Of a stretch of 64,000 bases of DNA, positions 1 through 64,000 are shown piece after piece; position 1 is the first letter of the stretch, and every line of letters starts with the position of its first letter. A program made the translations under genes and the position numbers. This DNA is from Rhodopirellula sp. P2 (GTDB lineage: Bacteria; Planctomycetota; Planctomycetia; Pirellulales; Pirellulaceae): contig NZ_CP118225.1 of NCBI RefSeq assembly GCF_028768465.1, positions 124,001 through 188,000 of the forward strand, in the 5' to 3' direction. The notes beneath the pieces were generated by a model. That model made no database searches. It was not told the DNA's origin and was given only the letters and a program-made list of their open reading frames with translations.

Positions 1-71
1 GCGTGGTAGTTGGCGGTTCGACCGCGTTGGTTGAGCAAAGATTCTTGACTCCCACTCGGAGACTTGTAGCG

Positions 72-1091
72 ATGGCTACTCTGACAAAAGCAAATGAGGA
101 ACTGTTTCGACGGACGCCCGATGAATGCTTCGACTCGTTCGACAGCCTGTACGCCGAGTGTTCGCGTTCGCGTGAACAATCAACGGACCTCTGGGAACTC
201 CCGCAAGACATCTCGCTGACGCATGATCTAACAATCTGCAACGGCGAGGGTTCCGAATACCGGTTGAACGATTGGTCGTTCTCGCAGCTATGCCGCACGG
301 CGGGCGTTGGGAAAGACACGGTCAACCGGCTGTCCCGGAAGACGGCCAGCAAGGTGTTTGAGGAAACCCTGCCGCAGGCGGAAAAGCCGATGCAGCTCCT
401 GACGACTGAAAAGCAGATTCGTAGCGTTCACGGTGTTGCCTACACGCGGCTCTGGAACGTCGAATTGCTGGACGTCGTCAACGAGTATGCGTCGTTCTTT
501 ACCCCGCCGCAAAAGGCGATGGATGATGTCAGCACCGGACTGTATTGCGGAGAACAGGACATGTTCGCATTCCTGATTGACCCGACCGGATGGGCCGAGA
601 TCGAAGGACAGGCGTTCGCGCCGGGCTTTTTCATCTGGAACAGCGAGGTCGGACGCCGAAGCGTTGGCATCCAGACCTTCTGGTTTCAGCGTGTCTGCCA
701 GAACCACATCGTTTGGGATGCAACCGAAGTGATCGAATTCACTCGCAAGCACACCGCCAACGTTCGTGATGCTTTGCAAGAGATTCGTATCATGCTGGAC
801 AATCTGGTCACAGTTCGCGATCAACGCAAAGACTCGTTCGCCGCGATGATCAAAAAGGCGATGACAGAGCGGATCGGTGATGACGCCGATGAGGTCACGA
901 AGGTGTTGACGGCCGAGAAGATTCCGCGACATCTGATCAAGGATGCGATGGAGATCGCTCGGGCGCAGGGTGCATTTACGATTTTTGCGATGGTCGATGC
1001 CCTCACCAAGCTGTCCCAGAAGGTGAATTTCGCCGGAGATCGGACGTTGCTTGACGCCAAGATCGGCAGTCTGCTGTCGATGGCGGCTTGA
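72..1091 (+). CDS. DUF932-like plasmid/phage-type protein
   Basis: A 339-residue soluble protein that I read as a DUF932 family member, a group common on plasmids, phages and integrative elements and of unknown biochemical role. The central part shows the family pattern: a VVNEYASFFTPP stretch, then GLYCGEQDMFAFLID, then a PGFFIWNSEVG motif followed by a conserved C.N segment. The C-terminal third is helical and charged. The reading frame is open from the window edge at position 3, but the ATG at 72 has a CGGAG element about ten bases upstream and begins the plausible protein. The YkgJ-like gene starts 3 bp after its stop, so the two are probably co-transcribed. Family assignment is by motif recall only. 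Confidence 0.7.
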   Translation: MATLTKANEELFRRTPDECFDSFDSLYAECSRSREQSTDLWELPQDISLTHDLTICNGEGSEYRLNDWSFSQLCRTAGVGKDTVNRLSRKTASKVFEETLPQAEKPMQLLTTEKQIRSVHGVAYTRLWNVELLDVVNEYASFFTPPQKAMDDVSTGLYCGEQDMFAFLIDPTGWAEIEGQAFAPGFFIWNSEVGRRSVGIQTFWFQRVCQNHIVWDATEVIEFTRKHTANVRDALQEIRIMLDNLVTVRDQRKDSFAAMIKKAMTERIGDDADEVTKVLTAEKIPRHLIKDAMEIARAQGAFTIFAMVDALTKLSQKVNFAGDRTLLDAKIGSLLSMAA

Positions 1092-1094
1092 ACA

Positions 1095-1430
1095 ATGTCG
1101 ACATCGAACGAGCAGTATGAGTGTGACGGCTGTGGTGCGTGTTGCCGCAGCAAGTTGGTCGATATCTACGAAATCGACACACTCAGGAACCCTCGGATTG
1201 CGGAGCAGATGATTCCGCTTCGCGAACCTGGTTTCGACGGCGAAATCGGCTACCTGAACTGCGTCAGCAATGGCGGGTGCGTCTTTCTTCGCGACGACAA
1301 TCGGTGCGGAATCTACACGACGCGCCCGTCGGTTTGCGTGCTCTACGAAGCGGGCAGCGACGATTGTCAACAGTGTCGGCTTGACGCTGGCATTTCACGT
1401 CTCGAGCCGATGTCCGTCACGAAAGCGTGA
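1095..1430 (+). CDS. YkgJ-type Cys-cluster protein
   Basis: A 111-residue protein with the cysteine pattern of the YkgJ (putative Fe/Zn-chelating) family: CDGCGACC near residues 10-17, then GGCVFL, DNRCGIY, RPSVC and a late CQQC. These cysteines suit a bound metal or iron-sulfur centre; the cellular role of the family is not settled. It follows the DUF932 gene after 3 bp and precedes another Cys-containing small gene, so it belongs to one short operon of element-type genes. No signal peptide or membrane segment is visible. Confidence 0.75.
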   Translation: MSTSNEQYECDGCGACCRSKLVDIYEIDTLRNPRIAEQMIPLREPGFDGEIGYLNCVSNGGCVFLRDDNRCGIYTTRPSVCVLYEAGSDDCQQCRLDAGISRLEPMSVTKA

Positions 1431-1476
1431 GTGGTGGAATCGGTTCGCTCTTTACTATTACCGAAAGGAGGGAGCT

Positions 1477-1503
1477 ATGGCTCAACCATGGACCCGCAAG
1501 TGA
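1477..1503 (+). other. possible leader ORF with a strong Shine-Dalgarno
   Basis: The strongest ribosome-binding site in this area, AAAGGAGGGAG at 1464-1474, is correctly spaced for the ATG at 1477. That ATG opens an 8-codon frame (MAQPWTRK) ending in TGA at 1501-1503. The likely start of the following 132-residue gene, ATG 1488, lies inside this mini-frame in another frame. Translation of the leader could deliver ribosomes to 1488 by re-initiation. Alternatively the site simply drives a start in the longer frame. Confidence 0.35.
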
Positions 1504-1886
1504 CTTGGAATTCGTTACTCGACGAGTGGGCAAGGCGAAGCTGGCTTGACGTGACAGAGCTGGCTGAAGCATTGCTCGATTGGCTTGATCGTGGCGGGTT
1601 CCCACCGAAGACCTCTGAAGCACCGGAACTCGGTAGCGATTGGCACGCAGCGGTTGCGAAAGCAGCGGCGATCTATGCCATGAGACGTGCTGAAGCGGTG
1701 TTAGACGATCCTGATGGCATTCCGGCGAACGTTGTATTCACGCTGACTTGTGCCCAATGCAACGTCGAAGGACCAAACACTTTCTACGAGGCAAAGCACG
1801 AAGGCTGGACTCGAATTCAGTACATGCCTGCGTCCACATCCGAGAACTTTCTCGGCATTTGCTTCCCATGCAGCCAACGTCAATAG
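1488..1886 (+). CDS. small zinc-ribbon-like hypothetical protein
   Basis: A 132-residue protein that I cannot name. The N-terminal 50 residues are helical and Trp/Leu-rich (LLDEWARRSWLDV, then LLDWLDRGGFPP). The C-terminus carries two CxxC pairs, CAQC and CFPC, about 35 residues apart, as in a zinc ribbon. The frame is open from GTG 1431, but the ATG at 1488 gives the more natural N-terminus. It follows the YkgJ-like gene and precedes the SSB-tail protein, consistent with a cassette of small element-borne genes. Confidence 0.6.
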   Translation: MDPQVTWNSLLDEWARRSWLDVTELAEALLDWLDRGGFPPKTSEAPELGSDWHAAVAKAAAIYAMRRAEAVLDDPDGIPANVVFTLTCAQCNVEGPNTFYEAKHEGWTRIQYMPASTSENFLGICFPCSQRQ

Positions 1887-1967
1887 CGACGTTTGGCATC
1901 CGGCCAGTCGAATTCTCGACAAGCCGATTCTTTCCTTTCATCCATTCTCTATTCGGAGACAACCAAC

Positions 1968-2294
1968 ATGGCTACCAAACAAGCCAACAAGACGACCCGC
2001 CCGACGCAAGAATTTCGACTTGGTCGAATCCGTGCGGCGATCTGGGAGAACGAAACGGACAACGGTGTCCGTCACAATGTGACGATCAGTCGGCTTTACC
2101 GAACCGACGACGGCGAGTGGAAAGACTCAACGTCCTTCGGTCGGGAAGACTTGCTGCTCGTTGGCAAAGTGATGGACCGATGCCACACCTGGATATACAC
2201 CGAAGCACGAAACGCAAACGGTGAATCCAACGGTAACGGCAAAGGCCGTTCCAACCATGACGAGGGTCGCGACGACGGAAACGTCCCGTTCTAG
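1968..2294 (+). CDS. small protein with SSB-like acidic C-terminal tail
   Basis: A 108-residue protein of unknown function. The N-terminal 70 residues look like a compact beta-rich domain (FRLGRIRAAIWENE, then HNVTISRLYR). The C-terminus is a flexible Asn/Gly/Asp linker ending in DDGNVPF. That ending imitates the DDDIPF-type tip of bacterial single-stranded DNA-binding proteins, which recruits repair enzymes. A role as an ssDNA-binding OB-fold protein or a competitor for SSB partners is an inference. The start at ATG 1968 has a CGGAG about ten bases upstream; a longer frame from 1893 is less likely. Confidence 0.65.
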   Translation: MATKQANKTTRPTQEFRLGRIRAAIWENETDNGVRHNVTISRLYRTDDGEWKDSTSFGREDLLLVGKVMDRCHTWIYTEARNANGESNGNGKGRSNHDEGRDDGNVPF

Positions 2295-2742
2295 CCTCCG
2301 CTGGTCCCTTTGTGTGAACCTGTCGTTTCCTTCCTCTCAGGTGGCCCCGGTTCGCAGATTTTGAACCCAGGTTTGACGACCGCTGGCCACCACCAGAACA
2401 CCGACGTGTTCCTTTCTAATCATCAATCACGAATGAACTATTGCCGACGCCCCAAATGATGCGCTGCGTCACTTGGAAGCGGTGCGGTAACGACACGGAT
2501 TTTGCAAGCGTCCTCGATCACTCGCATGAACCCGACTGTCTTAGCGAACTGCAAAGACGAGACGGCCCGTGGGATCGGCGAGAGTAGTGGGCTCACAGAC
2601 ATTCCTGGCAGTGTGAACCGATTCACCCACTGAAAACGAACAAACGGGTTGAAACTCGCTGTCCGGTCGCGATGCTCGTCTGAGCCCGGCTTCATCAGCT
2701 AAAGGTTAATCGGCTTCGCACCGCTTCCGGTCCCGCACTTCG
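2295..2742. other. intergenic stretch, no supported gene
   Basis: This 448-bp gap separates the plus-strand small-gene operon from the convergent minus-strand TIR-like gene. An 85-codon minus-strand frame (2438-2695) exists, but it has low-complexity Arg/Pro/Ser composition, no ribosome-binding site and no family features, so I do not call it. I see no tRNA, clear terminator or terminal inverted repeat here. Confidence 0.5.
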
Positions 2743-4020
2743 TCAGATGTTGCCGCCTGAATTCTGGTAGCTCTTGATGTCGTGCAACGATAGAACACGA
2801 CCATCACGACAAAACAGGTCACAGAAATCCTTTCCAGTTCGGGCAAACTCGTCTATCCAGCTTTCGCGAAACTCCTTCGCCGTCATTTCACCTTGACGCT
2901 GGAGCGTCGGCGCACGACATGGTCCCATCGAATCGCCATACTCAAACTTAAACCAAGTGCCACGAACATTGCGTGCCGAAAACTCGAAGCTCACCCTCTC
3001 GGTGTCGGCAAACTGACGACTCAGATTGCGAGCGAACTGAAACGCCATTGAAAGCCTGGCAAGTGCAAAGTCCGCCATCACCCATTTCCCTTCCGTCAAG
3101 GTGAGATTGTCCGGTGGCTCTGGACTGACACCAGCATCCCGCTCCGAAAGTTTCATGGGTTGCCGACCGCCCACCATGAACTCGCACCAGAATTGACCCG
3201 CGTATGTGATGGCCCAGGGATCGCCATAGGTGTCGTTGTAGATTCCCCAGTCCATCGGCGCGGTTCCCGTCGGCTGCGGTGGGAATCGGTGAAACCGATC
3301 GGTGTGTGGTCCAAGTTGGCGGATCAGCGTTTCAAGTGTCTCGGCGTCGGGCCAACGTTTCGGACGATACATCGACGGCCGGAATGAGAACTCAATCCGC
3401 GGAGCATCGGCACGATTGGGCATCGATGATTGGAAAGTCGATTGAATCTCCGAGAGTTGCCGTTGATGTTGGATGTCATCATCTCCCCCGTACCCGCCAA
3501 CAAGACCGAGTTGCAACACACCTCGCAAAGCTGCTTCGAGTTCGGCTGCCAGGGACTCAATTGTTTCCCGCCGAGTCTTGCCGTTTTTGCCGGGACTCGT
3601 AAAAGCAATCGGGCGGCGATGATGAGCCAAATCGAAAATTTGGTTGGCGGCAGGACCATGAGCCTCATTCATGACGCAGATCAATCGTTCGGGACCAATC
3701 GACGCAAACGCATAGCCCAGCTCAAAAAGCACATTCGGGTTCGAGCAGTGTTTTGGTTCATCCGATTGAGTTTCAGCGACGAACGTCAGATCGCTCACCA
3801 CCGCATCGGATTCCCTCAACCGACGCATCAGCGTCTCGGGGATGTTGCAGAGACCCGGTTCGCCTTCGGTGTCCGACTGAATGAGGATTCGATAGGGGAT
3901 TGACGCATCCTCGCCAATCCGATCGCCAGCCACCTGCAATGCCTCGCGTATTAACCGACGTCCGTGATTCGACTTCGTATCACTTTGCCAAGAAAAGAAA
4001 ACGGAAAAGACTTCACTCAC
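2743..4020 (-). CDS. TIR-like nucleotide-binding protein (FSWQSD family)
   Basis: A 425-residue protein whose first 165 residues form a TIR-like domain. FFSWQSDT lies at residues 8-15, a DTEGEPG segment near 50, SDAVVSDLTFV in the middle strand, and PNVLFELGYAFA near 95-106. The FELGYA Glu sits where NAD-consuming TIR domains place their catalytic Glu. Proteins starting this way are usually annotated as putative nucleotide-binding proteins and often lie in defence islands. The C-terminal 220 residues are an unassigned alpha/beta region with Trp-rich stretches and may sense the trigger. It begins at GTG 4020, 24 bp after the small NRGEP-repeat gene, so the two probably form an operon. NADase activity is inferred only. 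Confidence 0.7.
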   Translation of the reverse strand: MSEVFSVFFSWQSDTKSNHGRRLIREALQVAGDRIGEDASIPYRILIQSDTEGEPGLCNIPETLMRRLRESDAVVSDLTFVAETQSDEPKHCSNPNVLFELGYAFASIGPERLICVMNEAHGPAANQIFDLAHHRRPIAFTSPGKNGKTRRETIESLAAELEAALRGVLQLGLVGGYGGDDDIQHQRQLSEIQSTFQSSMPNRADAPRIEFSFRPSMYRPKRWPDAETLETLIRQLGPHTDRFHRFPPQPTGTAPMDWGIYNDTYGDPWAITYAGQFWCEFMVGGRQPMKLSERDAGVSPEPPDNLTLTEGKWVMADFALARLSMAFQFARNLSRQFADTERVSFEFSARNVRGTWFKFEYGDSMGPCRAPTLQRQGEMTAKEFRESWIDEFARTGKDFCDLFCRDGRVLSLHDIKSYQNSGGNI

Positions 4021-4044
4021 CTCTTTGCCCTCACTGTTCCGAGA

Positions 4045-4353
4045 TCAGTTGCCACGTCCACGGTTTGGCTCGCCTCGATTCGGCGTTCCACTGTTCGGTT
4101 CTCCGCGATTCGGCTCGCCACGGTTTGGATTTCCACCGATGCTGCTGCGTTGTTCAAGTTCAAACGCTTCAACTTGCCGGTTGATCTCAGCAGCAACGGC
4201 CAGAGACTGAGGTCCTACACCTTGGTTGATTGTCATAGGTCCTGGACTTTCGATCACAACGACTTCACCTTCAGTCCTTGCGCGAGTGCCAACGGTAATG
4301 ACCAGAGATGGGCAGTTAGCAACCCTGATTGTCTTGCACGGTTCCATTTGCAT
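4045..4353 (-). CDS. small NRGEP-repeat protein upstream of TIR-like gene
   Basis: A 102-residue protein without a recognised family. The first 45 residues look like short beta strands (VANCPSLVITVGTRA, EGEVVVIESPG). A short helix (AVAAEINRQVEAFELEQ) leads to a C-terminal tail of tandem NRGEP-like pentapeptides, encoded by 15-bp DNA repeats at about 4048-4130. It ends 24 bp before the TIR-like gene on the same strand, so it is probably a dedicated partner. It could be a sensor, an inhibitor or a specificity factor. The repeat tail may vary in copy number between strains. Confidence 0.55.
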   Translation of the reverse strand: MQMEPCKTIRVANCPSLVITVGTRARTEGEVVVIESPGPMTINQGVGPQSLAVAAEINRQVEAFELEQRSSIGGNPNRGEPNRGEPNSGTPNRGEPNRGRGN

Positions 4354-4554
4354 TTCAGTTTCCTGCTGTTTCGGAGTTCGTTTGGCGGCGCCGTCATACC
4401 GTTGTATGACTGCTTTATCTGATTCACATTATCACAATATGCAACGGGGTGGCCCACTGGGCGATTAAGGACCAAAATGGGGGTAGGAATTCGCGATTAT
4501 TCCGATGCAACTGGAAGTCAGTCCAATGTCGACAACAGGGATGGGGAAGGGTTC

Positions 4555-5898
4555 ATGAAAAGGATCACGGACCAACAAGTGCTTGGCGAGAAAGGTGTCA
4601 ATCTGATTCAGTCCATCGTTTTGGACATGAAGTTCACTTGGCACCCCAGCAACCAGCCCGTGGAAGCGGGAATCGACGGCTGGGTTGAACTGCGCGACGA
4701 CACTACCGGGGAAGTCAAGAACTGCTGGATCGCCGTGCAGAGCAAGGCAAGATCAGAGCTGCGTGAAAGCAAGGGTTGCCCGACGTTTTCATGTTCCAAG
4801 GATGATGTCGACTATTGGCTGTCCGGAAGTTCGCCTGTCGTTTTGATCGTCTCAAAACCCGAGGAAGGTGTGGCGTACTGGGTCTCGGTCAAAGACTACT
4901 TCCGAGGACGCGATCCAGATGCGAATCGAACGATTCATTTTCATCCGACTCAAGACCGGCTTACAGCATCGACGGCCGAACAATGGAAAGCGCTCGGAAA
5001 CCGCTACGGCGCTGGCACGTACTTTACACCGCCGAAGATCACGGAAACACTCTCGTCAAACTTAATACGTATTAACCGTGTCGGCCAAACAGTGTTCACA
5101 GCAGAAACGGACTGCGATAGCGGGAAGGAAGCGAGGCTGCGATTGAAGGAAGCATACCAATATCCACCGTGGGAATGGGCTTACGGAAACGGCAAGAAAA
5201 TCTATTCGTTTCACAACCTTGGTCAAGAGCCATGGAAGGCGATCTGCAATGTGAAAACTGTTCAGTCGTTGCCCACCAAAGAACTTGCTCTTGCGGATGA
5301 TCGAGAACTGAACTGGGTATTCGTTCAATTGCTGAGGGGCTGCTTTACCGAGATCACTCGTTCGTGGAAGCTGCGATGGTCCAAGGAAAGCCAGTGCCAC
5401 TACTTCGCACCAAGCGAGCGAGATGTCGTGCGTGAATTCAAGTATCGAAGCCGGCAAAAGCGGACGTCTCGAACGGTCGTCAAAAAATACTCGCACAAGA
5501 AGGACGCCAACCGGATCGCTTACTATCGTCACAATGCGTTGACCCATCGCTTTATACGCTTTGGCGATCAGTGGTTCTTGCTTCTTGATCCGACTTACGT
5601 CTTCACAAGTGATGGCGCGGAACCGGACCCCTACCGCGAAGAACATCTCGCTGGGATCATGCAACGGGAGGGCGACGCGGCAGTGAGCGGCGCGGTAGTG
5701 ATGTATATGGAAATGCTGAAGGACCGGACAAGCATGTTTGAATCGCCATACGAACTTCTCGGGTTTGGCGAAATCGTGACAGGCGAGTGTGAGGTTGGCA
5801 TCGACGACGAGGCTTGGAAACGGATCAAAGCAAAAGCGGACGAGCAAAAGATCGAAGAGCCAGAGGACACCGGTTTCGGTGAGGGGTTGTTTGATTGA
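4555..5898 (+). CDS. DUF4365 (DREN) nuclease-APAZ fusion, SPARDA effector
   Basis: A 447-residue two-domain protein. Residues 1-150 match DUF4365, a PD-(D/E)XK-type fold: GEKG near residue 11, GIDGWVEL with Asp41, and IAVQSK with Gln62 and Lys64. The rest reads as an APAZ domain: YYRHNALTHRF, then LLLDPTYVFTSDG, then LAGIMQREGDAAVSGAV. This is the arrangement of the DREN-APAZ subunit of SPARDA, in which guide-directed target recognition by a short Argonaute unleashes non-specific nuclease activity and kills or stalls the infected cell. ATG 4555 follows GGGGAAGG by a few bases; an in-frame ATG at 4477 has no such site. The Argonaute starts 2 bp after its stop. Confidence 0.82.
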   Translation: MKRITDQQVLGEKGVNLIQSIVLDMKFTWHPSNQPVEAGIDGWVELRDDTTGEVKNCWIAVQSKARSELRESKGCPTFSCSKDDVDYWLSGSSPVVLIVSKPEEGVAYWVSVKDYFRGRDPDANRTIHFHPTQDRLTASTAEQWKALGNRYGAGTYFTPPKITETLSSNLIRINRVGQTVFTAETDCDSGKEARLRLKEAYQYPPWEWAYGNGKKIYSFHNLGQEPWKAICNVKTVQSLPTKELALADDRELNWVFVQLLRGCFTEITRSWKLRWSKESQCHYFAPSERDVVREFKYRSRQKRTSRTVVKKYSHKKDANRIAYYRHNALTHRFIRFGDQWFLLLDPTYVFTSDGAEPDPYREEHLAGIMQREGDAAVSGAVVMYMEMLKDRTSMFESPYELLGFGEIVTGECEVGIDDEAWKRIKAKADEQKIEEPEDTGFGEGLFD

Positions 5899-5900
5899 AC

Positions 5901-7349
5901 ATGAACGTGACTTTCATTCAAGAACCGGAGTTGGAGTTCGGAACAGGGCAACACATCGACATTCGCTACGGGTTGTCCACACATGGGCCGCTGGACCAGA
6001 AGAGCGAGTTTGCTCCAACGAAGGTGCGATTAGGTTTGATCGGCGACCAAAACTCGATCAACCAATTCTCGAAATGGATTGGTAAATGCCGAAGAGGAAT
6101 CGCAGCGAAAAAAACTCCGCTCGTCACGCTGTTTCCAGCATTCCCAGGATTCGGTGACGGAAAGCCACTGTGCGACTTTGTCGTCTCGGAACAATCATCG
6201 CGGCCGATCATAGGACGTGAGGTTCGCCGGCTTTCCAGCATCAAGGATCGAAATGAGCTTGTCACTGAATCTGTCGACTATTTCTTGGCGGAAGCGGCCG
6301 ATCTTTTACAAAGCGTCGCATGTGATGTCATTATCTGTCTTCCGCCCGAAGACTTGCTAAAGCCCATTGATGCCGGTTCTGTTGCTCCAGGCACACCGCG
6401 ATCGCGACGAAAATCCAAAACGAAGGAACCGCACAAAAGCGTTTGGCACGATTTGTTGAAGGCTCGCGCGATGCCGATGCAGGTTCCGATTCAAATGGTT
6501 CGCCCGGCCACCTACGGCGGAAAAGTGCATCGTTTCCGGCAGGATGGAACGTCGACTAAGAACGTGGAAGACGAAGCGTCCAGAGCTTGGAATTTTTACA
6601 CTGCGCTGTATTACAAGGCGGGTGGTGTGCCGTGGCGTTTGGTACGCAACTCGTCTGATCTCGACACTTGCTTCGTCGGCGTTAGCTACTTTCATCCGGT
6701 CAACGGTGATTCAGTCCAGGCTAGCGTCGCACAGGTGTTCAACGAACGCGGGGAGGGCGTTGTTGTTCGCGGTGGCCAAGCATTGGTCGAAAAGGATGAC
6801 CGCACCTTGCACATGGATGTAGAGACGGCTGCGGGATTGCTGCGTAACGCGCTGTCGCTCTACAAGAAGGAGCATCGGAACCTTCCCGCGAGAGTCGTGT
6901 GCCACAAATCATCCTACTTTGATGATGCGGAGGCGAATGGCTTTCAGAACGTAGCGGATGAATTGGGCGTCGATCAGCTTGATTGTGTGTCTCTGCGAAA
7001 GTCGTCTGTTCGTTTTTTTCGGAATCGACCCAATCCACCTCTACGCGGAACAGCAATCGAATTGGATCAGAGAACTTCGATTCTCTACACGCAGGGCAGC
7101 GTCGACTTCTATCGAGCGTACCCAGGCATGCACATTCCACGTCCTCTCGAAATTACCTTCGACCACACGGAACGCCCCGCCGATCAACTCTTGCACGAGA
7201 TGCTGTCGCTCACGAAGATGAACTGGAACAGTACCCGTTTTGTCAACGCTGAGCCAATCACCGTCGCCGCCGCCAGAAACGTCGGCAACATATTGAGGTA
7301 TCTCGACGGAACGTCCGCGATCCAATCTCGATACAGCTATTACATGTAA
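5901..7349 (+). CDS. short prokaryotic Argonaute (MID-PIWI)
   Basis: A 482-residue short pAgo containing only MID- and PIWI-like regions. The hallmark YYKAGGVPWRL lies at about residues 236-246. The strand that carries the first catalytic Asp in active PIWI domains reads FVGVSYF, with no Asp. The second position reads VVCHKSSYF, also without Asp. The C-terminal segment ILYTQGSVDFYRAYPG is typical of short pAgos. The domain is therefore probably catalytically dead and acts as a guide-binding sensor. It partners the DUF4365-APAZ protein encoded 2 bp upstream. A TTG at 5895 is an alternative start with overlap. An interdomain loop rich in Arg/Lys/Ser lies near residues 155-180. Confidence 0.88.
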   Translation: MNVTFIQEPELEFGTGQHIDIRYGLSTHGPLDQKSEFAPTKVRLGLIGDQNSINQFSKWIGKCRRGIAAKKTPLVTLFPAFPGFGDGKPLCDFVVSEQSSRPIIGREVRRLSSIKDRNELVTESVDYFLAEAADLLQSVACDVIICLPPEDLLKPIDAGSVAPGTPRSRRKSKTKEPHKSVWHDLLKARAMPMQVPIQMVRPATYGGKVHRFRQDGTSTKNVEDEASRAWNFYTALYYKAGGVPWRLVRNSSDLDTCFVGVSYFHPVNGDSVQASVAQVFNERGEGVVVRGGQALVEKDDRTLHMDVETAAGLLRNALSLYKKEHRNLPARVVCHKSSYFDDAEANGFQNVADELGVDQLDCVSLRKSSVRFFRNRPNPPLRGTAIELDQRTSILYTQGSVDFYRAYPGMHIPRPLEITFDHTERPADQLLHEMLSLTKMNWNSTRFVNAEPITVAAARNVGNILRYLDGTSAIQSRYSYYM

Positions 7350-7505
7350 CCATTGCTACGCTCTTAACGACTATCCACGACATGTACTCCGTGGCAGTGG
7401 CCACCGCTGTAAGGTAGTGCGTTGACTGTTAGAATTGACTTCGCAGGTGAATGCATCATCGACAAACCCACAATGAAACCCAGAAGACGTCTTTAAGGTC
7501 AAACG
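7350..7505. promoter_or_regulatory. gap between two defence modules, probable promoter region
   Basis: The 156-bp gap between the short-pAgo gene and the nuclease-helicase pair is the first sizeable non-coding stretch in this plus-strand run, so the second module probably has its own promoter here. An AAGG at 7495-7498 is well placed for a TTG start at 7506. I could not pick a convincing -35/-10 pair. Confidence 0.35.
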
Positions 7506-8303
7506 TTGCCGATCGACTCAACCGCAATTCCCGACACCGATTTTGTTCGGTTCGATTGGTCGATCCAGGACGAGGACGAATTGGCTCGTCTGCTCGCGTT
7601 TTTGACGCTCGGTCATTTCGCCCACGTTGAACGCATCTTGAACGATCTCGGCGGTGGGGCAAAGAACCTCGGAAAGCCGGCGATTCAGCGTGCGGTCGAC
7701 GAACTCTCTAAGACGAGCGGTAAGAACCTCTACAATCGTGACGGATGGGTGTTTCAGTTCATTTCATGGATTGCACTTCGTCGTCGCGCAGGAACCGATG
7801 TCGTTCTGGACGCACCGCATCCGCAATCGTCATCCAAAGGATTTGACGGGCTTGCGGTTCGATTTGACGAAACCTCGTGGTCGACCGATTTTGTCTTGCT
7901 GACAGAAGACAAGGCGACTGACAGCCCGCGTGGGAAATTCACCGCACAGATTCAACCTGAACTTGATGACATTGAAGGTGGGAGCCGGAATAGCCAGTTG
8001 ATGGCGCAGTTAACATCACTAGCGAGACAAAGCACATCAGACGAAAACAATCTTGAGCGTCTCTTGGAAACTGCCTTCTACGAGCAAGTTTTTCGCTATC
8101 GGGTCTGTATCGCAACTTCCCAAGCGAACATCCCATCGCCGACTCAGACTCAAATTGTCGACGGGTTTTCCACAACGATTCAAGGTGATCGAAAGCGACG
8201 CGGGTCGGAGATGTTGGTTTTTGATGATTTGCGTGATTCGCTTCAACGCATCGTAGACCAAGCAATCACACACCTTCGTTCGATGTCTGAGGAGCTTGAC
8301 TGA
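7506..8303 (+). CDS. HamA-like putative PD-(D/E)XK nuclease
   Basis: A 265-residue soluble protein. A plausible PD-(D/E)XK core is visible: GFDGLAV with Asp114, then FVLLTEDKATD with Glu134 and Lys136. It is followed by a helical region beginning RGKFTAQIQPELDDIE. The next gene, 6 bp downstream, is a large SF2 helicase, and a small nuclease plus a large helicase is the layout of Hachiman (HamA/HamB) and related AbpAB-type systems. The likely start is TTG 7506, preceded by AAGG at 7495-7498. I infer a role as the effector nuclease. The exact family (DUF1837 or a relative) cannot be settled by eye. Confidence 0.6.
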   Translation: MPIDSTAIPDTDFVRFDWSIQDEDELARLLAFLTLGHFAHVERILNDLGGGAKNLGKPAIQRAVDELSKTSGKNLYNRDGWVFQFISWIALRRRAGTDVVLDAPHPQSSSKGFDGLAVRFDETSWSTDFVLLTEDKATDSPRGKFTAQIQPELDDIEGGSRNSQLMAQLTSLARQSTSDENNLERLLETAFYEQVFRYRVCIATSQANIPSPTQTQIVDGFSTTIQGDRKRRGSEMLVFDDLRDSLQRIVDQAITHLRSMSEELD

Positions 8304-8309
8304 ACGCGA

Positions 8310-11300
8310 ATGTTTGATCCTGAAACTCGGAGTTTGATTCAGCAGGCACCTGACGTCAACGATTTTGAAACGGCGGACCTACCAGAGCACTTGGCGGAAT
8401 TGTTCGTTCGCACGATCAGTGCCAGACTTGCGTTCGTCACAGACGGTGGATTCGACGACGAGTCGATTGAGGAGTTCAAGGAACTTCGCTCCATCGCGAT
8501 GACGTACGCCAGCTATGTCGCAACTAACGTGGTGACCGAGGCTACTGCGTCAGTCGCTTACGTCGCAGGCACGTCCTTCCGAATTCTGGCCGAGGCGGCG
8601 TCTGTCGGTCGTTTGCAAATGCTGTCTGGAACGACGTACTCCGCCGACGCGATCCCTGACGCGACTGTCGCCGTTGTTCTGCTGCTGATCGCAGGCTACC
8701 CAGCGGATGCCATGAATGTTGCCGCCGTCGCCCAATCGCTGGAAATCAGCGAATCATCGTCGGCTTGGTTGCTCAACTCATCCATCAATGCGCTGGCTTC
8801 TTCCCGATTGGAATCTTCGATTGCTGATTCTGTCAACGCATTTAATCGTCGTGAAGTATACCTTACTGAAGACGATCGCGACGCAGGCCGTGACGAAGCA
8901 ACTGAGTTGCTTTGGCTGCGACTAACCGAAGGCGTGGGAGAACTTGCTGGAGTATTGTTGGGCCGACCAAACGCAGTGGCGGAGAACGCAGAACAGATTT
9001 TCCGCCAAGTCATTTCACTTTCGAGCGAAATCTACCCAGCAAGTCAGAATACGTTCGACTCAACTGTTGTATCGAACTTTGCCGGACCTTCGTTTCTCGC
9101 ATCTCTCCTATTGCGATTGACGTCGGAACTGCCGTCACGAGGCGTCGTGAATGTCGATCCGCCAGACGGAGTCGATTCCGAATCCTGGAGGTCGTTTACG
9201 ACTTCGCTCGCGATGTCGCGTCCGATTATCTGGAGCAATCATGCCGACGCAATCGCTAGCGGGTATCTAACATTGGGTATGTCTGCCGTGATGAGCTTTC
9301 CGACCGGTGCGGGCAAGTCAACGCTATCGGAACTCAAAATTGCAACGTATGTTCTCAGTCGTCGCAAGGTTATTTTCCTGGCTCCAACCCACGCCCTCGC
9401 GAATCAAATCCGTCAGTCGTTGAAAACTACGTTTCCAGCTCATGACGTCCGTGATTCGATCATCGGAGACGGCTTCTATGCAGAAGTTGGTGAGGAATCA
9501 ACAAGCTTCGCTGACATTACGGTCATGACGCCCGAACGATGCTTGATGCTTCTCGACTTGCATGCAAGTGCTTTCCGAGAAGTTGGACTAATCGTGATGG
9601 ACGAGTGCCACTTGCTTCATCCGTCTCGCGGATCCGAAGATCGACGGGCAATTGACGCAATGTTGGCTCTGTTGCGGTCATCTGATGCAGCGTCCGATGC
9701 AGACATCGTCCTTCTCTCGGCGATGGTCAGCAATGCGAATGAGTTAGCGGCTTGGATTCACAAATCGCTCGGGAAAGTGTGCCTTCCACTCGATCTTCGT
9801 TGGAAGCCGACTCGGCAGGCGAAAGGTTGTGTGATTTACGAGCGGGGCGAGGTCAATGCACTCGAAGCTGACATCGCGTCCACGCGTGCATTAAAGGAGA
9901 CCAAGACACCGCCTGTTGCTCTTAAGCGGAGAATGGACATTACGCCCCATGGACTATTTGCTCTGACGCAGAATTGGAACCTCGAAAACTTCAACGACTA
10001 CCACCAATGTCGAATTGTTTCTGGAAAGGTTCGCGTCGGGATCAAGGACAATTGGAGTTTGGCAGGGAACAAGAACGGAGTCGCGGCTTCACTTTCGAGC
10101 GACTTTTCACTGCGTCACGTCAATACCATCGTCTTCTCGCCAAAGAAGAGTGATTGCGAGAGCATTGCGGCGCAAGCTGCGGAGAAACTTGCGGCGAATG
10201 ATCCCATCGACCTTGACGAGGTTGAAAGTGCTTTGCGGTTGGCGGCGATTGATGAAGCCGGCGGTGAGGAACATGCCTACTTGCCTTCGCCTGCTGGCGT
10301 TTGTTGCCATCACGGTTTGTTAAATACCGTGGAACGTGAACTTGCCGAACGTTTTTTTCGTCGCGAAGACGGGGGACGCGTGATTGTGGCGACCCCGACG
10401 CTCGCTCAAGGGATGAATCTACCTGCGGAAGCGGTCATCATTGCAGGAGTCCGGCGGTTCGATGCGTCGGTCAAACGACCGATCATGATGAACGCACACG
10501 ACCTTCTCAACGCGACGGGACGATCAGGTCGCGCCGGACATCGGCCCGAAGGAATCGTATTGCTTCTCACCGATGACCTCATCGTACATTCACTTTCAGA
10601 CAATGTTCATCAGCTAACGGAAGAATGGTTCGAGCTTATCCGCGAAGTATTTTCGCACGATGACCAGTGCCTTTCAATTGAAGACCCAATCGAGATCATG
10701 CTTGACTCGCTCCAATTGTTAGACGCACTTCCAAGCGGCACGCCTTCGTACTTCGTCAACCGATTGCCGCTTCCCAACGAGCAAAACGAAGCCGCACGAT
10801 TGCTGTCAAAATCGCTGGGGGCGTACAAAGCCGCGAAAGAGGAAGAACAGGCGAACTACCAAGTCATGATCGACTTGGCAGTTGCACGTCGGCGCGAGTT
10901 CATTCTTTCGGAACCGGAACGTCATTGGCTCGATCAGTTGGCTTCGACCAACGGTATCGCCGCCGTTATCATCAAGAGTTTGGCGGACGAGTTTCCGAGC
11001 CAGGAACGCGCTACTGAAATGGGCGTGATTGACTGGGTTGACCACGTGTTTGAGTGGGCAAAGAGGCATCCCAAGTTCGCAACAAATCGTTTCGATCGCG
11101 AGTCCTTGGAAACGGTGCTGGGAAAGCTCGTGCTACCCAAGGATGCCGAGGTTGTCGACGCAAGCTGTTTCGAGCACCTTCGTGGACTTTTTCATCGGTA
11201 CATTGATGGCTCAACCCTCGTCGAGATTCAACGGCATTGCCCCAAAGCCTCCACTCAAAATGCGAAGTTGGGTTTCTGTCATCGCGCAAGAAAACTGACA

Positions 11301-11639
11301 CAACGAACAAGCATGGACGTGTCGGTTCTTTTGGGACTCCTGCCTCAGATCTATCGCGATCAGATTGCCCCTGCCGAGCGTGGCGGACTGAAAACACCGA
11401 CCGCTTTGGCCGTCGCAAGTGCTTGTGCTCGCAATGGCCTTAACTCTCCAGAACAACTCGCGACGGCGTTGATTGCTCCGAAGGTGCCTCGTTATTCCCA
11501 TGGAGCGACGAGGCGAGGAATACATCAACTGTTCCGGGACATTTCGCCCTTCTTAATCGAAGGTGAGCCGCACGAGGCGTTTGCGGAAGTTCGTAAGCGT
11601 GTAAAAGTCGCGGTGTTTGACTACCTCGTCACCGAATAG
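8310..11639 (+). CDS. SF2 (Ski2-like) helicase, HamB-like
   Basis: A 1109-residue DExH-type helicase. Motif I is FPTGAGKST near residue 331, Ia is LAPTHALANQI, II is MDECHLL near 430, III is LLSAM near 468, and V/VI are ATPTLAQGMNL and NATGRSGRAG near 735. The N-terminal 320 residues are a helical accessory domain, and about 350 residues follow the helicase core without a recognised motif. The motif set resembles Ski2/Hel308-type enzymes that translocate on nucleic acid. It starts 6 bp after the putative nuclease gene and so forms its partner, likely as an ATP-driven sensor or loader of a defence complex. It could alternatively be a repair helicase. Confidence 0.78.
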   Translation: MFDPETRSLIQQAPDVNDFETADLPEHLAELFVRTISARLAFVTDGGFDDESIEEFKELRSIAMTYASYVATNVVTEATASVAYVAGTSFRILAEAASVGRLQMLSGTTYSADAIPDATVAVVLLLIAGYPADAMNVAAVAQSLEISESSSAWLLNSSINALASSRLESSIADSVNAFNRREVYLTEDDRDAGRDEATELLWLRLTEGVGELAGVLLGRPNAVAENAEQIFRQVISLSSEIYPASQNTFDSTVVSNFAGPSFLASLLLRLTSELPSRGVVNVDPPDGVDSESWRSFTTSLAMSRPIIWSNHADAIASGYLTLGMSAVMSFPTGAGKSTLSELKIATYVLSRRKVIFLAPTHALANQIRQSLKTTFPAHDVRDSIIGDGFYAEVGEESTSFADITVMTPERCLMLLDLHASAFREVGLIVMDECHLLHPSRGSEDRRAIDAMLALLRSSDAASDADIVLLSAMVSNANELAAWIHKSLGKVCLPLDLRWKPTRQAKGCVIYERGEVNALEADIASTRALKETKTPPVALKRRMDITPHGLFALTQNWNLENFNDYHQCRIVSGKVRVGIKDNWSLAGNKNGVAASLSSDFSLRHVNTIVFSPKKSDCESIAAQAAEKLAANDPIDLDEVESALRLAAIDEAGGEEHAYLPSPAGVCCHHGLLNTVERELAERFFRREDGGRVIVATPTLAQGMNLPAEAVIIAGVRRFDASVKRPIMMNAHDLLNATGRSGRAGHRPEGIVLLLTDDLIVHSLSDNVHQLTEEWFELIREVFSHDDQCLSIEDPIEIMLDSLQLLDALPSGTPSYFVNRLPLPNEQNEAARLLSKSLGAYKAAKEEEQANYQVMIDLAVARRREFILSEPERHWLDQLASTNGIAAVIIKSLADEFPSQERATEMGVIDWVDHVFEWAKRHPKFATNRFDRESLETVLGKLVLPKDAEVVDASCFEHLRGLFHRYIDGSTLVEIQRHCPKASTQNAKLGFCHRARKLTQRTSMDVSVLLGLLPQIYRDQIAPAERGGLKTPTALAVASACARNGLNSPEQLATALIAPKVPRYSHGATRRGIHQLFRDISPFLIEGEPHEAFAEVRKRVKVAVFDYLVTE

Positions 11640-11770
11640 CCAGCTTCCCCAAATGAGATAGCAGCAGTTTGCCTAACCGTCCTACCTTCAATTGCGGTCA
11701 TTCACCAAAATCTGAACAATCACAAACGGAAGAAATCGACGATCCAGAGACTTGCCCACGAAGGGGTGTG

Positions 11771-12004
11771 ATGTCAGTCGCCACGAAAAAACAGCAAATT
11801 TCACTAGATGTAGCCCTGTTGGCGGTCCATTGGAAGTCCGTTCTTGCTGAAGAACTTCAGCGATTGGCACAGGCGGCGGCTGGGGATTCCGAAACCGTGA
11901 CCGTCGATGCCTATCGGCGGGCGCTGCCGGAGGCCGTCCAGGTTTTGCTCGACAACGCTCGTATTGAAACGACTCCCTTCCATGCCGCAAAAGACCCCGC
12001 CTGA
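11771..12004 (+). CDS. small helical hypothetical protein
   Basis: A 77-residue, Ala/Leu-rich and probably all-helical protein (ISLDVALLAVHWKSVLAEELQRLAQAAAG, cut here to its pattern: two amphipathic helices) with no recognised family. The frame is open from 11669, but residues before the ATG at 11771 are unstructured and Pro/Ser-rich, so I use 11771. It lies between the helicase and the minus-strand RadC gene, as small unknown genes often do on integrative elements. It may be a DNA-associated or antitoxin-like protein, but nothing in the sequence proves that. Confidence 0.45.
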   Translation: MSVATKKQQISLDVALLAVHWKSVLAEELQRLAQAAAGDSETVTVDAYRRALPEAVQVLLDNARIETTPFHAAKDPA

Positions 12005-12235
12005 ATCGGAAAACGATACTGCGGCGACTTGGAGACTGATCAGACGTTGTTCGCCGCCAAGTTAGCCGCGTCGTTAGAAGGCTAGCTTCTACGGACCGTT
12101 GGCGGTCACGGAAATGAGGATTCAACTGAGCTTCCGGGTGAAGCCGTATCAAAAGAGAAGGAGGAAAGTGATTTAAGCCAACTTCCCAAAAAGGCTTGAA
12201 AAATGTTCGTCAATCGCTGGATGGTTTATGCAATC

Positions 12236-12850
12236 TTAATTACATTCGCGGATCGACAAAACCTCTTCTGTGCCGTCACCGTAGATGATGTGATCTAGCA
12301 CAGTAATCCCGAGCAGCTTTCCCGCCTCCGTCAATCGGTTGGTGACCTCGTGATCTTCGCGGCTGGGCGTTGTGTTTCCTGATGGATGATTGTGTGACAA
12401 CACCACCGCAGACGAACCTTCGATGAATGCTGGTTTGAACACTTCCCTGGGGTGGACCAGCGAGGCATCCAGCGTGCCTACCGTCACAACAACAACGCAT
12501 TGAACGCGATGCTTCGTATCGAGGCACGCTACGACAAACTTTTCTTGGTCGTTTGCGGGATTATCATTCCAGTACTCTTTGAAGAACGCCATCGCCTCTT
12601 GCGTACTGGTCAGACATGGCCTTCCTCGCAATGATCCCTCAAATACGAGCGAAACCCTTTTGACAGATGCGTACCGTCTCGGTTGTAAAGCCGGACAGGC
12701 ACTCTGCCATATCGGCAAACACAGTGAGACTGGTGGGTCGTTTTCTGGGGCGAACCGCAAGGGCAACTGCACTGTGTTCTTCGATCGTGTCAAGTTTACG
12801 TTTTCTGAACAGCCGCCACTAATTGGCTTGGCCAGATTCGTCTTCTTCAT
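12236..12850 (-). CDS. radC: RadC-like JAB/MPN domain protein
   Basis: A 204-residue protein whose C-terminal 130 residues form the RadC JAB domain. A Glu in DQEKF is followed by VVLSHNHPSGNTTPSREDHE, which has the HxHPSGx7D metal-binding pattern of JAMM proteins. It lacks the helix-hairpin-helix region of chromosomal RadC (UPF0758), as is usual for the stand-alone versions on plasmids and genomic islands. The function is unknown; early claims of a repair role were withdrawn. The first 60 residues are Arg/Pro-rich and may not all be translated. It is convergent with the preceding genes and marks the edge of the defence block. Confidence 0.8.
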   Translation of the reverse strand: MKKTNLAKPISGGCSENVNLTRSKNTVQLPLRFAPENDPPVSLCLPIWQSACPALQPRRYASVKRVSLVFEGSLRGRPCLTSTQEAMAFFKEYWNDNPANDQEKFVVACLDTKHRVQCVVVVTVGTLDASLVHPREVFKPAFIEGSSAVVLSHNHPSGNTTPSREDHEVTNRLTEAGKLLGITVLDHIIYGDGTEEVLSIRECN

Positions 12851-13376
12851 CGCTTGTGCGCCTACAACAGTTGGCGGAAAGGGAAAGAAAACCGTAGGTT
12901 CAACCTTTCTGATGGACGCTATCGGTTACGGCGCGGCCCTTGTAGCCAAACCGTATCGATAGTGATTTCGTTTGCTCGAAACTTAAGCGCAAGGCGTAGT
13001 CGGAAAAGAACGAATTGTTGGATCGCGATGTTGGCATTGATCGCGAGTAGCTTCCAGGGTGCAAAAAAGTCGTCGGTCGAGAATGCTTGACCAAACGCCT
13101 TCAGGAAACTCAAAGATTCCCGATCAATTTCGTATCACATTCCGTGAACACGCGCAAGCACTCGGGCCGAGGGAACGTCCGTCTTACTCGTATCCCGAAC
13201 CGTTTCTCCGCCTTGATCGGCTCAGACTGATAAAGTGGAATTCACGCACAAGTGGCGTTTCCGAAAGCTGGGCGGCAATAGCGGAAACTAATGCGTTGCT
13301 AATAGTCTACTAGCGCGGACTCGCGAGTTATCACGCACGACTTGCGGTTTCTTGGTTTTTGTCGTAGCGTCGGAGA
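12851..13376. other. 526-bp stretch without a supported gene
   Basis: Several short frames exist on both strands (for example 64 codons on the minus strand from 13113), but none has a ribosome-binding site, family motif or convincing composition. The stretch separates the RadC gene from the two-TM gene at 13377 and may be a decayed junction of the accessory element. I see no perfect terminal repeats or integrase remnant. Confidence 0.4.
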
Positions 13377-14294
13377 ATGACTTCTCGCAAACCGTCACCA
13401 GTCTCGCCGAAATGGTTATGGGCGATTCCTGCTATCGGGATCATTGCCGGCGCGAGCGTTTGGGGAGTGACAGAGGTCGCTGACACCCCAGGCTTAGAGC
13501 GACTTCTGCTTTGCCTGGCGTTGTCCTCGGTTCTGGTCGCTGTCGGTTGGCTTGTTTACCGAGCGATGCAAAATGAAGCCGACGTTTCCGAACCTTCCCT
13601 GCTTGAAACGCCATTGCGATTGGCACGCGACCCCGAGGTTTTCGAGCAGTACCGGGAGCTTAGTCGGTCTTTGCTGCGGATTAGCTGGCAGACTGATCCG
13701 ATTTTTCGTGAGGTTGCGCTGGAGCGTCTAAAAGCGTTGATGCAGGAATTGGATTCCGTATCGCAGGGAGTGGTCGAGTTTAGAGAGACAGAGACTTGGC
13801 GAATCGTTTACGAACAATTGCTTCGTAGCCCTGGGCTTTTCCTCTACCGATCCGTTAGTTGGCTATCTACCGATTCCTACTGGCAAGATGAGCCTGGGCG
13901 CCGTAGCCTTGCTCTCAATATCGAACTGCACGAGAAAGAGCAGATCAACGTCGAGCGGATTGCGATTGTTCGCGACGTGGACTGGCCTTCCGATGCGGAT
14001 TTGCCGGCTCCAAAAGTCCGCCAGTGGCTTCATCAGCAGCACATCAGTGGCATCTGGATCGCGCTGGTGCGTGAATCGCAACTCGTAAACGAGCCGGATT
14101 TGCTTGCTGATCTCGGGATTTATGGCAGCCGCGCCGTCGGATTTCAGCAAGTCGACGAACATTCGCGAACAAAATCATTCCTGCTGCGATTCGGCATTAC
14201 CGCCGTTGAGGAGGCGGAAGCTCGGTGGAAGCGATTGCAGGTTTACGCCACGCCGTACGGCGAACTACTGGATCACTGGCCGCTGGACGAGTAG
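13377..14294 (+). CDS. two-TM membrane protein with conserved cytoplasmic domain
   Basis: A 305-residue protein not assigned to a family. Two hydrophobic helices occur at about residues 12-31 and 40-61 (WLWAIPAIGIIAGASVWGV and LLLCLALSSVLVAVGWLVY). The remaining 240 residues appear cytoplasmic. They begin with a helical section (FEQYRELSRSLLRISW). An alpha/beta section follows with RIAIVRDVDWP, ISGIWIALVRESQL and DLGIYGSRAVGFQQVD, ending RWKRLQVYATPYGELLD. The aminotransferase gene begins 39 bp downstream, suggesting a joint function, perhaps a membrane-tethered sensor plus enzyme. No catalytic motif was recognised. Confidence 0.6.
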   Translation: MTSRKPSPVSPKWLWAIPAIGIIAGASVWGVTEVADTPGLERLLLCLALSSVLVAVGWLVYRAMQNEADVSEPSLLETPLRLARDPEVFEQYRELSRSLLRISWQTDPIFREVALERLKALMQELDSVSQGVVEFRETETWRIVYEQLLRSPGLFLYRSVSWLSTDSYWQDEPGRRSLALNIELHEKEQINVERIAIVRDVDWPSDADLPAPKVRQWLHQQHISGIWIALVRESQLVNEPDLLADLGIYGSRAVGFQQVDEHSRTKSFLLRFGITAVEEAEARWKRLQVYATPYGELLDHWPLDE

Positions 14295-14333
14295 GATCGC
14301 GTAAACGGTTGTACTCACTGGACATTCACAGGC

Positions 14334-15551
14334 GTGCTCTATCTTGACACGGCCCGGCTTGGACAGACCTCGCCGAGTGCCCTCGAAACGCAAGTCGACT
14401 TCACTCGGCTCACTGCCGAACAACCGTCCAGCCTGTACACAGATCGTTTTCTTGCCGAAGGCATCGAGGCTGCTCCCAATTCATGGATTGAACGCTTTCC
14501 CGGCCTGGGGCGCTGGCGCGGCATTGCAGAGCTCAAGAAAAAGGTTCTCGCAGCCGCAGATGCGCCGAGCGGGCACGAAGTTGCGATTGCGAGCCGATCA
14601 ACGCTGTTGATGCGAACGGCGTCGTGGGCGATGTATCGACGCTGCCGGAACGTCCTGGTGACTGACCTCAACTGGCCAGCGTATCAAGCAGAAGTTGCCG
14701 ACACGGCGGCGCGTACTCATCAGCGATACACCGTATTCTCGTGTCGGAATGAGCTGAGACGCCATCAGATGTCGAGCGAACGCATCGTCAGCGAAATTGC
14801 CGAGCACTACAAGCAGCACAGTTGTGATGGCATCTTCCTGCCGTTGGTCGACAACTTGGGCATCAAGCTTCCTGTCAAGCAAATCGTAGCAGCAATCAGC
14901 GAAATTGCGTCACCGCGGTTTGTACTGATCGACGGAGCACAAGCGCTGGGTCATCTCCCGAAAATCGATGTTCATGATCATTGCGACATCTTCATCGCAG
15001 GCGGACACAAGTGGTTGCGGTCTGGCCATCCGCTAGGCATTGCCATCTACGGTCGTACCCGATCACGAGACTACTTGAGTCGATGCTTCAACGCCGCCGA
15101 TCGAGCGAACCAAATCGACGATTCACTCTGTCGATTCGTATCCGCCCTTTCGGAACAATCAATATGTAACCAATATTCTGAGACAGTCAATGTTTCGCCG
15201 CTGCTTTCCTTCCGAGCAGCCCTCGAAGACTTTCCGTCCGCAAGCGAAGTAAGGCATCAACACTGGCGAGACCAAGCCGTGAACCAATCACGCGTTCGTG
15301 CAGTCGCCTGCAGGAATGGATGGACGCCCCAAAGCGGGAGCAAGGATTTTCATAGCGGAATCCTGACGATACATCCACGAAAAAGGCCGCGAGAGAGGTC
15401 TCGTGGAGACCGTCTGAGGCGCCAACTGGCCGAACATGCGATTGCAGCCTCATGCTACGGCGGTGGCATCCTACGGATGTCGATGCCAAAACTCATCTTA
15501 GAAATGGAGGAGTTGCAGAGAATCCAATTCGCGCTAGATCAATGCGGATGA
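14334..15551 (+). CDS. class V aminotransferase-fold PLP enzyme
   Basis: A 405-residue PLP-dependent enzyme of the class V (NifS/cysteine desulfurase-like) fold. The cofactor region is clear: an IDGAQALGHLPKIDV strand with the Asp that contacts the pyridine nitrogen, then DIFIAGGHKWLRSG with the Schiff-base Lys. No cysteine-desulfurase catalytic loop is obvious, so the substrate is open; a lyase or transaminase is equally possible. It starts at GTG 14334, 39 bp after the two-TM protein gene. The C-terminal region is Arg-rich (HPRKRPRERSRGDRLRRQ), unusual for this family. Confidence 0.75.
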   Translation: MLYLDTARLGQTSPSALETQVDFTRLTAEQPSSLYTDRFLAEGIEAAPNSWIERFPGLGRWRGIAELKKKVLAAADAPSGHEVAIASRSTLLMRTASWAMYRRCRNVLVTDLNWPAYQAEVADTAARTHQRYTVFSCRNELRRHQMSSERIVSEIAEHYKQHSCDGIFLPLVDNLGIKLPVKQIVAAISEIASPRFVLIDGAQALGHLPKIDVHDHCDIFIAGGHKWLRSGHPLGIAIYGRTRSRDYLSRCFNAADRANQIDDSLCRFVSALSEQSICNQYSETVNVSPLLSFRAALEDFPSASEVRHQHWRDQAVNQSRVRAVACRNGWTPQSGSKDFHSGILTIHPRKRPRERSRGDRLRRQLAEHAIAASCYGGGILRMSMPKLILEMEELQRIQFALDQCG

Positions 15552-15695
15552 ACAAGCTTGTCAATACGATGCGCGACCCAGTGCGCAAGTGTGAATCATC
15601 CAGGAAACAATTCCGCTCCTTCTTCCCGCGCCAGCGGTTCATGACGCTCCACCGAGGGCCGTTCTTCTGAACAGCTTCCGTTCAACACGATTAAC

Positions 15696-15722
15696 GGCTT
15701 CTCAGTCTTAGGACGAGAAGCC
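15696..15722. terminator. perfect 8-bp hairpin between convergent genes
   Basis: GGCTTCTC at 15696-15703 pairs perfectly with GAGAAGCC at 15715-15722 across an 11-base loop. It sits between the end of the aminotransferase gene and the end of the minus-strand MprF remnant, where a bidirectional terminator would be expected. There is no clear U-tract on either side, so it may not be intrinsic. Confidence 0.35.
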
Positions 15723-16160
15723 TCAATCTCTGGCTGGACTAAACCCATTTGTTAGCGATGAATCAGTCTCCCCCCAACTACCGGAAATCAGGGTGAGGAC
15801 TCGGGCGGTGGCAATATCGCGGGAGGCGGCTAGGTATTTCGGGGGCCACGCGGGGTCGAACTTGTCTTTGTAGTTGCGCAAGCCCTGGAAGTTGTAGAAA
15901 TGTTTTCCATGGCGGAACATCAGGGCGCTGAATTGATTCCCACTCGAGCCAAAGCGGTGGGCTTCGACGCCAGAGAGCGGTGCCATGCCAAGACTGAAGT
16001 ATTGAAAGCCCTCGGCGCGTCCGTCGAGCATCAGTTCGAGAAACAGGAACTCCATCACCTCGTAGGGTACGTTGGCGACGTATCGCATCAGGTCGATCGA
16101 GAGTTCTTGTCTATTCGCGCATCGCAGGCGTATGCAAACGTGATGGGGATTTCGTTTTGA
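15723..16160 (-). pseudogene. remnant of MprF / DUF2156 C-terminal domain
   Basis: The frame at 15723-16088 encodes the end of a lysyl-phosphatidylglycerol synthase-type (DUF2156) domain. The signatures are FQYFSLGMAPLSGVEAH, HFYNFQGLRNYKDKFDP and WPPKYLAASRDIA. Upstream the same frame continues only as ELSIDLMRY, while the preceding coherent sequence (VIVQNEIPITFA near 16145-16170) is in another frame. The gene has therefore suffered at least one frameshift near 16110-16150. It also lacks all of its N-terminal flippase and most of its synthase domain. An intact family member is 500-900 residues. It probably marks a deletion junction next to the copper cluster. Confidence 0.7.
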
Positions 16161-16272
16161 ACAATCACGGCCATGTCGTAGCGAGCTAGGTAGGCTTCGT
16201 TATCGAGTAGGGTGAGCCAGTGGTGTGACCGCTGACTCACCTACTCGATCGTCTTCACGATTTGGGTTGGTG

Positions 16273-16605
16273 CTACGCCGCCATCGACGAACAGCTTTCG
16301 TGGCATTTACGGCAACACTCGACGCATTTGTCCATATTGCCGACCTTCTCGCAACTGTCGGCGCAGGCCTTGCAAATCGCTGCGCAAGCTTTGCAGTAGT
16401 GTGCGTGGTGATCGCTGTTGCGGCTCATGAAGTCGACGCAGGCCGCACAGGCGGCGATACAGTCGAGCATCAGCTTGACGTGATCTTGGCCGACGTGGTC
16501 GCCGCCTTCGGATAAGCAGTGATTGGTCAACGTGTCAGCACAGGTCGTCTGGCACTCTTGGCAGTTTTCGATGCACTCTTTCATGGATGCTGTTGCAGAG
16601 CTCAT
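16273..16605 (-). CDS. csp: four-helix copper-storage protein (Csp-like)
   Basis: A 110-residue protein with 18 cysteines spaced along predicted helices (KECIENCQECQTTC, LDCIAACAACVDF, YCKACAAICKACADSC, KCVECCRKCHESC). This is the pattern of Csp proteins, four-helix bundles that bind many Cu(I) ions inside the bundle. No signal peptide or Tat motif is present, so a cytosolic Csp3-type store is likely. ATG 16605 is preceded by AAAGGAG; a longer frame to 16845 is spurious because it runs through the promoter. It is divergent from copA, with a CsoR-type operator between them, so both should respond to copper. Confidence 0.85.
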   Translation of the reverse strand: MSSATASMKECIENCQECQTTCADTLTNHCLSEGGDHVGQDHVKLMLDCIAACAACVDFMSRNSDHHAHYCKACAAICKACADSCEKVGNMDKCVECCRKCHESCSSMAA

Positions 16606-16670
16606 TCGTTTCTCCTTTTGAAATTGTCGATGCGGCCCCGTTGCCGCTGCATTAGCGGTATGCAACTTGC

Positions 16671-16687
16671 ATACCACTATGGGGTAT
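16671..16687. promoter_or_regulatory. CsoR-type operator between csp and copA
   Basis: ATACCACTATGGGGTAT at 16671-16687 is an inverted repeat ATACC-N7-GGTAT lying 37 bp before the copA start and about 66 bp before csp. The same arrangement occurs at 19268 and 35536. Its form resembles known copper-responsive CsoR operators (ATACCC...GGGTAT type), and a CsoR gene lies at 22510. Derepression of both divergent genes by Cu(I) is the expected behaviour. Confidence 0.7.
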
Positions 16688-16723
16688 ATTGGAGAATGAC
16701 TTTTTGACAGCCTGGAGAAATTG

Positions 16724-19171
16724 ATGGACCACGCCAAGAAACACGAGACTTCATTGCCGGTCGCCGATCCGTCAATGCAAATTGATCCTGTTTGCGGCAT
16801 GAAGGTGCCTGCGGACAGTCCCCGTTCGGCGAATTTCCAAGGCAAACAATACGTATTCTGTAGTGATGGATGCTTGAGTAAATTCCAGGATGATCCCGCT
16901 GGGGTGCTGGCAAAACGATCGCAAAAGGAGGCGGCAAGCGACTCGTCTTGTTGCGGTGGAGAAGCGGCGATTCAGATTGGAGAACCCTCGACGACTTCGT
17001 CATGCTGCGGTGGTCACTCATCGACCAAGGCGAGCGATTCTCCGGCAGACCCAACTGCCATCTACACCTGTCCCATGCATCCGGAGATCGAGCAGGTTGG
17101 CCCTGGCGATTGCCCAATCTGCGGGATGGACTTGGAACCAAAAGTGGTTTCGATCGCTGACGAAGGAGAAGACCAACAGTACGCCGACATGAAACGTCGC
17201 TTTTGGGTTGGCGTTGCGCTGTCGGTGCCACTGCTCGTAATCGCGATGGGGCCGATGGTGGGCTTGCGGATCGCGGATTGGATGAGCCAGACGATGTTTG
17301 GTTGGTTGCAGTTGGCCCTCGCGACGCCAGTCGTTTTCTGGTGCGGGTGGCCATTGTTGGTTCGCGGAGCCAAGTCGTTTCGCACAATGAACTTGAACAT
17401 GTTCTCGTTGATCGCGGTGGGCACGTTGGCTGCTTACTTGTTCAGCTTGGTCGTGGTGCTGCTTCCGGGGGTGATCCCAGAAGCCTTCTTCGAGAATGGT
17501 GTGCCACCTCTGTATTTTGAAGCGGCGGCGGTGATCATCACTTTGGTATTGCTCGGACAAGTGTTGGAACTGCGAGCACGTCAGCAGACTGGCGGAGCGA
17601 TTCGCGAACTCATGAAGCTTGCTCCCGATACGGCACACCGAATCACAGACGATGGCGAGGAAGACGTCTCGCTAGATTCAGTACACAAGGGTGATCGGTT
17701 ACGAGTTCGCCCCGGTGAGAAGGTTCCAGTCGATGGGAAAGTGCTTAGCGGGTCGAGCAGCGTCGATGAGTCGATGTTGACGGGCGAGCCGATGCCTGTG
17801 AAAAAGGTCGAGGGCGACGAAATCACCGGCGGAACGTTGAATCAGACCGGTGCACTTGTGATGGAAGCCGTCGGCGTCGGCGGAGACACGGTTCTCAACC
17901 GCATCGTGCAAATGGTTGCGGACGCTCAGCGAAGTCGTGCGCCGATTCAGAAACTGGTCGATGTGGTCGCTCGGTACTTTGTGCCAGCGGTGATCGTTTG
18001 TTCGATTCTCGCGTTCATCGGATGGGCGGTGTTTGGCCCGGAACCGCAACTGGCTCATGCCTTTGTAGCGGCCGTTGCAGTGTTGATCATTGCTTGTCCG
18101 TGTGCATTGGGGCTGGCGACGCCGATGTCGGTGATGGTGGGTGTTGGCCGCGGTGCAAAGGAAGGCGTGCTGATCAAGAACGCAGAAGTCCTGGAGGTCA
18201 TGGAGAAGGTCGACACGATCGTCGTCGACAAGACTGGCACGCTCACGCAAGGACGGCCGGAAGTGACTGGCGTCGAGACGTTTGGTGATTGGAATGAAAA
18301 CGGTGTGTTGACGTTAGCTGCGGCGGTTGAAGCACAGAGCGAACATCCGTTGGCTCAGGCGGTCGTTCGCCGAGCGAAGGCGGATGAGTTGCAGGTTGTT
18401 GAGGCAAGTGAATTTAACAGTATCACCGGTGGCGGAGTTCGAGCTCGCGTCGATGATCATGATGTGTTGATTGGCAAGGCTGACTTGTTGGACGAACAAG
18501 GCATCGAGGGAGTCGATGCGGGAAGGGAAAAAGCGGGTTCGCGTCAGGCCGAAGGTGCGACAGTTGTGTTCGTGGCGATCGACCACTCGCTGGCCGCTAT
18601 TCTCGCAATCACTGATCCGATCAAGCAAAGCACGCCCGCGGCCTTGAAGACGTTGCACGAACTCGGATTGAAGGTGGTGATGTTAACTGGCGACGCTGAA
18701 CCGACCGCGAAAGCAGTCGCATCAAGGCTGGGTATCGACGAGTTTCATGCTGGGGTTTCGCCTGAGGAAAAGCATGACTTTGTTCGCGAGTTGAAGAAGG
18801 AGGGCAAGACGGTGGCGATGTGTGGGGATGGGATCAATGACGCTCCTGCACTTGCCGAAGCGAATGTCGGCATTGCCATGGGCACGGGAACGGGCGTAGC
18901 GATTGAATCTGCGGGCGTCACGCTCGTCGGTGGCGATCTGCGCGGCGTTGTGGCGGCGGCGAACTTGAGCCGAAAAACGATGAGCAACATTCGTCAGAAC
19001 TTGTTCTTCGCTTTCATCTACAACGCATTGGGAATCCCGGTCGCAGCCGGATTGCTGTATCCGTTCTTTGGCGTCTTGCTCAGCCCCATGATTGCAGCGG
19101 CAGCGATGAGTTTTAGCAGTGTGTCAGTGATTGCGAATGCGTTGAGATTGCGGGCAGCGAAGCTTACATAG
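16724..19171 (+). CDS. copA: copper-translocating P1B-type ATPase
   Basis: An 815-residue Cu(+)-exporting ATPase of the inner membrane. The N-terminus is composite: a YHS domain ([14 protein letters not shown] to [13 protein letters not shown], residues 19-60), two CCGG motifs, then a heavy-metal-binding domain ([26 protein letters not shown] region, about 110-140). The core has TGEP, the CPC metal-site motif in [11 protein letters not shown], the phosphorylation motif DKTGTLT and GDGINDAP. The usual GMTCxxC domain is absent and is replaced by YHS plus HMBD, as in many CopB/SilP-like pumps. ATG 16724 follows GGAG at 16714; TTG 16721 is less likely. A CsoR-type box precedes it. Confidence 0.92.
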
Positions 19172-19267
19172 TTCCGGTTGGTCAATTTGCGGCCAGCACA
19201 CAGTTTTGCCAGTCCTTACAACTGGAACCTGATGCGTCCATGACGGTCGAGAAAGTCCATAACTGGG

Positions 19268-19284
19268 ATACCCCTTGCAGGTAT
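19268..19284 (+). promoter_or_regulatory. CsoR-type operator upstream of tolC
   Basis: ATACCCCTTGCAGGTAT at 19268-19284 is a second ATACC-N7-GGTAT site, 60 bp before the GTG start of the TolC gene and about 97 bp after copA. It implies that the tolC-multicopper oxidase-csoR unit has its own copper-responsive promoter instead of relying on read-through from copA. Confidence 0.68.
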
Positions 19285-19343
19285 CTTGCCGACCTAGGAA
19301 GTAAGCCGACATGCCGCTGCTCAGATCAAAGGAGTGATTTTCA

Positions 19344-20867
19344 GTGCGATCGTTTTTGTTCAAGTCCGGATTATCAGTCATTGCGACCGCCGGAATCCTT
19401 TCTGCTACTGCCAACGCTCAAATGCCTTCGATGGGCAGCATGGCTTCACCCATTGGTCGGACGTACACATCCCCGCCGCCAGTGCCGACGGCACCATACG
19501 GTCTGGATGAACTCGATCCGAGCGGACCTCTATTTCCTGACATGCGTTACGACGGCAGCGACTTCCGTGCAGCACCGGCTCCTGTCTACGTCGATGGCGA
19601 GATGATCTCTGAAGCGAGCCCCGTGGATGCGGAGACCCATGGGTATGGGCTGGATGATTTCCTGACGCTCGCTGCACAGAACAATCCGACGATCCGTCAA
19701 GCTAGGTTACAGATATCCGCGCAAACGGCCAAGGCATTGCAGGCCGGTTTGTATCCCAACCCGACCCTGAACTACATCGGCGAGCAAATTGGCGTGGACG
19801 TCGAAGGCGACAAGGATTCGCCCGGTGAGTTCCAAGGCATGACAATGAGTCAGCGGTTTGTAACGGCCGGGAAGCTGAAGCTGAGTCGTGAGAAGTACAT
19901 GCGTCGTGCTCATGTCTCCGAACACCTCGCAATGGCACAACAGTTTCGCGTGTGCAATGACGTTCGCATTCACTTTTTCAAAGCGCTAGCGGCTCGTGAA
20001 ATTGTCGGACTGCGTAAGGAATTGCTGAAGACAGCAGAAGACGGTGCTGTCACTGCTCGTGAACTCTACAACCAAGGACAAGCAACTCGGCCGGATGTTC
20101 GGAAGTCAAGTATTGCACTTCAACGTGCGAGACTGGACGTGTTGACGGCGGAGAATCATTCCCGCGAAGCATTTCGTCGATTAGTCGCGATCACGGGAGT
20201 TGATCTATCCGAGGGTGTTGTGTCTGGCGATCTGATGCCGCAAGGCGAACCGATTTCTTACCAAGAAGCTATGTCGCTGGTGCTAACGGAAAGTCCGGAG
20301 CTTGCTGCAGCGAGAGCGAAGTTGGCTGCGGACCGAGTCACCGTTAGGCGTGAACAAGTCGAGTGGGTGCCGGACATCGTCGCTGAAGGTGGAGCGGGGT
20401 ACAACTTTGATGCGAAGGAAACCGTTGCTGCGGCAGGAGTTTCGATCCAACTCCCGGTCTTCGACCGAAACCAAGGCACGATTCGGCAAGCCCAGTTGGA
20501 CTACCGCCGTCAACAGGAAGAGATTCGCCGCACCGAGTTGATGCTCGGACAACAGATGGCCAACGTCTATCAGCAATATCTAACAGCACTGCAAATCGCG
20601 ACTGAATACGATCGCGTTATTATCCCCGAAGCAGAGCTGGCTTATCAAGAATTGCTCGAAAGCTACAAAGCAAACCGAGTGGACTGGCCGACGGTACTGG
20701 ACGCTCAGATGGAGTATTTCGACTCGCGTCTCACTCGTGTGCAGCATCTTGAGCAAGCCCGCACGAACGAAGTTCTTGTGCGAGGCTATCTGCTGCACGG
20801 CGGATTGATGGCCGCACCCGGCCCGACGCCACCAGGCCATATTGACGCAGTCGCGAAGCCTCGTTGA
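19344..20867 (+). CDS. TolC-family outer-membrane efflux protein
   Basis: A 507-residue secreted protein with a signal peptide (LSVIATAGILSATANAQ) and the TolC/CusC layout: duplicated long coiled-coil repeats with LTLAAQNNPTIRQARLQI near 105 and the LRAAR-type second repeat (ESPELAAARAKLAADRV) near 315. It starts at GTG 19344, preceded by AAAGGAG. Here it lies between copA and the oxidase with no RND gene beside it, so it may pair with the CusBA-like proteins encoded at 28969-34682 or act alone in the outer membrane. Copper regulation is suggested by the box at 19268. Confidence 0.85.
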   Translation: MRSFLFKSGLSVIATAGILSATANAQMPSMGSMASPIGRTYTSPPPVPTAPYGLDELDPSGPLFPDMRYDGSDFRAAPAPVYVDGEMISEASPVDAETHGYGLDDFLTLAAQNNPTIRQARLQISAQTAKALQAGLYPNPTLNYIGEQIGVDVEGDKDSPGEFQGMTMSQRFVTAGKLKLSREKYMRRAHVSEHLAMAQQFRVCNDVRIHFFKALAAREIVGLRKELLKTAEDGAVTARELYNQGQATRPDVRKSSIALQRARLDVLTAENHSREAFRRLVAITGVDLSEGVVSGDLMPQGEPISYQEAMSLVLTESPELAAARAKLAADRVTVRREQVEWVPDIVAEGGAGYNFDAKETVAAAGVSIQLPVFDRNQGTIRQAQLDYRRQQEEIRRTELMLGQQMANVYQQYLTALQIATEYDRVIIPEAELAYQELLESYKANRVDWPTVLDAQMEYFDSRLTRVQHLEQARTNEVLVRGYLLHGGLMAAPGPTPPGHIDAVAKPR

Positions 20868-20918
20868 TCGACGCTTCGTCTTCACCAATATCCATTCACT
20901 ACAATCAGTCTCAATCCC

Positions 20919-22433
20919 ATGACCAGTCCAGAAGATCGTCGTAAGTTTTTGAAGGTGGGCTCGATCGCGGCAGCTACCGGGTTTGTTGGCAATTTGCTAG
21001 GACGCAATGCCAACGCGCAGGAACCCATGAAGCACAGCGATATGAGACATCAGGACAACATGCCGCAGCCAATCGGCAACCCAGCGTCTCGCCCTGAGAT
21101 TCCAGAGTCAGTGGAGGTGGCCGCCGAGTACGACGGATTCTCGCGGTTCAAGCCAAGTCGCGGACTCGATCCGGACTCGGACTACTACATCGGCAAGCTG
21201 GTTCCCGGTTTTCGCAAAGCTTCCGATGGCCCCGCGCCTTTTGAAGCTCCCGACATTCCGGTGTTACCTTACAAGATGGAAGGCGGCGTCAAGGTCTTCG
21301 AGCTTGTGTCGATGGCGGTGCAGCAAGAGTTTCATCCCGGCGTCAAGATGAACGTCTACGGCTACAACGGCAGCATGCCTGGTCCGACGATCGAAGTCAC
21401 GCAAGGTGATCGCGTACGCATCGTCGTGACCAATGAACTGCCGGAAGATACGTTCGTTCATTGGCACGGCTTCGAGCTGCCGGTTCAGTATGACGGAGCC
21501 GCCACCTTGACTCAGAATCCTATCAAGCCTGGAAAGACAAAGGTTTTCGAGTTTGACATTCATGAAGAAGGCACATTCTTCTATCACTCGCATGTCGCGA
21601 TGCAAGAAGCGTTTGGACAAGTCGGTTGGTTCATCGTCCATCCCAAGAAAGTCTTTGGCCCGCCCGTGGATCGCGATTTCGGATTGCTGTTTCAAAACTT
21701 TCATATTCCGCCGACGCATACGATCAGCGACTCATGGGCGATGGATTGGAACTGGCACACGATCAATGGCAAGAGCGGTCCGTACACGACACCGCTGGTC
21801 TGCAAGCATGGCGAACGCGTACGCGTGCGGTTGTTGAATTTCGCCCCCATGCAACATCATCCGATTCATTTGCACGGACACACATTCTGGGTGACCGGTC
21901 ATGAAGGCGCTCGCATTCCTAAAAGTGCCTGGGTTCCCCGAAACAATGAACTCGTCGGTGTCGCACAAGCGTCCAGCTTTGAGTTCATCGCCAACAACCC
22001 CGGCGATTGGATTTTCCATTGTCATATGATCCACCACATGATGAATCACATGGTCAAACAAGTTGGCCCGCGAATCCGTGATGACGCCTCGGTCGATCAG
22101 TACCTTGCGAATCTCAGCAGCCGCCCCCAGGTCGACGCTTCACTGGGCGACAAGTTCGCGACACCGGGCTATCCCCAAAAGATGCTGGGTATGGAGATGT
22201 CCGACGACTTTATGAAGGCGATTTGGAGCCGAAAAGAAGTTCGCGGAATGCGAGCCAACTATCCGATGAGCGTAAAGGGATTGATGACGGTGCTGCGCGT
22301 TCTGCCGGACGACCTGTATGAGTTGGTGATGAACAGCGACCAGCCGGTTGAGAAAGGAGCGGTGTTTGCTGAAATCGTTCGACGATTCGGTGATCCCAGT
22401 GCTTATGAACCCGCGCCCAAGATGATGATGTGA
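20919..22433 (+). CDS. Tat-exported multicopper oxidase
   Basis: A 504-residue periplasmic oxidase. The N-terminus has a Tat signal (RRKFLK at residues 7-12, then a hydrophobic stretch ending NANAQ). Copper ligand motifs are complete: HWHGFELPVQYDGAA, FYHSHVAMQ, HHPIHLHGHTFWVTGHEG and WIFHCHMIHHMMNHM. The C-terminal 120 residues are an extra Met-containing extension. Such CopA/CueO-like enzymes oxidise Cu(I) to the less permeable Cu(II) in the periplasm. It begins 51 bp after tolC and is followed by csoR, so it is probably in the same copper-induced unit. No frameshift or missing ligand was noticed. Confidence 0.9.
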   Translation: MTSPEDRRKFLKVGSIAAATGFVGNLLGRNANAQEPMKHSDMRHQDNMPQPIGNPASRPEIPESVEVAAEYDGFSRFKPSRGLDPDSDYYIGKLVPGFRKASDGPAPFEAPDIPVLPYKMEGGVKVFELVSMAVQQEFHPGVKMNVYGYNGSMPGPTIEVTQGDRVRIVVTNELPEDTFVHWHGFELPVQYDGAATLTQNPIKPGKTKVFEFDIHEEGTFFYHSHVAMQEAFGQVGWFIVHPKKVFGPPVDRDFGLLFQNFHIPPTHTISDSWAMDWNWHTINGKSGPYTTPLVCKHGERVRVRLLNFAPMQHHPIHLHGHTFWVTGHEGARIPKSAWVPRNNELVGVAQASSFEFIANNPGDWIFHCHMIHHMMNHMVKQVGPRIRDDASVDQYLANLSSRPQVDASLGDKFATPGYPQKMLGMEMSDDFMKAIWSRKEVRGMRANYPMSVKGLMTVLRVLPDDLYELVMNSDQPVEKGAVFAEIVRRFGDPSAYEPAPKMMM

Positions 22434-22509
22434 AGCGGACTAACCGCAGAGACGTTTTGAGGGTAAAATCCGAGATTCTGCGAAATCTGCCTATCCAAAG
22501 TTCTCAAGA

Positions 22510-22788
22510 ATGCTCTCAGACGACGAGAAAAAGAAGCTTAACAACCGACTTCGACGTGTCATCGGACAAGTCGAAGCGGTTGGTCGTATGATCGAGGATG
22601 AGGAATACTGCGTCGATATCCTGATGCAGTTGTCCGCCGCGACCGGGGCATTGAACAAAGTCGGCCAGATTATTCTGGAACAGCACATCCGAACCTGCGT
22701 TAGCGATGCGATCAAGAGCGGAAATGCCAAGGACCGTGACGAGAAGATCGAAGAGTTGATGACTGTTTTTCGGAAATACGGCGAGTGA
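22510..22788 (+). CDS. csoR: CsoR-family metal-sensing repressor
   Basis: A 92-residue all-helical repressor of the DUF156/CsoR-RcnR family. The Cu(I) ligand triad C-H-C is present as Cys34 (EEYCVDIL), His59 and Cys63 (EQHIRTC), matching the CsoR pattern and not the RcnR (nickel) one, which needs a His near the N-terminus. In the apo form the tetramer binds GC-rich palindromes and releases DNA when it binds Cu(I). The window contains three ATACC-N7-GGTAT sites and one near-match, the likely targets. It follows the oxidase gene by 76 bp; I see no operator directly before it. Confidence 0.9.
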   Translation: MLSDDEKKKLNNRLRRVIGQVEAVGRMIEDEEYCVDILMQLSAATGALNKVGQIILEQHIRTCVSDAIKSGNAKDRDEKIEELMTVFRKYGE

Positions 22789-22800
22789 AGAATTAGCGTG

Positions 22801-23832
22801 ATGAATTGGTTCCTGACTGCTGGCGGGTTTCTGTTGACTTGCCTTGGAGTCCGGGAAACCTTCATGGCAGTTCTCCATCCACGGGCAACGGTTGGCCCGA
22901 TCACGAAAGTCATCAATCGTGGGTTTCACTCTTTAGTCCGAACGCGAACATTCGCTCATCCGCGAGTTCTGGTTCACTGCGGCCCAGCATTAATCGTGAC
23001 GCAAGTGTTGGGTTGGGCGACGCTGCTATTGATTGGCATCAGTCTGATCGTTTGGCCGCAACTCGGTACGGGCATCACGGCGACCGGATCGACTCCGACG
23101 GATACGGATTTTGCAACCGCGGTGTATTATTCTGGGTTCACCATCACCACGTTGGGTGTGGGCGACTTGGTTCCCCGAACGCCAGCGATGCAGTTCTTGA
23201 CCATTACCGCTGCCGGCTTGGGGTTCAGCTTCTTCACGCTCGTGCTTGCCTACGTCATCTCCGTCTATTCGACACTGGCCCGTCGCAACCAGTTTGCCAA
23301 CGAAATTGAGTATCGCACGGGACGAACCGGAGACAGCCTTGGCTATTTGCGAGCATATCTGTCCGATAGCGATCCTTCATTGGTCAACCAGGACCTTTAC
23401 ACGCTGTCGTCGAACATGGCGGAGTTATTGGAATCGCATCATTTCTATCCGGTACTGCATTACTTTCGGTTCGGGGAACCGCGGTACGCCATGAGCCGTC
23501 TGCTGAGATTCTGCTTGGAGGTCTCTTCGATGATGCGAGCGGCGCGACAGGTCGATGGGTACAAGCCCACCGCTAGCGTTGAGGCCGTCGATCGGCTTTG
23601 GCACGCCAGCATGCAGATGCTAGAGGAGACCAAACGGCATTTCGTAATCTGTCACTCGACGCACGACGATCCCGATCCGCGACTGGCGATCGAGATTTCG
23701 CGGTCGATCGGCGATCCTGGTGACCTAGCGAGCCAGTTACAAGCTGCCTTCGTCGATCAACAATCCGCGTGGCTTCACGACCTGAACGCACTGGCTGTTT
23801 GCACCAGAAGCATATCCGCAAAAGAATCCTAG
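22801..23832 (+). CDS. two-TM potassium channel-like protein
   Basis: A 343-residue membrane protein with a hydrophobic N-terminus, a second hydrophobic region around 60-85, a pore loop TITTLGVGDLVP near 112-123 containing the GxGD selectivity filter, and a following helix (TITAAGLGFSFFTLVLAYVISVY). The C-terminal 190 residues are soluble and helical without a recognisable RCK domain. It may dissipate or set membrane potential during metal stress, but that link rests only on position: it starts 12 bp after csoR. ATG 22801 is preferred to the GTG at 22798. Confidence 0.75.
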   Translation: MNWFLTAGGFLLTCLGVRETFMAVLHPRATVGPITKVINRGFHSLVRTRTFAHPRVLVHCGPALIVTQVLGWATLLLIGISLIVWPQLGTGITATGSTPTDTDFATAVYYSGFTITTLGVGDLVPRTPAMQFLTITAAGLGFSFFTLVLAYVISVYSTLARRNQFANEIEYRTGRTGDSLGYLRAYLSDSDPSLVNQDLYTLSSNMAELLESHHFYPVLHYFRFGEPRYAMSRLLRFCLEVSSMMRAARQVDGYKPTASVEAVDRLWHASMQMLEETKRHFVICHSTHDDPDPRLAIEISRSIGDPGDLASQLQAAFVDQQSAWLHDLNALAVCTRSISAKES

Positions 23833-23940
23833 AATCTTTTTCGCGAAGTCGTGAAGAAACGTCGGGGCCGTGCATCCAAAGAGCACCAAAGAAGAGATTC
23901 CTTCGTGCGAATCCTTTGAATGCTCTTGGAAATGCCTGTC

Positions 23941-24321
23941 ATGAACCGCCGCCACACCAACTCTGCCGCTCGATTATTTGCTGCTTTTGCAGTGATCGCG
24001 GTGCTGTTGGCATCTTCGCCGGCCGCTTGGGCGGGATCACACGCAGCAAAACCTTGCCCTCATGTGTGCTGCCAGTCGCAGCCGGTTGGGCACAGTTGCT
24101 GTGACGGCGAGCCGTCGCACGAATGCCCTGCTATGGCATCTTGCGACACGAAGGTTTGGCTGCCGCCGCGAACGTCTGGCGACGATCTGACGCCTCGCGG
24201 TTTGAATCGCAGCGACTTTTCGCGGATCACTTGGACTACTGACTCGGTCTCTCTCGGCCGGCCGGTTTCGATTGTCCGCCCAAACTCTCTGGTGGATTGG
24301 AACGTTCGTCTTCAGATTTAG
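23941..24321 (+). CDS. secreted Cys/His-rich small protein
   Basis: A 126-residue protein with a typical signal peptide (LFAAFAVIAVLLASSPAAWAG) followed by a Cys/His-rich stretch: KPCPHVCCQSQPVGHSCCDG, HECPAMASC. The C-terminal half lacks Cys. It is probably an exported metal-binding protein, in line with its copper neighbours. ATG 23941 gives the shortest standard signal peptide; in-frame starts at 23920 and 23932 are possible. No family was recognised. It ends 117 bp before the Cys-repeat protein and may share its transcript. Confidence 0.6.
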   Translation: MNRRHTNSAARLFAAFAVIAVLLASSPAAWAGSHAAKPCPHVCCQSQPVGHSCCDGEPSHECPAMASCDTKVWLPPRTSGDDLTPRGLNRSDFSRITWTTDSVSLGRPVSIVRPNSLVDWNVRLQI

Positions 24322-24438
24322 CGGTTGATTCTGCTTCGATTTTGCGAAGCCAGACCCAATCCAAAAATGAAGATGTATCTGTTTCCCAATCGGTGCATGT
24401 CGATGTCCGGCTGCGCCATCAATCCTGGAGTTTCCAAA

Positions 24439-24846
24439 ATGTTAGCGACCGTATTCTCTACTGTTTTGTTTGCCGTTTCGTTCGTCCCCAGCAACGTTGA
24501 CGCCACCGCCTCGGCCGAACCGACGTGTTGTGCCAAGCATGCGTACTGCTGCACCGTTCACGCGGCATGCTGTGGCAAACATGCTGAAGGCAAAGCGGAC
24601 ACGGACGAAGTGTCGAGTACAACTTCTCAACCCACCTGCTGTGCCAAGCGCGCGTATTGCTGCTCGGTGAACGCACGATGCTGCGGAAAGCACGCTGAAA
24701 CGAAAGCCGCGACCGGCGATGTCGCCAGTACCACAGGCCAACCGACCTGTTGTGCAAAGCGAGCGTACTGCTGCAGCGTTGGCGCTGCGTGCTGCGGCAA
24801 AGGATCGACAAGTCCCACGGAAGAGGAATCTGCTGAACTCAGCTAA
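24439..24846 (+). CDS. exported protein with three CC-rich tandem repeats
   Basis: A 135-residue protein: signal peptide (MLATVFSTVLFAVSFVPSNVDA), then three tandem copies of a module of the form PTCCAKxAYCCxVxAxCCGKxAE, joined by Ser/Thr/Asp linkers. Each module has three CC pairs, so 18 cysteines in all. This would suit extracytoplasmic Cu(I) or Ag(I) chelation, like a modular metallothionein, but I know no named family with this repeat. A GGAG at 24427 supports ATG 24439; the frame is open from 24325. It lies in the copper-resistance block and is followed by a terminator-like hairpin. Confidence 0.65.
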   Translation: MLATVFSTVLFAVSFVPSNVDATASAEPTCCAKHAYCCTVHAACCGKHAEGKADTDEVSSTTSQPTCCAKRAYCCSVNARCCGKHAETKAATGDVASTTGQPTCCAKRAYCCSVGAACCGKGSTSPTEEESAELS

Positions 24847-24874
24847 TCGCTTCTGATCCCGTTCGATCCCTGTC

Positions 24875-24912
24875 AGCCGGGCGAGCCTGAAAACTCGTCC
24901 GGCTTCTCTGTT
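24875..24912 (+). terminator. intrinsic terminator candidate
   Basis: AGCCGGGCGAG at 24875-24885 pairs with CTCGTCCGGCT at 24894-24904 (11 bp, one G-U pair, loop of 8), followed by TCTCTGTTT. It lies 28 bp after the stop of the CC-repeat gene and before the RsbU-like gene. A similar hairpin sequence occurs at 63336, which strengthens the reading. Confidence 0.55.
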
Positions 24913-24921
24913 TAAGGTGCC

Positions 24922-26373
24922 ATGATGGACACATTCAAACACCGATGGCATCAGTTGCCGATCAGCCGGCAACTGCTTGTCCTCGTCAATGCAATTCTTT
25001 TTGGGTTTGTCGTTTCGTTTCTTGTTGTTGACTACCGCCTGCGGATGGATCGGCATTTGAACGAGAAGCAGATCGCGTTGACCGAAGAAGCGAAAACGAT
25101 GTACGAGTCGTTGCTGGTCGCTGAAGCCCATGGCGGCGAGGCGGTTCAAAAATTAGTCGACAACGTATGTGCTCGGATGAACACAGACGATTCGCCCGGT
25201 CACCATATTGCTGCGGATTGGCGAGGGCTGCCGTACCAAGCGATCTCGCATGGGCATGCTTCCGACGAAATGCTCTCTGCAATGCGTTCGGCATCTGAAT
25301 CAATAGACACCGAAACCAAAGCCAACGGCTCGCTCGTTGTCGGGGTGTTCACTGGACCAGCGGGTACTGTCTACATATCTGAGAAACGTTCAGCCGTTGT
25401 GGGAGCAACCCGTCGCTCGTTGTTGATCCAGATGTTTGCCGTCTTGTTGCTGGGAGCGATTGCAGCCTTCGTGGTCACTGCAGTGCTGCGGCAATTGATC
25501 GCCAAACCGATCCAAGGGTTCGTTTCGGCGTTAAAAAGTGTCGCGTCCGGCGACTTGAGCGTGATTGCACGCACGCGAAGCTGTCGAGAACTGAGTTACC
25601 TTGCCGATCAGATCAATGCAATGACTGAGGCGTTGGATCACGCTCAGCGTGACCACCGTGTTCACATGGAAAAGGCACGCCAGATTCAACAGAACTTACG
25701 TCCAAAAGTGAATGGACTGGTCGGAATCGACGTCGCCGAGCTGTTCGAGCCTGCCGACGATGTTGGTGGCGACTACTACGACGTGATTCCATTATCCGAT
25801 GGACGCTATCTACTTTGTGTCGCCGATGTTTCGGGACATGGCGTTCCGGCTGCGATGGCGGCGACGTTGTTGAAAGCGTTCGTTTCGGAAGCAGCAAAGA
25901 AGTCGTCTAGCCCCGCTGAAATATTGACAGATGTCAATCAACGTTACTGCGAGTACGTAATGATGGGACATTTTGCAACGATGGCGTTACTGGTCGTCGA
26001 TCCGAAGAGAAGGACACTGACCTACGCCAATGCTGGCCACGAGTTTCCGTTCTTGCAGATTGGGAGCGACACGCCAGTGCGATTGAACGTGGGCGATCTG
26101 ATCTTGGGCGTCGAGGACGATACGCACTATGACGAAGAAACCATTCCACTAGGCGATTCAGCTCGCTTAGTCATCGTTAGCGACGGAGTGACTGAGGCGT
26201 TTGATCCATGTGAAGAGCAATACGGAACGGAACGGATTGAACATTTGTTGCGTTCCGTTCAGAGCTGCAGTGCTCGTGAACTGGTTGAGATGTTTGGATC
26301 GTCCATCGAAGCATTTCGTAAGGGCCGAAAGGCGTTCGATGACACAACGCTATTGGTGGCTCAATTGGCTTGA
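24922..26373 (+). CDS. membrane PP2C-type phosphatase (HAMP-SpoIIE, RsbU-like)
   Basis: A 483-residue sensor phosphatase. It has a TM helix at about 20-40 (LLVLVNAILFGFVVSFLVVDY), a periplasmic sensory region, a second TM helix near 175-195, a HAMP domain (IAKPIQGFVSALKSVASGDL) and a C-terminal SpoIIE/PP2C domain. Metal-binding Asp residues of that domain are visible in VGGDYYDVIPL, CVADVSGHGVPAAM, VSDGVTEAFD and FDDTTLLV. Such proteins dephosphorylate anti-anti-sigma factors. No RsbV/RsbW-like partner is encoded nearby, so its target is elsewhere. Its position between copper genes suggests it may sense an extracytoplasmic metal or envelope signal. Confidence 0.85.
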   Translation: MMDTFKHRWHQLPISRQLLVLVNAILFGFVVSFLVVDYRLRMDRHLNEKQIALTEEAKTMYESLLVAEAHGGEAVQKLVDNVCARMNTDDSPGHHIAADWRGLPYQAISHGHASDEMLSAMRSASESIDTETKANGSLVVGVFTGPAGTVYISEKRSAVVGATRRSLLIQMFAVLLLGAIAAFVVTAVLRQLIAKPIQGFVSALKSVASGDLSVIARTRSCRELSYLADQINAMTEALDHAQRDHRVHMEKARQIQQNLRPKVNGLVGIDVAELFEPADDVGGDYYDVIPLSDGRYLLCVADVSGHGVPAAMAATLLKAFVSEAAKKSSSPAEILTDVNQRYCEYVMMGHFATMALLVVDPKRRTLTYANAGHEFPFLQIGSDTPVRLNVGDLILGVEDDTHYDEETIPLGDSARLVIVSDGVTEAFDPCEEQYGTERIEHLLRSVQSCSARELVEMFGSSIEAFRKGRKAFDDTTLLVAQLA

Positions 26374-27036
26374 ATGGACTGCGGTTTTGTCGCCCACATA
26401 CCGTCCGATTGTGAATCCAATGTCGTTTGGCAGTAAGGGATACTTTGCTTTGCTCAGCGGTCCGATACGGAAAAGTGATGCTTGGCCGACGTTTTGGAAG
26501 CCCATTCGGTCGACAGCTTTCAAGGCTCGGTGGTTGGTGCCTTCGGTGGTTAGCACGAGCGTTTGGATTCCATTGGTTTGCAACTGATCGGCCATCTGGC
26601 TCATGATGGCAGCGTAGAGACGACGACCTCGGTAGGCAGGTAAGACCAGTACTTGGAATATGAACGCGGCATCGTCGGAGAGTTGGATCGGCAGACCGGT
26701 TTCGGGTTTTCCGTCGTGGTTCATGTCGCCGGGGATGTCCCCAAAGGCGACCCAAGCGAATCCAGCGAGCGATTCGGAATGGAACGCGGCGAAGCACTTA
26801 GCGTTTCCCGTATCCAGCAGGTTTAAGTCGCGTTCCGGGATTTGATACTCCAGTTCGTGCGCGTGCGAACGAAGCTGATCAGAGGAACACGCCTCGATCG
26901 TGAATCCATCGGGGACGGGTGATCGCGGCATCTTGTCGATGGGAGATTGGTACAACTGGCAGACGTTCGCAATGGCGAATCGCCGCATCACTCGATACGG
27001 CAACCACCGCGGCGAGCGTGAGGATGCAATTTTCAT
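26350..27036 (-). CDS. GNAT-family N-acetyltransferase
   Basis: A 228-residue acetyltransferase of the GNAT fold. The acetyl-CoA region reads AAFIFQVLVLPAYRGRRLYAAIMSQM (Q/RxxGxG/A-like segment YRGRRLYA), followed by LVLTTEGTNHRALKAVDRMGF. The acceptor substrate cannot be deduced. The stop codon region overlaps the convergent RsbU-like gene by 24 bp. It lies downstream of the small lipoprotein gene on the same strand with a 19-bp gap, so it is probably the last gene of that unit. Confidence 0.75.
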   Translation of the reverse strand: MKIASSRSPRWLPYRVMRRFAIANVCQLYQSPIDKMPRSPVPDGFTIEACSSDQLRSHAHELEYQIPERDLNLLDTGNAKCFAAFHSESLAGFAWVAFGDIPGDMNHDGKPETGLPIQLSDDAAFIFQVLVLPAYRGRRLYAAIMSQMADQLQTNGIQTLVLTTEGTNHRALKAVDRMGFQNVGQASLFRIGPLSKAKYPLLPNDIGFTIGRYVGDKTAVHSSQLSHQ

Positions 27037-27055
27037 TTGAAGGATTCCGCTAGTT

Positions 27056-27331
27056 TTAGTGACAACAGCTTCCGCCGCCCGACGAAGGGCGGGGCGATGC
27101 CGAAGTGGAAGCAGCGGAGAACGAGGTTGCTACTGGCGGTTGATAGTCAGCATCGAGGTCGACCGCCGTGTCGTATTGAATGTTGGCAGCGGCCTGTTCG
27201 GCGTATTGCTGAGCGGTCATCGACGGCTCGCCCTTTCGATTGCCAACCCAGGGCAATGATTGGCATCCGGTGGATAGCAATGCGGTGCCTATGAGCGCAG
27301 CGGTAGCGCAGGATTTCCATTGAGATTTCAT
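27056..27331 (-). CDS. small lipoprotein with GGGSCCH tail
   Basis: A 91-residue predicted lipoprotein with a lipobox in LIGTALLSTGCQS (Cys at about 23). The mature part is short and polar and ends in a Ser/Ala linker and GGGSCCH. The terminal Cys-Cys-His could bind a metal such as Cu(I). No family recognised. It lies between the YHS-repeat gene (144 bp upstream) and the GNAT gene on the same strand. Confidence 0.6.
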   Translation of the reverse strand: MKSQWKSCATAALIGTALLSTGCQSLPWVGNRKGEPSMTAQQYAEQAAANIQYDTAVDLDADYQPPVATSFSAASTSASPRPSSGGGSCCH

Positions 27332-27475
27332 GACGACTTCCTTGTCGTGAGTTGAAACGAAAAAGGCAGGGACGGCGTGGTGACGTCATCACTTGCGTGA
27401 ATCAGACGCGACACCGCCCCCGCGTGAGTCAGAGGGGAAGCGAGGAGCCGATTTGCAAACTCGCTCCCGAGTTGA

Positions 27476-28855
27476 TTAACGAATTGTTGGAGCTTCGACT
27501 CCTTGTGATTTCAGGACAGCTAACCACTTGTGCGGCTCGGCTGCGATCTTCTTCGCGCATCCTGGGCAACAGATGTAGATTGCTTTCCCGGCCGCGTTGA
27601 CCTTGTACGGTCCCCCCATTGCATCGAGCGGTTCGTCCATCACGGGGCATTTCTTTTGGGCAGCGATAAATGGAACATCGGCAGAAACTACTTTGAAAAT
27701 GCCGTCGCGTACTTGCTCGGTTCCGGCGGGGACGGACGCTTGATCGCCGTTCCCATAAACCATGGCGAGGTACTTCGCTGGTTCAGCTTGAATCTTCTTG
27801 ATGCAGCCTTTGCAGCAAAGATAGATCGGTTTGTCGCCAACCATCACCTTGATCGGTGTGCCCATGCCACCGAGAGGCTCATCCATCACTGGGCAAACCT
27901 TTTGAGCCGCAATGGCCGCTGCGTCGGCTGGCGTTGATGTTGAGACAGTGATCTTTGCCGCAGTCGTGACAGCGGGCTGGCCACTGTTTTGCGGACCGTT
28001 GCCATAAACCATGGCGAGGTACTTCGCTGGTTCAGCTTGAATCTTTTTGATGCAACCTTTGCAGCATAGATAGATCGGCTTGTCACCAACCATGACCTTG
28101 ATCGGTGTGCCCATGCCACCGAGAGGCTCATCCATCACGGGACAGACCTTTTGGGCTGCAATCGCAGCAGCGTCGGCTTGTGTCGCTGTGGTCACCGTGA
28201 TTTGCGGGCGACCAGCAGCATATTTAGCCGGGTCTGACTTGACCGCGTTCACACAGCCGGCACAACAAACGTAGAGTTTCTGTCCGTTCACATCGACTGC
28301 CACGGGATCGCCCATGCTGCCGAGCGGCTTTCCGCTGACGGGACAAATCTTTTGGCGTGCGATCGCGGCGGCGGCCAGTTGTTGCTCGCTGGCGGGAACC
28401 GTGGCGACTTCGTTAAAGCTCACGGTGTTGTTGGTGATGCCGACCAATTGAATATCGACGTCGATTTGCCGGCCAGCGAGTTGCGACAAGTTCACGGGAG
28501 CGGTCAGAGAACCTTTTCCATCGGGCAGCAAGTCATAGCGATAACGTTTCGCGTTGCCCTCGACTCGTACCGAGACAGCACCGCGTCCACGATCGACCGA
28601 GACAGGCTGGCCCGCGCGATCGTAGACAAACATTTGAAGCCCGCCTTGGGAAACAATTGTTTCGATTTGCAGGTTGCCGGTTTGCTTTAAGGTGCCGCCA
28701 TGCGGTCCTGCCTGGGTAACTTCGCGAGCCTGCGTCATACCGGGCATCGCGTGGTTGTGGCCGGCGTGATTGTGCTGTGATTGGATGGTTTGCCCAAACA
28801 CCGTCGATGCGGACATCGCGAGCGAGCAAGCGGTGATGATGAGTGTTCGTTTCAT
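27476..28855 (-). CDS. secreted protein with four YHS-like metal-binding domains
   Basis: A 459-residue exported protein: signal peptide ending STVFGQ, a His-rich stretch (HNHAGHNHAMPGM), an N-terminal beta domain with GPHGG near 50, then four YHS/TRASH-like modules. Each has CPVxxxPLGxMG, then YxCCxGC and a Pxxxx helix. Domains 2 and 3 are nearly identical, as are their DNA copies about 250 bp apart (from 27752 and 28002), showing a recent tandem duplication. The CxxC-like pairs and Met residues suit Cu(I)/Ag(I) binding. It follows the CusBA-like genes on the same strand, so it is probably a periplasmic metal sponge or chaperone for that system. Confidence 0.75.
   Translation of the reverse strand: MKRTLIITACSLAMSASTVFGQTIQSQHNHAGHNHAMPGMTQAREVTQAGPHGGTLKQTGNLQIETIVSQGGLQMFVYDRAGQPVSVDRGRGAVSVRVEGNAKRYRYDLLPDGKGSLTAPVNLSQLAGRQIDVDIQLVGITNNTVSFNEVATVPASEQQLAAAAIARQKICPVSGKPLGSMGDPVAVDVNGQKLYVCCAGCVNAVKSDPAKYAAGRPQITVTTATQADAAAIAAQKVCPVMDEPLGGMGTPIKVMVGDKPIYLCCKGCIKKIQAEPAKYLAMVYGNGPQNSGQPAVTTAAKITVSTSTPADAAAIAAQKVCPVMDEPLGGMGTPIKVMVGDKPIYLCCKGCIKKIQAEPAKYLAMVYGNGDQASVPAGTEQVRDGIFKVVSADVPFIAAQKKCPVMDEPLDAMGGPYKVNAAGKAIYICCPGCAKKIAAEPHKWLAVLKSQGVEAPTIR
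27752..28178 (-). repeat. tandem duplication of one YHS-encoding unit (about 250 bp)
   Basis: The segments starting at 27752 and 28002 are highly similar for about 175 bp and differ by scattered, mostly third-position changes, within the YHS-repeat gene. This is an intragenic domain duplication that has begun to diverge. Such direct repeats can expand or contract by recombination. Confidence 0.7.
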
Positions 28856-28968
28856 GGGAGAACTCCGTTGTGAAAGTCAGGACACAATCCGTATGGTCCG
28901 TCGATCTTGGTGAGGTTGTTTAGTTGGATGCTCGAGTCGAAGGTTTCTTCACGAGCACTCGAAAGTTT

Positions 28969-31900
28969 TTATGCTGCCTTCATCAGCTCCTCCTCTGGCA
29001 TCGCTTCGGTTCCGTCCCAAAGCTCGTCTTGAAAACCGAATCGCATTTTCAGTTCCAGGTAGCCGCAATACAGCGTCGGCACAATGAACGACGTGAACGG
29101 TTCGGCTAGCATTCCGCCGAACACTGGGATCGCCATCGCGCGGGCCACGTCGGCACCGCGACCGGTTGCAATCAACACTGGGACGAGCGCCGCCAGCGTT
29201 GTCACGGTCGTCATCATGCAGGGGCGAATACGTTTCAGACCGGCTTCGTAAACCGTGTTGCGGATGTCCTCGACTGATTGAACTTTGCGTTTTTTCAACA
29301 GCTGGTGAATGTAGGTCGCCATCACCACGCCGTCGTCGACGGCTAGGCCGAACAGCGCAATGAAGCCCACCCACACCGCGGTGTTGAGTTCCACGCCCAT
29401 GGTCGCGACGGCGATCATGCCGCCTGCAAATGCAACCGGAATGCCTGAGAACACCGCAAGCGAGATTGAGAAGTTGCGAAACTCCATGTAGATCAGCAGC
29501 AAGTTGATGCAGATGACCAGGGGGATGATCCACATTAGTCGCAGGTTAGCCTCGATTTGGTTTCGGAAACTTCCCACTGCTTCAAGCGAGTATCCTGCGG
29601 GAAGTGACAGGCGATTTGGATTCGATGGCGGCAACGACTGTGCCGTGCGGAGTTGCTCTTCGATCGCCGAGACCGATTCCAGGTCACCCTTGCTACCATT
29701 GGTCATGAATGAAACATGAGCGACCAGTCGCCCGTTTTCGCTGTTGATTGCACCTGGCCCCCACGTCGTTTCCAGTTCCGCGAGTTCTTCCAACGGCACG
29801 ACCGCACCTGAATGCGTGACGACTGGCAAACGCTTCAGGCCGTCGATCTGTTCGCGAAGGTCGCGGTTGTATCGAAGCCGCACGGGATAACGTTCTCGAC
29901 CTTCGACCGTCTTGATCAGATTCATTCCGCCGAGCGCCGTTTCGATGACTTGGTTCACCATCGACGAACTCATTCCGTAACGCGATGCTGCCTCGCGATC
30001 GACCGTGAACTCGACATACGGTTTTCCGAGCACAATGTCGGGATTGACCGTGCCTGCATTGATCAGCGGTGATTTTTTTAACTCGGCGGCGACGTCCATT
30101 GCGGCGTCGGCGAGCGTGTCCAACTTGTCGCCGTAAACACGGATGGCCATCGGAGCCTTGATGCCGGACTGCAACATCACGACACGGCCTTCGATCGGTT
30201 GCAGTGCCGAGGCGGGCGTGACACCGGGCAGCGTTGCGACTCGGTTGATTTCATCCCACACATCGCGTGCGGTGACGCCTTCTCGCCACTGGCTTTCAGG
30301 TTTCAGCATCACATACGTTTCGACCATCGCTGCGGGAGCGGGATCGAGTGCCGATTCAACGCGACCGATCTTGCCCAGTACATCCTTCACTTCAGGAATC
30401 TGGCCAATCAGCACATCTTGAGTTTGTAGGACCTGCATTGCCTGCGAGAAGCTCGCTGCCGGATACAGCGTCGGCATGTAGAACCAGCTTCCCTCGTCCA
30501 ACGCGATCCAGTCGTCACTTTGCAAACCAGTAAAGACGTGCTTGGCATCAACGTATCCGGGAAAATCATTCAACTCAGCACCGAACAGGTTTGCCACCTT
30601 CTCGACCGGACGAAGGATGGTTGGCATGCCGACGTAGGCTCCCACGCCGATGATTAGTAGGACGAGCGGAAACGATAACGCGAACGCTTTGTGATTGAGA
30701 GCGTGACGCAGCCGCGCCGCATAAATCCAGCGAACGAAGCGGCTCGACGGGATTTCTTCGATGGGTCGAATTCGTTCTCGCATCAACTGCCAACCGCCAA
30801 TCAAGCCGATTGTGGCTGCAATCACGGTCACAACCCAAGTCTCTAGGCCAAAGCGTTCCGCAAGTCTCGACCCCCAAAGGAAATGCGAAGCTACGCCGAG
30901 TAGTCCGGCCAACGAAATTCCTGCAATGAGAGCTGTGCTCTTGCGACGCACCGAGCTTCGCAGCATCAGGCGGCACAAAGCCGGAACGATCGTGACGGCA
31001 GCGATCATCGCTGCGGCAATCGCAAATGTCTTGGTGTAAGCCAGCGGCGAAAACAGTTTGTAGTCACGACCGGTCAGGAAGAAGACCGGTAAAAAACTGA
31101 CGATCGTTGTTGCGACGGCAGTCACAACGGCGGGTGCGACTTCGACCGTTGCTTCGTAGACAACTTCGCTTCGCGTTCTAGACAAGGAGTGTAAGAGACA
31201 AGAAGACACGGAGCTATCTAACTGCTTGTCTCCCTCTCTCCGTGTCTCCTTGTCTCCTTGTCTTTCTCGCTCCCACTCTGCCAAATGCTGGTACACATTT
31301 TCTGAAACGATGATCGCCATGTCGACCATCGTTCCAATCGCGATCGCGATTCCCGCCAGTGACATGATGTTCGCACCGACACCAACTACTCGCATCGCGA
31401 TGAACGACATCAGCACAGCAGCAGGCAAACAGATCGCGACGACAAAGCTGCTGCGAATGTGCAGTAGGAACAGCAGGATGATGATCGCAGTGATAATGAT
31501 TTCGTCACGCAATGCATGCGTCAGCGTGGCCATCGTTTCATCAATTAAGCCGCTGCGATCGTAGACGCCGTGAATGGTCACACCCTGCAGCGATGGCGTA
31601 ATCGCGGCGATTTTCTCTTTGACTCGGTCGATCACGACTCGCGGGTTTTCGCCATATCGCATGACGACCACGCCGCCGACAGCCTCGGCTCCGTTGTAGT
31701 CCAACGCACCGCGACGAAAGTCCGGGCCAATCTGCACATTGGCAATATCGCGAACACGAACGGGAACACCGTCGCGCTGCATGATGACGGTGTCCTCAAT
31801 GTCCTCGACCGCTTTATCCTTGTCACCGCCCGAGCCGAGGAAGCCCTTACTGCGGACGATGAACTCCATTCCCGTCGTCTCGACAGTCTTTGCACCGACG

Positions 31901-32547
31901 TCAAGGTTCGATCCCTTGATCGCCATCGCCAATCTATCCAGCGACACGTTGTGGAATCGAAGCTTGTCGGGATCGACTTCGATCTGATACTGGCGAACGT
32001 AACCCCCGATCGAGGCAACCTCGCTGACGCCCTCGACCGCCTGCAATTCGTACTTCACGACGAAGTCTTGCATGCTGCGAAGTTCTGCTAGCCCCATGCC
32101 TTCATCGGGTGGCTCGAGCGTGTAGTAATAGACCTGCCCAAGCCCCGTGGCGTCTGGCCCAAGTTGTGGCACAACGCCGTCGGGCAACTGAGACGCCGCA
32201 CTGCCGAGTTGCTCGGAAACTCGGCTTCGTGCCCAATAGAAGTCAATCTCGTCTTTGAACGTGACCTGCACAAAGCTGTAACCGAACATGCTCTTGCCGC
32301 GCACCGATTCGGCACCGGGAACGGCGAGCAACGAAACACTCAACGGATAGGTGACCTGATCTTCGATGTCCTTCGGCGAGCGACCCGGCCATGGCGTCAA
32401 TACGATGACTTGGTTTTCGCCAATGTTCGGAATTGCGTCGATTGGGATGGACTTGAAGCTGACCCAACCGGCAACGCTCAAGCCGATCGTGAGTAGCACG
32501 ACCAGCCAAGGTTCTTTGACGCAAAAGCGAATGATTAGATTTAACAT
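28969..32547 (-). CDS. cusA: heavy-metal RND efflux pump (CusA-like)
   Basis: A 1192-residue inner-membrane RND transporter of the heavy-metal group. It opens with the family N-terminus (VLLTIGLSVAGWVSFKSIPIDAIPNIGENQ) and has the TM4 motif GTMVDMAIIVSEN, which resembles Cu/Ag-type pumps. It exports Cu(I)/Ag(I) from cytoplasm or periplasm using proton flow. It is longer than usual (about 1050) partly because of a charged insertion at about residues 420-455, after TM4. That insertion is encoded by a palindromic GA-rich repeat at 31180-31275 and kept in frame. It starts 11 bp after the adaptor gene. Confidence 0.88.
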   Translation of the reverse strand: MLNLIIRFCVKEPWLVVLLTIGLSVAGWVSFKSIPIDAIPNIGENQVIVLTPWPGRSPKDIEDQVTYPLSVSLLAVPGAESVRGKSMFGYSFVQVTFKDEIDFYWARSRVSEQLGSAASQLPDGVVPQLGPDATGLGQVYYYTLEPPDEGMGLAELRSMQDFVVKYELQAVEGVSEVASIGGYVRQYQIEVDPDKLRFHNVSLDRLAMAIKGSNLDVGAKTVETTGMEFIVRSKGFLGSGGDKDKAVEDIEDTVIMQRDGVPVRVRDIANVQIGPDFRRGALDYNGAEAVGGVVVMRYGENPRVVIDRVKEKIAAITPSLQGVTIHGVYDRSGLIDETMATLTHALRDEIIITAIIILLFLLHIRSSFVVAICLPAAVLMSFIAMRVVGVGANIMSLAGIAIAIGTMVDMAIIVSENVYQHLAEWERERQGDKETRREGDKQLDSSVSSCLLHSLSRTRSEVVYEATVEVAPAVVTAVATTIVSFLPVFFLTGRDYKLFSPLAYTKTFAIAAAMIAAVTIVPALCRLMLRSSVRRKSTALIAGISLAGLLGVASHFLWGSRLAERFGLETWVVTVIAATIGLIGGWQLMRERIRPIEEIPSSRFVRWIYAARLRHALNHKAFALSFPLVLLIIGVGAYVGMPTILRPVEKVANLFGAELNDFPGYVDAKHVFTGLQSDDWIALDEGSWFYMPTLYPAASFSQAMQVLQTQDVLIGQIPEVKDVLGKIGRVESALDPAPAAMVETYVMLKPESQWREGVTARDVWDEINRVATLPGVTPASALQPIEGRVVMLQSGIKAPMAIRVYGDKLDTLADAAMDVAAELKKSPLINAGTVNPDIVLGKPYVEFTVDREAASRYGMSSSMVNQVIETALGGMNLIKTVEGRERYPVRLRYNRDLREQIDGLKRLPVVTHSGAVVPLEELAELETTWGPGAINSENGRLVAHVSFMTNGSKGDLESVSAIEEQLRTAQSLPPSNPNRLSLPAGYSLEAVGSFRNQIEANLRLMWIIPLVICINLLLIYMEFRNFSISLAVFSGIPVAFAGGMIAVATMGVELNTAVWVGFIALFGLAVDDGVVMATYIHQLLKKRKVQSVEDIRNTVYEAGLKRIRPCMMTTVTTLAALVPVLIATGRGADVARAMAIPVFGGMLAEPFTSFIVPTLYCGYLELKMRFGFQDELWDGTEAMPEEELMKAA
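31180..31275. repeat. in-frame palindromic GA/CT repeat inside cusA
   Basis: Left arm AGACAAGAAGACACGGAG (31196-31213) pairs with CTCCGTGTCTCCTTGTCT (31238-31255), with one mismatch in 18 bp and a 24-base loop. Related copies are at 35985-36130, 45045-45090 and 49385-49455. It encodes a charged Gln/Gly/Asp/Lys/Arg peptide between TM4 and TM5 regions of the pump that related RND proteins lack. Confidence 0.7.
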
Positions 32548-32558
32548 GGTTCGTTTCC

Positions 32559-34682
32559 TTACTGCACCGTGCGAGCGATTGAGGGAACTTCGCCAACGGG
32601 CATCGCCATGTCACGAACGACCTCGCCGCAAGTCAGCATCTCGCTGCCCCAATACGGGTTCTGCAATTCGCCGCCGGGTTGCATCCAGTCGCCTCCGCCG
32701 CCAGGAACCATCGGGCAGTAGTAATGCGTTAGCTTCACGGCTGTCTTCGGACCGCGAGCAACCGTCGCCGCTTTCAACATCGCGTGACTAACCCCGCGAT
32801 AGGCTTCGCGAGCCGTCTCTAACGAGCCATCCATGCGTGACGCCGCGCGGCGAGCGGTCGCGAACCTGCGTTGAGCCTCATCGGGAACTTCCGCCGACAT
32901 TTCCAGTTCGCGGAGTCCTTCGATCAGCGTATTCAGTGCGACCGGGGGTGGAGTCTGATCCGCCGCCATCGCGCACTGGATTTCAAAGTAAGCGTCGTAG
33001 GTGCGATCAAACTGCTTTCCCGCGTCGGTCGCCAACATGACCGGATTCGTTTGAGGAAGCTCAAGCGGTCCCGGCGAATAGCTCGGGGCCTTCGTCGGGT
33101 CCATCAACGATGGGTTGCCGGCAAGCTGCATTTGCGAGTCGATGAGGAAATTACCGCCAGTGGCGACTGTCTCGCCGGCGGACAAACCTTCGACAATCAC
33201 CGCTTCCTTACGATTCATCGGGCCAACCGTGACTCGGCGAATCTCAAAACGTCCCGGTTCAGTTTCGACATAGATCACACTGTTTTCACCGGCCAACAGC
33301 ACGGCGTCGCGAGGAACGGTGACGACCTGCTGCATCGGCAACGGCTGCGACGCAAAACCAAGTTGCGACGTTGGCACCAAATCCATGTCGCACAGCGGGC
33401 ACTTGCCCGGTTCGTCGCGGATGACTTGCGGGTGCATCGGGCTGATGAACTTGTTCGCCAGTGCCGGGTCGTACACCTGATCCATCGGAATCGCGGGCAC
33501 GGTCACGCGAGCGGTGGCGTAGTCGCCCGGACGTAGCTTCCCATCGAAATTCATGATCTCGACCCGGACGCGAACTGTTCGAGTCTTCGGGTTAACCGTT
33601 GGATCGATGAAAGCGACGCGACCAGTAAACACCTCGCCGGGCATCGACTGAATCTCGGCTTCGACTTGTTGCCCGAATCGAACTGCCGATGCGTCATCGG
33701 GGAACAGATCAAGCATCAACCAGACGCTACTGAGATCAGCGACTCGATAGAGCTTGTGTCCCGTTTTGACGTAGTCACCTTCAACGGCTGACTTCTCAAT
33801 GACCGTTCCACTTTGCGGCGACTTGATGCGGATGCGCGACATTGGCTTGCCCGACTTCCCCAACTGGTCGATCTGACTTTGCGTCATGCCAAGCTCAGCC
33901 AAATTCTCGCGAGCCATCTTGTTGAGATCGCCGCCAGCAATTTGAAATCGCCCAATTTTCCCGTCACTGTTCATGCTGGTGATGAACTCGGTTTGGGCCG
34001 TATAGAGCTGCGGACTGTAAATCAATGCAAGGTCGTCACCTTCATTGACTTTCACACCGGCATAGTTCGCGTACATCTTTTCCAAACGGCCGTCGATGTA
34101 CGCACTGATCGTCGACAGTTGACTTTCATCGAAGTCAATCGAGCCGATGGTGCGAATCGTGCGGTTGACTTCGCCCATCTTTGACATGGCGGTTTGAATG
34201 CCGACGAGTCGACGAGCCGAGGGTTCAATGGTGACCGAGATGCCGTCGCCACCACCACCGCCAGTCGCTTCGACCAATTCCATTGCGCAAACCGGGCATC
34301 GTCCTGGCTCCGTCGAAGGCGGCGTGCACATCATCGGACAGATATACCGTTTTTCTTCGCCACCGCCGGCTTCCTCGACGGCTTCGCCATTGCCGCCCGA
34401 GAATCCGTCAGCAGTCAACCACTTCGTTCGTTGTGCGACGCCGAGCAAGAAGAACACGAGGCCGGCGACGATGACGACAGTTACGGCTTGCACGCCCGTG
34501 CGCATGAGCCACTTCATCCCGCCACCACTTTGAGTAGCGTTGGATTGAGCTTCAACTGGCGTAGGCGATTCTTCGACCGCAGTTTCCGCTGGCTCGCTAT
34601 ACGCAGGCGCGTCCGCAACCACGTTGCTGATCTCGTCATCAGCGTCAGCTTCATCCGGTTTGATTGGTTCGTCCTGATTCAT
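32559..34682 (-). CDS. cusB: RND periplasmic adaptor with metal-binding domains (CusB-like)
   Basis: A 707-residue membrane-fusion protein. One TM helix (VQAVTVVIVAGLVFFLLGVA) follows an acidic N-terminus. Then come a heavy-metal-binding domain (YICPMMCTPPS to CPVCAMELV), the adaptor core (FDESQLSTISAYIDGRLEK, a long alpha-hairpin, RVADLSSVWLMLDL) and a second such domain (ISPMHPQVIRDEPGKCPLCDMDLVP). A C-terminal extension containing HYYCPMVPGGGGDWM completes it. Adaptors of this type deliver metal to CusA and bridge to TolC. It starts at ATG 34682 (GTG 34694 is possible) and ends 11 bp before cusA. Confidence 0.88.
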   Translation of the reverse strand: MNQDEPIKPDEADADDEISNVVADAPAYSEPAETAVEESPTPVEAQSNATQSGGGMKWLMRTGVQAVTVVIVAGLVFFLLGVAQRTKWLTADGFSGGNGEAVEEAGGGEEKRYICPMMCTPPSTEPGRCPVCAMELVEATGGGGGDGISVTIEPSARRLVGIQTAMSKMGEVNRTIRTIGSIDFDESQLSTISAYIDGRLEKMYANYAGVKVNEGDDLALIYSPQLYTAQTEFITSMNSDGKIGRFQIAGGDLNKMARENLAELGMTQSQIDQLGKSGKPMSRIRIKSPQSGTVIEKSAVEGDYVKTGHKLYRVADLSSVWLMLDLFPDDASAVRFGQQVEAEIQSMPGEVFTGRVAFIDPTVNPKTRTVRVRVEIMNFDGKLRPGDYATARVTVPAIPMDQVYDPALANKFISPMHPQVIRDEPGKCPLCDMDLVPTSQLGFASQPLPMQQVVTVPRDAVLLAGENSVIYVETEPGRFEIRRVTVGPMNRKEAVIVEGLSAGETVATGGNFLIDSQMQLAGNPSLMDPTKAPSYSPGPLELPQTNPVMLATDAGKQFDRTYDAYFEIQCAMAADQTPPPVALNTLIEGLRELEMSAEVPDEAQRRFATARRAASRMDGSLETAREAYRGVSHAMLKAATVARGPKTAVKLTHYYCPMVPGGGGDWMQPGGELQNPYWGSEMLTCGEVVRDMAMPVGEVPSIARTVQ

Positions 34683-34747
34683 GACAGTTCTCACAGCGTT
34701 TTCCGGCTTGCGTTTGTGGTTCCATCCACAGACGTCAGCTCAAGAGG

Positions 34748-34794
34748 TGACTGGCCGATGATGCGACGGGGGGGATCGCATCATCGACCAGTCA
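34748..34794. repeat. 19-bp inverted repeat upstream of cusB
   Basis: TGACTGGCCGATGATGCGA (34748-34766) pairs with TCGCATCATCGACCAGTCA (34776-34794), one mismatch in 19, with a 9-base G-rich loop. It lies 66 bp before the cusB start and downstream of the Cys-rich gene. No U-tract follows on the minus strand, so an operator or an attenuator/processing hairpin is more likely than an intrinsic terminator. Confidence 0.55.
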
Positions 34795-34961
34795 TCGCCT
34801 CCAGGCCGTGACCGGTTCATTGTTTCGGGTGACGCGAATCAAATCGCGTAGGGATTGCATCTGGAAAGACTCCACTGGGAATGAGCGCGCAGCACCATTC
34901 ACGTGAAAGCCAACTTGAAACCGAAGAGCTACGAGCGCGCAGCTCTCCTATCGAGACGACG

Positions 34962-35516
34962 CTAGATGCGCCAGATGCAAAGAAACCGCTGAGAGAAATG
35001 CGGTGAGTGATCGCCATGCGGCAATCGTGAAACCAGTTGATCTGGACGAATCGAAAGCCCAGCGTCTGAGGCGACGTGATCCAGGTACGCGATCACGACC
35101 AATTCACGAACTTGCGGAACAGGAACGCGATGAGGTGCTGGTGCAATCGGTTCCGAGCGAATTCCACACATACACGATGACAATGCAACCCGGTCTTGAA
35201 CCAAGTTCTCGTCGTCGGGTTTCGGTGGCTCAGGCACGACATCGGAGATTTCTCCGAACAACTCATCGTGCTTTGGCCGTTCGGATTTTTTCTTGCAGCA
35301 ACTGCCGGCGTCTTCTTCGTTGCCACTACAGCAGCCGCACAGATCACCGTCTGTTTTCACTTCACAGCATTTGCAAGCTTGGCAGACCGTTTCGGCCTCG
35401 CAGCACTGACCTTGAGCACATGTTCCCTGCGCAGCAACGATCGCCATCGGCTGAATCACTATTACAGCGATCAGACAAAGATTAACGGCGGCGCGAATTA
35501 GGGGGGAGTTACTCAC
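34962..35516 (-). CDS. exported Cys-rich protein
   Basis: A 184-residue protein with a signal peptide (LCLIAVIVIQPMAIVAAQ) followed by a dense Cys region: CAQGQCC, CQACKCC, LCGCCSG, SCCKK. The remainder is acidic and Pro-rich, with SSCMCG near the middle. It is probably an exported metal chelator. GTG 35516 preceded by GGAAGG fits best; the longer frame starting at 35546 begins inside the operator at 35536. It is divergent from the second tolC gene and shares its CsoR-type operator. Confidence 0.6.
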   Translation of the reverse strand: MSNSPLIRAAVNLCLIAVIVIQPMAIVAAQGTCAQGQCCEAETVCQACKCCEVKTDGDLCGCCSGNEEDAGSCCKKKSERPKHDELFGEISDVVPEPPKPDDENLVQDRVALSSCMCGIRSEPIAPAPHRVPVPQVRELVVIAYLDHVASDAGLSIRPDQLVSRLPHGDHSPHFSQRFLCIWRI

Positions 35517-35535
35517 TGTGACCTTCCGAAAAGGA

Positions 35536-35552
35536 TACCCATACACGGTATA
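35536..35552. promoter_or_regulatory. CsoR-type operator, third site
   Basis: ATACCCATACACGGTAT at 35536-35552 is the third ATACC-N7-GGTAT site. It lies 20 bp from the Cys-rich gene start (minus) and about 98 bp from the second tolC start (plus), in a divergent promoter region. It predicts copper control of both. Confidence 0.68.
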
Positions 35553-35649
35553 TGAACTGTATCGGAAATTTGGCCGAAGAGTTCAATAGGAATTAGCCGG
35601 TTAGGCAAACTTTGACAGCACAATTATAGCTCATTAGGACCTGAACGCC

Positions 35650-37326
35650 ATGGATCGGCATTCTTCGAGACCCGGAAGAACCCAAGCGAAGCGCCTGCTG
35701 CTAGCAGCATTGGTTGCCGCGTCGGTGTCCGGTTGTGCCTCCCAGCGTGGTGTTCATGTAGCAAAAGTCACCACTGCGTCCGCCGCGTCGAACCCGACTT
35801 CGGTCGCGACCAGCGATGTCGATTGGCAGCAAGTCCTTAGCGAACCGGAAACAGGGGCCATTCAGCCCGCAGGCTACAACGACGGGTTGGTGATCGCATC
35901 GCCCGCCGTCTTCGCACAGCCACCCAAGGAAGACGGCAAACGAAGTTTCGGAGACTTTCTGCAACTCGATCCGCCCAAGGAAGATGGGGAGAAGAGTAGT
36001 CAGGGAGATGAGCGAGACACGGAGACAAGGAGCGGGAAACAAGACAAGGAGGCAACGAGGTTGGGAGACACGGAGAAAGATGTTGACTCAGCGTCTCCCA
36101 ATCTCCTTGTCTCCCCCTCTCCCAACTCCCCCACCGGCCAACCCGTCGAGTATTTTGTTGGCACCGCACTCGCACGCCACCCAAAAATCCTCGCCGCCCA
36201 GCAACGTGTCGCTGCAGCGTCCAATGTCATCCCGCAAGCCAAAGCGTTGCCTGACCCGACATTCAACAACACCTTCTGGCCTTTGCACGACAACGCCATT
36301 CAAACCGCGGCCGGCCGAGTCGCCAATCAGATGTCGGTCAACCAGATGGTGCCGTTTCCTGACAAGCTGAAAACCAAAGCGGTGATCGCCAGTCGCGAGG
36401 TGCAAATCGCTCAAACGGAAGTCGACGCGATTGCCCGCGAGATTACCGAGTCCGTTCGTCTCGCCTACTACGAAGTCTGGTTCGCGACCCGAGCGATCGA
36501 CATCATCGAGGAAACCAAAGGCCTCGTCGCTGACCTGACGGATGTCGCCGAGGCACGCTACCGCAGCGGCGGTTCTCAACAAGACGTGTTGCGAGCACAA
36601 CTCGAAACCGATCGGCTCGACGAACAACTCATCACGCTTGCGAAACAAAAGCTGGTTGCCCAAGCCGACCTCGCTACTTTGCTACAGCAACCCATCGGCA
36701 TACTTCCCGAAGCGACGGATGAACTCGGCATCACAGACACTCCACAGCAAATTGAAGAGCTGATCGCGTTAGCCGAGCAGTGCAACCCGAAGCTACGCGG
36801 CCTCGCGTGGGAAATCCAACGCGATCGCGACAAAGAACGCTTGGCTTGCTTGCAGCAGTATCCAGACTTCAGTGTCGGATTGAATTGGGGATTAGTCAGC
36901 GACAATCATGATGTTCTTAGCCCAGTAGCTAACGGGAACGATCAACTCAGCGTCAGCTTCGGTACGACATTGCCGATCTGGCGAGAGAAGATCAACGCTG
37001 GAATCCGCGAAGCAGCTCACCGTCGCGGTAGCACGACTCGACGCCTGGAAGCCGAACGAGATGAACTTTACGGAAAAATCCGTCGCTTGATCGTTCAAGC
37101 CGACGCCCTGGTCGAGCAACGCAACATCTACGAAGAACGAATCATCCCGCGTACCGAAGACACGCTCAAACTGTCAATCGCCGACTACCGAGGCAAACGC
37201 ACGGACTTCTTCACGTTGATCGAAACCTACCGCGAGCTATTGATGTTCGAGACACAACTCGCGCGCATCGACGCCACACTGGCCGGCACCATCGCCCAAA
37301 TCGACCGCACGGTAGGATGCCCGTAG
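35650..37326 (+). CDS. TolC-family outer-membrane lipoprotein (CusC-like)
   Basis: A 558-residue TolC-type protein with a lipobox (LLAALVAASVSGCAS). The OEP domain begins near residue 170 (VEYFVGTALARHPKILAAQQRVAAAS) with the second repeat starting near 375. It probably supplies the outer-membrane channel for the divergently encoded CusBA pair. Between the lipidated N-terminus and the OEP domain lies an insertion of about 50 residues (roughly 111-160), rich in Gly/Asp/Glu/Lys/Ser, encoded by a copy of the GA-rich palindromic repeat also found in cusA. Its reading frame is intact. Confidence 0.85.
   Translation: MDRHSSRPGRTQAKRLLLAALVAASVSGCASQRGVHVAKVTTASAASNPTSVATSDVDWQQVLSEPETGAIQPAGYNDGLVIASPAVFAQPPKEDGKRSFGDFLQLDPPKEDGEKSSQGDERDTETRSGKQDKEATRLGDTEKDVDSASPNLLVSPSPNSPTGQPVEYFVGTALARHPKILAAQQRVAAASNVIPQAKALPDPTFNNTFWPLHDNAIQTAAGRVANQMSVNQMVPFPDKLKTKAVIASREVQIAQTEVDAIAREITESVRLAYYEVWFATRAIDIIEETKGLVADLTDVAEARYRSGGSQQDVLRAQLETDRLDEQLITLAKQKLVAQADLATLLQQPIGILPEATDELGITDTPQQIEELIALAEQCNPKLRGLAWEIQRDRDKERLACLQQYPDFSVGLNWGLVSDNHDVLSPVANGNDQLSVSFGTTLPIWREKINAGIREAAHRRGSTTRRLEAERDELYGKIRRLIVQADALVEQRNIYEERIIPRTEDTLKLSIADYRGKRTDFFTLIETYRELLMFETQLARIDATLAGTIAQIDRTVGCP
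35985..36130. repeat. in-frame palindromic GA/CT repeat inside tolC
   Basis: The segment holds GAGACACGGAGACAAGGAG (36014-36032) and a second GAGACACGGAG at 36065. It also holds the hairpin TTGGGAGAC (36061-36069) with GTCTCCCAA (36093-36101), then TCTCCCCCTCTCCCAAC shared with the copy at 45045. It encodes the variable linker of the TolC protein without breaking the frame. Confidence 0.7.
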
Positions 37327-37347
37327 TCGTCGTAAGCTAGAACAATC

Positions 37348-39077
37348 CTAATTGCCACTGTCGGGGCTTGAGTCGTCCTTGTTTAGCACGTCGGCGATGA
37401 TGTGCAGATTCTCATCGCACCGCTCGCAGAGCGTTTTGAAGTCGGCAAGCAACGTTCCCGAACGGTTTCGTGCTTCTTTCTCCAACTCGGCTTGTTTACT
37501 GCCCGAGGCATGACCCTTCAAAGCCGATCGCAAAAAGTGCATCGTTGAAAGCGGCTCAACGAGTTCTTTCGATCGCTGCTCGTCAAAGCCCAATCCAATT
37601 AGACACTCCTGAAGCAGCCGGATCCCACGCCATTGATGCTCCAGTTCTCGCCCGAGCGACTTGGCACGCTTGCGGATCGGCTTCTCGACGATTGATTCAA
37701 CGACCATCTGGTCTAGATTTAGCAACTCGTCGGACCAATCTTGGCGTGTGTCAGTCAGCGGGTATTGGGTGCGTCGCAACAATTCTTCGTCGCGAAGTCG
37801 CCACCAATCACACGGATGCTCATGCAACTCACGGCAACGACTGCGAAGACTTTCCAATGGTTCATAGTGCTCTGACCAGCGACCTTCAAAGTCCGTCGCT
37901 ATGACCGATTCCGATAGTCCTGCCTTGGGTTCTTCGTTAAACGACTTCCAATGCAACTGTTCGGTGTGCGGCAACTTGCCAAGGTCGCACAAGTATGCAT
38001 GGACTTGACCAGCATCATTGACGCCCCAACCTTTGAGGTACCACGCTCCGCGACAGGAAATTGTTCTCCCTTCGATCGCGTATTTTTCTGGATCGGCTTT
38101 GTACTTCCTGAGCACTCCAGGTTTGAAAAATGCAGGGCTTGTTTGAAACGGGCCGTCCGCAGGCACGAAATAGTTGGCAGTTCCGCAGGATCACAGCTGA
38201 ACGTGTCGACGGTTTGATTCCGCCAGTCCCAAGCGATGAACGATTCGTACTGCTCTGTCGCAGCATCCGACCCCCAAACCGTTCGAGCAATCTCAGCTTT
38301 GGTTAAACCAGGGTTCGCCCATTGAATTCCTCGAGAAACGCTGGCGTACTTCTCGGCGACGTGAATCCAGCCGTGAAGGTTGCTACCACCGGGGATGGAT
38401 TGACGACTCATTTCCGACGCGAAACCATGAAAACTCCCCGACCGGTATCGAGGAACATCAAACATGCGAAAAAGCCACTGCCCGGTGAGCCCGGCATACT
38501 GTCGCAACGCTCTCATGTCCATCGAGACAACACGCCCGGCGTCCGTTGCATCAAAATCATGAACTTTGATCACTTCATCAACATCGCCACGATCGTCTGT
38601 TTTGCACCAAGCTTTCCGCTCCGGAATGTGGTGCAACGACAGCGTATGTGTCAGCTTTTGGCTGATCTCGATGTAAGTGCGTTTTGGGTCAACTAGATCC
38701 GAGTCTCGTAGAAAAACGAGCTTCTCACCCTTGCCAAGATGTTTCGAGCCAACGAAATCGAGCGGTGAGGCGATCCACGCATCGTCACCAGAGGTCGTGA
38801 GTGCCCACGTCGAATCGACCGTCAGACTCCAGTCCATCAGGTCTGCAATTTCGCTCTCATTCTTTGGATCGAATGGAGGCACAAGGACCGCGTGAAGAAA
38901 GAGATGCGAAAAACTCGCGTAGAGAATCACACGATCGTCCAATAGGTCACGCTGCAAGAAGTCGGCTAAGTCATTCTGCAAAATCCATTCAGCAAAATCA
39001 GACTCCGATTCAGGGACCGTTGCGACTCGCCGGATCGTTTTGTCGTCGTGTGGATTCAAGAGCAATACTCTTTGCAA
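37348..39077 (-). pseudogene. frameshifted gene for a large unknown protein
   Basis: Two overlapping minus-strand frames look like one interrupted gene. The upstream frame (39077 down to about 38170, some 300 residues) carries FSHLFLHAVLVPPFDP and FIAWDWRN. Its later sequence is garbled. Coherent sequence resumes in another frame near 38170 as NYFVPADGPFQTSPAFFKPG and continues to GN at 37348. Loss of one base near 38170-38180 would explain it. The full protein would be about 570 residues of unknown function; the C-terminal half is helical and contains YKADPEKY. The start is TTG 39077 or further upstream. A sequencing error is possible. Confidence 0.55.
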
Positions 39078-39178
39078 CTTGGGTAGTGATTGACTTGCAT
39101 CAGATTACACAAGATGAGCAAACGTCGCTGTGGGTTCAGGGGGATATCCTTCGGATAATTCTGCAGCACTAAATCAGG

Positions 39179-39721
39179 TCAACTCAACAACTTCCTCAAT
39201 TCCCGCCGTGCCCGGTTCAATCTTGAACCGACGGTTCCTTCGGGGATGTCGAGTGTCGCGGCGATCTCCTGGTACGACAATCCGTTCTCTTCTTTGAGCG
39301 TGAAGATCGCTCGCAGCTCAGGGTCGAGGGCGGCGAGTGCTTGTCGGACAAGTTGGGCACGCTCGTCTTGTTCGACGGAATCGTTTTGCCGCGTGGTTGG
39401 TTCGGCTACAAGTTCGCTCGTTCGCCGGTGCTTCTCCCGCCGCAGGTGCTGCAAGGCTTCGTTGGTCGCCAGGCGGTACAACCAAGTCTCGAACTTCGAG
39501 TCGCCACTGAATTGACTGAGCTTGGAAAACGATCGCACGTAAACCTGCTGCGTTAGGTCGTCGGCATCTTGGACGCCGACCATCCGCACCATCAACCGAT
39601 ACACCCGATCGCTGGTCGCCTCGTAGATGTCGCGCAGCGCACGTCGATCACCGACCGAAGCGGCTTGCACCGTCGGTTCGTCAATCGAATTCTGAGCTGT
39701 GTTTTCATGCGAAGGCTCCAT
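39179..39721 (-). CDS. ECF-type RNA polymerase sigma factor
   Basis: A 180-residue sigma-70 family factor of the ECF group. Region 2 includes VYRLMVRMVGVQDADDLTQQVYVRSF and FETWLYRLATNEALQHLRR; region 4 includes LRAIFTLKEENGLSYQEIAATLDIPEGTVGSRLNRARREL. No anti-sigma gene follows; the next gene on that strand is the frameshifted unknown. ATG 39721 is chosen because a GTG start at 39745 would lie within the operator-like element at 39738-39754. Together with that element this suggests a copper-responsive sigma factor. Confidence 0.85.
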   Translation of the reverse strand: MEPSHENTAQNSIDEPTVQAASVGDRRALRDIYEATSDRVYRLMVRMVGVQDADDLTQQVYVRSFSKLSQFSGDSKFETWLYRLATNEALQHLRREKHRRTSELVAEPTTRQNDSVEQDERAQLVRQALAALDPELRAIFTLKEENGLSYQEIAATLDIPEGTVGSRLNRARRELRKLLS

Positions 39722-39737
39722 TATCGCAATTCTACAC

Positions 39738-39754
39738 ATACCCACCGGGGGTAA
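39738..39754. promoter_or_regulatory. near-match CsoR-type operator before the sigma gene
   Basis: ATACCCACCGGGGGTAA at 39738-39754 fits ATACC-N7-GGTAT at 9 of 10 fixed positions and has the same spacing as the three exact sites. It lies 16 bp before the ATG of the ECF sigma gene. If real, CsoR would couple copper to that sigma factor. Confidence 0.5.
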
Positions 39755-40004
39755 ACAGCCGGGCGAAAATGAGCGTTCTACGGCTTATAGTTTTTTCTTG
39801 CCAGACGCTTACCTTTACGGCTCGATGTGTTTGCCTTGACGGAGGGCAAAGCAGTGCCCCCCGTTCCTGGCTGGGCCATCGGAGTCTCAATCGCCTGCTA
39901 CGGAAAATGGTTGAGGACACGGAAGGTAACCTGGGCAGCTTGAGCCGTACTGTCCACGCTAATATCCTCAGCGACCACTCCCGCTCGACGGGACGGCAAA
40001 AGGG

Positions 40005-43000
40005 TTAGTCATTGTCTTTCCATTTTCCATGAAGAGACTTCATTTCGTCTTCCAGCTTCTTGGTCTGTTTTTTTAGCTCTTTGGAAACGTACTTGCCGAC
40101 GATGAAAGGTTGAGAACGAACGGCGCTTAGGAAGCCTATCGGGTCGCCAGTTGCAACGGCGACGCCTGGATCTACTAAGCGAATGATGCAGTCAAGTGTT
40201 CCCCAAACTTGGCATGATTCAATGGAGCTTAAGTTCAAAAGCAGCTTGCATCCTTCCTCTTCCCGTTGCCGTTTCCGTATCGCCGACTGTGCTTCAAAAC
40301 AGACTCCCCATTTGGGATCGCCATACGCAACTTGTTTTAAAGCATCGTCAGCCACGCTACTGGATAGAAAACCGGCCATAAACGCGGCAGCACGCCTGGT
40401 TATCCAGCTCTCGTCTTTCAAAAGTTCGGTAACCACTTGATTTACCAAGGAAATATCATCGACACCGCGAAGTGCACGGGCTATATCGCAGCATTGGACC
40501 TTGACGTTTGATTCACTGGCAACATGACAAAGAGATTGAACTGCACGCTCAGGGTTAAGCTCAAGCAAAACACGAGGAATCATCTCGCGATCACGGCGAT
40601 CGGTTATTAACGTTTCCAGCCCAATTTCAAATGCAGCGTCTGGCGCAATCTTGCCAAGTGATCGCAATGCTTGAGCTCGTGAGCCAACGTAGTGCATCCC
40701 GCTATCTGGCTGCAGAGTCTTCTCCCACAGTAGCTTCTGATCTGACTCTTGGCTTGGATCAAGTAGTGCAACCGTATCGTTTATCTGACTTCCGCCGGTT
40801 TCCAAAATCCTATCAACATGGGATCGGGTGGATGTGCGAGTCGACTCGTCAGCTGCTAAGTAAGCAAGAATACGCTGATCCATGTCATCGTATTTTCCAT
40901 CCGTCGGAAGCATTTTTAGGTACGTTTCATTCGACGCCGAACAGCCAGAAAGAGCTTTCAGTACAGCAAACTTGTAATGCCCAGATTGGTATTGCTCTAC
41001 AAGACGTTTCAACGTTCGTCCGCAGTCGCTGGGTAAGTCTTCGAGCGCGAGTAGACAATAATTCACCAATTCGCAGTCGTAGTCACATGCCAACAATGCA
41101 TTCTCGACCACTTCTCGAAGGTCTTGTCTGCCACTCTGTCCGATAGCCAAGATTGCGTGCCCGTAATGTTTGTCACTTGAGTCCTCTAGCAACGCAATCG
41201 CCGGAGCAAGCTCCTTGTCATTCATTTCGAGCTGCCCTTCACGTAGAGCGCCGATGTCTGGCGAAACGCTGAGTCCCCATTTAAGTATGCCGTTGACAAC
41301 TCCAGTGTTCTCGCCCAGAGCCGCGAGGCTGTCGATGGCTCGCATTTGAACCAAATTGATACCCGAAGACCCAGAATCCCACATGTCATCGCTTACAGCC
41401 GCAGCTACAAGCAATTCTCGTGTCAGCGCGCTCGGACGCATTACTGCAAGCTCACATCCTTCCATCTTCAGTTGCTGATGTCTCGCTCGGATAAGTGAGT
41501 TTACCAATTTTGTGAAACCATCGCCTGCAATACGCTTCAGCAGTTCTCTCGAGTGTTCAAATTCGTGATTAACCCAACCTGAAATCTTTTCGATCTGAGA
41601 TGTGGCGAACGCTTCGAGATACGTTTCCAAGCTACTGCCCTGCCTTGACCTTAACCCTGACAGGACAGTCTCTCCGTGAAGTCCTTCGATCAAACGCAAC
41701 GGATATCTTGGGTGTGGCTGTTTAGAATCATCGCCCACAGTGAGATGTTGCTCCAAAACGTCATTCAGCCAATCGAGCAATTTCTCGACCAAACTCAGAG
41801 TGAGGCAGTCGCCATGGTTTGCAACCAAATCGAAATAATGTTCTGGATCGACTCTGCCGGCAACCAACGATTCAACGACATCACACGTCGCGACTGGATC
41901 AGATGCAATTAGGGCGGTCCCGATTGCACCGGCCCCGCCCCAGAGTTGGCTTGAAGCGACGGTTGGCAAGACGCGGATTCCTCGGGCCGGATCACGAAAT
42001 GCAAGTCCTTTCGCAGACACCATCCCAACTAACTCGTCTTCCGAAGAAGCCCACTCCTCGAGTCGTTCGTATTCTCCCGAGTCACAAAAAGAGACAATGC
42101 AGGCCGTCAAACACCGACGATTTTCGGGTGAAATTGAATCAATTAAGTGACCCTTTGTCTCCTCCCAGACTCTTTTGGAACCGAGACCCGGCATGTTTGC
42201 CAATGCGAATACCAAAGAAGTAAAACATGGATCGCTCGTATCACCATTTTGTAGTTCTTGCTTAAGCCAAGGGAGATTTTCCGCCGCAACTGCAACAAAC
42301 GCCATTGAAGCCCTATCCCGGCGAACAAAATGCATGCTGCTCTTCTTATCGTCCACAATGCATCGGCGATGCTCTTCCCAGACTCGCTCCACATCCACCG
42401 AGCAGGGAAAAGAAACCGCTAGTCGCAGTCCGAGTTCCGACAGTGCTTCAGTACCGTCCGCAACACAATCCCTTGCCACGGCTGATAAGCGTTCGACATT
42501 GTCACGGCCAATGATCCTGAGTGCATCGGCTGTCCGTGCAACAACTCCGCTACGTTCTAGGTTCTCAATCGAACGAACGCGATCCAACAGAAGCGGAATT
42601 GCGCGTTCCCCAAGGCTAGCCAGTAGATGCGTATACAACGACGCATCCTCGTGCCCCAAGCCTTCCGATGCTTCCAATGCAGCAACAAGTTTCCAGAGTG
42701 ATTTGCGTTTCTCATTTGGAAGTTCTGACGCCAGTAGCAACCATAGCACATCCATAGGGACATAGCCCAGTTGCAAGCGTCTGGAATCCGGAACACGATG
42801 ACACTTCACCATAGCGTCGATTAACTGTTCGAGCGACAACACGCCCGCCACAAACTGAGCCGTAAGATATTTTGCAAACGCCCAGCACAGAAAACGTTGA
42901 TGCCAAATCGCAACACGGCCATCCCCAACGTCGTGCAACAAACCGCGGTTAATAAATTTCTCAATCAAATCGGGTGAAAAGCCAGCCTCCAGAACCGTTT

Positions 43001-44093
43001 CTGTAAGCCATGGATATGGTTTTGTATCGTCACCGATAGTTCCAGAAATTTTGCGAATCAAGCCAACCTCAACTGGGTTGGTTAGTCGAAGCCAAGAAGC
43101 CTCCATCAGATCGTATTCATTGCGTGGAATAAACTGATGCTGATCGTCGACAACATCAGCATAAAGCTTGGCGAGAATTGGGCGGCGAATAAGCTCGCGG
43201 ACATCGGGCGCAATGTTTACCCATGACCGTTTTCGCCGCTCAAGATATGAACGAAGTTCCGAGTGGTCGAAGTCTCGAATCGTTTCAATCGGGAGTTCTG
43301 CTCTGAACGCTAAATCACGAGCGATTTCGACGCTCGTTGACATTACAAGTGAGATACCCCAACGGTCCCAATCAAGTTGGATCAACCGCTCAGCTTCTTG
43401 GTGAGAACGTACTCCGTCAATGCAAAAAACGGCCCAAGGGCTATTGATATTGGCATTTGACTCTTGTCGCTTGAAGGCAATTCGCTCGATGGTGAGATGG
43501 GAATCGACTTCTAAACCGTAGTCGCAAATTTCCTGTGCTGCATACTCTAGTGGTTCACGGTTGCCACGTGACGCTGGTACCCATACAACCAGCGAGTCGC
43601 TTTTGATTGCGTCGATTGCAGTCCTCGCGAGTCGCCACGTCTTACCCTGACCGCTTGCGCCAGAGAATACTGTCGCAACTTGGTGGATATTGGAAGGTGG
43701 CCGAACATCAATTCCAGAATCGTATTGCTCCTTCTTCAGTTGCTCATGCACGCGATTGCTCATTCGCTGCTGTAACCGAGGCCAATCACGAAATACTTGA
43801 GAGACTTTTACTTCAGATGAGTTTTTCCGTGCGTGTATCCATAGTCCGATCCCCAGTGCGACTAAAACCCAACCACTTATGAAGACAGCAATATCGAACT
43901 GCACTGCTAGTCGTGTGTTGATTCCAAGCCACGTCTCGACCACTTCATAGACGAAGGGTAGCCACCACGGAGACGCGATCAGCGAGACACCTGCAACTAT
44001 CAGAAATTTTGGGATGCGAGTACTCGGATCTCCCCAAATCAAACCAAATAAATCGAATGTAAAGTCCAGGTATTTGTTCCCGTATCTCGTCAC
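40005..44093 (-). CDS. membrane-anchored STAND-like NTPase with HEAT-like repeats
   Basis: A 1362-residue protein. Two TM helices lie near residues 30-50 and 67-86. A P-loop NTPase domain follows with Walker A GASGQGKT (about 143-150) and a Walker B-like strand WAVFCIDGVRS near 215, then a winged-helix-like region (RGLLHDVGDGRVAIWHQRFLCWAFAKYL). About 900 residues of helical HEAT/Armadillo-like repeats complete it. This plan (anchor, NACHT/AAA switch, helical sensor array) is that of STAND immune proteins such as bacterial NACHT or Avs types. No effector nuclease domain is visible; the membrane segment may be the effector. GTG 44093 has a well-placed AGG; ATG 44207 is an alternative. Confidence 0.72.
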   Translation of the reverse strand: MTRYGNKYLDFTFDLFGLIWGDPSTRIPKFLIVAGVSLIASPWWLPFVYEVVETWLGINTRLAVQFDIAVFISGWVLVALGIGLWIHARKNSSEVKVSQVFRDWPRLQQRMSNRVHEQLKKEQYDSGIDVRPPSNIHQVATVFSGASGQGKTWRLARTAIDAIKSDSLVVWVPASRGNREPLEYAAQEICDYGLEVDSHLTIERIAFKRQESNANINSPWAVFCIDGVRSHQEAERLIQLDWDRWGISLVMSTSVEIARDLAFRAELPIETIRDFDHSELRSYLERRKRSWVNIAPDVRELIRRPILAKLYADVVDDQHQFIPRNEYDLMEASWLRLTNPVEVGLIRKISGTIGDDTKPYPWLTETVLEAGFSPDLIEKFINRGLLHDVGDGRVAIWHQRFLCWAFAKYLTAQFVAGVLSLEQLIDAMVKCHRVPDSRRLQLGYVPMDVLWLLLASELPNEKRKSLWKLVAALEASEGLGHEDASLYTHLLASLGERAIPLLLDRVRSIENLERSGVVARTADALRIIGRDNVERLSAVARDCVADGTEALSELGLRLAVSFPCSVDVERVWEEHRRCIVDDKKSSMHFVRRDRASMAFVAVAAENLPWLKQELQNGDTSDPCFTSLVFALANMPGLGSKRVWEETKGHLIDSISPENRRCLTACIVSFCDSGEYERLEEWASSEDELVGMVSAKGLAFRDPARGIRVLPTVASSQLWGGAGAIGTALIASDPVATCDVVESLVAGRVDPEHYFDLVANHGDCLTLSLVEKLLDWLNDVLEQHLTVGDDSKQPHPRYPLRLIEGLHGETVLSGLRSRQGSSLETYLEAFATSQIEKISGWVNHEFEHSRELLKRIAGDGFTKLVNSLIRARHQQLKMEGCELAVMRPSALTRELLVAAAVSDDMWDSGSSGINLVQMRAIDSLAALGENTGVVNGILKWGLSVSPDIGALREGQLEMNDKELAPAIALLEDSSDKHYGHAILAIGQSGRQDLREVVENALLACDYDCELVNYCLLALEDLPSDCGRTLKRLVEQYQSGHYKFAVLKALSGCSASNETYLKMLPTDGKYDDMDQRILAYLAADESTRTSTRSHVDRILETGGSQINDTVALLDPSQESDQKLLWEKTLQPDSGMHYVGSRAQALRSLGKIAPDAAFEIGLETLITDRRDREMIPRVLLELNPERAVQSLCHVASESNVKVQCCDIARALRGVDDISLVNQVVTELLKDESWITRRAAAFMAGFLSSSVADDALKQVAYGDPKWGVCFEAQSAIRKRQREEEGCKLLLNLSSIESCQVWGTLDCIIRLVDPGVAVATGDPIGFLSAVRSQPFIVGKYVSKELKKQTKKLEDEMKSLHGKWKDND

Positions 44094-44289
44094 GCAAAAT
44101 CCTGAAGTAAAAGATATTGAACCAGAGCGAATGGAAACAACCAACGTTGATCGTTCGATGGTTATTCTGCTTGACAAGCACCTCACTTCTCGTAGTACAA
44201 AATGCACGTCATTAATTGATCATACACCTGTCCTGTGGGGGCTGACAACTTGGCGTGACGACCGTCGTTGCAACCCCGGCGAATTGACG

Positions 44290-46761
44290 CTACTGCTTGT
44301 ACGCGAGTAGTCGCAGGGCGTTGAAGACGACGACGAGGGTGCTGCCTTCGTGCAGCGCAACTGCGGGGCCGATGTTGAGACCCAATAATGTTGCGGGGAC
44401 GAGGAAGGCGACCATGCCGAGACTCATCCAGAGGTTTTGGCGGATGATGCGGCGGGTCGCGCGGCTGAGGCCGATGGCGAGCGGGAGGTGGTCGAGGTTG
44501 TCGGCCATCAGGGCAACGTCGGCGGTTTCGAGTGCGACGTCGCTTCCGGCGGCTCCCATGGCGATGCCGACGGAAGCCGAGGCCATTGCGGGGGCGTCGT
44601 TGACTCCGTCACCTACCATCGCAACGCCGCCTTCGCTTTGCAGCTTCTTGATTTCGGCGACTTTGTCGTCGGGCATCAGGTCGCCACGTGCTTCATCAAG
44701 TCCGACTTCCTTGGCGACCGCGTCGGCGACTTGTTGATTGTCGCCGGAGATCATGATCATCCGTTGGATGCCGAGTTCACGTAGCTTTGCGATCGTCCGT
44801 TTGGATGCTTCGCGTGGTGTGTCCATCAGTCCGATGACGCCGAGGTAACGGTCACCGCGACGTACGATCATCGTGGTGCGTCCATTCTGTTCGAGCGACT
44901 CGACGATTGAACGTACACTATCGGGAAGCGGTGGACCATCGACTTCTGCGAATAGGTCGTCTTTGCCAATGTGAACCAAGTCGCCTTCGACGGTCGCTTG
45001 AATCCCTCGTCCGGTGATGCTTTTCAGATCGGTCGCTTCTGGAATGTCTCCCTGACTCCCGCTCTCCCCCTCTCCCAACCTTTTCTTCCCGTCGCGAACG
45101 ACGGCTTTGGCGAGCGGGTGTTTGCTAAGGTCCTCAACGGCGATGGCGAAGCGCAAGAGTTCCGATTCATCGACGCCATCCGCAGTGCGAACGTCAGTGA
45201 CTTTGGGTTCGCCTTCGGTCAGTGTTCCTGTTTTGTCGAATGCGATCGCGTCGAGACTGCCAAGACTTTCCAGTGGCCCGCCGCCTTTGACAAGGATTCC
45301 TCCGCGAGCTGCTCGGGCAACCCCGCTCAGAACTGCACTGGGCGTTGCGATCGCCAGGGCACAGGGGCTTGCCGCGACCAAGACAGCCATCGCTCGGTAA
45401 AATGAATCGCTGAAACTTTCGTCGGTGACCAATGGTGCGAACATCAGTAGCACAACGCCAGTGATGACGGACGGTACAAAGTAGCGTTCAAACTTTTTCG
45501 TGAACTTTTGCGTCGGCGAAACCCGCGTTTCTGCTTCGCTGACCATCGTGACGACGCGGGCGAGCGTGTTTTCCGCAGCCGTTTTGGTAACTTGGATCTC
45601 GAGGGAACCGGATTGATTGATTGTCCCAGCGAAGGCACGATATTCAGCGGAAAGTGATTCGGGGTCCGCCGCTGCGGCTTCGACATCGTCTACCGGGCGT
45701 TTGTCGACGGGAACACTCTCCCCGGTAATTGGTGCTTGGTTGATGCTGGATTCGCCAGCGATCACGAAGCCATCGGCGGGAACTCGTTCATCAGGCTTGA
45801 TGACGACGACGTCGCCAACGACCAGCTCTTCAACCGGAACTTCGGTTTCCGCTGAATCGCGTCGAACGCGTGCAGTGCGTGGTGCGAGTTCGGATAAGGC
45901 TTCGATGGCACGCTTGGCTTTGCCCATGGCATAGCCTTCCAGAGCGTGGCCGATGCTGAATAGGAATAGCAACAGCGCTCCTTCGGCCCAAGCATCGAGT
46001 GACGCTGCACCGGCCGCGGCGACGATCATCAAGAAGTCGATCTCGAACTTTCCAGCTCGAATCTTTTCAATCGCTTCGGTGACCGTGTAGTAACCGCCAA
46101 ACATATAGGCTGCAACGTAACAACTCAGCGAAATCCATTCGTTAAGATCCGCAAACGTTTCAATCAGCCATCCGACCAACAAGAACACGCCGCAGAGGAT
46201 TGCGAAGATCAGTTCTGATTTGGGGCCGAAGATGCCGCCGTGAGCATGATCGTGTCCCGAGTGGTCGGATTCGTGATCTTCATCGTCGTGGTCATGCCCA
46301 GCGTGGTCGTCGCCAACCTCTGTTGTTTCGCCGGTCCATTCGCTCAGAGCACCAGCGATCGCAGAATCGTCGATGATCTGTTTATCGTACTCGACGCGAA
46401 CCGCACCATCGGGTGACACCACTGCCTCGAGAACTCCATCCATGCGTCCCAGTCGCGACTCGATCGCCGAGGCACGGCGGGCGTGGGTTGAGCGTGACTT
46501 GCTGAGCCAGTGACCGTATCGCTGATCCAATTCGACACCGGCACGTTTTGCCAGTTCTCGCACTTCGCCGGTCGAGACGAGAGCTGGATCGTAGTGAACA
46601 CAAATCTGTCCGCGTTGGTCGTCCTCTGACCGAATTGCATGAGCTGAGTCGATGCCCATCTTCGCGGTGAGCAGGTCCGCCAAACGTTCGACGCAGGCAT
46701 CGCCTGAGTCGGTTATGGTTGGCAAAAGCAATTTCAGTTCAATTTTTTCCTTTTCCATCAT
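44290..46761 (-). CDS. P1B-4-type heavy-metal ATPase with His-rich linker
   Basis: An 823-residue metal-exporting ATPase. Two degenerate HMA-like ferredoxin folds without CxxC occupy residues 1-140, then a His/Asp-rich linker (DDHAGHDHDDEDHE and GHDHAHGG). The core has TGES, an SPC metal-site motif in ASPCALAIATP in place of CPC, DKTGTLTEG, GDGVNDAPA and a late HEGST. SPC plus HEGx(T) marks the P1B-4 group, which moves Co, Zn, Fe or Cd. A short insertion in the nucleotide-binding region (about 557-572) comes from the GA/CT repeat. Its 5' end overlaps the HtrA gene by 23 bp, so they are co-transcribed. Confidence 0.88.
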   Translation of the reverse strand: MMEKEKIELKLLLPTITDSGDACVERLADLLTAKMGIDSAHAIRSEDDQRGQICVHYDPALVSTGEVRELAKRAGVELDQRYGHWLSKSRSTHARRASAIESRLGRMDGVLEAVVSPDGAVRVEYDKQIIDDSAIAGALSEWTGETTEVGDDHAGHDHDDEDHESDHSGHDHAHGGIFGPKSELIFAILCGVFLLVGWLIETFADLNEWISLSCYVAAYMFGGYYTVTEAIEKIRAGKFEIDFLMIVAAAGAASLDAWAEGALLLFLFSIGHALEGYAMGKAKRAIEALSELAPRTARVRRDSAETEVPVEELVVGDVVVIKPDERVPADGFVIAGESSINQAPITGESVPVDKRPVDDVEAAAADPESLSAEYRAFAGTINQSGSLEIQVTKTAAENTLARVVTMVSEAETRVSPTQKFTKKFERYFVPSVITGVVLLMFAPLVTDESFSDSFYRAMAVLVAASPCALAIATPSAVLSGVARAARGGILVKGGGPLESLGSLDAIAFDKTGTLTEGEPKVTDVRTADGVDESELLRFAIAVEDLSKHPLAKAVVRDGKKRLGEGESGSQGDIPEATDLKSITGRGIQATVEGDLVHIGKDDLFAEVDGPPLPDSVRSIVESLEQNGRTTMIVRRGDRYLGVIGLMDTPREASKRTIAKLRELGIQRMIMISGDNQQVADAVAKEVGLDEARGDLMPDDKVAEIKKLQSEGGVAMVGDGVNDAPAMASASVGIAMGAAGSDVALETADVALMADNLDHLPLAIGLSRATRRIIRQNLWMSLGMVAFLVPATLLGLNIGPAVALHEGSTLVVVFNALRLLAYKQ
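45045..45090. repeat. short copy of the GA/CT repeat inside the P1B-4 ATPase gene
   Basis: TCTCCCTGACTCCC at about 45047-45060 matches, in reverse, GGGAGTCAGGGA of the 49385 copy, and TCTCCCCCTCTCCCAAC at 45063-45079 matches the tolC copy. It encodes the peptide KRLGEGESGSQGD within the nucleotide-binding domain, in frame. Confidence 0.6.
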
Positions 46762-48235
46762 TCTCTTTCCGACTCATATGAAGCATGACAAGATGCTTTC
46801 CCTGGTTTGATTGAAGGAGCAAGAGAACCGATTTTTCTGGAGCCAACTTGCTTGTCACTTCGCGATAATCGTCAACGTCATGGATGGTCGTATCGTTGAC
46901 ACGAGCAATTGTCATGCCGGCGGCCACTCCCTCGTGATACGCATCACTATCCAACGCCACTTGCGTGATCAGGGCACCGTGTGCGTCGCCGGGAAGCTCC
47001 AATTCGTTGATGATAGACGTGTTCAGACGTGAAAGCCCCAGGCCGAGCGACGAATCCAAATACTCGAACGATCCGTTGGGTGACATCTCTGATTGAATCG
47101 GTCCAACTTCCCGAGGTGGTTGTTGCATCCGCATTTCAATCTCGACGACTTTATGTTCGCGAAGAACCGTCATGACATGGCTCTTCCCCGGTTCGGCATC
47201 GGCAGTCAAAGTGGCTGGATCGAAGGATTGGTTGATCGGTTCGCCATCGAACTCGGTCACTACGTCACCTTCACGCAGACCCGCATGATTGGCCGGTGAA
47301 TTTCTCTGGACATCTTTCCCATACAGACCAGCGTTCACAGAGGAATCAATCAGAGATGCCATTTCGGGAGTCAGTGGTTGGGTTTCAAATCCGAAATATC
47401 CCCGTTCCACATAGCCCTTGGCTTGCAGTTGCTCGGCGATATCTCTGGCGATGTTAATCGGTGTTGCAAAGCCAATGCCCTGAAACTCGCCGGAAGTCGT
47501 GAAGGCTCCTTCGATAATTCCAATCACTTCGCCTCGCAGGTTTAACAATGCACCTCCCGAGCTTCCTGGGTTCGTCGCCGCGTCATTCTGAATCAACGGG
47601 TGTGGCGAGCTTGCGACCCAACGCTGCGTCGAACTGATGATCCCGGCACTGACACTGCGCTGAAGATCGTAGGGGGATGCAAGCGAGACCACCCAATCGC
47701 CTACGGATAGATCATCTGAATCGGCAAGTTTTGCTTCCGGCAGGTTTTCAGCACTTTCGAGCTTGATGATTGCGATGTCGGATTGAGGATCACAAATCAC
47801 GGCTTCAGCATGGAATTTCCGACCATCGGCGGTTCGCACAAAAACGGCATCGGCATTTTCAACCACATGGCTGCATGTCAGGATACAACCGCGACGGTCA
47901 ATGATGACGCCTGATCCTTGGTCGTCAGCCGAATGGCTGTTAAACCACGCCGCGTGCTGGGAATTGGGCGAGTGAAATGGCTGCTGCAACTTTGCTTCTT
48001 CACGCCAGCGCATCGGAGCCGTCATGCGTGGGCCGCGAAGTGCGTAGACCGTCACAATCGAAGGTGAAACGTCATCAGCAACCTGGCGGACCACACTCGA
48101 CAGGCTGTTTGCCGACAGGATCTCCGTCGTTCGGTCGCGCGTTTTAGGTTCTACTGCTACCAGAGTTGACATCGCCAGTGATGCTGACAATCCGAACACT
48201 GCAAGACTCACAAGCTTGCTGATATGATTCCGCAT
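46739..48235 (-). CDS. HtrA/DegP-like serine protease with PDZ domains
   Basis: A 498-residue periplasmic protease: signal peptide (LAVFGLSASLAMSTLVAVEP), trypsin-like domain with His123 (LTCSHVV), Asp153 (QSDIAIIKL) and Ser226 (NPGSSGGAL), then two PDZ-like domains. The usual GNSGG is GSSGG here, a mild change that keeps the catalytic Ser. Such proteases clear damaged envelope proteins. Its stop overlaps the start of the P1B-4 ATPase gene, placing protein quality control and metal export in one unit. The BON and ICMT-like genes lie upstream on the same strand. Confidence 0.88.
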   Translation of the reverse strand: MRNHISKLVSLAVFGLSASLAMSTLVAVEPKTRDRTTEILSANSLSSVVRQVADDVSPSIVTVYALRGPRMTAPMRWREEAKLQQPFHSPNSQHAAWFNSHSADDQGSGVIIDRRGCILTCSHVVENADAVFVRTADGRKFHAEAVICDPQSDIAIIKLESAENLPEAKLADSDDLSVGDWVVSLASPYDLQRSVSAGIISSTQRWVASSPHPLIQNDAATNPGSSGGALLNLRGEVIGIIEGAFTTSGEFQGIGFATPINIARDIAEQLQAKGYVERGYFGFETQPLTPEMASLIDSSVNAGLYGKDVQRNSPANHAGLREGDVVTEFDGEPINQSFDPATLTADAEPGKSHVMTVLREHKVVEIEMRMQQPPREVGPIQSEMSPNGSFEYLDSSLGLGLSRLNTSIINELELPGDAHGALITQVALDSDAYHEGVAAGMTIARVNDTTIHDVDDYREVTSKLAPEKSVLLLLQSNQGKHLVMLHMSRKENDGKGKN

Positions 48236-48273
48236 GATGATGGAACTCCGATATGTTTGTGTGGTTTCCGTAC

Positions 48274-48507
48274 TCAGTCGTTTTCGATCTTGATCTCAAT
48301 GCTGTACTGTTGAACGCCCGGTGTTGTTCGAGCGATTGCGACAATCAACGCGCGGTCATTGATATCGCTAACCGTGCCGGTCAACTCGACGTGCCCGGCT
48401 TTGATGCTTGAAACGCAGACGTTGTCAAAGCCAAATTTGCGAACAATTCGCTCCACCTTTACGTGCAACGTTTCCTGCGATCGCATTTGATTCTTGCCGT
48501 CGGTCAT
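48274..48507 (-). CDS. BON-domain small protein
   Basis: A 77-residue protein consisting of one BON-like domain (VERIVRKFGFDNVCVSSIKAGHVELTGTVSDINDRALIVAIARTTPGV, abbreviated to its helix-strand-turn-strand plan). BON domains bind lipid surfaces and are common in envelope stress proteins. No signal peptide is visible. It overlaps the ICMT-like gene by the 4-bp ATGA pattern and precedes the HtrA gene by 38 bp, so it is translationally coupled to its upstream neighbour. Confidence 0.75.
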   Translation of the reverse strand: MTDGKNQMRSQETLHVKVERIVRKFGFDNVCVSSIKAGHVELTGTVSDINDRALIVAIARTTPGVQQYSIEIKIEND

Positions 48508-49265
48508 TTTGCTGCCGCGTACAGAATTCTTTCATACTTCAACCAGCGTCGCAGTTGACGCTTCATCACGCGGGCGACCGCGTACAACACAGCACCCGAT
48601 GCCAAAAGGGCGTACCACGAGTTCTCAATCGCGACGCTACCTTCGGTTGCATGGTGCATGACAAATTCCAATGCCGGAAATGCGAACGCGATCACGGCGA
48701 CTGCCGCAGACTCGGCACGGATGACTTTCGGGAAGTCCATGGGAACCTCAGCCTTCTTCCATTGACGCAATCGCGGAAGAAAAGCTGGCGTTTGAGTTGA
48801 CCAAGCCATGAAGTCACGACCAAACTTACGCCGCAGGAACGCTTCCTCGGCAAACATGATGCGTTCGTAGTACAGTGCGAAGGCCATGATGTAGATCACG
48901 ACCAGCCACGGTGCCAACGAGTGCATCACGATCCCAAGTGCAATCAGGAAATTGCCCAAGTACAACGGGTGCCTCACAACCGAGTAGAAACCGGTTGTGT
49001 TTAGCGACTCGGCGACTTGCGATTTTGTGTTTCGGCCGGAGGTGCCTTCGGCTGCGTGACCGATGGAATGACATCGGACGAACAGCCCGAGCAACGACAC
49101 AAAGAGGCTAAAGAGACTCCACGCATAATGCAGATTCGGATACGATTCAATGACCGGATAACGCATCGCCGCGACCAGGATCAATGGAAGCAAAACGAAT
49201 GGCAAATAGCTCCGCCAGCGGAACAGCCATGATCCTGACCGGACAAATTCTTCACTGAGGGGCAT
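48504..49265 (-). CDS. ICMT-like isoprenylcysteine/phospholipid methyltransferase family
   Basis: A 253-residue integral membrane protein with at least five hydrophobic segments. It carries the family motif TGFYSVVRHPLYLGNFLIALG, followed by ALYYERIMFAEEAFLRRKFG. Members methylate lipids or prenylated substrates using S-adenosylmethionine; bacterial targets are mostly unknown. ATG 49265 follows AAGG; a frame to 49310 exists. It is the first gene of a BON-HtrA-ATPase unit, and linkage of ICMT-like genes with metal-efflux genes is common, but its role there is not established. Confidence 0.78.
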   Translation of the reverse strand: MPLSEEFVRSGSWLFRWRSYLPFVLLPLILVAAMRYPVIESYPNLHYAWSLFSLFVSLLGLFVRCHSIGHAAEGTSGRNTKSQVAESLNTTGFYSVVRHPLYLGNFLIALGIVMHSLAPWLVVIYIMAFALYYERIMFAEEAFLRRKFGRDFMAWSTQTPAFLPRLRQWKKAEVPMDFPKVIRAESAAVAVIAFAFPALEFVMHHATEGSVAIENSWYALLASGAVLYAVARVMKRQLRRWLKYERILYAAAK

Positions 49266-49384
49266 TGAGTTTAACCTTGCGTTTCTGGTAGTCGGCAGTG
49301 TTGTGTACAAAACGGTTCCCGGTGCATCGGCTGGTGAGTGACGCGGTCCGGGAACCTAGCTGACGGCTGAATGGCAGCCGGCAG

Positions 49385-49455
49385 TTTTCGAGTTGGGAGT
49401 CAGGGAAAGGTGGGAACTCTTCTTGTCTCCCAACTTCCTTTCTCCCCATCTTCTT
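49385..49455. repeat. intergenic copy of the GA/CT palindromic repeat
   Basis: GTTGGGAG at 49392-49399 pairs with CTCCCAAC at 49427-49434, and GGGAGTCAGGGA matches the reverse of the copy at 45047. It begins right after the stop codon of the ABC ATPase gene (minus strand). It may serve as a 3' hairpin here, while other copies are coding. Confidence 0.6.
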
Positions 49456-49456
49456 C

Positions 49457-50140
49457 TTAAGCGGCTCTTGCCACCGAAACTTCATGCGTCACTCCGGCGA
49501 CGAGGCGGATCGTGCGGTGTGCGAACGCGGCGGTGTCGGTGTCGTGGGTGACCATGACGATCGTGCGCCCGTCTTGGTGAAATTCATTGAGGTAACTCAT
49601 TACCTGCTGGCGGGTTTCTGAGTCCAGGTTTCCGGTCGGTTCGTCGGCCAGGATGATTTGCGGGTCGTTAGCGAGTGTTCTTGCCAGCGCGACTCGTTGC
49701 TGCTGGCCCTGGCTCATTTCCGACGGACGGTGATCGGTTCGATCGGACAAGCCGACACGGTCGAGCATCTCCATCGCACGCTCTTCTTGTTGCTTGGCCG
49801 TTTTGCCGGACAACATCAGTGGGATTTGCACGTTTTCGCGAGCGGTCAGCCACGAGATCAAGTTGAACGACTGAAAGACGAATCCGATCTTTTGACCTCG
49901 TAACGCCGTGCGTTCTTCGACGGACAGGTCATACAACGACTGGCCATCGAGCATCACGTCGCCGGTTGATGGGGCGAGCATTCCACCGAGGACGGACAGC
50001 AGCGTTGTTTTGCCACTGCCGCTGGGGCCAACGATTGCAATGAAGTCGTTGTCGGGAATTGTGAGGTCGGCGTTGTCGAGTGCCGTGACGATCTGGCCTC
50101 GACGTTCATAGGTCTGAGTAACGGAACTGAGTTGATACAT
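49457..50140 (-). CDS. ABC transporter ATP-binding protein (MacB/LolD-type)
   Basis: A 227-residue ABC ATPase. Walker A is [11 protein letters not shown] near 40, signature [11 protein letters not shown], Walker [13 protein letters not shown], then the H-loop VTHD. The LolD/MacB subtype is indicated by ADEPTGNLD and the FtsX-like permease beside it. It uses ATP to drive export or extraction of a periplasmic substrate. ATG 50140 is chosen because the 38 residues of the longer frame come from an AATCTGCAATC-type repeat. It is the last gene of the czc-like unit. Confidence 0.88.
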
Positions 50141-50149
50141 GTGTTTGAT

Positions 50150-50262
50150 TGTTGATTTGAGATTTGAGACTGTAGATTTGGGCGAGTGATCGAAGGTTGC
50201 AGAAATGGTGATCGAGGCTTGGTCAATCTCCAATCTGCAATCTCCAATCGTCAATCGTTAAA
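50150..50262. repeat. AATCTGCAATCTCC-type repeat at permease stop
   Basis: A run of GATTGGAGATT-like words (plus-strand form CAATCTCCAATCTGCAATC) fills the gap between the permease and ATPase genes. The permease stop codon TGA falls inside the repeat's own GATTGACGATTGG. A related hairpin copy lies at 52407-52454. It is a second dispersed repeat family distinct from the GA/CT family. Confidence 0.6.
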
Positions 50263-51477
50263 AACAAGGCAGGGATCGAGACCAGCGGCTCGGCGGGCGG
50301 GCAGTAGGCTGGCGAGGACCGCGACGATCGTTGCCGTGGCCATTCCCACGCCCAGCAGTATCGGCATTGGGCGTACGTGAATGCCCAGTAACTGTGGTCC
50401 CAGTACTGCGGCGACGATGGTGCCGACAATGAAGCCCGCTGCGCCACCGGCGAGTCCCAAGATTACGGCTTTGCCAAGAAACATCTGTGTTACAAAGTTG
50501 CGACTGGCTCCGATTGCCATCAGCGTTCCAATTTCTTTGCGACGCTCAGTCACGTTGGCATACATCACACTGGCAATGCTCGCTCCACCGACCAACAACA
50601 GGATCGACAGAAAGACCCAAGAAAGACGCGACATCAAACCGTTGACGGCGACCTGCGTTTGCACCACTTGCGCGATCGTGACGATTCGCGTTTCAGGAAG
50701 TTCGGCCGACAGGTTCGTAATCAAACCGCCAGCGGCGTCTTCACAGCATGCCATGATTTCGATGACGTTTACCACTGGCCCTGCACCCGACAAGTCTTGG
50801 ACACTGTGCAAGTGAGCGAACATGCGTCCGTCGTCGATCGTGCCGGTCGAAGGCAGCACCGTGAGGACCGTGAAATCTTCACCAAGTAGCGGCAACGTAT
50901 CGCCAGTTTTCGCACCAAGTTGACTGGCGAGATCGCGTCCGAGGATCACATCGCGATCGCCCAGTTCGGCGATGGTGCGTGTCGTCGCCAACGAGTTAGG
51001 ATTGTTGTCGGCTTCGCCGATGTCAGCGGCTGTCGCACAACAACCGCGATCACTGCCGACCGCATTACCCAACATACCGAGTCCCTGCCAAGAGGCTTTG
51101 GCTTGAAACTCACTCTTGGGCAGGATGCCGGTCAGTGTGACGGGAATCGTGTCCACGTCTGCTTCCACGCACAACTTGGGAGCAAGGTTTTCAACGCCGG
51201 GCAATCGAGCGAGCGCGAGACGGGTGACGTATTCCTCGGGCATCGTATGCCCGTGCATGTCGGCACCATAATAGTCTTGCAGCGTGACGCTGGGTGGCAA
51301 CACCAACACATTCGCACCGAGCGACTCCATGTCACCGGCGATCTTGCGTTCTGAAAACACGGTGATGTTCTGAATCGCAACAAGCGCTGTGACGCCAAGC
51401 GTGACGGCCAGCAAACTGGTGAGCATCGGCGTCGGCCGTTGCCAGAGTTCTTTCCATATTAAGTGACGAAGTTTCAT
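50251..51477 (-). CDS. ABC transporter permease (FtsX/MacB-like)
   Basis: A 408-residue permease with one N-terminal TM helix ([21 protein letters not shown]), a periplasmic domain of about 220 residues, and three C-terminal TM helices with the FtsX-like [19 protein letters not shown] motif. The periplasmic domain contains extra Cys pairs ([20 protein letters not shown]), unusual for the family and possibly metal-binding. It forms a transporter with the ATPase encoded downstream. Its linkage to RND genes suggests a role in envelope metal handling. Confidence 0.82.
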
Positions 51478-51532
51478 AGAGTCCGTTCCGCTGAATTGAA
51501 GGTTGTTGGGTGGAGATTGCAGGCCAGGAGCA

Positions 51533-52324
51533 CTAGCGTCGTGCTGGTTGCGAAGCCTGAGCCGATTTGTGGTGCTTGCAGTTTTCGTCGTCGCAGCATT
51601 TGCCGGCGGCGGCTAACTTCTCAGCCAAAACATCGAAACTGACGTTTGCATTGAAGGTTCCAACCATGACACCTGGAGGTGCCATGAATGCAACAACGGG
51701 TGTCGGTTGGCCTGGTTTCACTCCGATCTTGGTCAAGAACTCAGCCTCGGCAGGATCGTTCGCCAACACGGTGACGACTTCGGTTCGATTGCTGTACAGC
51801 TTGTCGGCTTGAAATTGTTGAACGCCAACGGGGACCGGGGCACCGGCACTCGGTTGAGCACACAGCAACACGAGTTTGCGGTCCTGCAGGGCCTTCAGGA
51901 TTTGCGTCTGTCCAGACGAAACGATCGCGGCGGCAAGTTGCTGCTCCGTCACACGTCGCGGGAAAACGCTGCACACCGCACCGTTGGGAGCGAGGGTGGC
52001 AACCGCTGGCATCGGCATTCGGGTTGCATCGAACTGTTTGACCAAGGCTTGCTCGGCGACGTTACCAATTTGTACGGGCACGACCACGGCGTCTTGACGG
52101 TTGGCCAGTGCTGTTTGAAGCGTGCCGTGCATTGTTTTCGTCGCCGCATCGTTGCCGCGATAGAACATCACGAAGGCAAACTGGTTGTTAGCGTTGGCCG
52201 CTTGAATCGCTTGCTCAGCAGGACTTGCCGCAAGAGCGGTTTGGGCCATCGCAAAGCAAGCGGTTACCAGCGTCATCGTCAGTGCGATCGTCGTTTGATT
52301 GAAAATCCGTTTCATCGTCGTCAT
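51533..52324 (-). CDS. exported thioredoxin-like protein with Cys/His tail
   Basis: A 263-residue exported protein with signal peptide ([15 protein letters not shown]). It contains two regions that resemble thioredoxin-like folds ([21 protein letters not shown] and a later [14 protein letters not shown]) but neither has CxxC, so redox activity is unlikely. The C-terminus [10 protein letters not shown] could bind metal. It lies between the lipoprotein and the ABC permease in the czc-like unit. Starts at 52324 or 52315. Confidence 0.6.
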
Positions 52325-52406
52325 TCCTTTTGAGTGCCGAGAGAAGTTGTCTCATCAGATTCCACCCCGGCGTGTGGGAATTGATGATTCGAGATTGTTG
52401 ATCGCA

Positions 52407-52454
52407 GATTGAAGAACGCAGATTGGAGAAATGTCCAATCTGCAATCTCCAATC
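52407..52454. repeat. hairpin copy of the AATCTGCAATC-type repeat
   Basis: Two 21-bp arms at 52407-52427 and 52434-52454 form an inverted repeat with three mismatches and a six-base loop; the shared core is GCAGATTGGA / TCCAATCTGC. It lies 8 bp after the stop codon of the His-rich lipoprotein gene (minus strand). It may act as a 3' processing or terminator-like structure. Confidence 0.65.
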
Positions 52455-52462
52455 ATCATTTC

Positions 52463-52990
52463 TTAGTGATCGTGACCTTCGTGGTCATGGTCGTGCTCGA
52501 TCGTCCCTCGAAACGATTTTCCGTTGATCGTGAGAACTAGTTTCGGATCGGCTCCTTCTTCGTCGAGATGTTCGCCGAGTTCCGCGTCGGTGGAGACGAA
52601 GCGTGACGACTTGCCCTCCGGGTCGGTTGCATCAGGCGAAGCAGCCAGCTTGAACTGCTCTGGTTTGCCGTCGTGCTTGACGTTGATCGTGATCTCGGTC
52701 GATTCGATCGGGATTTGCTCGGTCGCGGCGGCGTTGAGAACATAGATCGTCACTGAACCTGAGTCTTCGTCGTGAACGAGTTCGGCGTGGTATTCTTCGT
52801 TGCCGAGTTCAATCAAGCCGCCATGATGCGGTCCTTCGGTCGGGTGAGCATGACCTTCGTGATCATCATGGGCATCGACGGTCGCCGGAGGTGCCGATGT
52901 TTCAACGGTCGTTCCCCCGTCTTTGCAGCCGACAAGGCCGAAGGTCATGGATGCAAGTGCAAGCGTGTAAAAAGTGTTTGTTAGTTTCAT
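52463..52990 (-). CDS. His-rich periplasmic lipoprotein
   Basis: A 175-residue lipoprotein (lipobox FGLVGCKDG). The mature protein has a His/Asp-rich segment (HDDHEGHAHPTEGPHHGG) and ends EHDHDHEGHDH; the middle is a beta domain with a GPHHGG start resembling that of the YHS-repeat protein. It likely chelates divalent metals in the periplasm and helps the CzcA-like system. ATG 52990 is used because the longer frame to 53092 lacks a signal sequence at its start. Confidence 0.7.
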   Translation of the reverse strand: MKLTNTFYTLALASMTFGLVGCKDGGTTVETSAPPATVDAHDDHEGHAHPTEGPHHGGLIELGNEEYHAELVHDEDSGSVTIYVLNAAATEQIPIESTEITINVKHDGKPEQFKLAASPDATDPEGKSSRFVSTDAELGEHLDEEGADPKLVLTINGKSFRGTIEHDHDHEGHDH

Positions 52991-53040
52991 TTGATTTCTC
53001 TTGGGAGGGGGTTGGGTAAATGGAGATTGCGAGGAAGTGG

Positions 53041-53709
53041 TTAGTGAGAGTGTTTGACCTCGAAGCCCGTTTTCGCGAGCCACTGTTCCCACGTGGTGGC
53101 AACTTGATGTGATCCGACTTCAATGTGTTTCCATTGCGGACAGCGGAAACTTAGGTCGGCGTGGCCGGAATGCTGTGAGCTCTTCAACTCGCATCCGAGT
53201 CCCTTGAGCATCGCGGTCAGTTCCGAGAGCTGTTCTTGGTTTTCAACGTGAATGGTCCTCCAATCGGTGGTGCGATAGTTGACCTCTTCGACTTGTCCGG
53301 GACCGTGGCTATGTCCGGCGTGATCGTGGTCGTGTGCCGCATGGTCGTGGCCTTCATGCCCAGCATGATCGTCGCCACCGTGATCCGCTGCGTGACCGTG
53401 AAGAGTCTCGAATCCTGCTTTCTTGAGCCAAGATTCCCATTGGTGAGCAAGCTTGTCGTCGGCAACTTCCAAGCTTTTCCATTTTGGTGACCTGTAAACG
53501 ACATCAGTGTGACCGCCGTGACTGTCGATCTTGGCTTCACAGCCGAGCTTTTGTACGGCGGCAAGGTGTTGCTGCGCTTTGACTGAATCGTCGAAGTGCA
53601 TTTCTTTCCACTCAGGCAAGCAGAATGCGATCGACTCTTCGGCACTGGCAACGCCGCCAACCGATGCGAGTGCAACGAAGCACAGTAGTTTTGAAATTCG
53701 TTTCAACAT
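53041..53709 (-). CDS. two-lobed secreted protein with a His-rich hinge
   Basis: A 222-residue exported protein (signal peptide SKLLCFVALASVGGVASA). Two related lobes (about 28-105 and 145-222) each contain a W(K/R)xxHxxx start, GCE(A/L)K, SxHxGHxD and WExWLxKxGFE. Between them is a hinge with HGHAADHGGDDHAGHEGHDH. This looks like an internal duplication joined by a metal-binding linker. No named family. It is co-oriented with the lipoprotein and the RND gene, so a periplasmic metal carrier is likely. Confidence 0.65.
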   Translation of the reverse strand: MLKRISKLLCFVALASVGGVASAEESIAFCLPEWKEMHFDDSVKAQQHLAAVQKLGCEAKIDSHGGHTDVVYRSPKWKSLEVADDKLAHQWESWLKKAGFETLHGHAADHGGDDHAGHEGHDHAAHDHDHAGHSHGPGQVEEVNYRTTDWRTIHVENQEQLSELTAMLKGLGCELKSSQHSGHADLSFRCPQWKHIEVGSHQVATTWEQWLAKTGFEVKHSH

Positions 53710-53749
53710 AAAACTTTCCTTTTGGAAAATGATCCGTTCGCTTCCTGTC

Positions 53750-56700
53750 TTAGGTCACGGGCTCGGAAAGGGGTTGGGAGGTCTCTGTCGTCCTTGACCG
53801 AGAGTGGTTGAATTGTTGGTGAGATTCCTCGTCTTCGGACTCTTCAGTCAGAGGAATGTCGGTTTTCGATTCGCTGACAACACGTTCCGCCGACTTCAGT
53901 CCAATCAGCCAGAACAATGCCGGGTGGACAAAGAAGTCGAGTAGCGTTGAGCTAATCAGTCCGCCGAGAATCACGGTCGCAACCGGATACAGGATTTCTT
54001 TGCCCGGCTCACCGGCCGCCATGACCAGCGGCACCAGGCCGATGCCGGAAGTCAGAGCCGTCATCAGCACGGGGGCGAGTCGTTCCAGACCCGCTCGAAC
54101 GATCATTTCTTTTGTCCAGTCTTCGCCTTCGTGCTGGACGAGGTGCAGGTAATGGTTCAGCAACAAGATTCCGTTTCGCGATGCGATCCCGGCCAGTGAA
54201 ATGAACCCGACCATCGCAGCGACGGTCAGCGTTTGGCCTGTGACGACCAACGCGATCACCGAACCGATGAACGCCATTGGCAGCGCCATCATCACTTGCA
54301 GCGAGAGGTTGACACTGCGGAACATCGTGTAAAGCACCAAGAACACGCCGACCAACGAGACGGCAAACAGGATGCCGATGACTCGCGATGCGGATTGCTG
54401 GCTTTCAAACTGACCGCTGTACTGAACGAAGTATCCCGGCGGCAACGACTCGACGATGGGTTGGACCTTCTTCTGTATGTCTTGCACCACATCGACCACG
54501 CCACGCTCGGAGACGTTGCATTGCAAAACGATCCGGCGACGAACGTCTTCGCGATTGATTGTGTTCGGGCCGCCTGATTCGTAAATGTTTGCGACCGATT
54601 CCAAGGGCAATTTGCCGCCGTCAGCGAGGTCGATCGTCAACCGCTTGAGCGTTTGCATGTTCTCGCGGTAATCCTCATCGAGACGCAGCATCAAATCGAA
54701 CGTGCGTTGTCCGATCAGGATTTCGGAAACGACTTGTCCGTTGAGAGCCGTTTCGATGAACTCGTTGACTTCGACGGCACTGAGCCCGTAAAGCAACAGC
54801 TTGTCACGATCGAGTTCGATCCGCAGTTGCGGAATGATGACCTGCGGTTCGACCAGCACATCCTTGGTTCCGGGCACCGCTTTCATCGCCGCTTCCATCT
54901 CGCCCGCCTTGCGTCTAAGCAGGTCAAGATCGTCACCGTAAATCTTGATGCCAATTTGAGCCTTCACACCTGAGATCATGTGCGAGATCAAGTGAGCGAT
55001 GGGTTGCTCGACCGCCGTAACGATGCCGGGGATATCGGCCATGGCTTCGCGGATTTCGTCAAGCTGTTCTTCGCGGGAACGAGGCGACTCAGGATCAAGC
55101 TCCAGAATCATCTCGCTCATGTTCACGCCTTCGGCATGTTCGTCTAACTCAGCGCGTCCAGTACGTCGAATGAATCCTTTGATGTCGTCAATCTCGCGCA
55201 ATCGAGTTTCGACGCGGCCAGAAATGTCGTTGGAAGTCGCCAGTGAAGTTCCCGGCGGCAAGACGACATTGAGTTGCACGGCTCCTTCATTGAATGGCGG
55301 CAGAAAGTCGCGTTCGAGACTCATCAGGAACATCCCGGCCAATGCGACCAGTACGGCTGTGACGGCTAGATTGAAGCGAGGAACCGTCAAACTGAAGCGG
55401 ATGACTTTGTCGCCAATCCACTTGATGCCTCGCAGGACGAAACCGTCTTTCTCGTGTCCCTTAAGCTTTTGGCTACCGAGCAACCAATACGACAGCACGG
55501 GCGTGACCGTCAGCGACACAAGTAGCGATGAAAGAATCGAAACGATGTAGGCGACTCCCAGTGGAGCGAACAGACGTCCTTCCATACCCGAAAGCGCGAA
55601 CAGTGGCAGGAACACGAGGATGACAATCATCGTGCCGAACACAATCGAATTACGAATCTCGATACTGGCTCGGAAAACGACCAGCAATGGATGCTTGGGG
55701 TTATCGCTCGCCCGGTTTTCTTTGAGTCGCCGATAGATGTTCTCGACATCCACGATCGCATCATCGACCAGTTCGCCGATGGCAACGGCCAAACCACCCA
55801 GCGTCATCGTGTTGATCGACAATCCGAAAATCGCGAAAACGATCGCTGTCATCACTAACGACAACGGAATCGCAGTGAGTGTGATGAATGTCGTGCGAAC
55901 ATTCATCAGGAACAGGAACAGAATGATGACAACCAAGATGCCGCCGTCTCGCAAAGCTTCGACGACGTTCTCAATCGCTCGGTCAATGAATGACTTTTGC
56001 GTGTAGAGTGGTTCGATGCGGAGATCACCGGGCAAGGAAGGCCGTAACTCCTCAATGGCCGCCATCACATCCTCAGTCACTCGCCGCGTGTCGGCACCCG
56101 GTTGCTTGTTGATCGTAAGAATGACCGCCGGTCCGCCACTGTACTGCCCGTCTTCATCGCGTACCCATGCCGAACTATCGCCGCGTTTGACTTGCGGGCC
56201 TTCGACGACACGAGCGATTTGCCCTAACGCGATCGGTCGGCCTTCCTTCATCGTGACGACGACCTTTTGCAGGTCTTCGATACTCTGGACACGACCAAGC
56301 CCGCGAACGAGCAACTCGTTTGGCCCCTGTTCGTCCAGATAGCCTCCCGTTGCGTTCTCGTTACTGTTTTGCACCGCTTGCTTGACTTCGTGCAAAGCGA
56401 CACCGAACCGCAACATCGCGTCAGGATCGACCAACACTTGAAACTGCTTGCGACCACCACCCATCGTGAACACTTGCGACACACCAGGGATCGTCAGCAA
56501 TCGTTGACGCACAACCCAGTCGCCGAGTGTTCGCAGTTCCAGCGGCTCGGTTGCACCGTCGTTGCTCCACATTCCCAGCATCAGGATTTGACCCATGATG
56601 GAAGAGATCGGCGCGAGCGTTGGTTTGACGCCTTCCGGCATCCGTTCTTGAACGAGTTGCAATCGCTCGGCGACGATTTGACGGTCGTTGTAGATATCCG

Positions 56701-57001
56701 TGTTCCAATCGAACTCGACATAGATGACCGAAATGCCAACGCCCGACGCACTGCGAACGGCCTGTACGCCATTCGCTCCGTTGACCGCCGTTTCAATGGG
56801 GAACGTCACGAGCGTTTCGACTTCTTCCGGTGCCAGCCCTGGTGCCTCGGTCATGATGACCACACGAGGACGGTTCAAGTCAGGGAAGACGTCAATTGGA
56901 GCCTGCATCGCCTGCCAAGTCCCGAATCCCACCAGGAATAGGGCAACGGCGATGACAAGCAAGCGTTGTTTGAGCGCAAATCGAATGATTGAGTTAAGCA
57001 T
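53750..57001 (-). CDS. czcA: heavy-metal RND efflux pump (CzcA-like)
   Basis: A 1083-residue RND transporter. It opens with the heavy-metal-group N-terminus (QAPIDVFPDLNRPRVVIMTEAPG) and has TM4 motif GELVDDAIVDVEN, which differs from both the Cu/Ag type and the classical Zn/Co DFGxxVD form. The substrate is therefore uncertain. The last 35 residues are a Ser/Glu-rich tail (IPLTEESEDEESHQQF). The adaptor gene ends 12 bp upstream. Together with the adaptor and TolC it forms a tripartite export system. Confidence 0.87.
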   Translation of the reverse strand: MLNSIIRFALKQRLLVIAVALFLVGFGTWQAMQAPIDVFPDLNRPRVVIMTEAPGLAPEEVETLVTFPIETAVNGANGVQAVRSASGVGISVIYVEFDWNTDIYNDRQIVAERLQLVQERMPEGVKPTLAPISSIMGQILMLGMWSNDGATEPLELRTLGDWVVRQRLLTIPGVSQVFTMGGGRKQFQVLVDPDAMLRFGVALHEVKQAVQNSNENATGGYLDEQGPNELLVRGLGRVQSIEDLQKVVVTMKEGRPIALGQIARVVEGPQVKRGDSSAWVRDEDGQYSGGPAVILTINKQPGADTRRVTEDVMAAIEELRPSLPGDLRIEPLYTQKSFIDRAIENVVEALRDGGILVVIILFLFLMNVRTTFITLTAIPLSLVMTAIVFAIFGLSINTMTLGGLAVAIGELVDDAIVDVENIYRRLKENRASDNPKHPLLVVFRASIEIRNSIVFGTMIVILVFLPLFALSGMEGRLFAPLGVAYIVSILSSLLVSLTVTPVLSYWLLGSQKLKGHEKDGFVLRGIKWIGDKVIRFSLTVPRFNLAVTAVLVALAGMFLMSLERDFLPPFNEGAVQLNVVLPPGTSLATSNDISGRVETRLREIDDIKGFIRRTGRAELDEHAEGVNMSEMILELDPESPRSREEQLDEIREAMADIPGIVTAVEQPIAHLISHMISGVKAQIGIKIYGDDLDLLRRKAGEMEAAMKAVPGTKDVLVEPQVIIPQLRIELDRDKLLLYGLSAVEVNEFIETALNGQVVSEILIGQRTFDLMLRLDEDYRENMQTLKRLTIDLADGGKLPLESVANIYESGGPNTINREDVRRRIVLQCNVSERGVVDVVQDIQKKVQPIVESLPPGYFVQYSGQFESQQSASRVIGILFAVSLVGVFLVLYTMFRSVNLSLQVMMALPMAFIGSVIALVVTGQTLTVAAMVGFISLAGIASRNGILLLNHYLHLVQHEGEDWTKEMIVRAGLERLAPVLMTALTSGIGLVPLVMAAGEPGKEILYPVATVILGGLISSTLLDFFVHPALFWLIGLKSAERVVSESKTDIPLTEESEDEESHQQFNHSRSRTTETSQPLSEPVT

Positions 57002-57012
57002 GATATGGCCCT

Positions 57013-58500
57013 TTAGTGGTTATGCCCCGCGTGTGGATCAACTCCACCGCCAGACTTGTTTTTGAGAGCCATTTGCATCTGGTGAGCGCCACGCATGGCG
57101 ATAACATCACCGGGGAACAGCGAACCGTCGTTGTCGATCACGGCGGAATACTGATCGCGGTACTTCACATGAACCGGCACGCGATCAAAATGGCTGCCGT
57201 TCTGCTGAAACACGAACGTTTCCGCTCCTTCGCTTGCCACGGCTTCGACGGGCACCACAATTTGTTCCGGCATTTCTTCAACCGGTACTCGCAACTGCAT
57301 CCGTTGACCGGGAACGTAACGCCATTCGACATAACGATTTCCGTCGGCGCGATGATCTTTGGCGACTTCGTTGGGAAGGCGAACGTAGAAATTCAAGGTT
57401 CGCGACTGAGCATCGACTTGATTGGCGAGGTACGCCATTTCCAAGCCCTCGATCACACGAGATTCGGAGCCTGGTTCCTCCAAGATCGCATCGACTTTCC
57501 AGCCGTTTTGCGACGCTCTCCGAAGTTGCTTGATGTCTTGCTCGAACGCGAGTCCTTCGATGAACAGTTCGTCGTAGTCCGTTAGGATGCAGAGTGTTTC
57601 TCCCGCATTGATAGACTGGCCTTTATGTACGGCCAAGTCTTGCAGAATCAACGGGCCAGTGTGTTTGTTCTGGTCTTCCTTGACGTAACTCGCTTGAATG
57701 ACATGCTGGGTTAACCGCAATTCTTCCTCACCGTGGCTATCGACGCTCGGTGCGAAGATTTGTAGCTCACGAAGCAGTCGTCGCTCGCGTTCGATTTGCG
57801 AGACTTGATTATCCGACAAGCCGTGCAGCCGAAGGGATTCGCGCTGTGCGCCCAGGTTGGCATTCAGCTTGTCTCGTGAGTACTCCCGCTCCAGCAGCAC
57901 TTTGCCAGCGACCGCACCACTTCGTGTGACCTGTTGTAAACGTGCAATCTCACGATTCTCGACATCTAGTTCACCGAGTGTGCGGACGAAGTCGGTCTGT
58001 GCATTGACAAGGTCTTCGTGTGTCAAGCGAATCTGGAACAGCAGACTTCCCGGCTCGACCGCCTCGCCTTGCACGGCATGAACGTGCGTGACGACGCCGG
58101 TCATCGGCGTCGCAACTTGGACTCGAGAGCGACCAGGACGCTCGACGACGACAGCAGGCACCGTGATGGAGCGGCGGAAGGTTTCCAACTTGATCGGGCG
58201 GATCGTTTCGTCGGACAATCCAATGTTGCGGATCGCTTGTCTTGACAGCTCCAACGAAGTCGCTGCGTCATGCCCCGCGTGGGCCGCGTGATCGTGACCG
58301 GCATGAGGATCAACCTCGCCAGCCGCCTCACCCTCGTGCGATTCGCCGCCGCTGTTGCGGAACGAAACAGCGGTTTGATCGACCCACGCCTTCGTGGCCG
58401 GGAACCAACGCTGCCAGGTGAAACCACCGACGATCACAACGATCAGCGTGGCGACTAACCAAACCCACTTCATGGGCACTTTGGGCATACGGATTTTCAT
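57013..58500 (-). CDS. czcB: RND periplasmic adaptor with His-rich ends (CzcB-like)
   Basis: A 495-residue membrane-fusion protein: TM helix (WVWLVATLIVVIVGGFTW), His-rich stretch (DPHAGHDHAAHAGHD), lipoyl half-motifs (VQVATPMTGVVTHVHAVQGEAVEPG), a coiled-coil hairpin, beta-barrel domain, and a C-terminal GGVDPHAGHNH tail. Both ends can bind divalent metals, so it probably hands ions to CzcA. It starts at ATG 58500 and ends 12 bp before czcA. Confidence 0.87.
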   Translation of the reverse strand: MKIRMPKVPMKWVWLVATLIVVIVGGFTWQRWFPATKAWVDQTAVSFRNSGGESHEGEAAGEVDPHAGHDHAAHAGHDAATSLELSRQAIRNIGLSDETIRPIKLETFRRSITVPAVVVERPGRSRVQVATPMTGVVTHVHAVQGEAVEPGSLLFQIRLTHEDLVNAQTDFVRTLGELDVENREIARLQQVTRSGAVAGKVLLEREYSRDKLNANLGAQRESLRLHGLSDNQVSQIERERRLLRELQIFAPSVDSHGEEELRLTQHVIQASYVKEDQNKHTGPLILQDLAVHKGQSINAGETLCILTDYDELFIEGLAFEQDIKQLRRASQNGWKVDAILEEPGSESRVIEGLEMAYLANQVDAQSRTLNFYVRLPNEVAKDHRADGNRYVEWRYVPGQRMQLRVPVEEMPEQIVVPVEAVASEGAETFVFQQNGSHFDRVPVHVKYRDQYSAVIDNDGSLFPGDVIAMRGAHQMQMALKNKSGGGVDPHAGHNH

Positions 58501-58747
58501 GGTAACGAAACCAACGGAACAACTGCCGGAGAAACCAACCCACGATTCAATGTGTGTGGATCAGAGAAAGGTCAACGCGAAGAAGCGTCCGTGGCAGATG
58601 ACCGGCGAATGCAGGCTGAATCAATCAGCGCAAGCGAAATTCGCCAAGAGTGTCGGAGCCGATGCACGAGGATCGAAAGTCTTGACGACTTCCGCTACGG
58701 CATCGAGGCACAGTCACTCTCATTCAATCACGGACGAGAGCGGACCG

Positions 58748-59260
58748 TTAGAGACGCCAGACTTGCGTCTTGATGCGGAGAGGTGACTGCACGTCGTGCG
58801 GATCGGGCGGCGAACCGTACACCGTCCGTGCTGCGAGCATGTCTTGCGACGACAACGACAAACAGTGCGTCAGCAAGGGCGACCAATCGTAGGTCAGCAT
58901 CAACGAAATGTTGTTGTCTCGTTGATCGGCAACGAAGTTGCAGTCAGCTTCGTCACAGGATTCATGCGGTCCATGGGAGCCCGAACATGGATGACTGGAC
59001 TCGTCATCAAAGCACTCGCAAGTGATCGAGCCATCCGCATTGTGCTGATGTTGGCACGAAGCCTTGTGACCTTCGTGGGAATGTCCGTCGTGATCGTGGC
59101 CAGCGTCGCTAAGACCAACCACGTGCGGCACGTCCACCATCACCTGGTCATCACCGTGACAGTGCGTGTGACCCGCGTGAGCGTGATGCACGCAACAACC
59201 CAGCAGTGCGTGAAGCACTACGGCGGTCATCGTCGAGTAGGTGAGGAGCTTGTGAAACAT
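58748..59260 (-). CDS. exported His/Cys-rich protein
   Basis: A 170-residue protein with an N-terminal hydrophobic signal (LTYSTMTAVVLHALLGCCVHHAHAG) and a dense His/Cys section: HTHCHGDD, GHDHDGHSHEGHKASCQHQH, CECFDD, HPCSGSHGPHESCDEADC. The C-terminal 50 residues are normal in composition. No family recognised. It lies 247 bp upstream of the adaptor gene on the same strand and downstream of the TolC gene, so it is probably an accessory metal binder of this tripartite system. Confidence 0.65.
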   Translation of the reverse strand: MFHKLLTYSTMTAVVLHALLGCCVHHAHAGHTHCHGDDQVMVDVPHVVGLSDAGHDHDGHSHEGHKASCQHQHNADGSITCECFDDESSHPCSGSHGPHESCDEADCNFVADQRDNNISLMLTYDWSPLLTHCLSLSSQDMLAARTVYGSPPDPHDVQSPLRIKTQVWRL

Positions 59261-59514
59261 GGTCGCTTTGTTGGGATACGGACAATCGGCGTATTGCGCC
59301 TAATCGTCGCAGTATTTCTATCGGCTTTCTCGATTGAGGGCTATACCGAAATCTTCAGCGGTCAGCTAATGCACGAGTCGTGCCAATCAAAGATTGACTG
59401 CGAATCGTTGAGAAATATCGTAAAACCGACGTCTGACAAATTCTCGAAACGTTGTCAATCTGACCTCGGCACTGTCCCATCCTGAGACAGTTTCCAGCGG
59501 AATCGGCATTCAGC

Positions 59515-61146
59515 CTATTGCTGGCTGAGCGTCAATCCTCGCAAGCTATCGTCGCCGCTGTTGTCGATCACGGCATCCAAAGCACCGGTTAGGACGAAGC
59601 CATCAACTCGTGCGCGGGCTTGAGCCAGTTGCTGCTGCGACACGATGTATTGCAAGTTCGTGTCAAAGTAGGTTCGGCGGGACACCAGGACTTGAACGAA
59701 GCTCGTTTCGCCGGCTTTGTAGGCAAGCTCAGCGAGCTTTAAGCCGTCTTCCGCGTTGGGAAGGATGTCGTTGGCGTACTGCTCGACGGCGACCAATGAA
59801 GAATCGTAGTCGCGCGAAACTTGGGCCAAGCGTGCTTTGATCGAGTTTTCGATCCGCTGGAGTTCGCGGGACGCACGCACATACTCGGCGTGGGCCGCCG
59901 AGATGTTGCCTTGGTTTTTGTTGAATACCGGGATCGGCGCTCCGACTTGAAAGTTAATCATGCCGTTGTCCGTGCCGTTGTCATAGCCCGATGCGAGCTG
60001 CAAATCCAAGTTCGGGATCGGCTGAGCCTGTTGGCGGCAAAGATTGGCTCTGGCTTGATTGATTCGCGCCTGTGCCGACTGCACTTCGGGACTGGATGCG
60101 ATCATCGTAGACGCAACGACCGACCAGTCCAGATTGGTTTCCGCATCGGGTAGTGTGCCTTGGAGCGGCACGGGCATCATGTCAGGGTTGCCCGCCAAAG
60201 CGGCCATCTCTCGCCATGCTGCGTCGAAACGGATTTGGGCTTGCCGCAGAGCCAAGTCAATCTCGTTCTTTTGAACTTTTGCTTGAACGATTTCCAGTTG
60301 CGAGCCTTCTTGCGCTTCTTTGAGTTGCTCGGCGATATCGACTCCCTTGTCCGCGACCGATTGGAAGTCGCGGATCAAATTCACTCGTTGTTGTGCCGCC
60401 AAGGCTTCGTAGAACGTGATGCGAATGTCAGTCGCGATGCGATATTTTTGGGCTTCGAGCTGCATCAGTTGCGCACGCAACGCTTCGTTGAGCACAGCGC
60501 GATTCAATGCCAATTTATCGCCAGTGATGATCGTTTGCGAGATGAACACCGTGTGCTGATCGGTGCCTCGGTCGGCGAGTTGGGTAGCGTTGTAGCCGAC
60601 CGTTGGGTTGGCACGCAGACCGACTTGGCATTTGAAACCAGCGGCCTTTTGCGTGGTTGCAACGAGTTCGGCAATCGTCGGATTGTTCGCCAAAGCCATC
60701 GACTCGATCGCTTCGAGCGTTAACGCGGCGGGCTGTTCGCTGAGGTAGTAATCATTGCCGGTTGAGAATGGTTCAACGGCGACTTCGCTGAGCGACGGTT
60801 CGGGCGAATCCAGCGCCATAATGTCTCGCAAGGAACCGGCGGACTCCTTATCGGAATCATCCTCTTCCGTTGCAACGGGTTTGTCGTCATCCGACTTGTC
60901 GTTGTACGCGACCGTGATCACAGGTGCCGCAACGATGGCCGTCGCCGGTGTTGAGGCGACGTTCGCTTCGCTCGATTGAAGCATTGTGGGATTGCGAGCT
61001 GATGTCGCAACGTGATTGCCAACACTCTGGCAACCTGTCGTGAAACTCATCGCTGAGCCCAGCGTCAATGTCATGCCCATCGCCACACGCAATCGCCGAC
61101 GCCGCGATTGACGAGTACGATTGCTGGTCGGTTGTGATGCGATCAC
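59515..61146 (-). CDS. TolC-family outer-membrane lipoprotein (CzcC-like)
   Basis: A 543-residue outer-membrane channel protein. The N-terminus has an Arg-rich start and a lipobox-like MSFTTGCQS. The OEP repeats begin at LEAIESMALANNPTIAELVATTQKA (near 150) and at SPEVQSAQARINQARANL. The linker between residues 55 and 130 is low complexity and acidic. It is the first gene of the unit that includes czcB and czcA and so probably completes the export complex. Confidence 0.85.
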   Translation of the reverse strand: MIASQPTSNRTRQSRRRRLRVAMGMTLTLGSAMSFTTGCQSVGNHVATSARNPTMLQSSEANVASTPATAIVAAPVITVAYNDKSDDDKPVATEEDDSDKESAGSLRDIMALDSPEPSLSEVAVEPFSTGNDYYLSEQPAALTLEAIESMALANNPTIAELVATTQKAAGFKCQVGLRANPTVGYNATQLADRGTDQHTVFISQTIITGDKLALNRAVLNEALRAQLMQLEAQKYRIATDIRITFYEALAAQQRVNLIRDFQSVADKGVDIAEQLKEAQEGSQLEIVQAKVQKNEIDLALRQAQIRFDAAWREMAALAGNPDMMPVPLQGTLPDAETNLDWSVVASTMIASSPEVQSAQARINQARANLCRQQAQPIPNLDLQLASGYDNGTDNGMINFQVGAPIPVFNKNQGNISAAHAEYVRASRELQRIENSIKARLAQVSRDYDSSLVAVEQYANDILPNAEDGLKLAELAYKAGETSFVQVLVSRRTYFDTNLQYIVSQQQLAQARARVDGFVLTGALDAVIDNSGDDSLRGLTLSQQ

Positions 61147-61546
61147 CGCGTTTTCCTCCGTGAAAAATAAGACCAGCCGGAGTTTTCGATCGGTTCAGCA
61201 TGGGCGAGATATTGCGTCAAATCGTTATAGTCGGCCCCTCCCGAACTGATTCGAGTTCGGTGGTGACGGTTGTGCGGAAGATGATGCGGAAGGGCCTGCA
61301 ATTGACGCCGGATTTCTTGCCCACGAACGTCCTTCTTTGCGGTTTCTCAAAAACGGCTCGCTTCGATCACACGATGTAGTCAATCGGATATCGGCGGTTC
61401 TTGCCTCAGAACATCCAATTGGCCTTAAACACGGGGAAAACTGCTGTTAGCAGCGTTTGGCACGGCGCATGCGATGTTTCACATGAAGTTTCCTGCTATC
61501 TGTCTCTTCAAGACAGACCCCGCAACACAACACAAAGGTCTCAGTC
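61147..61546. promoter_or_regulatory. 400-bp divergent promoter region
   Basis: This gap separates the minus-strand TolC gene from the plus-strand His-rich gene at 61547. It should hold promoters for both. No ATACC-N7-GGTAT site occurs in it, so this second RND unit is probably not under the CsoR-type box. I see no convincing gene or repeat here. Confidence 0.4.
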
Positions 61547-61876
61547 ATGTTGAACAAGAAATTCTTTCTCCCCGTCATCGCACTTGCCGCCGCCTTCACC
61601 TTCGCTCTTGGTAGCGAAGCCCAGGCTCAGCATGGTCATGGATGGGGATACGGTCACAGCGGCTTCCACAGTGGCCGCGTCTATCAGCCAGTGTCACCAT
61701 CGCATTGGGGCCACCGATATCAATCGAGCTACCGCAGCTTCGGATGGCGTCAACCGACTTTTCACGACACGACACACCTTGACTATCACGCCCCAACGAT
61801 TCGTCGGCACGGAAATCACTTCCACGTTCAGCCGGGACACTACGACGTGCATCGTAGCGGTCACTGGCATCACTAG
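61547..61876 (+). CDS. secreted His/Gly/Ser/Tyr-rich protein
   Basis: A 109-residue protein with a clear signal peptide (FFLPVIALAAAFTFALGSEAQAQ) followed by HGHGWGYGHSGFHSG and a His/Arg/Tyr-rich remainder containing DTTHLDYH and RRHGNHFHVQPGHYDVH. The HGNHFHVQPGHY-like words recur in the neighbouring minus-strand His-rich protein. Likely an exported metal-binding protein; no family recognised. Confidence 0.6.
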   Translation: MLNKKFFLPVIALAAAFTFALGSEAQAQHGHGWGYGHSGFHSGRVYQPVSPSHWGHRYQSSYRSFGWRQPTFHDTTHLDYHAPTIRRHGNHFHVQPGHYDVHRSGHWHH

Positions 61877-61931
61877 AGTGCGCCAGAGTAGTCGACCTGC
61901 TCAGCTAGCACGTCTATCAGGCGTGTTCCGT

Positions 61932-62654
61932 TCAGTGGTGCCCACCATGAACGTGGGTGGTCGTATGAGGCACCGCATCGAGATGCGTTGTTGTGTGTGG
62001 AACTGCGTGTAAGTGGTTTCCGTGTCGTTGATAGTCAATGTGCGTTTGCGTATGCGGCACATAGTCAATGTGCGTTTGCGTGTGCAGATGTGGTTGATGG
62101 GTGGATCGGAAGCCGCCGTGAACCGTGCCAGCCCTGTTCCGATAGATCACTCGCCCCTGCTGCGGAAGTCGTTGACCTTGGATGGAGACTGCCCGTCCCT
62201 GGATCACTTGTCCCTGGATCACTGGGCGAGCAACACGATACGGTTGCCGATTCGGCTGACTGAAAACCTGTTGATTTCCGTAAGGCACTGCCTGATTGAA
62301 TTGCCCCGTCGTATGCGGAACTTGGTCAATGTGCGTTGTCGTATGCGGCACTGCATCGACATGATTCCCGTGTTGAACTTAATCAGTATGCGTTGTCGTA
62401 TGGGGCACGCTATCAAAATGGGTGGTCGCGTGGGGGACGTGGTCGAAATGCGTGGTCGTGTGAGGAATGCGATCAATGTGCGTGGTTGTGTGAGGCACTG
62501 CGTCGACATGGTTGCCGTGGCGGACGTAGTCCGTGTGGGTCGTCGTGTGAGGCACATTGTGAAAATGCGTGGTCGTGTGTGGCACGATATGCTGCGCCCC
62601 AGCGGTGGACACCAGCGCCACGGTTGCAACGGCACCTAAGAGGAAACGTCTCAT
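61932..62654 (-). pseudogene. PHTTTH-repeat protein split by an in-frame stop
   Basis: Two frames in the same register, 62379-62654 and 61932-62378, encode one protein separated by a single TAA at 62379-62381. The N-terminal part has a signal peptide (RRFLLGAVATVALVSTAG) and repeats of the form VPHTTTHxD; after the stop the text resumes as VQHGNHVDAVPHTTTHID. The equivalent upstream repeat reads DYVRHGNHVDAV, so a TAC-to-TAA change in DYV would explain the stop. The intact protein would be about 240 residues with roughly ten His-Thr repeats. Expression might still occur by readthrough or as a short form. Confidence 0.65.
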
Positions 62655-62943
62655 CAAACCAACTCCATACGGGAAAATTCGCACGGGCAATCACGATCCG
62701 GCGAATCATTGACACCGCCCAACTAGCTTAGCAAGCAATGGGAGGGGGTGGGCGAAAAAACCAATCTCCGAGTGATTCGTTGCCTGTCGTCTCATTCGCA
62801 TGACTTCGTCGTCAATGAGACAACTCGGAGTACAACTCAGCCTAGCAATCCATTGATATTTCGGTTTGGCACGCGCAATGCGTTGCTTTGCTATTCAGCG
62901 GCACTTGCCGCGAACCTCCCCTCGAATGTTAGGAAAGAACCCT

Positions 62944-63288
62944 ATGAATCGTGCCTTTGCAATTGCCGCTCTCGCAGTAGGACTATTCGTCTTTACCGGA
63001 AACACAGATGCCACCGCGAACGACTACTTTCACGGCGGACACCACGGTTACCACGGGAGTCATCACGGTGGCGGTCACCATGGCGGCTACGCTCACGCAC
63101 CTGTTCAAACGTATGGCAACTACGGCTATTCATCGAACTACGGCGGCTATGGATATGGCCAAACTTATCAGCCACGATACCAGCAACGGTACGCCCCGAC
63201 CTACCGATCGCAACCCTATCGCCAGCGAGGTGGCTTGCACCTTGATATCGGACGCTTCCATGTTCTAGGTGTTGGTGGCCATCACTAA
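62944..63288 (+). CDS. secreted His/Gly/Tyr-rich protein
   Basis: A 114-residue protein: signal peptide (FAIAALAVGLFVFTGNTDATA), a HGGHHGYHGSHHGGGHHGG segment, and a Tyr/Gln/Arg-rich middle. It ends in GGLHLDIGRFHVLGVGGHH. ATG 62944 is supported by an AGGAAAG upstream; the frame is open further 5'. Probably a metal-binding or surface protein; no family recognised. It belongs to the His-rich cluster at this end. Confidence 0.65.
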   Translation: MNRAFAIAALAVGLFVFTGNTDATANDYFHGGHHGYHGSHHGGGHHGGYAHAPVQTYGNYGYSSNYGGYGYGQTYQPRYQQRYAPTYRSQPYRQRGGLHLDIGRFHVLGVGGHH

Positions 63289-63335
63289 TCAAGCGTTGTT
63301 CGCTTGCGAATGTTACCGACCGCGCTGAATCAGTT

Positions 63336-63366
63336 GGACGGGCGAACAAGTCTCGTCCGTCCTTCT
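63336..63366 (+). terminator. intrinsic terminator candidate
   Basis: GGACGGGCGA at 63336-63345 pairs with TCGTCCGTCC at 63353-63362 (ten pairs, one G-U, loop of seven), followed by TTCTT. It lies 48 bp after the stop of the His-rich gene. The hairpin resembles the one at 24875 in sequence and form. Confidence 0.5.
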
Positions 63367-63410
63367 TGCCTAACTAAGTCTCTTTGTCTCCGTGCAAAAC
63401 TTACAACGAA

Positions 63411-64000
63411 ATGAAAAACATGCCGAAACCATTCGTCGTCGCGATCGCCGCATTCGCAATCGTCGCCTTTTTCCAGATACAACTCGCAACTGCTCAGCAT
63501 TGGCACGGACATGGTCATGGCACGTATCACCATAGCGACCACGCATCCATTCACGATCACTCCAACGGCGGATGTCCCTACGACGCATCTCACCATTCCG
63601 ACGATTACTCGTATGATTACAATCACGCTCATGCACCGATCACGCTCGGTTACGGGGACATACGGCTGAACCAAGTTCATGGCGATACCAGCGTTTACTG
63701 TCCCGCCCATTCCGGTTGCCCGCTGCAATACGACCAACCCGTTTATGGTCGATTGCCTGGGCCGATGCCACGCTACCGTGACGTGCCCTATCGAGATGCA
63801 CCGCGACAGAATGGATTCCCAAACGGTTCCTTGGATTCCAATCACAACCATAGCCACGATCACGACGGAAACTCACACGATGGACACGACCATAGCGATC
63901 ACTCGCACGACGGACACTCACACGCACCGCTAAATCCCAACGGCCAAACCGCCCTGCCTTTCCGCACGCCTGACCGTCAGCCGATGGAGGCACCAACACT
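63411..64000 (+). CDS. secreted His-rich protein, runs off the window
   Basis: The frame from ATG 63411 stays open to the end of the window (196 codons and 2 bases). It encodes a signal peptide (FVVAIAAFAIVAFFQIQLATAQ), then HWHGHGHGTYHHSDHASIHDHS, a less biased middle with two Cys (VYCPAHSGC), and a second His block (NHNHSHDHDGNSHDGHDHSDHSHDGHSH). It is the third secreted His-rich gene in this cluster and a likely metal chelator. The C-terminus is not visible. Confidence 0.65.
   Translation, partial: MKNMPKPFVVAIAAFAIVAFFQIQLATAQHWHGHGHGTYHHSDHASIHDHSNGGCPYDASHHSDDYSYDYNHAHAPITLGYGDIRLNQVHGDTSVYCPAHSGCPLQYDQPVYGRLPGPMPRYRDVPYRDAPRQNGFPNGSLDSNHNHSHDHDGNSHDGHDHSDHSHDGHSHAPLNPNGQTALPFRTPDRQPMEAPT

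Follow-up and report, generated by a model that had tools for sequence, protein, structure and literature searches.

In Streptomyces lividans the CsoR regulon is built on a type 2 operator, a TAC-X9-GTA inverted repeat with two C/G tracts and ~11 bp between its AT-rich arms, and that study describes copZA operons among its targets and an RLxR motif together with a conserved Gln as the DNA contacts of the repressor (Tan et al., 2013; PMC3902906). In Mycobacterium tuberculosis, CsoR and RicR are likewise CsoR-family repressors over copper operons, with Cys-His-Cys as the Cu(I) ligands of CsoR and a multicopper oxidase among the targets of RicR (PMC10141476); its CsoR operator is longer, however, and has GTA/TAC reversed relative to the operators described here (PMC3902906, PMC10141476). 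An ECF sigma factor is linked to copper in Myxococcus xanthus, where CorE senses the metal itself through a Cys-rich C-terminal extension (PMC10141476). For Planctomycetota, that survey of marine bacteria reports only two-component and ECF copper regulators (PMC10141476). The locus analyzed here, in a window of 64 kb (the whole stretch of Rhodopirellula sp. P2 DNA under study), points to a sequence-defined CsoR regulon for this phylum, of an already known kind; what is new is an ECF sigma gene that CsoR apparently controls, which would connect copper sensing with a sigma factor of the ECF group.

The copper cluster and its predicted operators

The genes and sites of the cluster are as follows.

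16273..16605, minus strand: csp, copper storage protein, Csp3-like four-helix bundle (PDB 3lmf, uncharacterized, E 5.8e-23; 6zif, RkCSP3, E 2.4e-16)
16671..16687, unstranded: predicted CsoR operator 1, ATACCACTATGGGGTAT, exact match, divergent csp/copA promoter
16721..19171, plus strand: copA, P1B-type ATPase for Cu translocation, containing YHS and HMBD domains (Pfam; TIGR01511, 596.6 bits, cut-off 397)
19268..19284, unstranded: predicted CsoR operator 2, ATACCCCTTGCAGGTAT, exact match, precedes tolC1-MCO-csoR
19344..20867, plus strand: tolC1, outer-membrane efflux protein (PF02321, E 1.2e-34)
20919..22433, plus strand: multicopper oxidase, MCO (PF07732, E 1e-35; PF07731, E 1.6e-25)
22510..22788, plus strand: csoR, predicted Cu(I)-sensing repressor of 92 aa (PF02583, E 6.3e-31; PDB CsoR 4m1p, E 9.6e-18, with alignment)
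28969..32547, minus strand: cusA, RND pump (PF00873, E 1.3e-199)
32559..34694, minus strand: cusB, adaptor with heavy-metal binding domains (PF16576, E 2.3e-69; PF19335)
34962..35519, minus strand: cys3, small Cys-rich protein heading the cusBA genes (from its translation)
35535..35551, unstranded: predicted CsoR operator 3, ATACCCATACACGGTAT, exact match, in the gap between cys3-cusB-cusA (minus) and tolC2 (plus)
35650..37326, plus strand: tolC2, outer-membrane efflux protein (PF02321, E 2.2e-28)
39179..39721, minus strand: ecf, encoding an ECF sigma factor of 180 aa (sigma-70 regions 2 and 4 in Pfam; TIGR02937, 102.4 bits, cut-off 42.9)
39729..39734, minus strand: putative ecf -10 box, TAGAAT, separated from the ATG by 7 nt
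39738..39754, minus strand: predicted CsoR operator 4, TTACCCCCGGTGGGTAT in gene sense, exact core, which ends 17 nt upstream of the start codon of ecf

The csp product scores 22.3 bits against NCBIfam Csp1, far under the cut-off of 100, and the cys3 product, which is probably secreted, has no match in Pfam or NCBIfam.

A pattern scan of the window finds ATACC-N7-GGTAT exactly at 16671, 19268 and 35535, and with one mismatch, the outermost base on one side, at 39738. The sequence-only reading had named the same three exact sites and the near-match; all four stand, except that it began the third at 35536, which is the start of the TACC core. This core, TACC-N7-GGTA, is exact in all four sites and absent elsewhere in the window (0.07 expected per 64 kb from shuffles); in dinucleotide shuffles of the window the full pattern is expected 0.01 times exactly and 0.21 times at up to one mismatch, and the observed counts were reached in none of 100. 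With the adopted start codons all four sites, and all three exact sites of a second copper locus in the same genome, are intergenic and lie ahead of copper-related genes or ecf, as had been claimed for csp/copA, tolC1-oxidase, tolC2/cys3 and the sigma gene; this status depends on the adopted starts, as the mechanical ORF list puts longer ORFs across each window site. In 16550-22520, which takes in only operators 1 and 2, a promoter scan gave no sigma-70-like site at either operator.

The four sites have the published type 2 form, TAC-X9-GTA with C/G tracts. Unlike those of S. lividans, the operators here are mostly lopsided: 26 of 30 distinct sites pair two C on one side with three to five G opposite, and the apparent targets include tolC, multicopper oxidase, cusBA and ECF sigma genes. 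A search with TACCC-N7-GGTA gave no match, a result of little information, since a third C before the N7 imposes a different spacing.

The CsoR protein and the distribution of its candidate sites

The assignment of csoR at 22510 is borne out by PF02583 and by conservation of the Cu(I) ligands, C34-H59-C63, in the alignment with the M. tuberculosis CsoR chain. Y33 and E82 also align with that chain and presumably take the second-shell roles of Tyr and Glu, and the DNA-contact residues R13-L-R-R16 (the RLxR motif) and Q40 are present in the alignments.

The genome (7,291,416 bases) holds two CsoR-family genes, one in each copper locus, and these coincide with the two clusters of sites; M. tuberculosis differs in this respect from the present arrangement of two csoR paralogues, whose loci share one type of operator. 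The second copy belongs to the Trns_repr_metal family (98.4 bits, over a cut-off of 22.8) and has EYC and QHLNRC. In a genome-wide motif scan all six exact 17-mers fall in the copper loci, three in the window and three in the second locus, as do seven of ten TACC-N7-GGTA cores, the other three lying in mechanical ORFs (one of them doubtful). The reversed control for the core gives 89 matches but is unfair because ATGG/CCAT is common, and the shuffle expectation was used as background instead.

The spacing is strict around csoR genes. Around 39 csoR loci, a set that takes in five from one organism (TBK1r), there are 40 exact sites at spacing 7 and none at spacings 1-6 or 8-12, versus none at spacing 7 and one overall (at spacing 11) for the reversed control; both the sequence and the spacing support the earlier proposal that the sites match the form of CsoR operators. 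Among 119 family genomes, which are not independent of each other, the 22 bearing a csoR-family gene contain 93 exact sites (control, 16), of which 45 lie within 30 kb of csoR against 0.88 expected, a lower bound because draft contigs break. The other 48 are distant from csoR or on other contigs, and some are csp promoters; five of the 22 genomes (G009, G022, G032, G063 and G106, all many-contig drafts) lack an exact site within 30 kb of a csoR-family gene on the same contig.

Promoters were aligned where a good N-terminal match existed, which for tolC1 leaves out, e.g., G091, G013 and G111. The operator is exact in eight of nine copA promoters (G013 has one mismatch) and in all 11 cys3 promoters, the window's included; it is present in nine of nine csp promoters, mostly as the divergent site shared with copA, and in five of six tolC1 promoters, counting the window and the second locus (G028 lacks it). 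Exact sites also precede csp copies distant from csoR, e.g., the second copy of G103 and the copy of G072; the second csp copies G111b, G075b and G011b, from csoR-bearing genomes, have no site, and the G006 copy has one with one mismatch.

Where csoR is missing the picture differs. G083, the one csoR-less genome viewed across several promoters, has no CsoR match and retains copA, csp, cys3, cusBA and an ecf that is 80% identical, with all three examined operators damaged; it offers a natural test of operator decay once the repressor is gone. The 97 family genomes without a CsoR-family gene contain 190 exact sites versus 94 for the control, an approximately twofold excess that is probably in part coding sequence, since some forms that recur, ATACCTATTACTGGTAT among them, look on visual inspection like a single coding motif, T-Y-Y-W-Y (L077, L078; in reverse in L070, L072).

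Which regulator acts at the sites

The genome scan, the pairing of two csoR genes with two site clusters, the N7 spacing, the promoter footprints, the damage in G083 and the Cu(I) ligands all favor CsoR as the regulator of a copper regulon, as first suggested, and the four sites are very probably its type 2 operators. That they serve another copper regulator, e.g., a MerR/CueR-type activator, with csoR a bystander, is improbable. Operators of the MerR/CueR type are inverted repeats between -35 and -10, and the ecf site does lie directly before a -10-like box; however, when 19 window proteins were mapped onto the second locus, a survey that covered the window's own proteins, csoR was the sole DNA-binding regulator for which that locus has a counterpart. 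In G083 the lack of csoR accompanies damage to the sites, their sequence and spacing agree with published CsoR operators, and L046, a MAG labelled Proteobacteria, has the identical 17-mer immediately ahead of csoR.

Still less credible is the idea that copper control rests mainly with the ECF sigma factor (39179-39721) and that the sites belong to its promoters. The gene does sit in the cluster, and cys3 promoters share an element of ECF-like layout, TTGAAC-N16-CGATAC, but the sites and this element alike are kept in G091 and G013, where a search at E 1e-30 gives no ecf match, the second locus of the Rhodopirellula sp. P2 genome has sites and no ecf match, and the sites are strict inverted repeats, which ECF promoters are not known to be. 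Because the element persists in G091 and G013, and because TTGAAC-N17-GATACA reads equally well as a housekeeping promoter, cys3 was also rejected as an ecf target; the exact 28-mer occurs once in the genome, with 31 matches at up to one mismatch versus 20 for reversed controls. Chance recurrence of a functionless short palindrome can be dismissed, in agreement with the sequence-only reading: with one mismatch allowed, 35 sites are counted in the genome versus 18 for the reversed control pattern, and the 29 one-mismatch sites among them are frequent enough to suggest it, yet the 27 outside the copper loci are mostly background (the seven inspected are all inside mechanical ORFs), and the shuffle, spacing, conservation and csoR linkage tests make it statistically very unlikely.

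Predicted control of the copper genes and of ecf

Under control by CsoR, the protein encoded at 22510 would occupy each TAC-X9-GTA site when copper is absent, probably as two tetramers, and block the promoters of csp/copA, tolC1-MCO-csoR, cys3-cusBA and tolC2, and ecf. Cu(I) bound at C34-H59-C63 would lower its affinity for DNA and turn the genes on, inducing storage (Csp), cytosolic export (CopA), oxidation (MCO) and envelope efflux (CusBA-TolC). No core lies directly upstream of csoR itself; the gene is probably co-transcribed from operator 2 and would therefore be autoregulated. Release of ecf would probably start a second wave of transcription.

Matches to ecf occur in 39 genomes, of which 29 were examined (20 in one set and nine, including Rhodopirellula sp. 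P2, in promoter comparisons), the 10 left out being weaker; distant relatives at 45-56% identity are probably non-orthologues and carry little weight. The ecf product ends ...RRELRKLLS and has no Cys-rich C-terminal extension of the CorE type; unlike CorE, it is seemingly controlled by CsoR at transcription. All 12 csoR-bearing relatives whose ecf orthologue reaches 58% identity or more have TAC-X9-GTA upstream of the gene. In the 12 promoters compared, those of 11 of these relatives and the window, this repeat stands 16-17 nt before the start codon and is followed, 4 nt past the core, by TAnAA(T/C), with a gap to the ATG of 7 nt in 11 and 6 nt in one. A -10-like box 7 nt before the ATG suggests that ecf mRNA is leaderless, and the prediction is that this mRNA is leaderless and rises with copper. 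We regard it as somewhat probable that planctomycetes of the Rhodopirellula type have a leaderless ecf under direct repression by CsoR; a single cytosolic sensor of Cu(I) would then free the detoxification operons together with a second programme of transcription, which would need no dedicated anti-sigma factor or copper-binding tail. Among the promoters compared, the ecf promoters of G011 and G075 are identical.

The four sites and their genes

Four sites of the form ATACC-N7-GGTAT, or of its core TACC-N7-GGTA, are read as putative type 2 CsoR operators:

Operator 1: 16671, exact ATACC-N7-GGTAT, before the divergent csp (copper storage protein) and copA (Cu P1B-type ATPase)
Operator 2: 19268, exact ATACC-N7-GGTAT, before tolC1-MCO-csoR (outer-membrane efflux protein, multicopper oxidase, CsoR)
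Operator 3: 35535, exact ATACC-N7-GGTAT, before the divergent cys3-cusB-cusA (small Cys-rich protein, adaptor, RND pump) and tolC2 (outer-membrane efflux protein)
Operator 4: 39738, one mismatch to ATACC-N7-GGTAT, before ecf (ECF sigma factor)

The sequence-only reading had placed exact 17-bp sites at 16671 and 19268, where they are indeed found, and a third at 35536, one base off its true start; its near-match at 39738 is also present, with one mismatch to the 17-mer and an exact core. With the outer base dropped, the core is exact at all four sites and has no other match within the 64 kb (4 present vs 0.07 expected from shuffles of the window). The four-site CsoR regulon proposed in that reading is supported, with binding and copper response as predictions from sequence.

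The product of copA scores above the TIGR01511 cut-off; the multicopper oxidase, outer-membrane efflux proteins, RND pump and adaptor were identified via Pfam, and the ecf product as an ECF sigma factor via Pfam and TIGR02937. Csp was identified via Csp3 structures, its score being far under the NCBIfam Csp1 cut-off. The best structural matches of the 92-aa csoR product are CsoR proteins (4m1p, E 9.6e-18), and in these alignments Y33, C34, H59, C63, E82, the RLxR motif and Q40 are kept.

A small protein encoded at 24439-24846 shows by eye three near-repeats of the type CCAKxAYCCxVxAxCCGK and has counterparts in several relatives; an NCBIfam search gave no match for it, and it is possibly metal-binding. 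Upstream of cys3, a putative promoter TTGAAC-N16-CGATAC (35559-35586, minus strand) is the single exact match to this pattern in the genome; it is conserved in relatives, the spacing being 16 in 10 of 11 promoters and 15 in the remaining one (G028).

Spacing and linkage to csoR

The type 2 CsoR operators published as TAC-X9-GTA (excerpts of PMC3902906) have the same spacing as ATACC-N7-GGTAT. Exact ATACC/GGTAT pairs at spacings of 1 to 12 were counted in 39 csoR loci from a protein search (five of the planctomycete loci represent one organism): 40 pairs occur at spacing 7 and none at any other, and the reversed control yields 1 pair in total, at spacing 11. The 27 planctomycete loci contribute 37 of the 40, with at least one pair in 25 loci; 3 of 12 non-planctomycete loci have a pair, and in a MAG labelled Proteobacteria (L046) the 17-mer lies directly before csoR.

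A CsoR-family gene is present in 22 of 119 Pirellulaceae genomes. These 22 hold 93 exact sites vs 16 reversed-control sites, and the other 97 hold 190 vs 94. Within 30 kb of csoR lie 45 of the 93, vs 0.88 from random placement (39 of 87 when the genome of the window is left out); five of the 22, all drafts (G009, G022, G032, G063, G106), have no exact site in that range. The other 48 sites include csp promoters distant from csoR or on different contigs (e.g. in G072, G109, G063 and the second copy in G103). In two loci of csoR-less genomes (L077, L078) the site, at position 1501, reads ATACCTATTACTGGTAT and seems to be coding sequence for a conserved T-Y-Y-W-Y peptide, not an operator.

Specificity and a second copper locus

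The genome is one contig of 7,291,416 bases (window, C1:124001-188000) with six exact 17-mers, three in the window and three at 1704549, 1714596 and 1714936, in a second copper locus (L017). This locus carries a cusA/cusB pair, genes for a tolC2-like and a Cys-rich protein, and second copies of both csp and csoR; it also has a one-mismatch site at 1696478, upstream of another RND-type set. Searches find two CsoR-family genes, one per copper locus. Seven of the ten TACC-N7-GGTA cores fall in the two loci and three inside mechanical ORFs, the third of which is doubtful. The genome-wide scan does not find the exact motif equally common inside unrelated genes, and the regulon reading stands; one-mismatch 17-mers, 27 of which lie outside the copper loci, are as common there. 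The tolC1 copy of the second locus (L017 9172-9546; genome 1714172-1714546) is a fragment matching tolC1 residues 1-86, before which the operator is still exact; between this fragment and csoR lies an ORF (L017 8704-9165) that is unrelated to any copper gene of the window.

Conserved promoters and operator shape

In ten relatives fetched around csoR, sites occupy the same promoters; with the window and, where aligned, the second locus included, the counts are 11 of 11 aligned for cys3, 9 of 9 for csp (mostly the divergent site common to copA), 5 of 6 for tolC1, and 8 of 9 exact for copA, the remaining one with a mismatch. Family-wide, where the genome has csoR, an exact site accompanies 13 of 17 csp copies and a one-mismatch site accompanies 1, the 3 without a site being second copies; in csoR-less genomes none of 3 is exact and one (G083) has one mismatch.

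Among 30 distinct planctomycete sites, this genome's included, exactly one extra C/G stands beside the core in 26 and two in 4, where independence would give ~15 with one, ~10 with two and 6 with none, a descriptive count because the site sequences are related. Most sites have one short arm (CC) and one long arm (GGG or more); ecf sites have at least three C/G on either side.

The ecf promoter and predicted regulation

The position of operator 4 is remarkably conserved. The ecf promoters of the window and of 11 relatives with csoR (two of which, G011 and G075, have identical promoters) have 17 nt between the end of the TAC-X9-GTA core and the start codon (16 in G037), and TAnAA(T/C) follows the core after 4 nt, ending 7 nt before the ATG (6 in G037). 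A -10 box at TAnAA(T/C) would set the transcription start at the ecf ATG, from which we infer that the mRNA is leaderless and that the operator lies immediately before the -10 box. The exact 17-mer lies farther upstream of ecf in a twelfth csoR-bearing relative (G112; ecf at least 58% identical, as in the other eleven) and likewise in G045 (53%); no site precedes the ~50% identical ecf of G022, G032 and G009, which have the CsoR family. None of 12 csoR-less genomes examined has TAC-X9-GTA up to 260 bases from the aligned start of ecf; 11 of the 12 have only distant ecf relatives. A second P-type ATPase, ~37% identical to copA, lies beyond orf1400 (44290-46761, minus strand); one of its type stands immediately before ecf in G055 and G028.

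On the best reading, apo-CsoR would repress the target promoters and Cu(I) would relieve repression, biochemistry taken from excerpts of PMC3902906 and established knowledge. No TACC-N7-GGTA core lies near csoR in the 64-kb window, and the gene is probably read from operator 2. Among the open-licence papers listed by literature searches, no title or displayed abstract opening describes a planctomycete CsoR regulon or a CsoR-repressed ECF gene. The survey of PMC10141476, in excerpt, lists for its marine Planctomycetota only two-component and ECF copper regulator homologues; the present analysis differs in that 22 of 119 genomes have CsoR genes. The regulon itself would be of an already known kind; the predicted CsoR-ecf link is the part that merits experiment.

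A csoR-less relative

G083, a single contig that the tool estimates as 100% complete, does not belong to the 22 genomes in which CsoR was matched; its congeners G028 and G109 have csoR, and G083 has presumably lost it. It keeps copA (79%), csp (71%), ecf (80%), cys3 (54%), cusB (78%) and cusA (85% over the fetched part). All three operators examined are damaged: the csp/copA position reads ATACCATTACGGGGCAT; all that the promoters of ecf and cys3 retain is the right half, GGGTAT. As a single case, such damage in the absence of csoR is suggestive, not proof. Upstream of ecf in G083, in the same orientation and surrounded by repeat-rich intergenic DNA, lies an ORF with the look, by eye, of a zinc-binding anti-sigma factor (HIESCTVC; L208 11265-12164).
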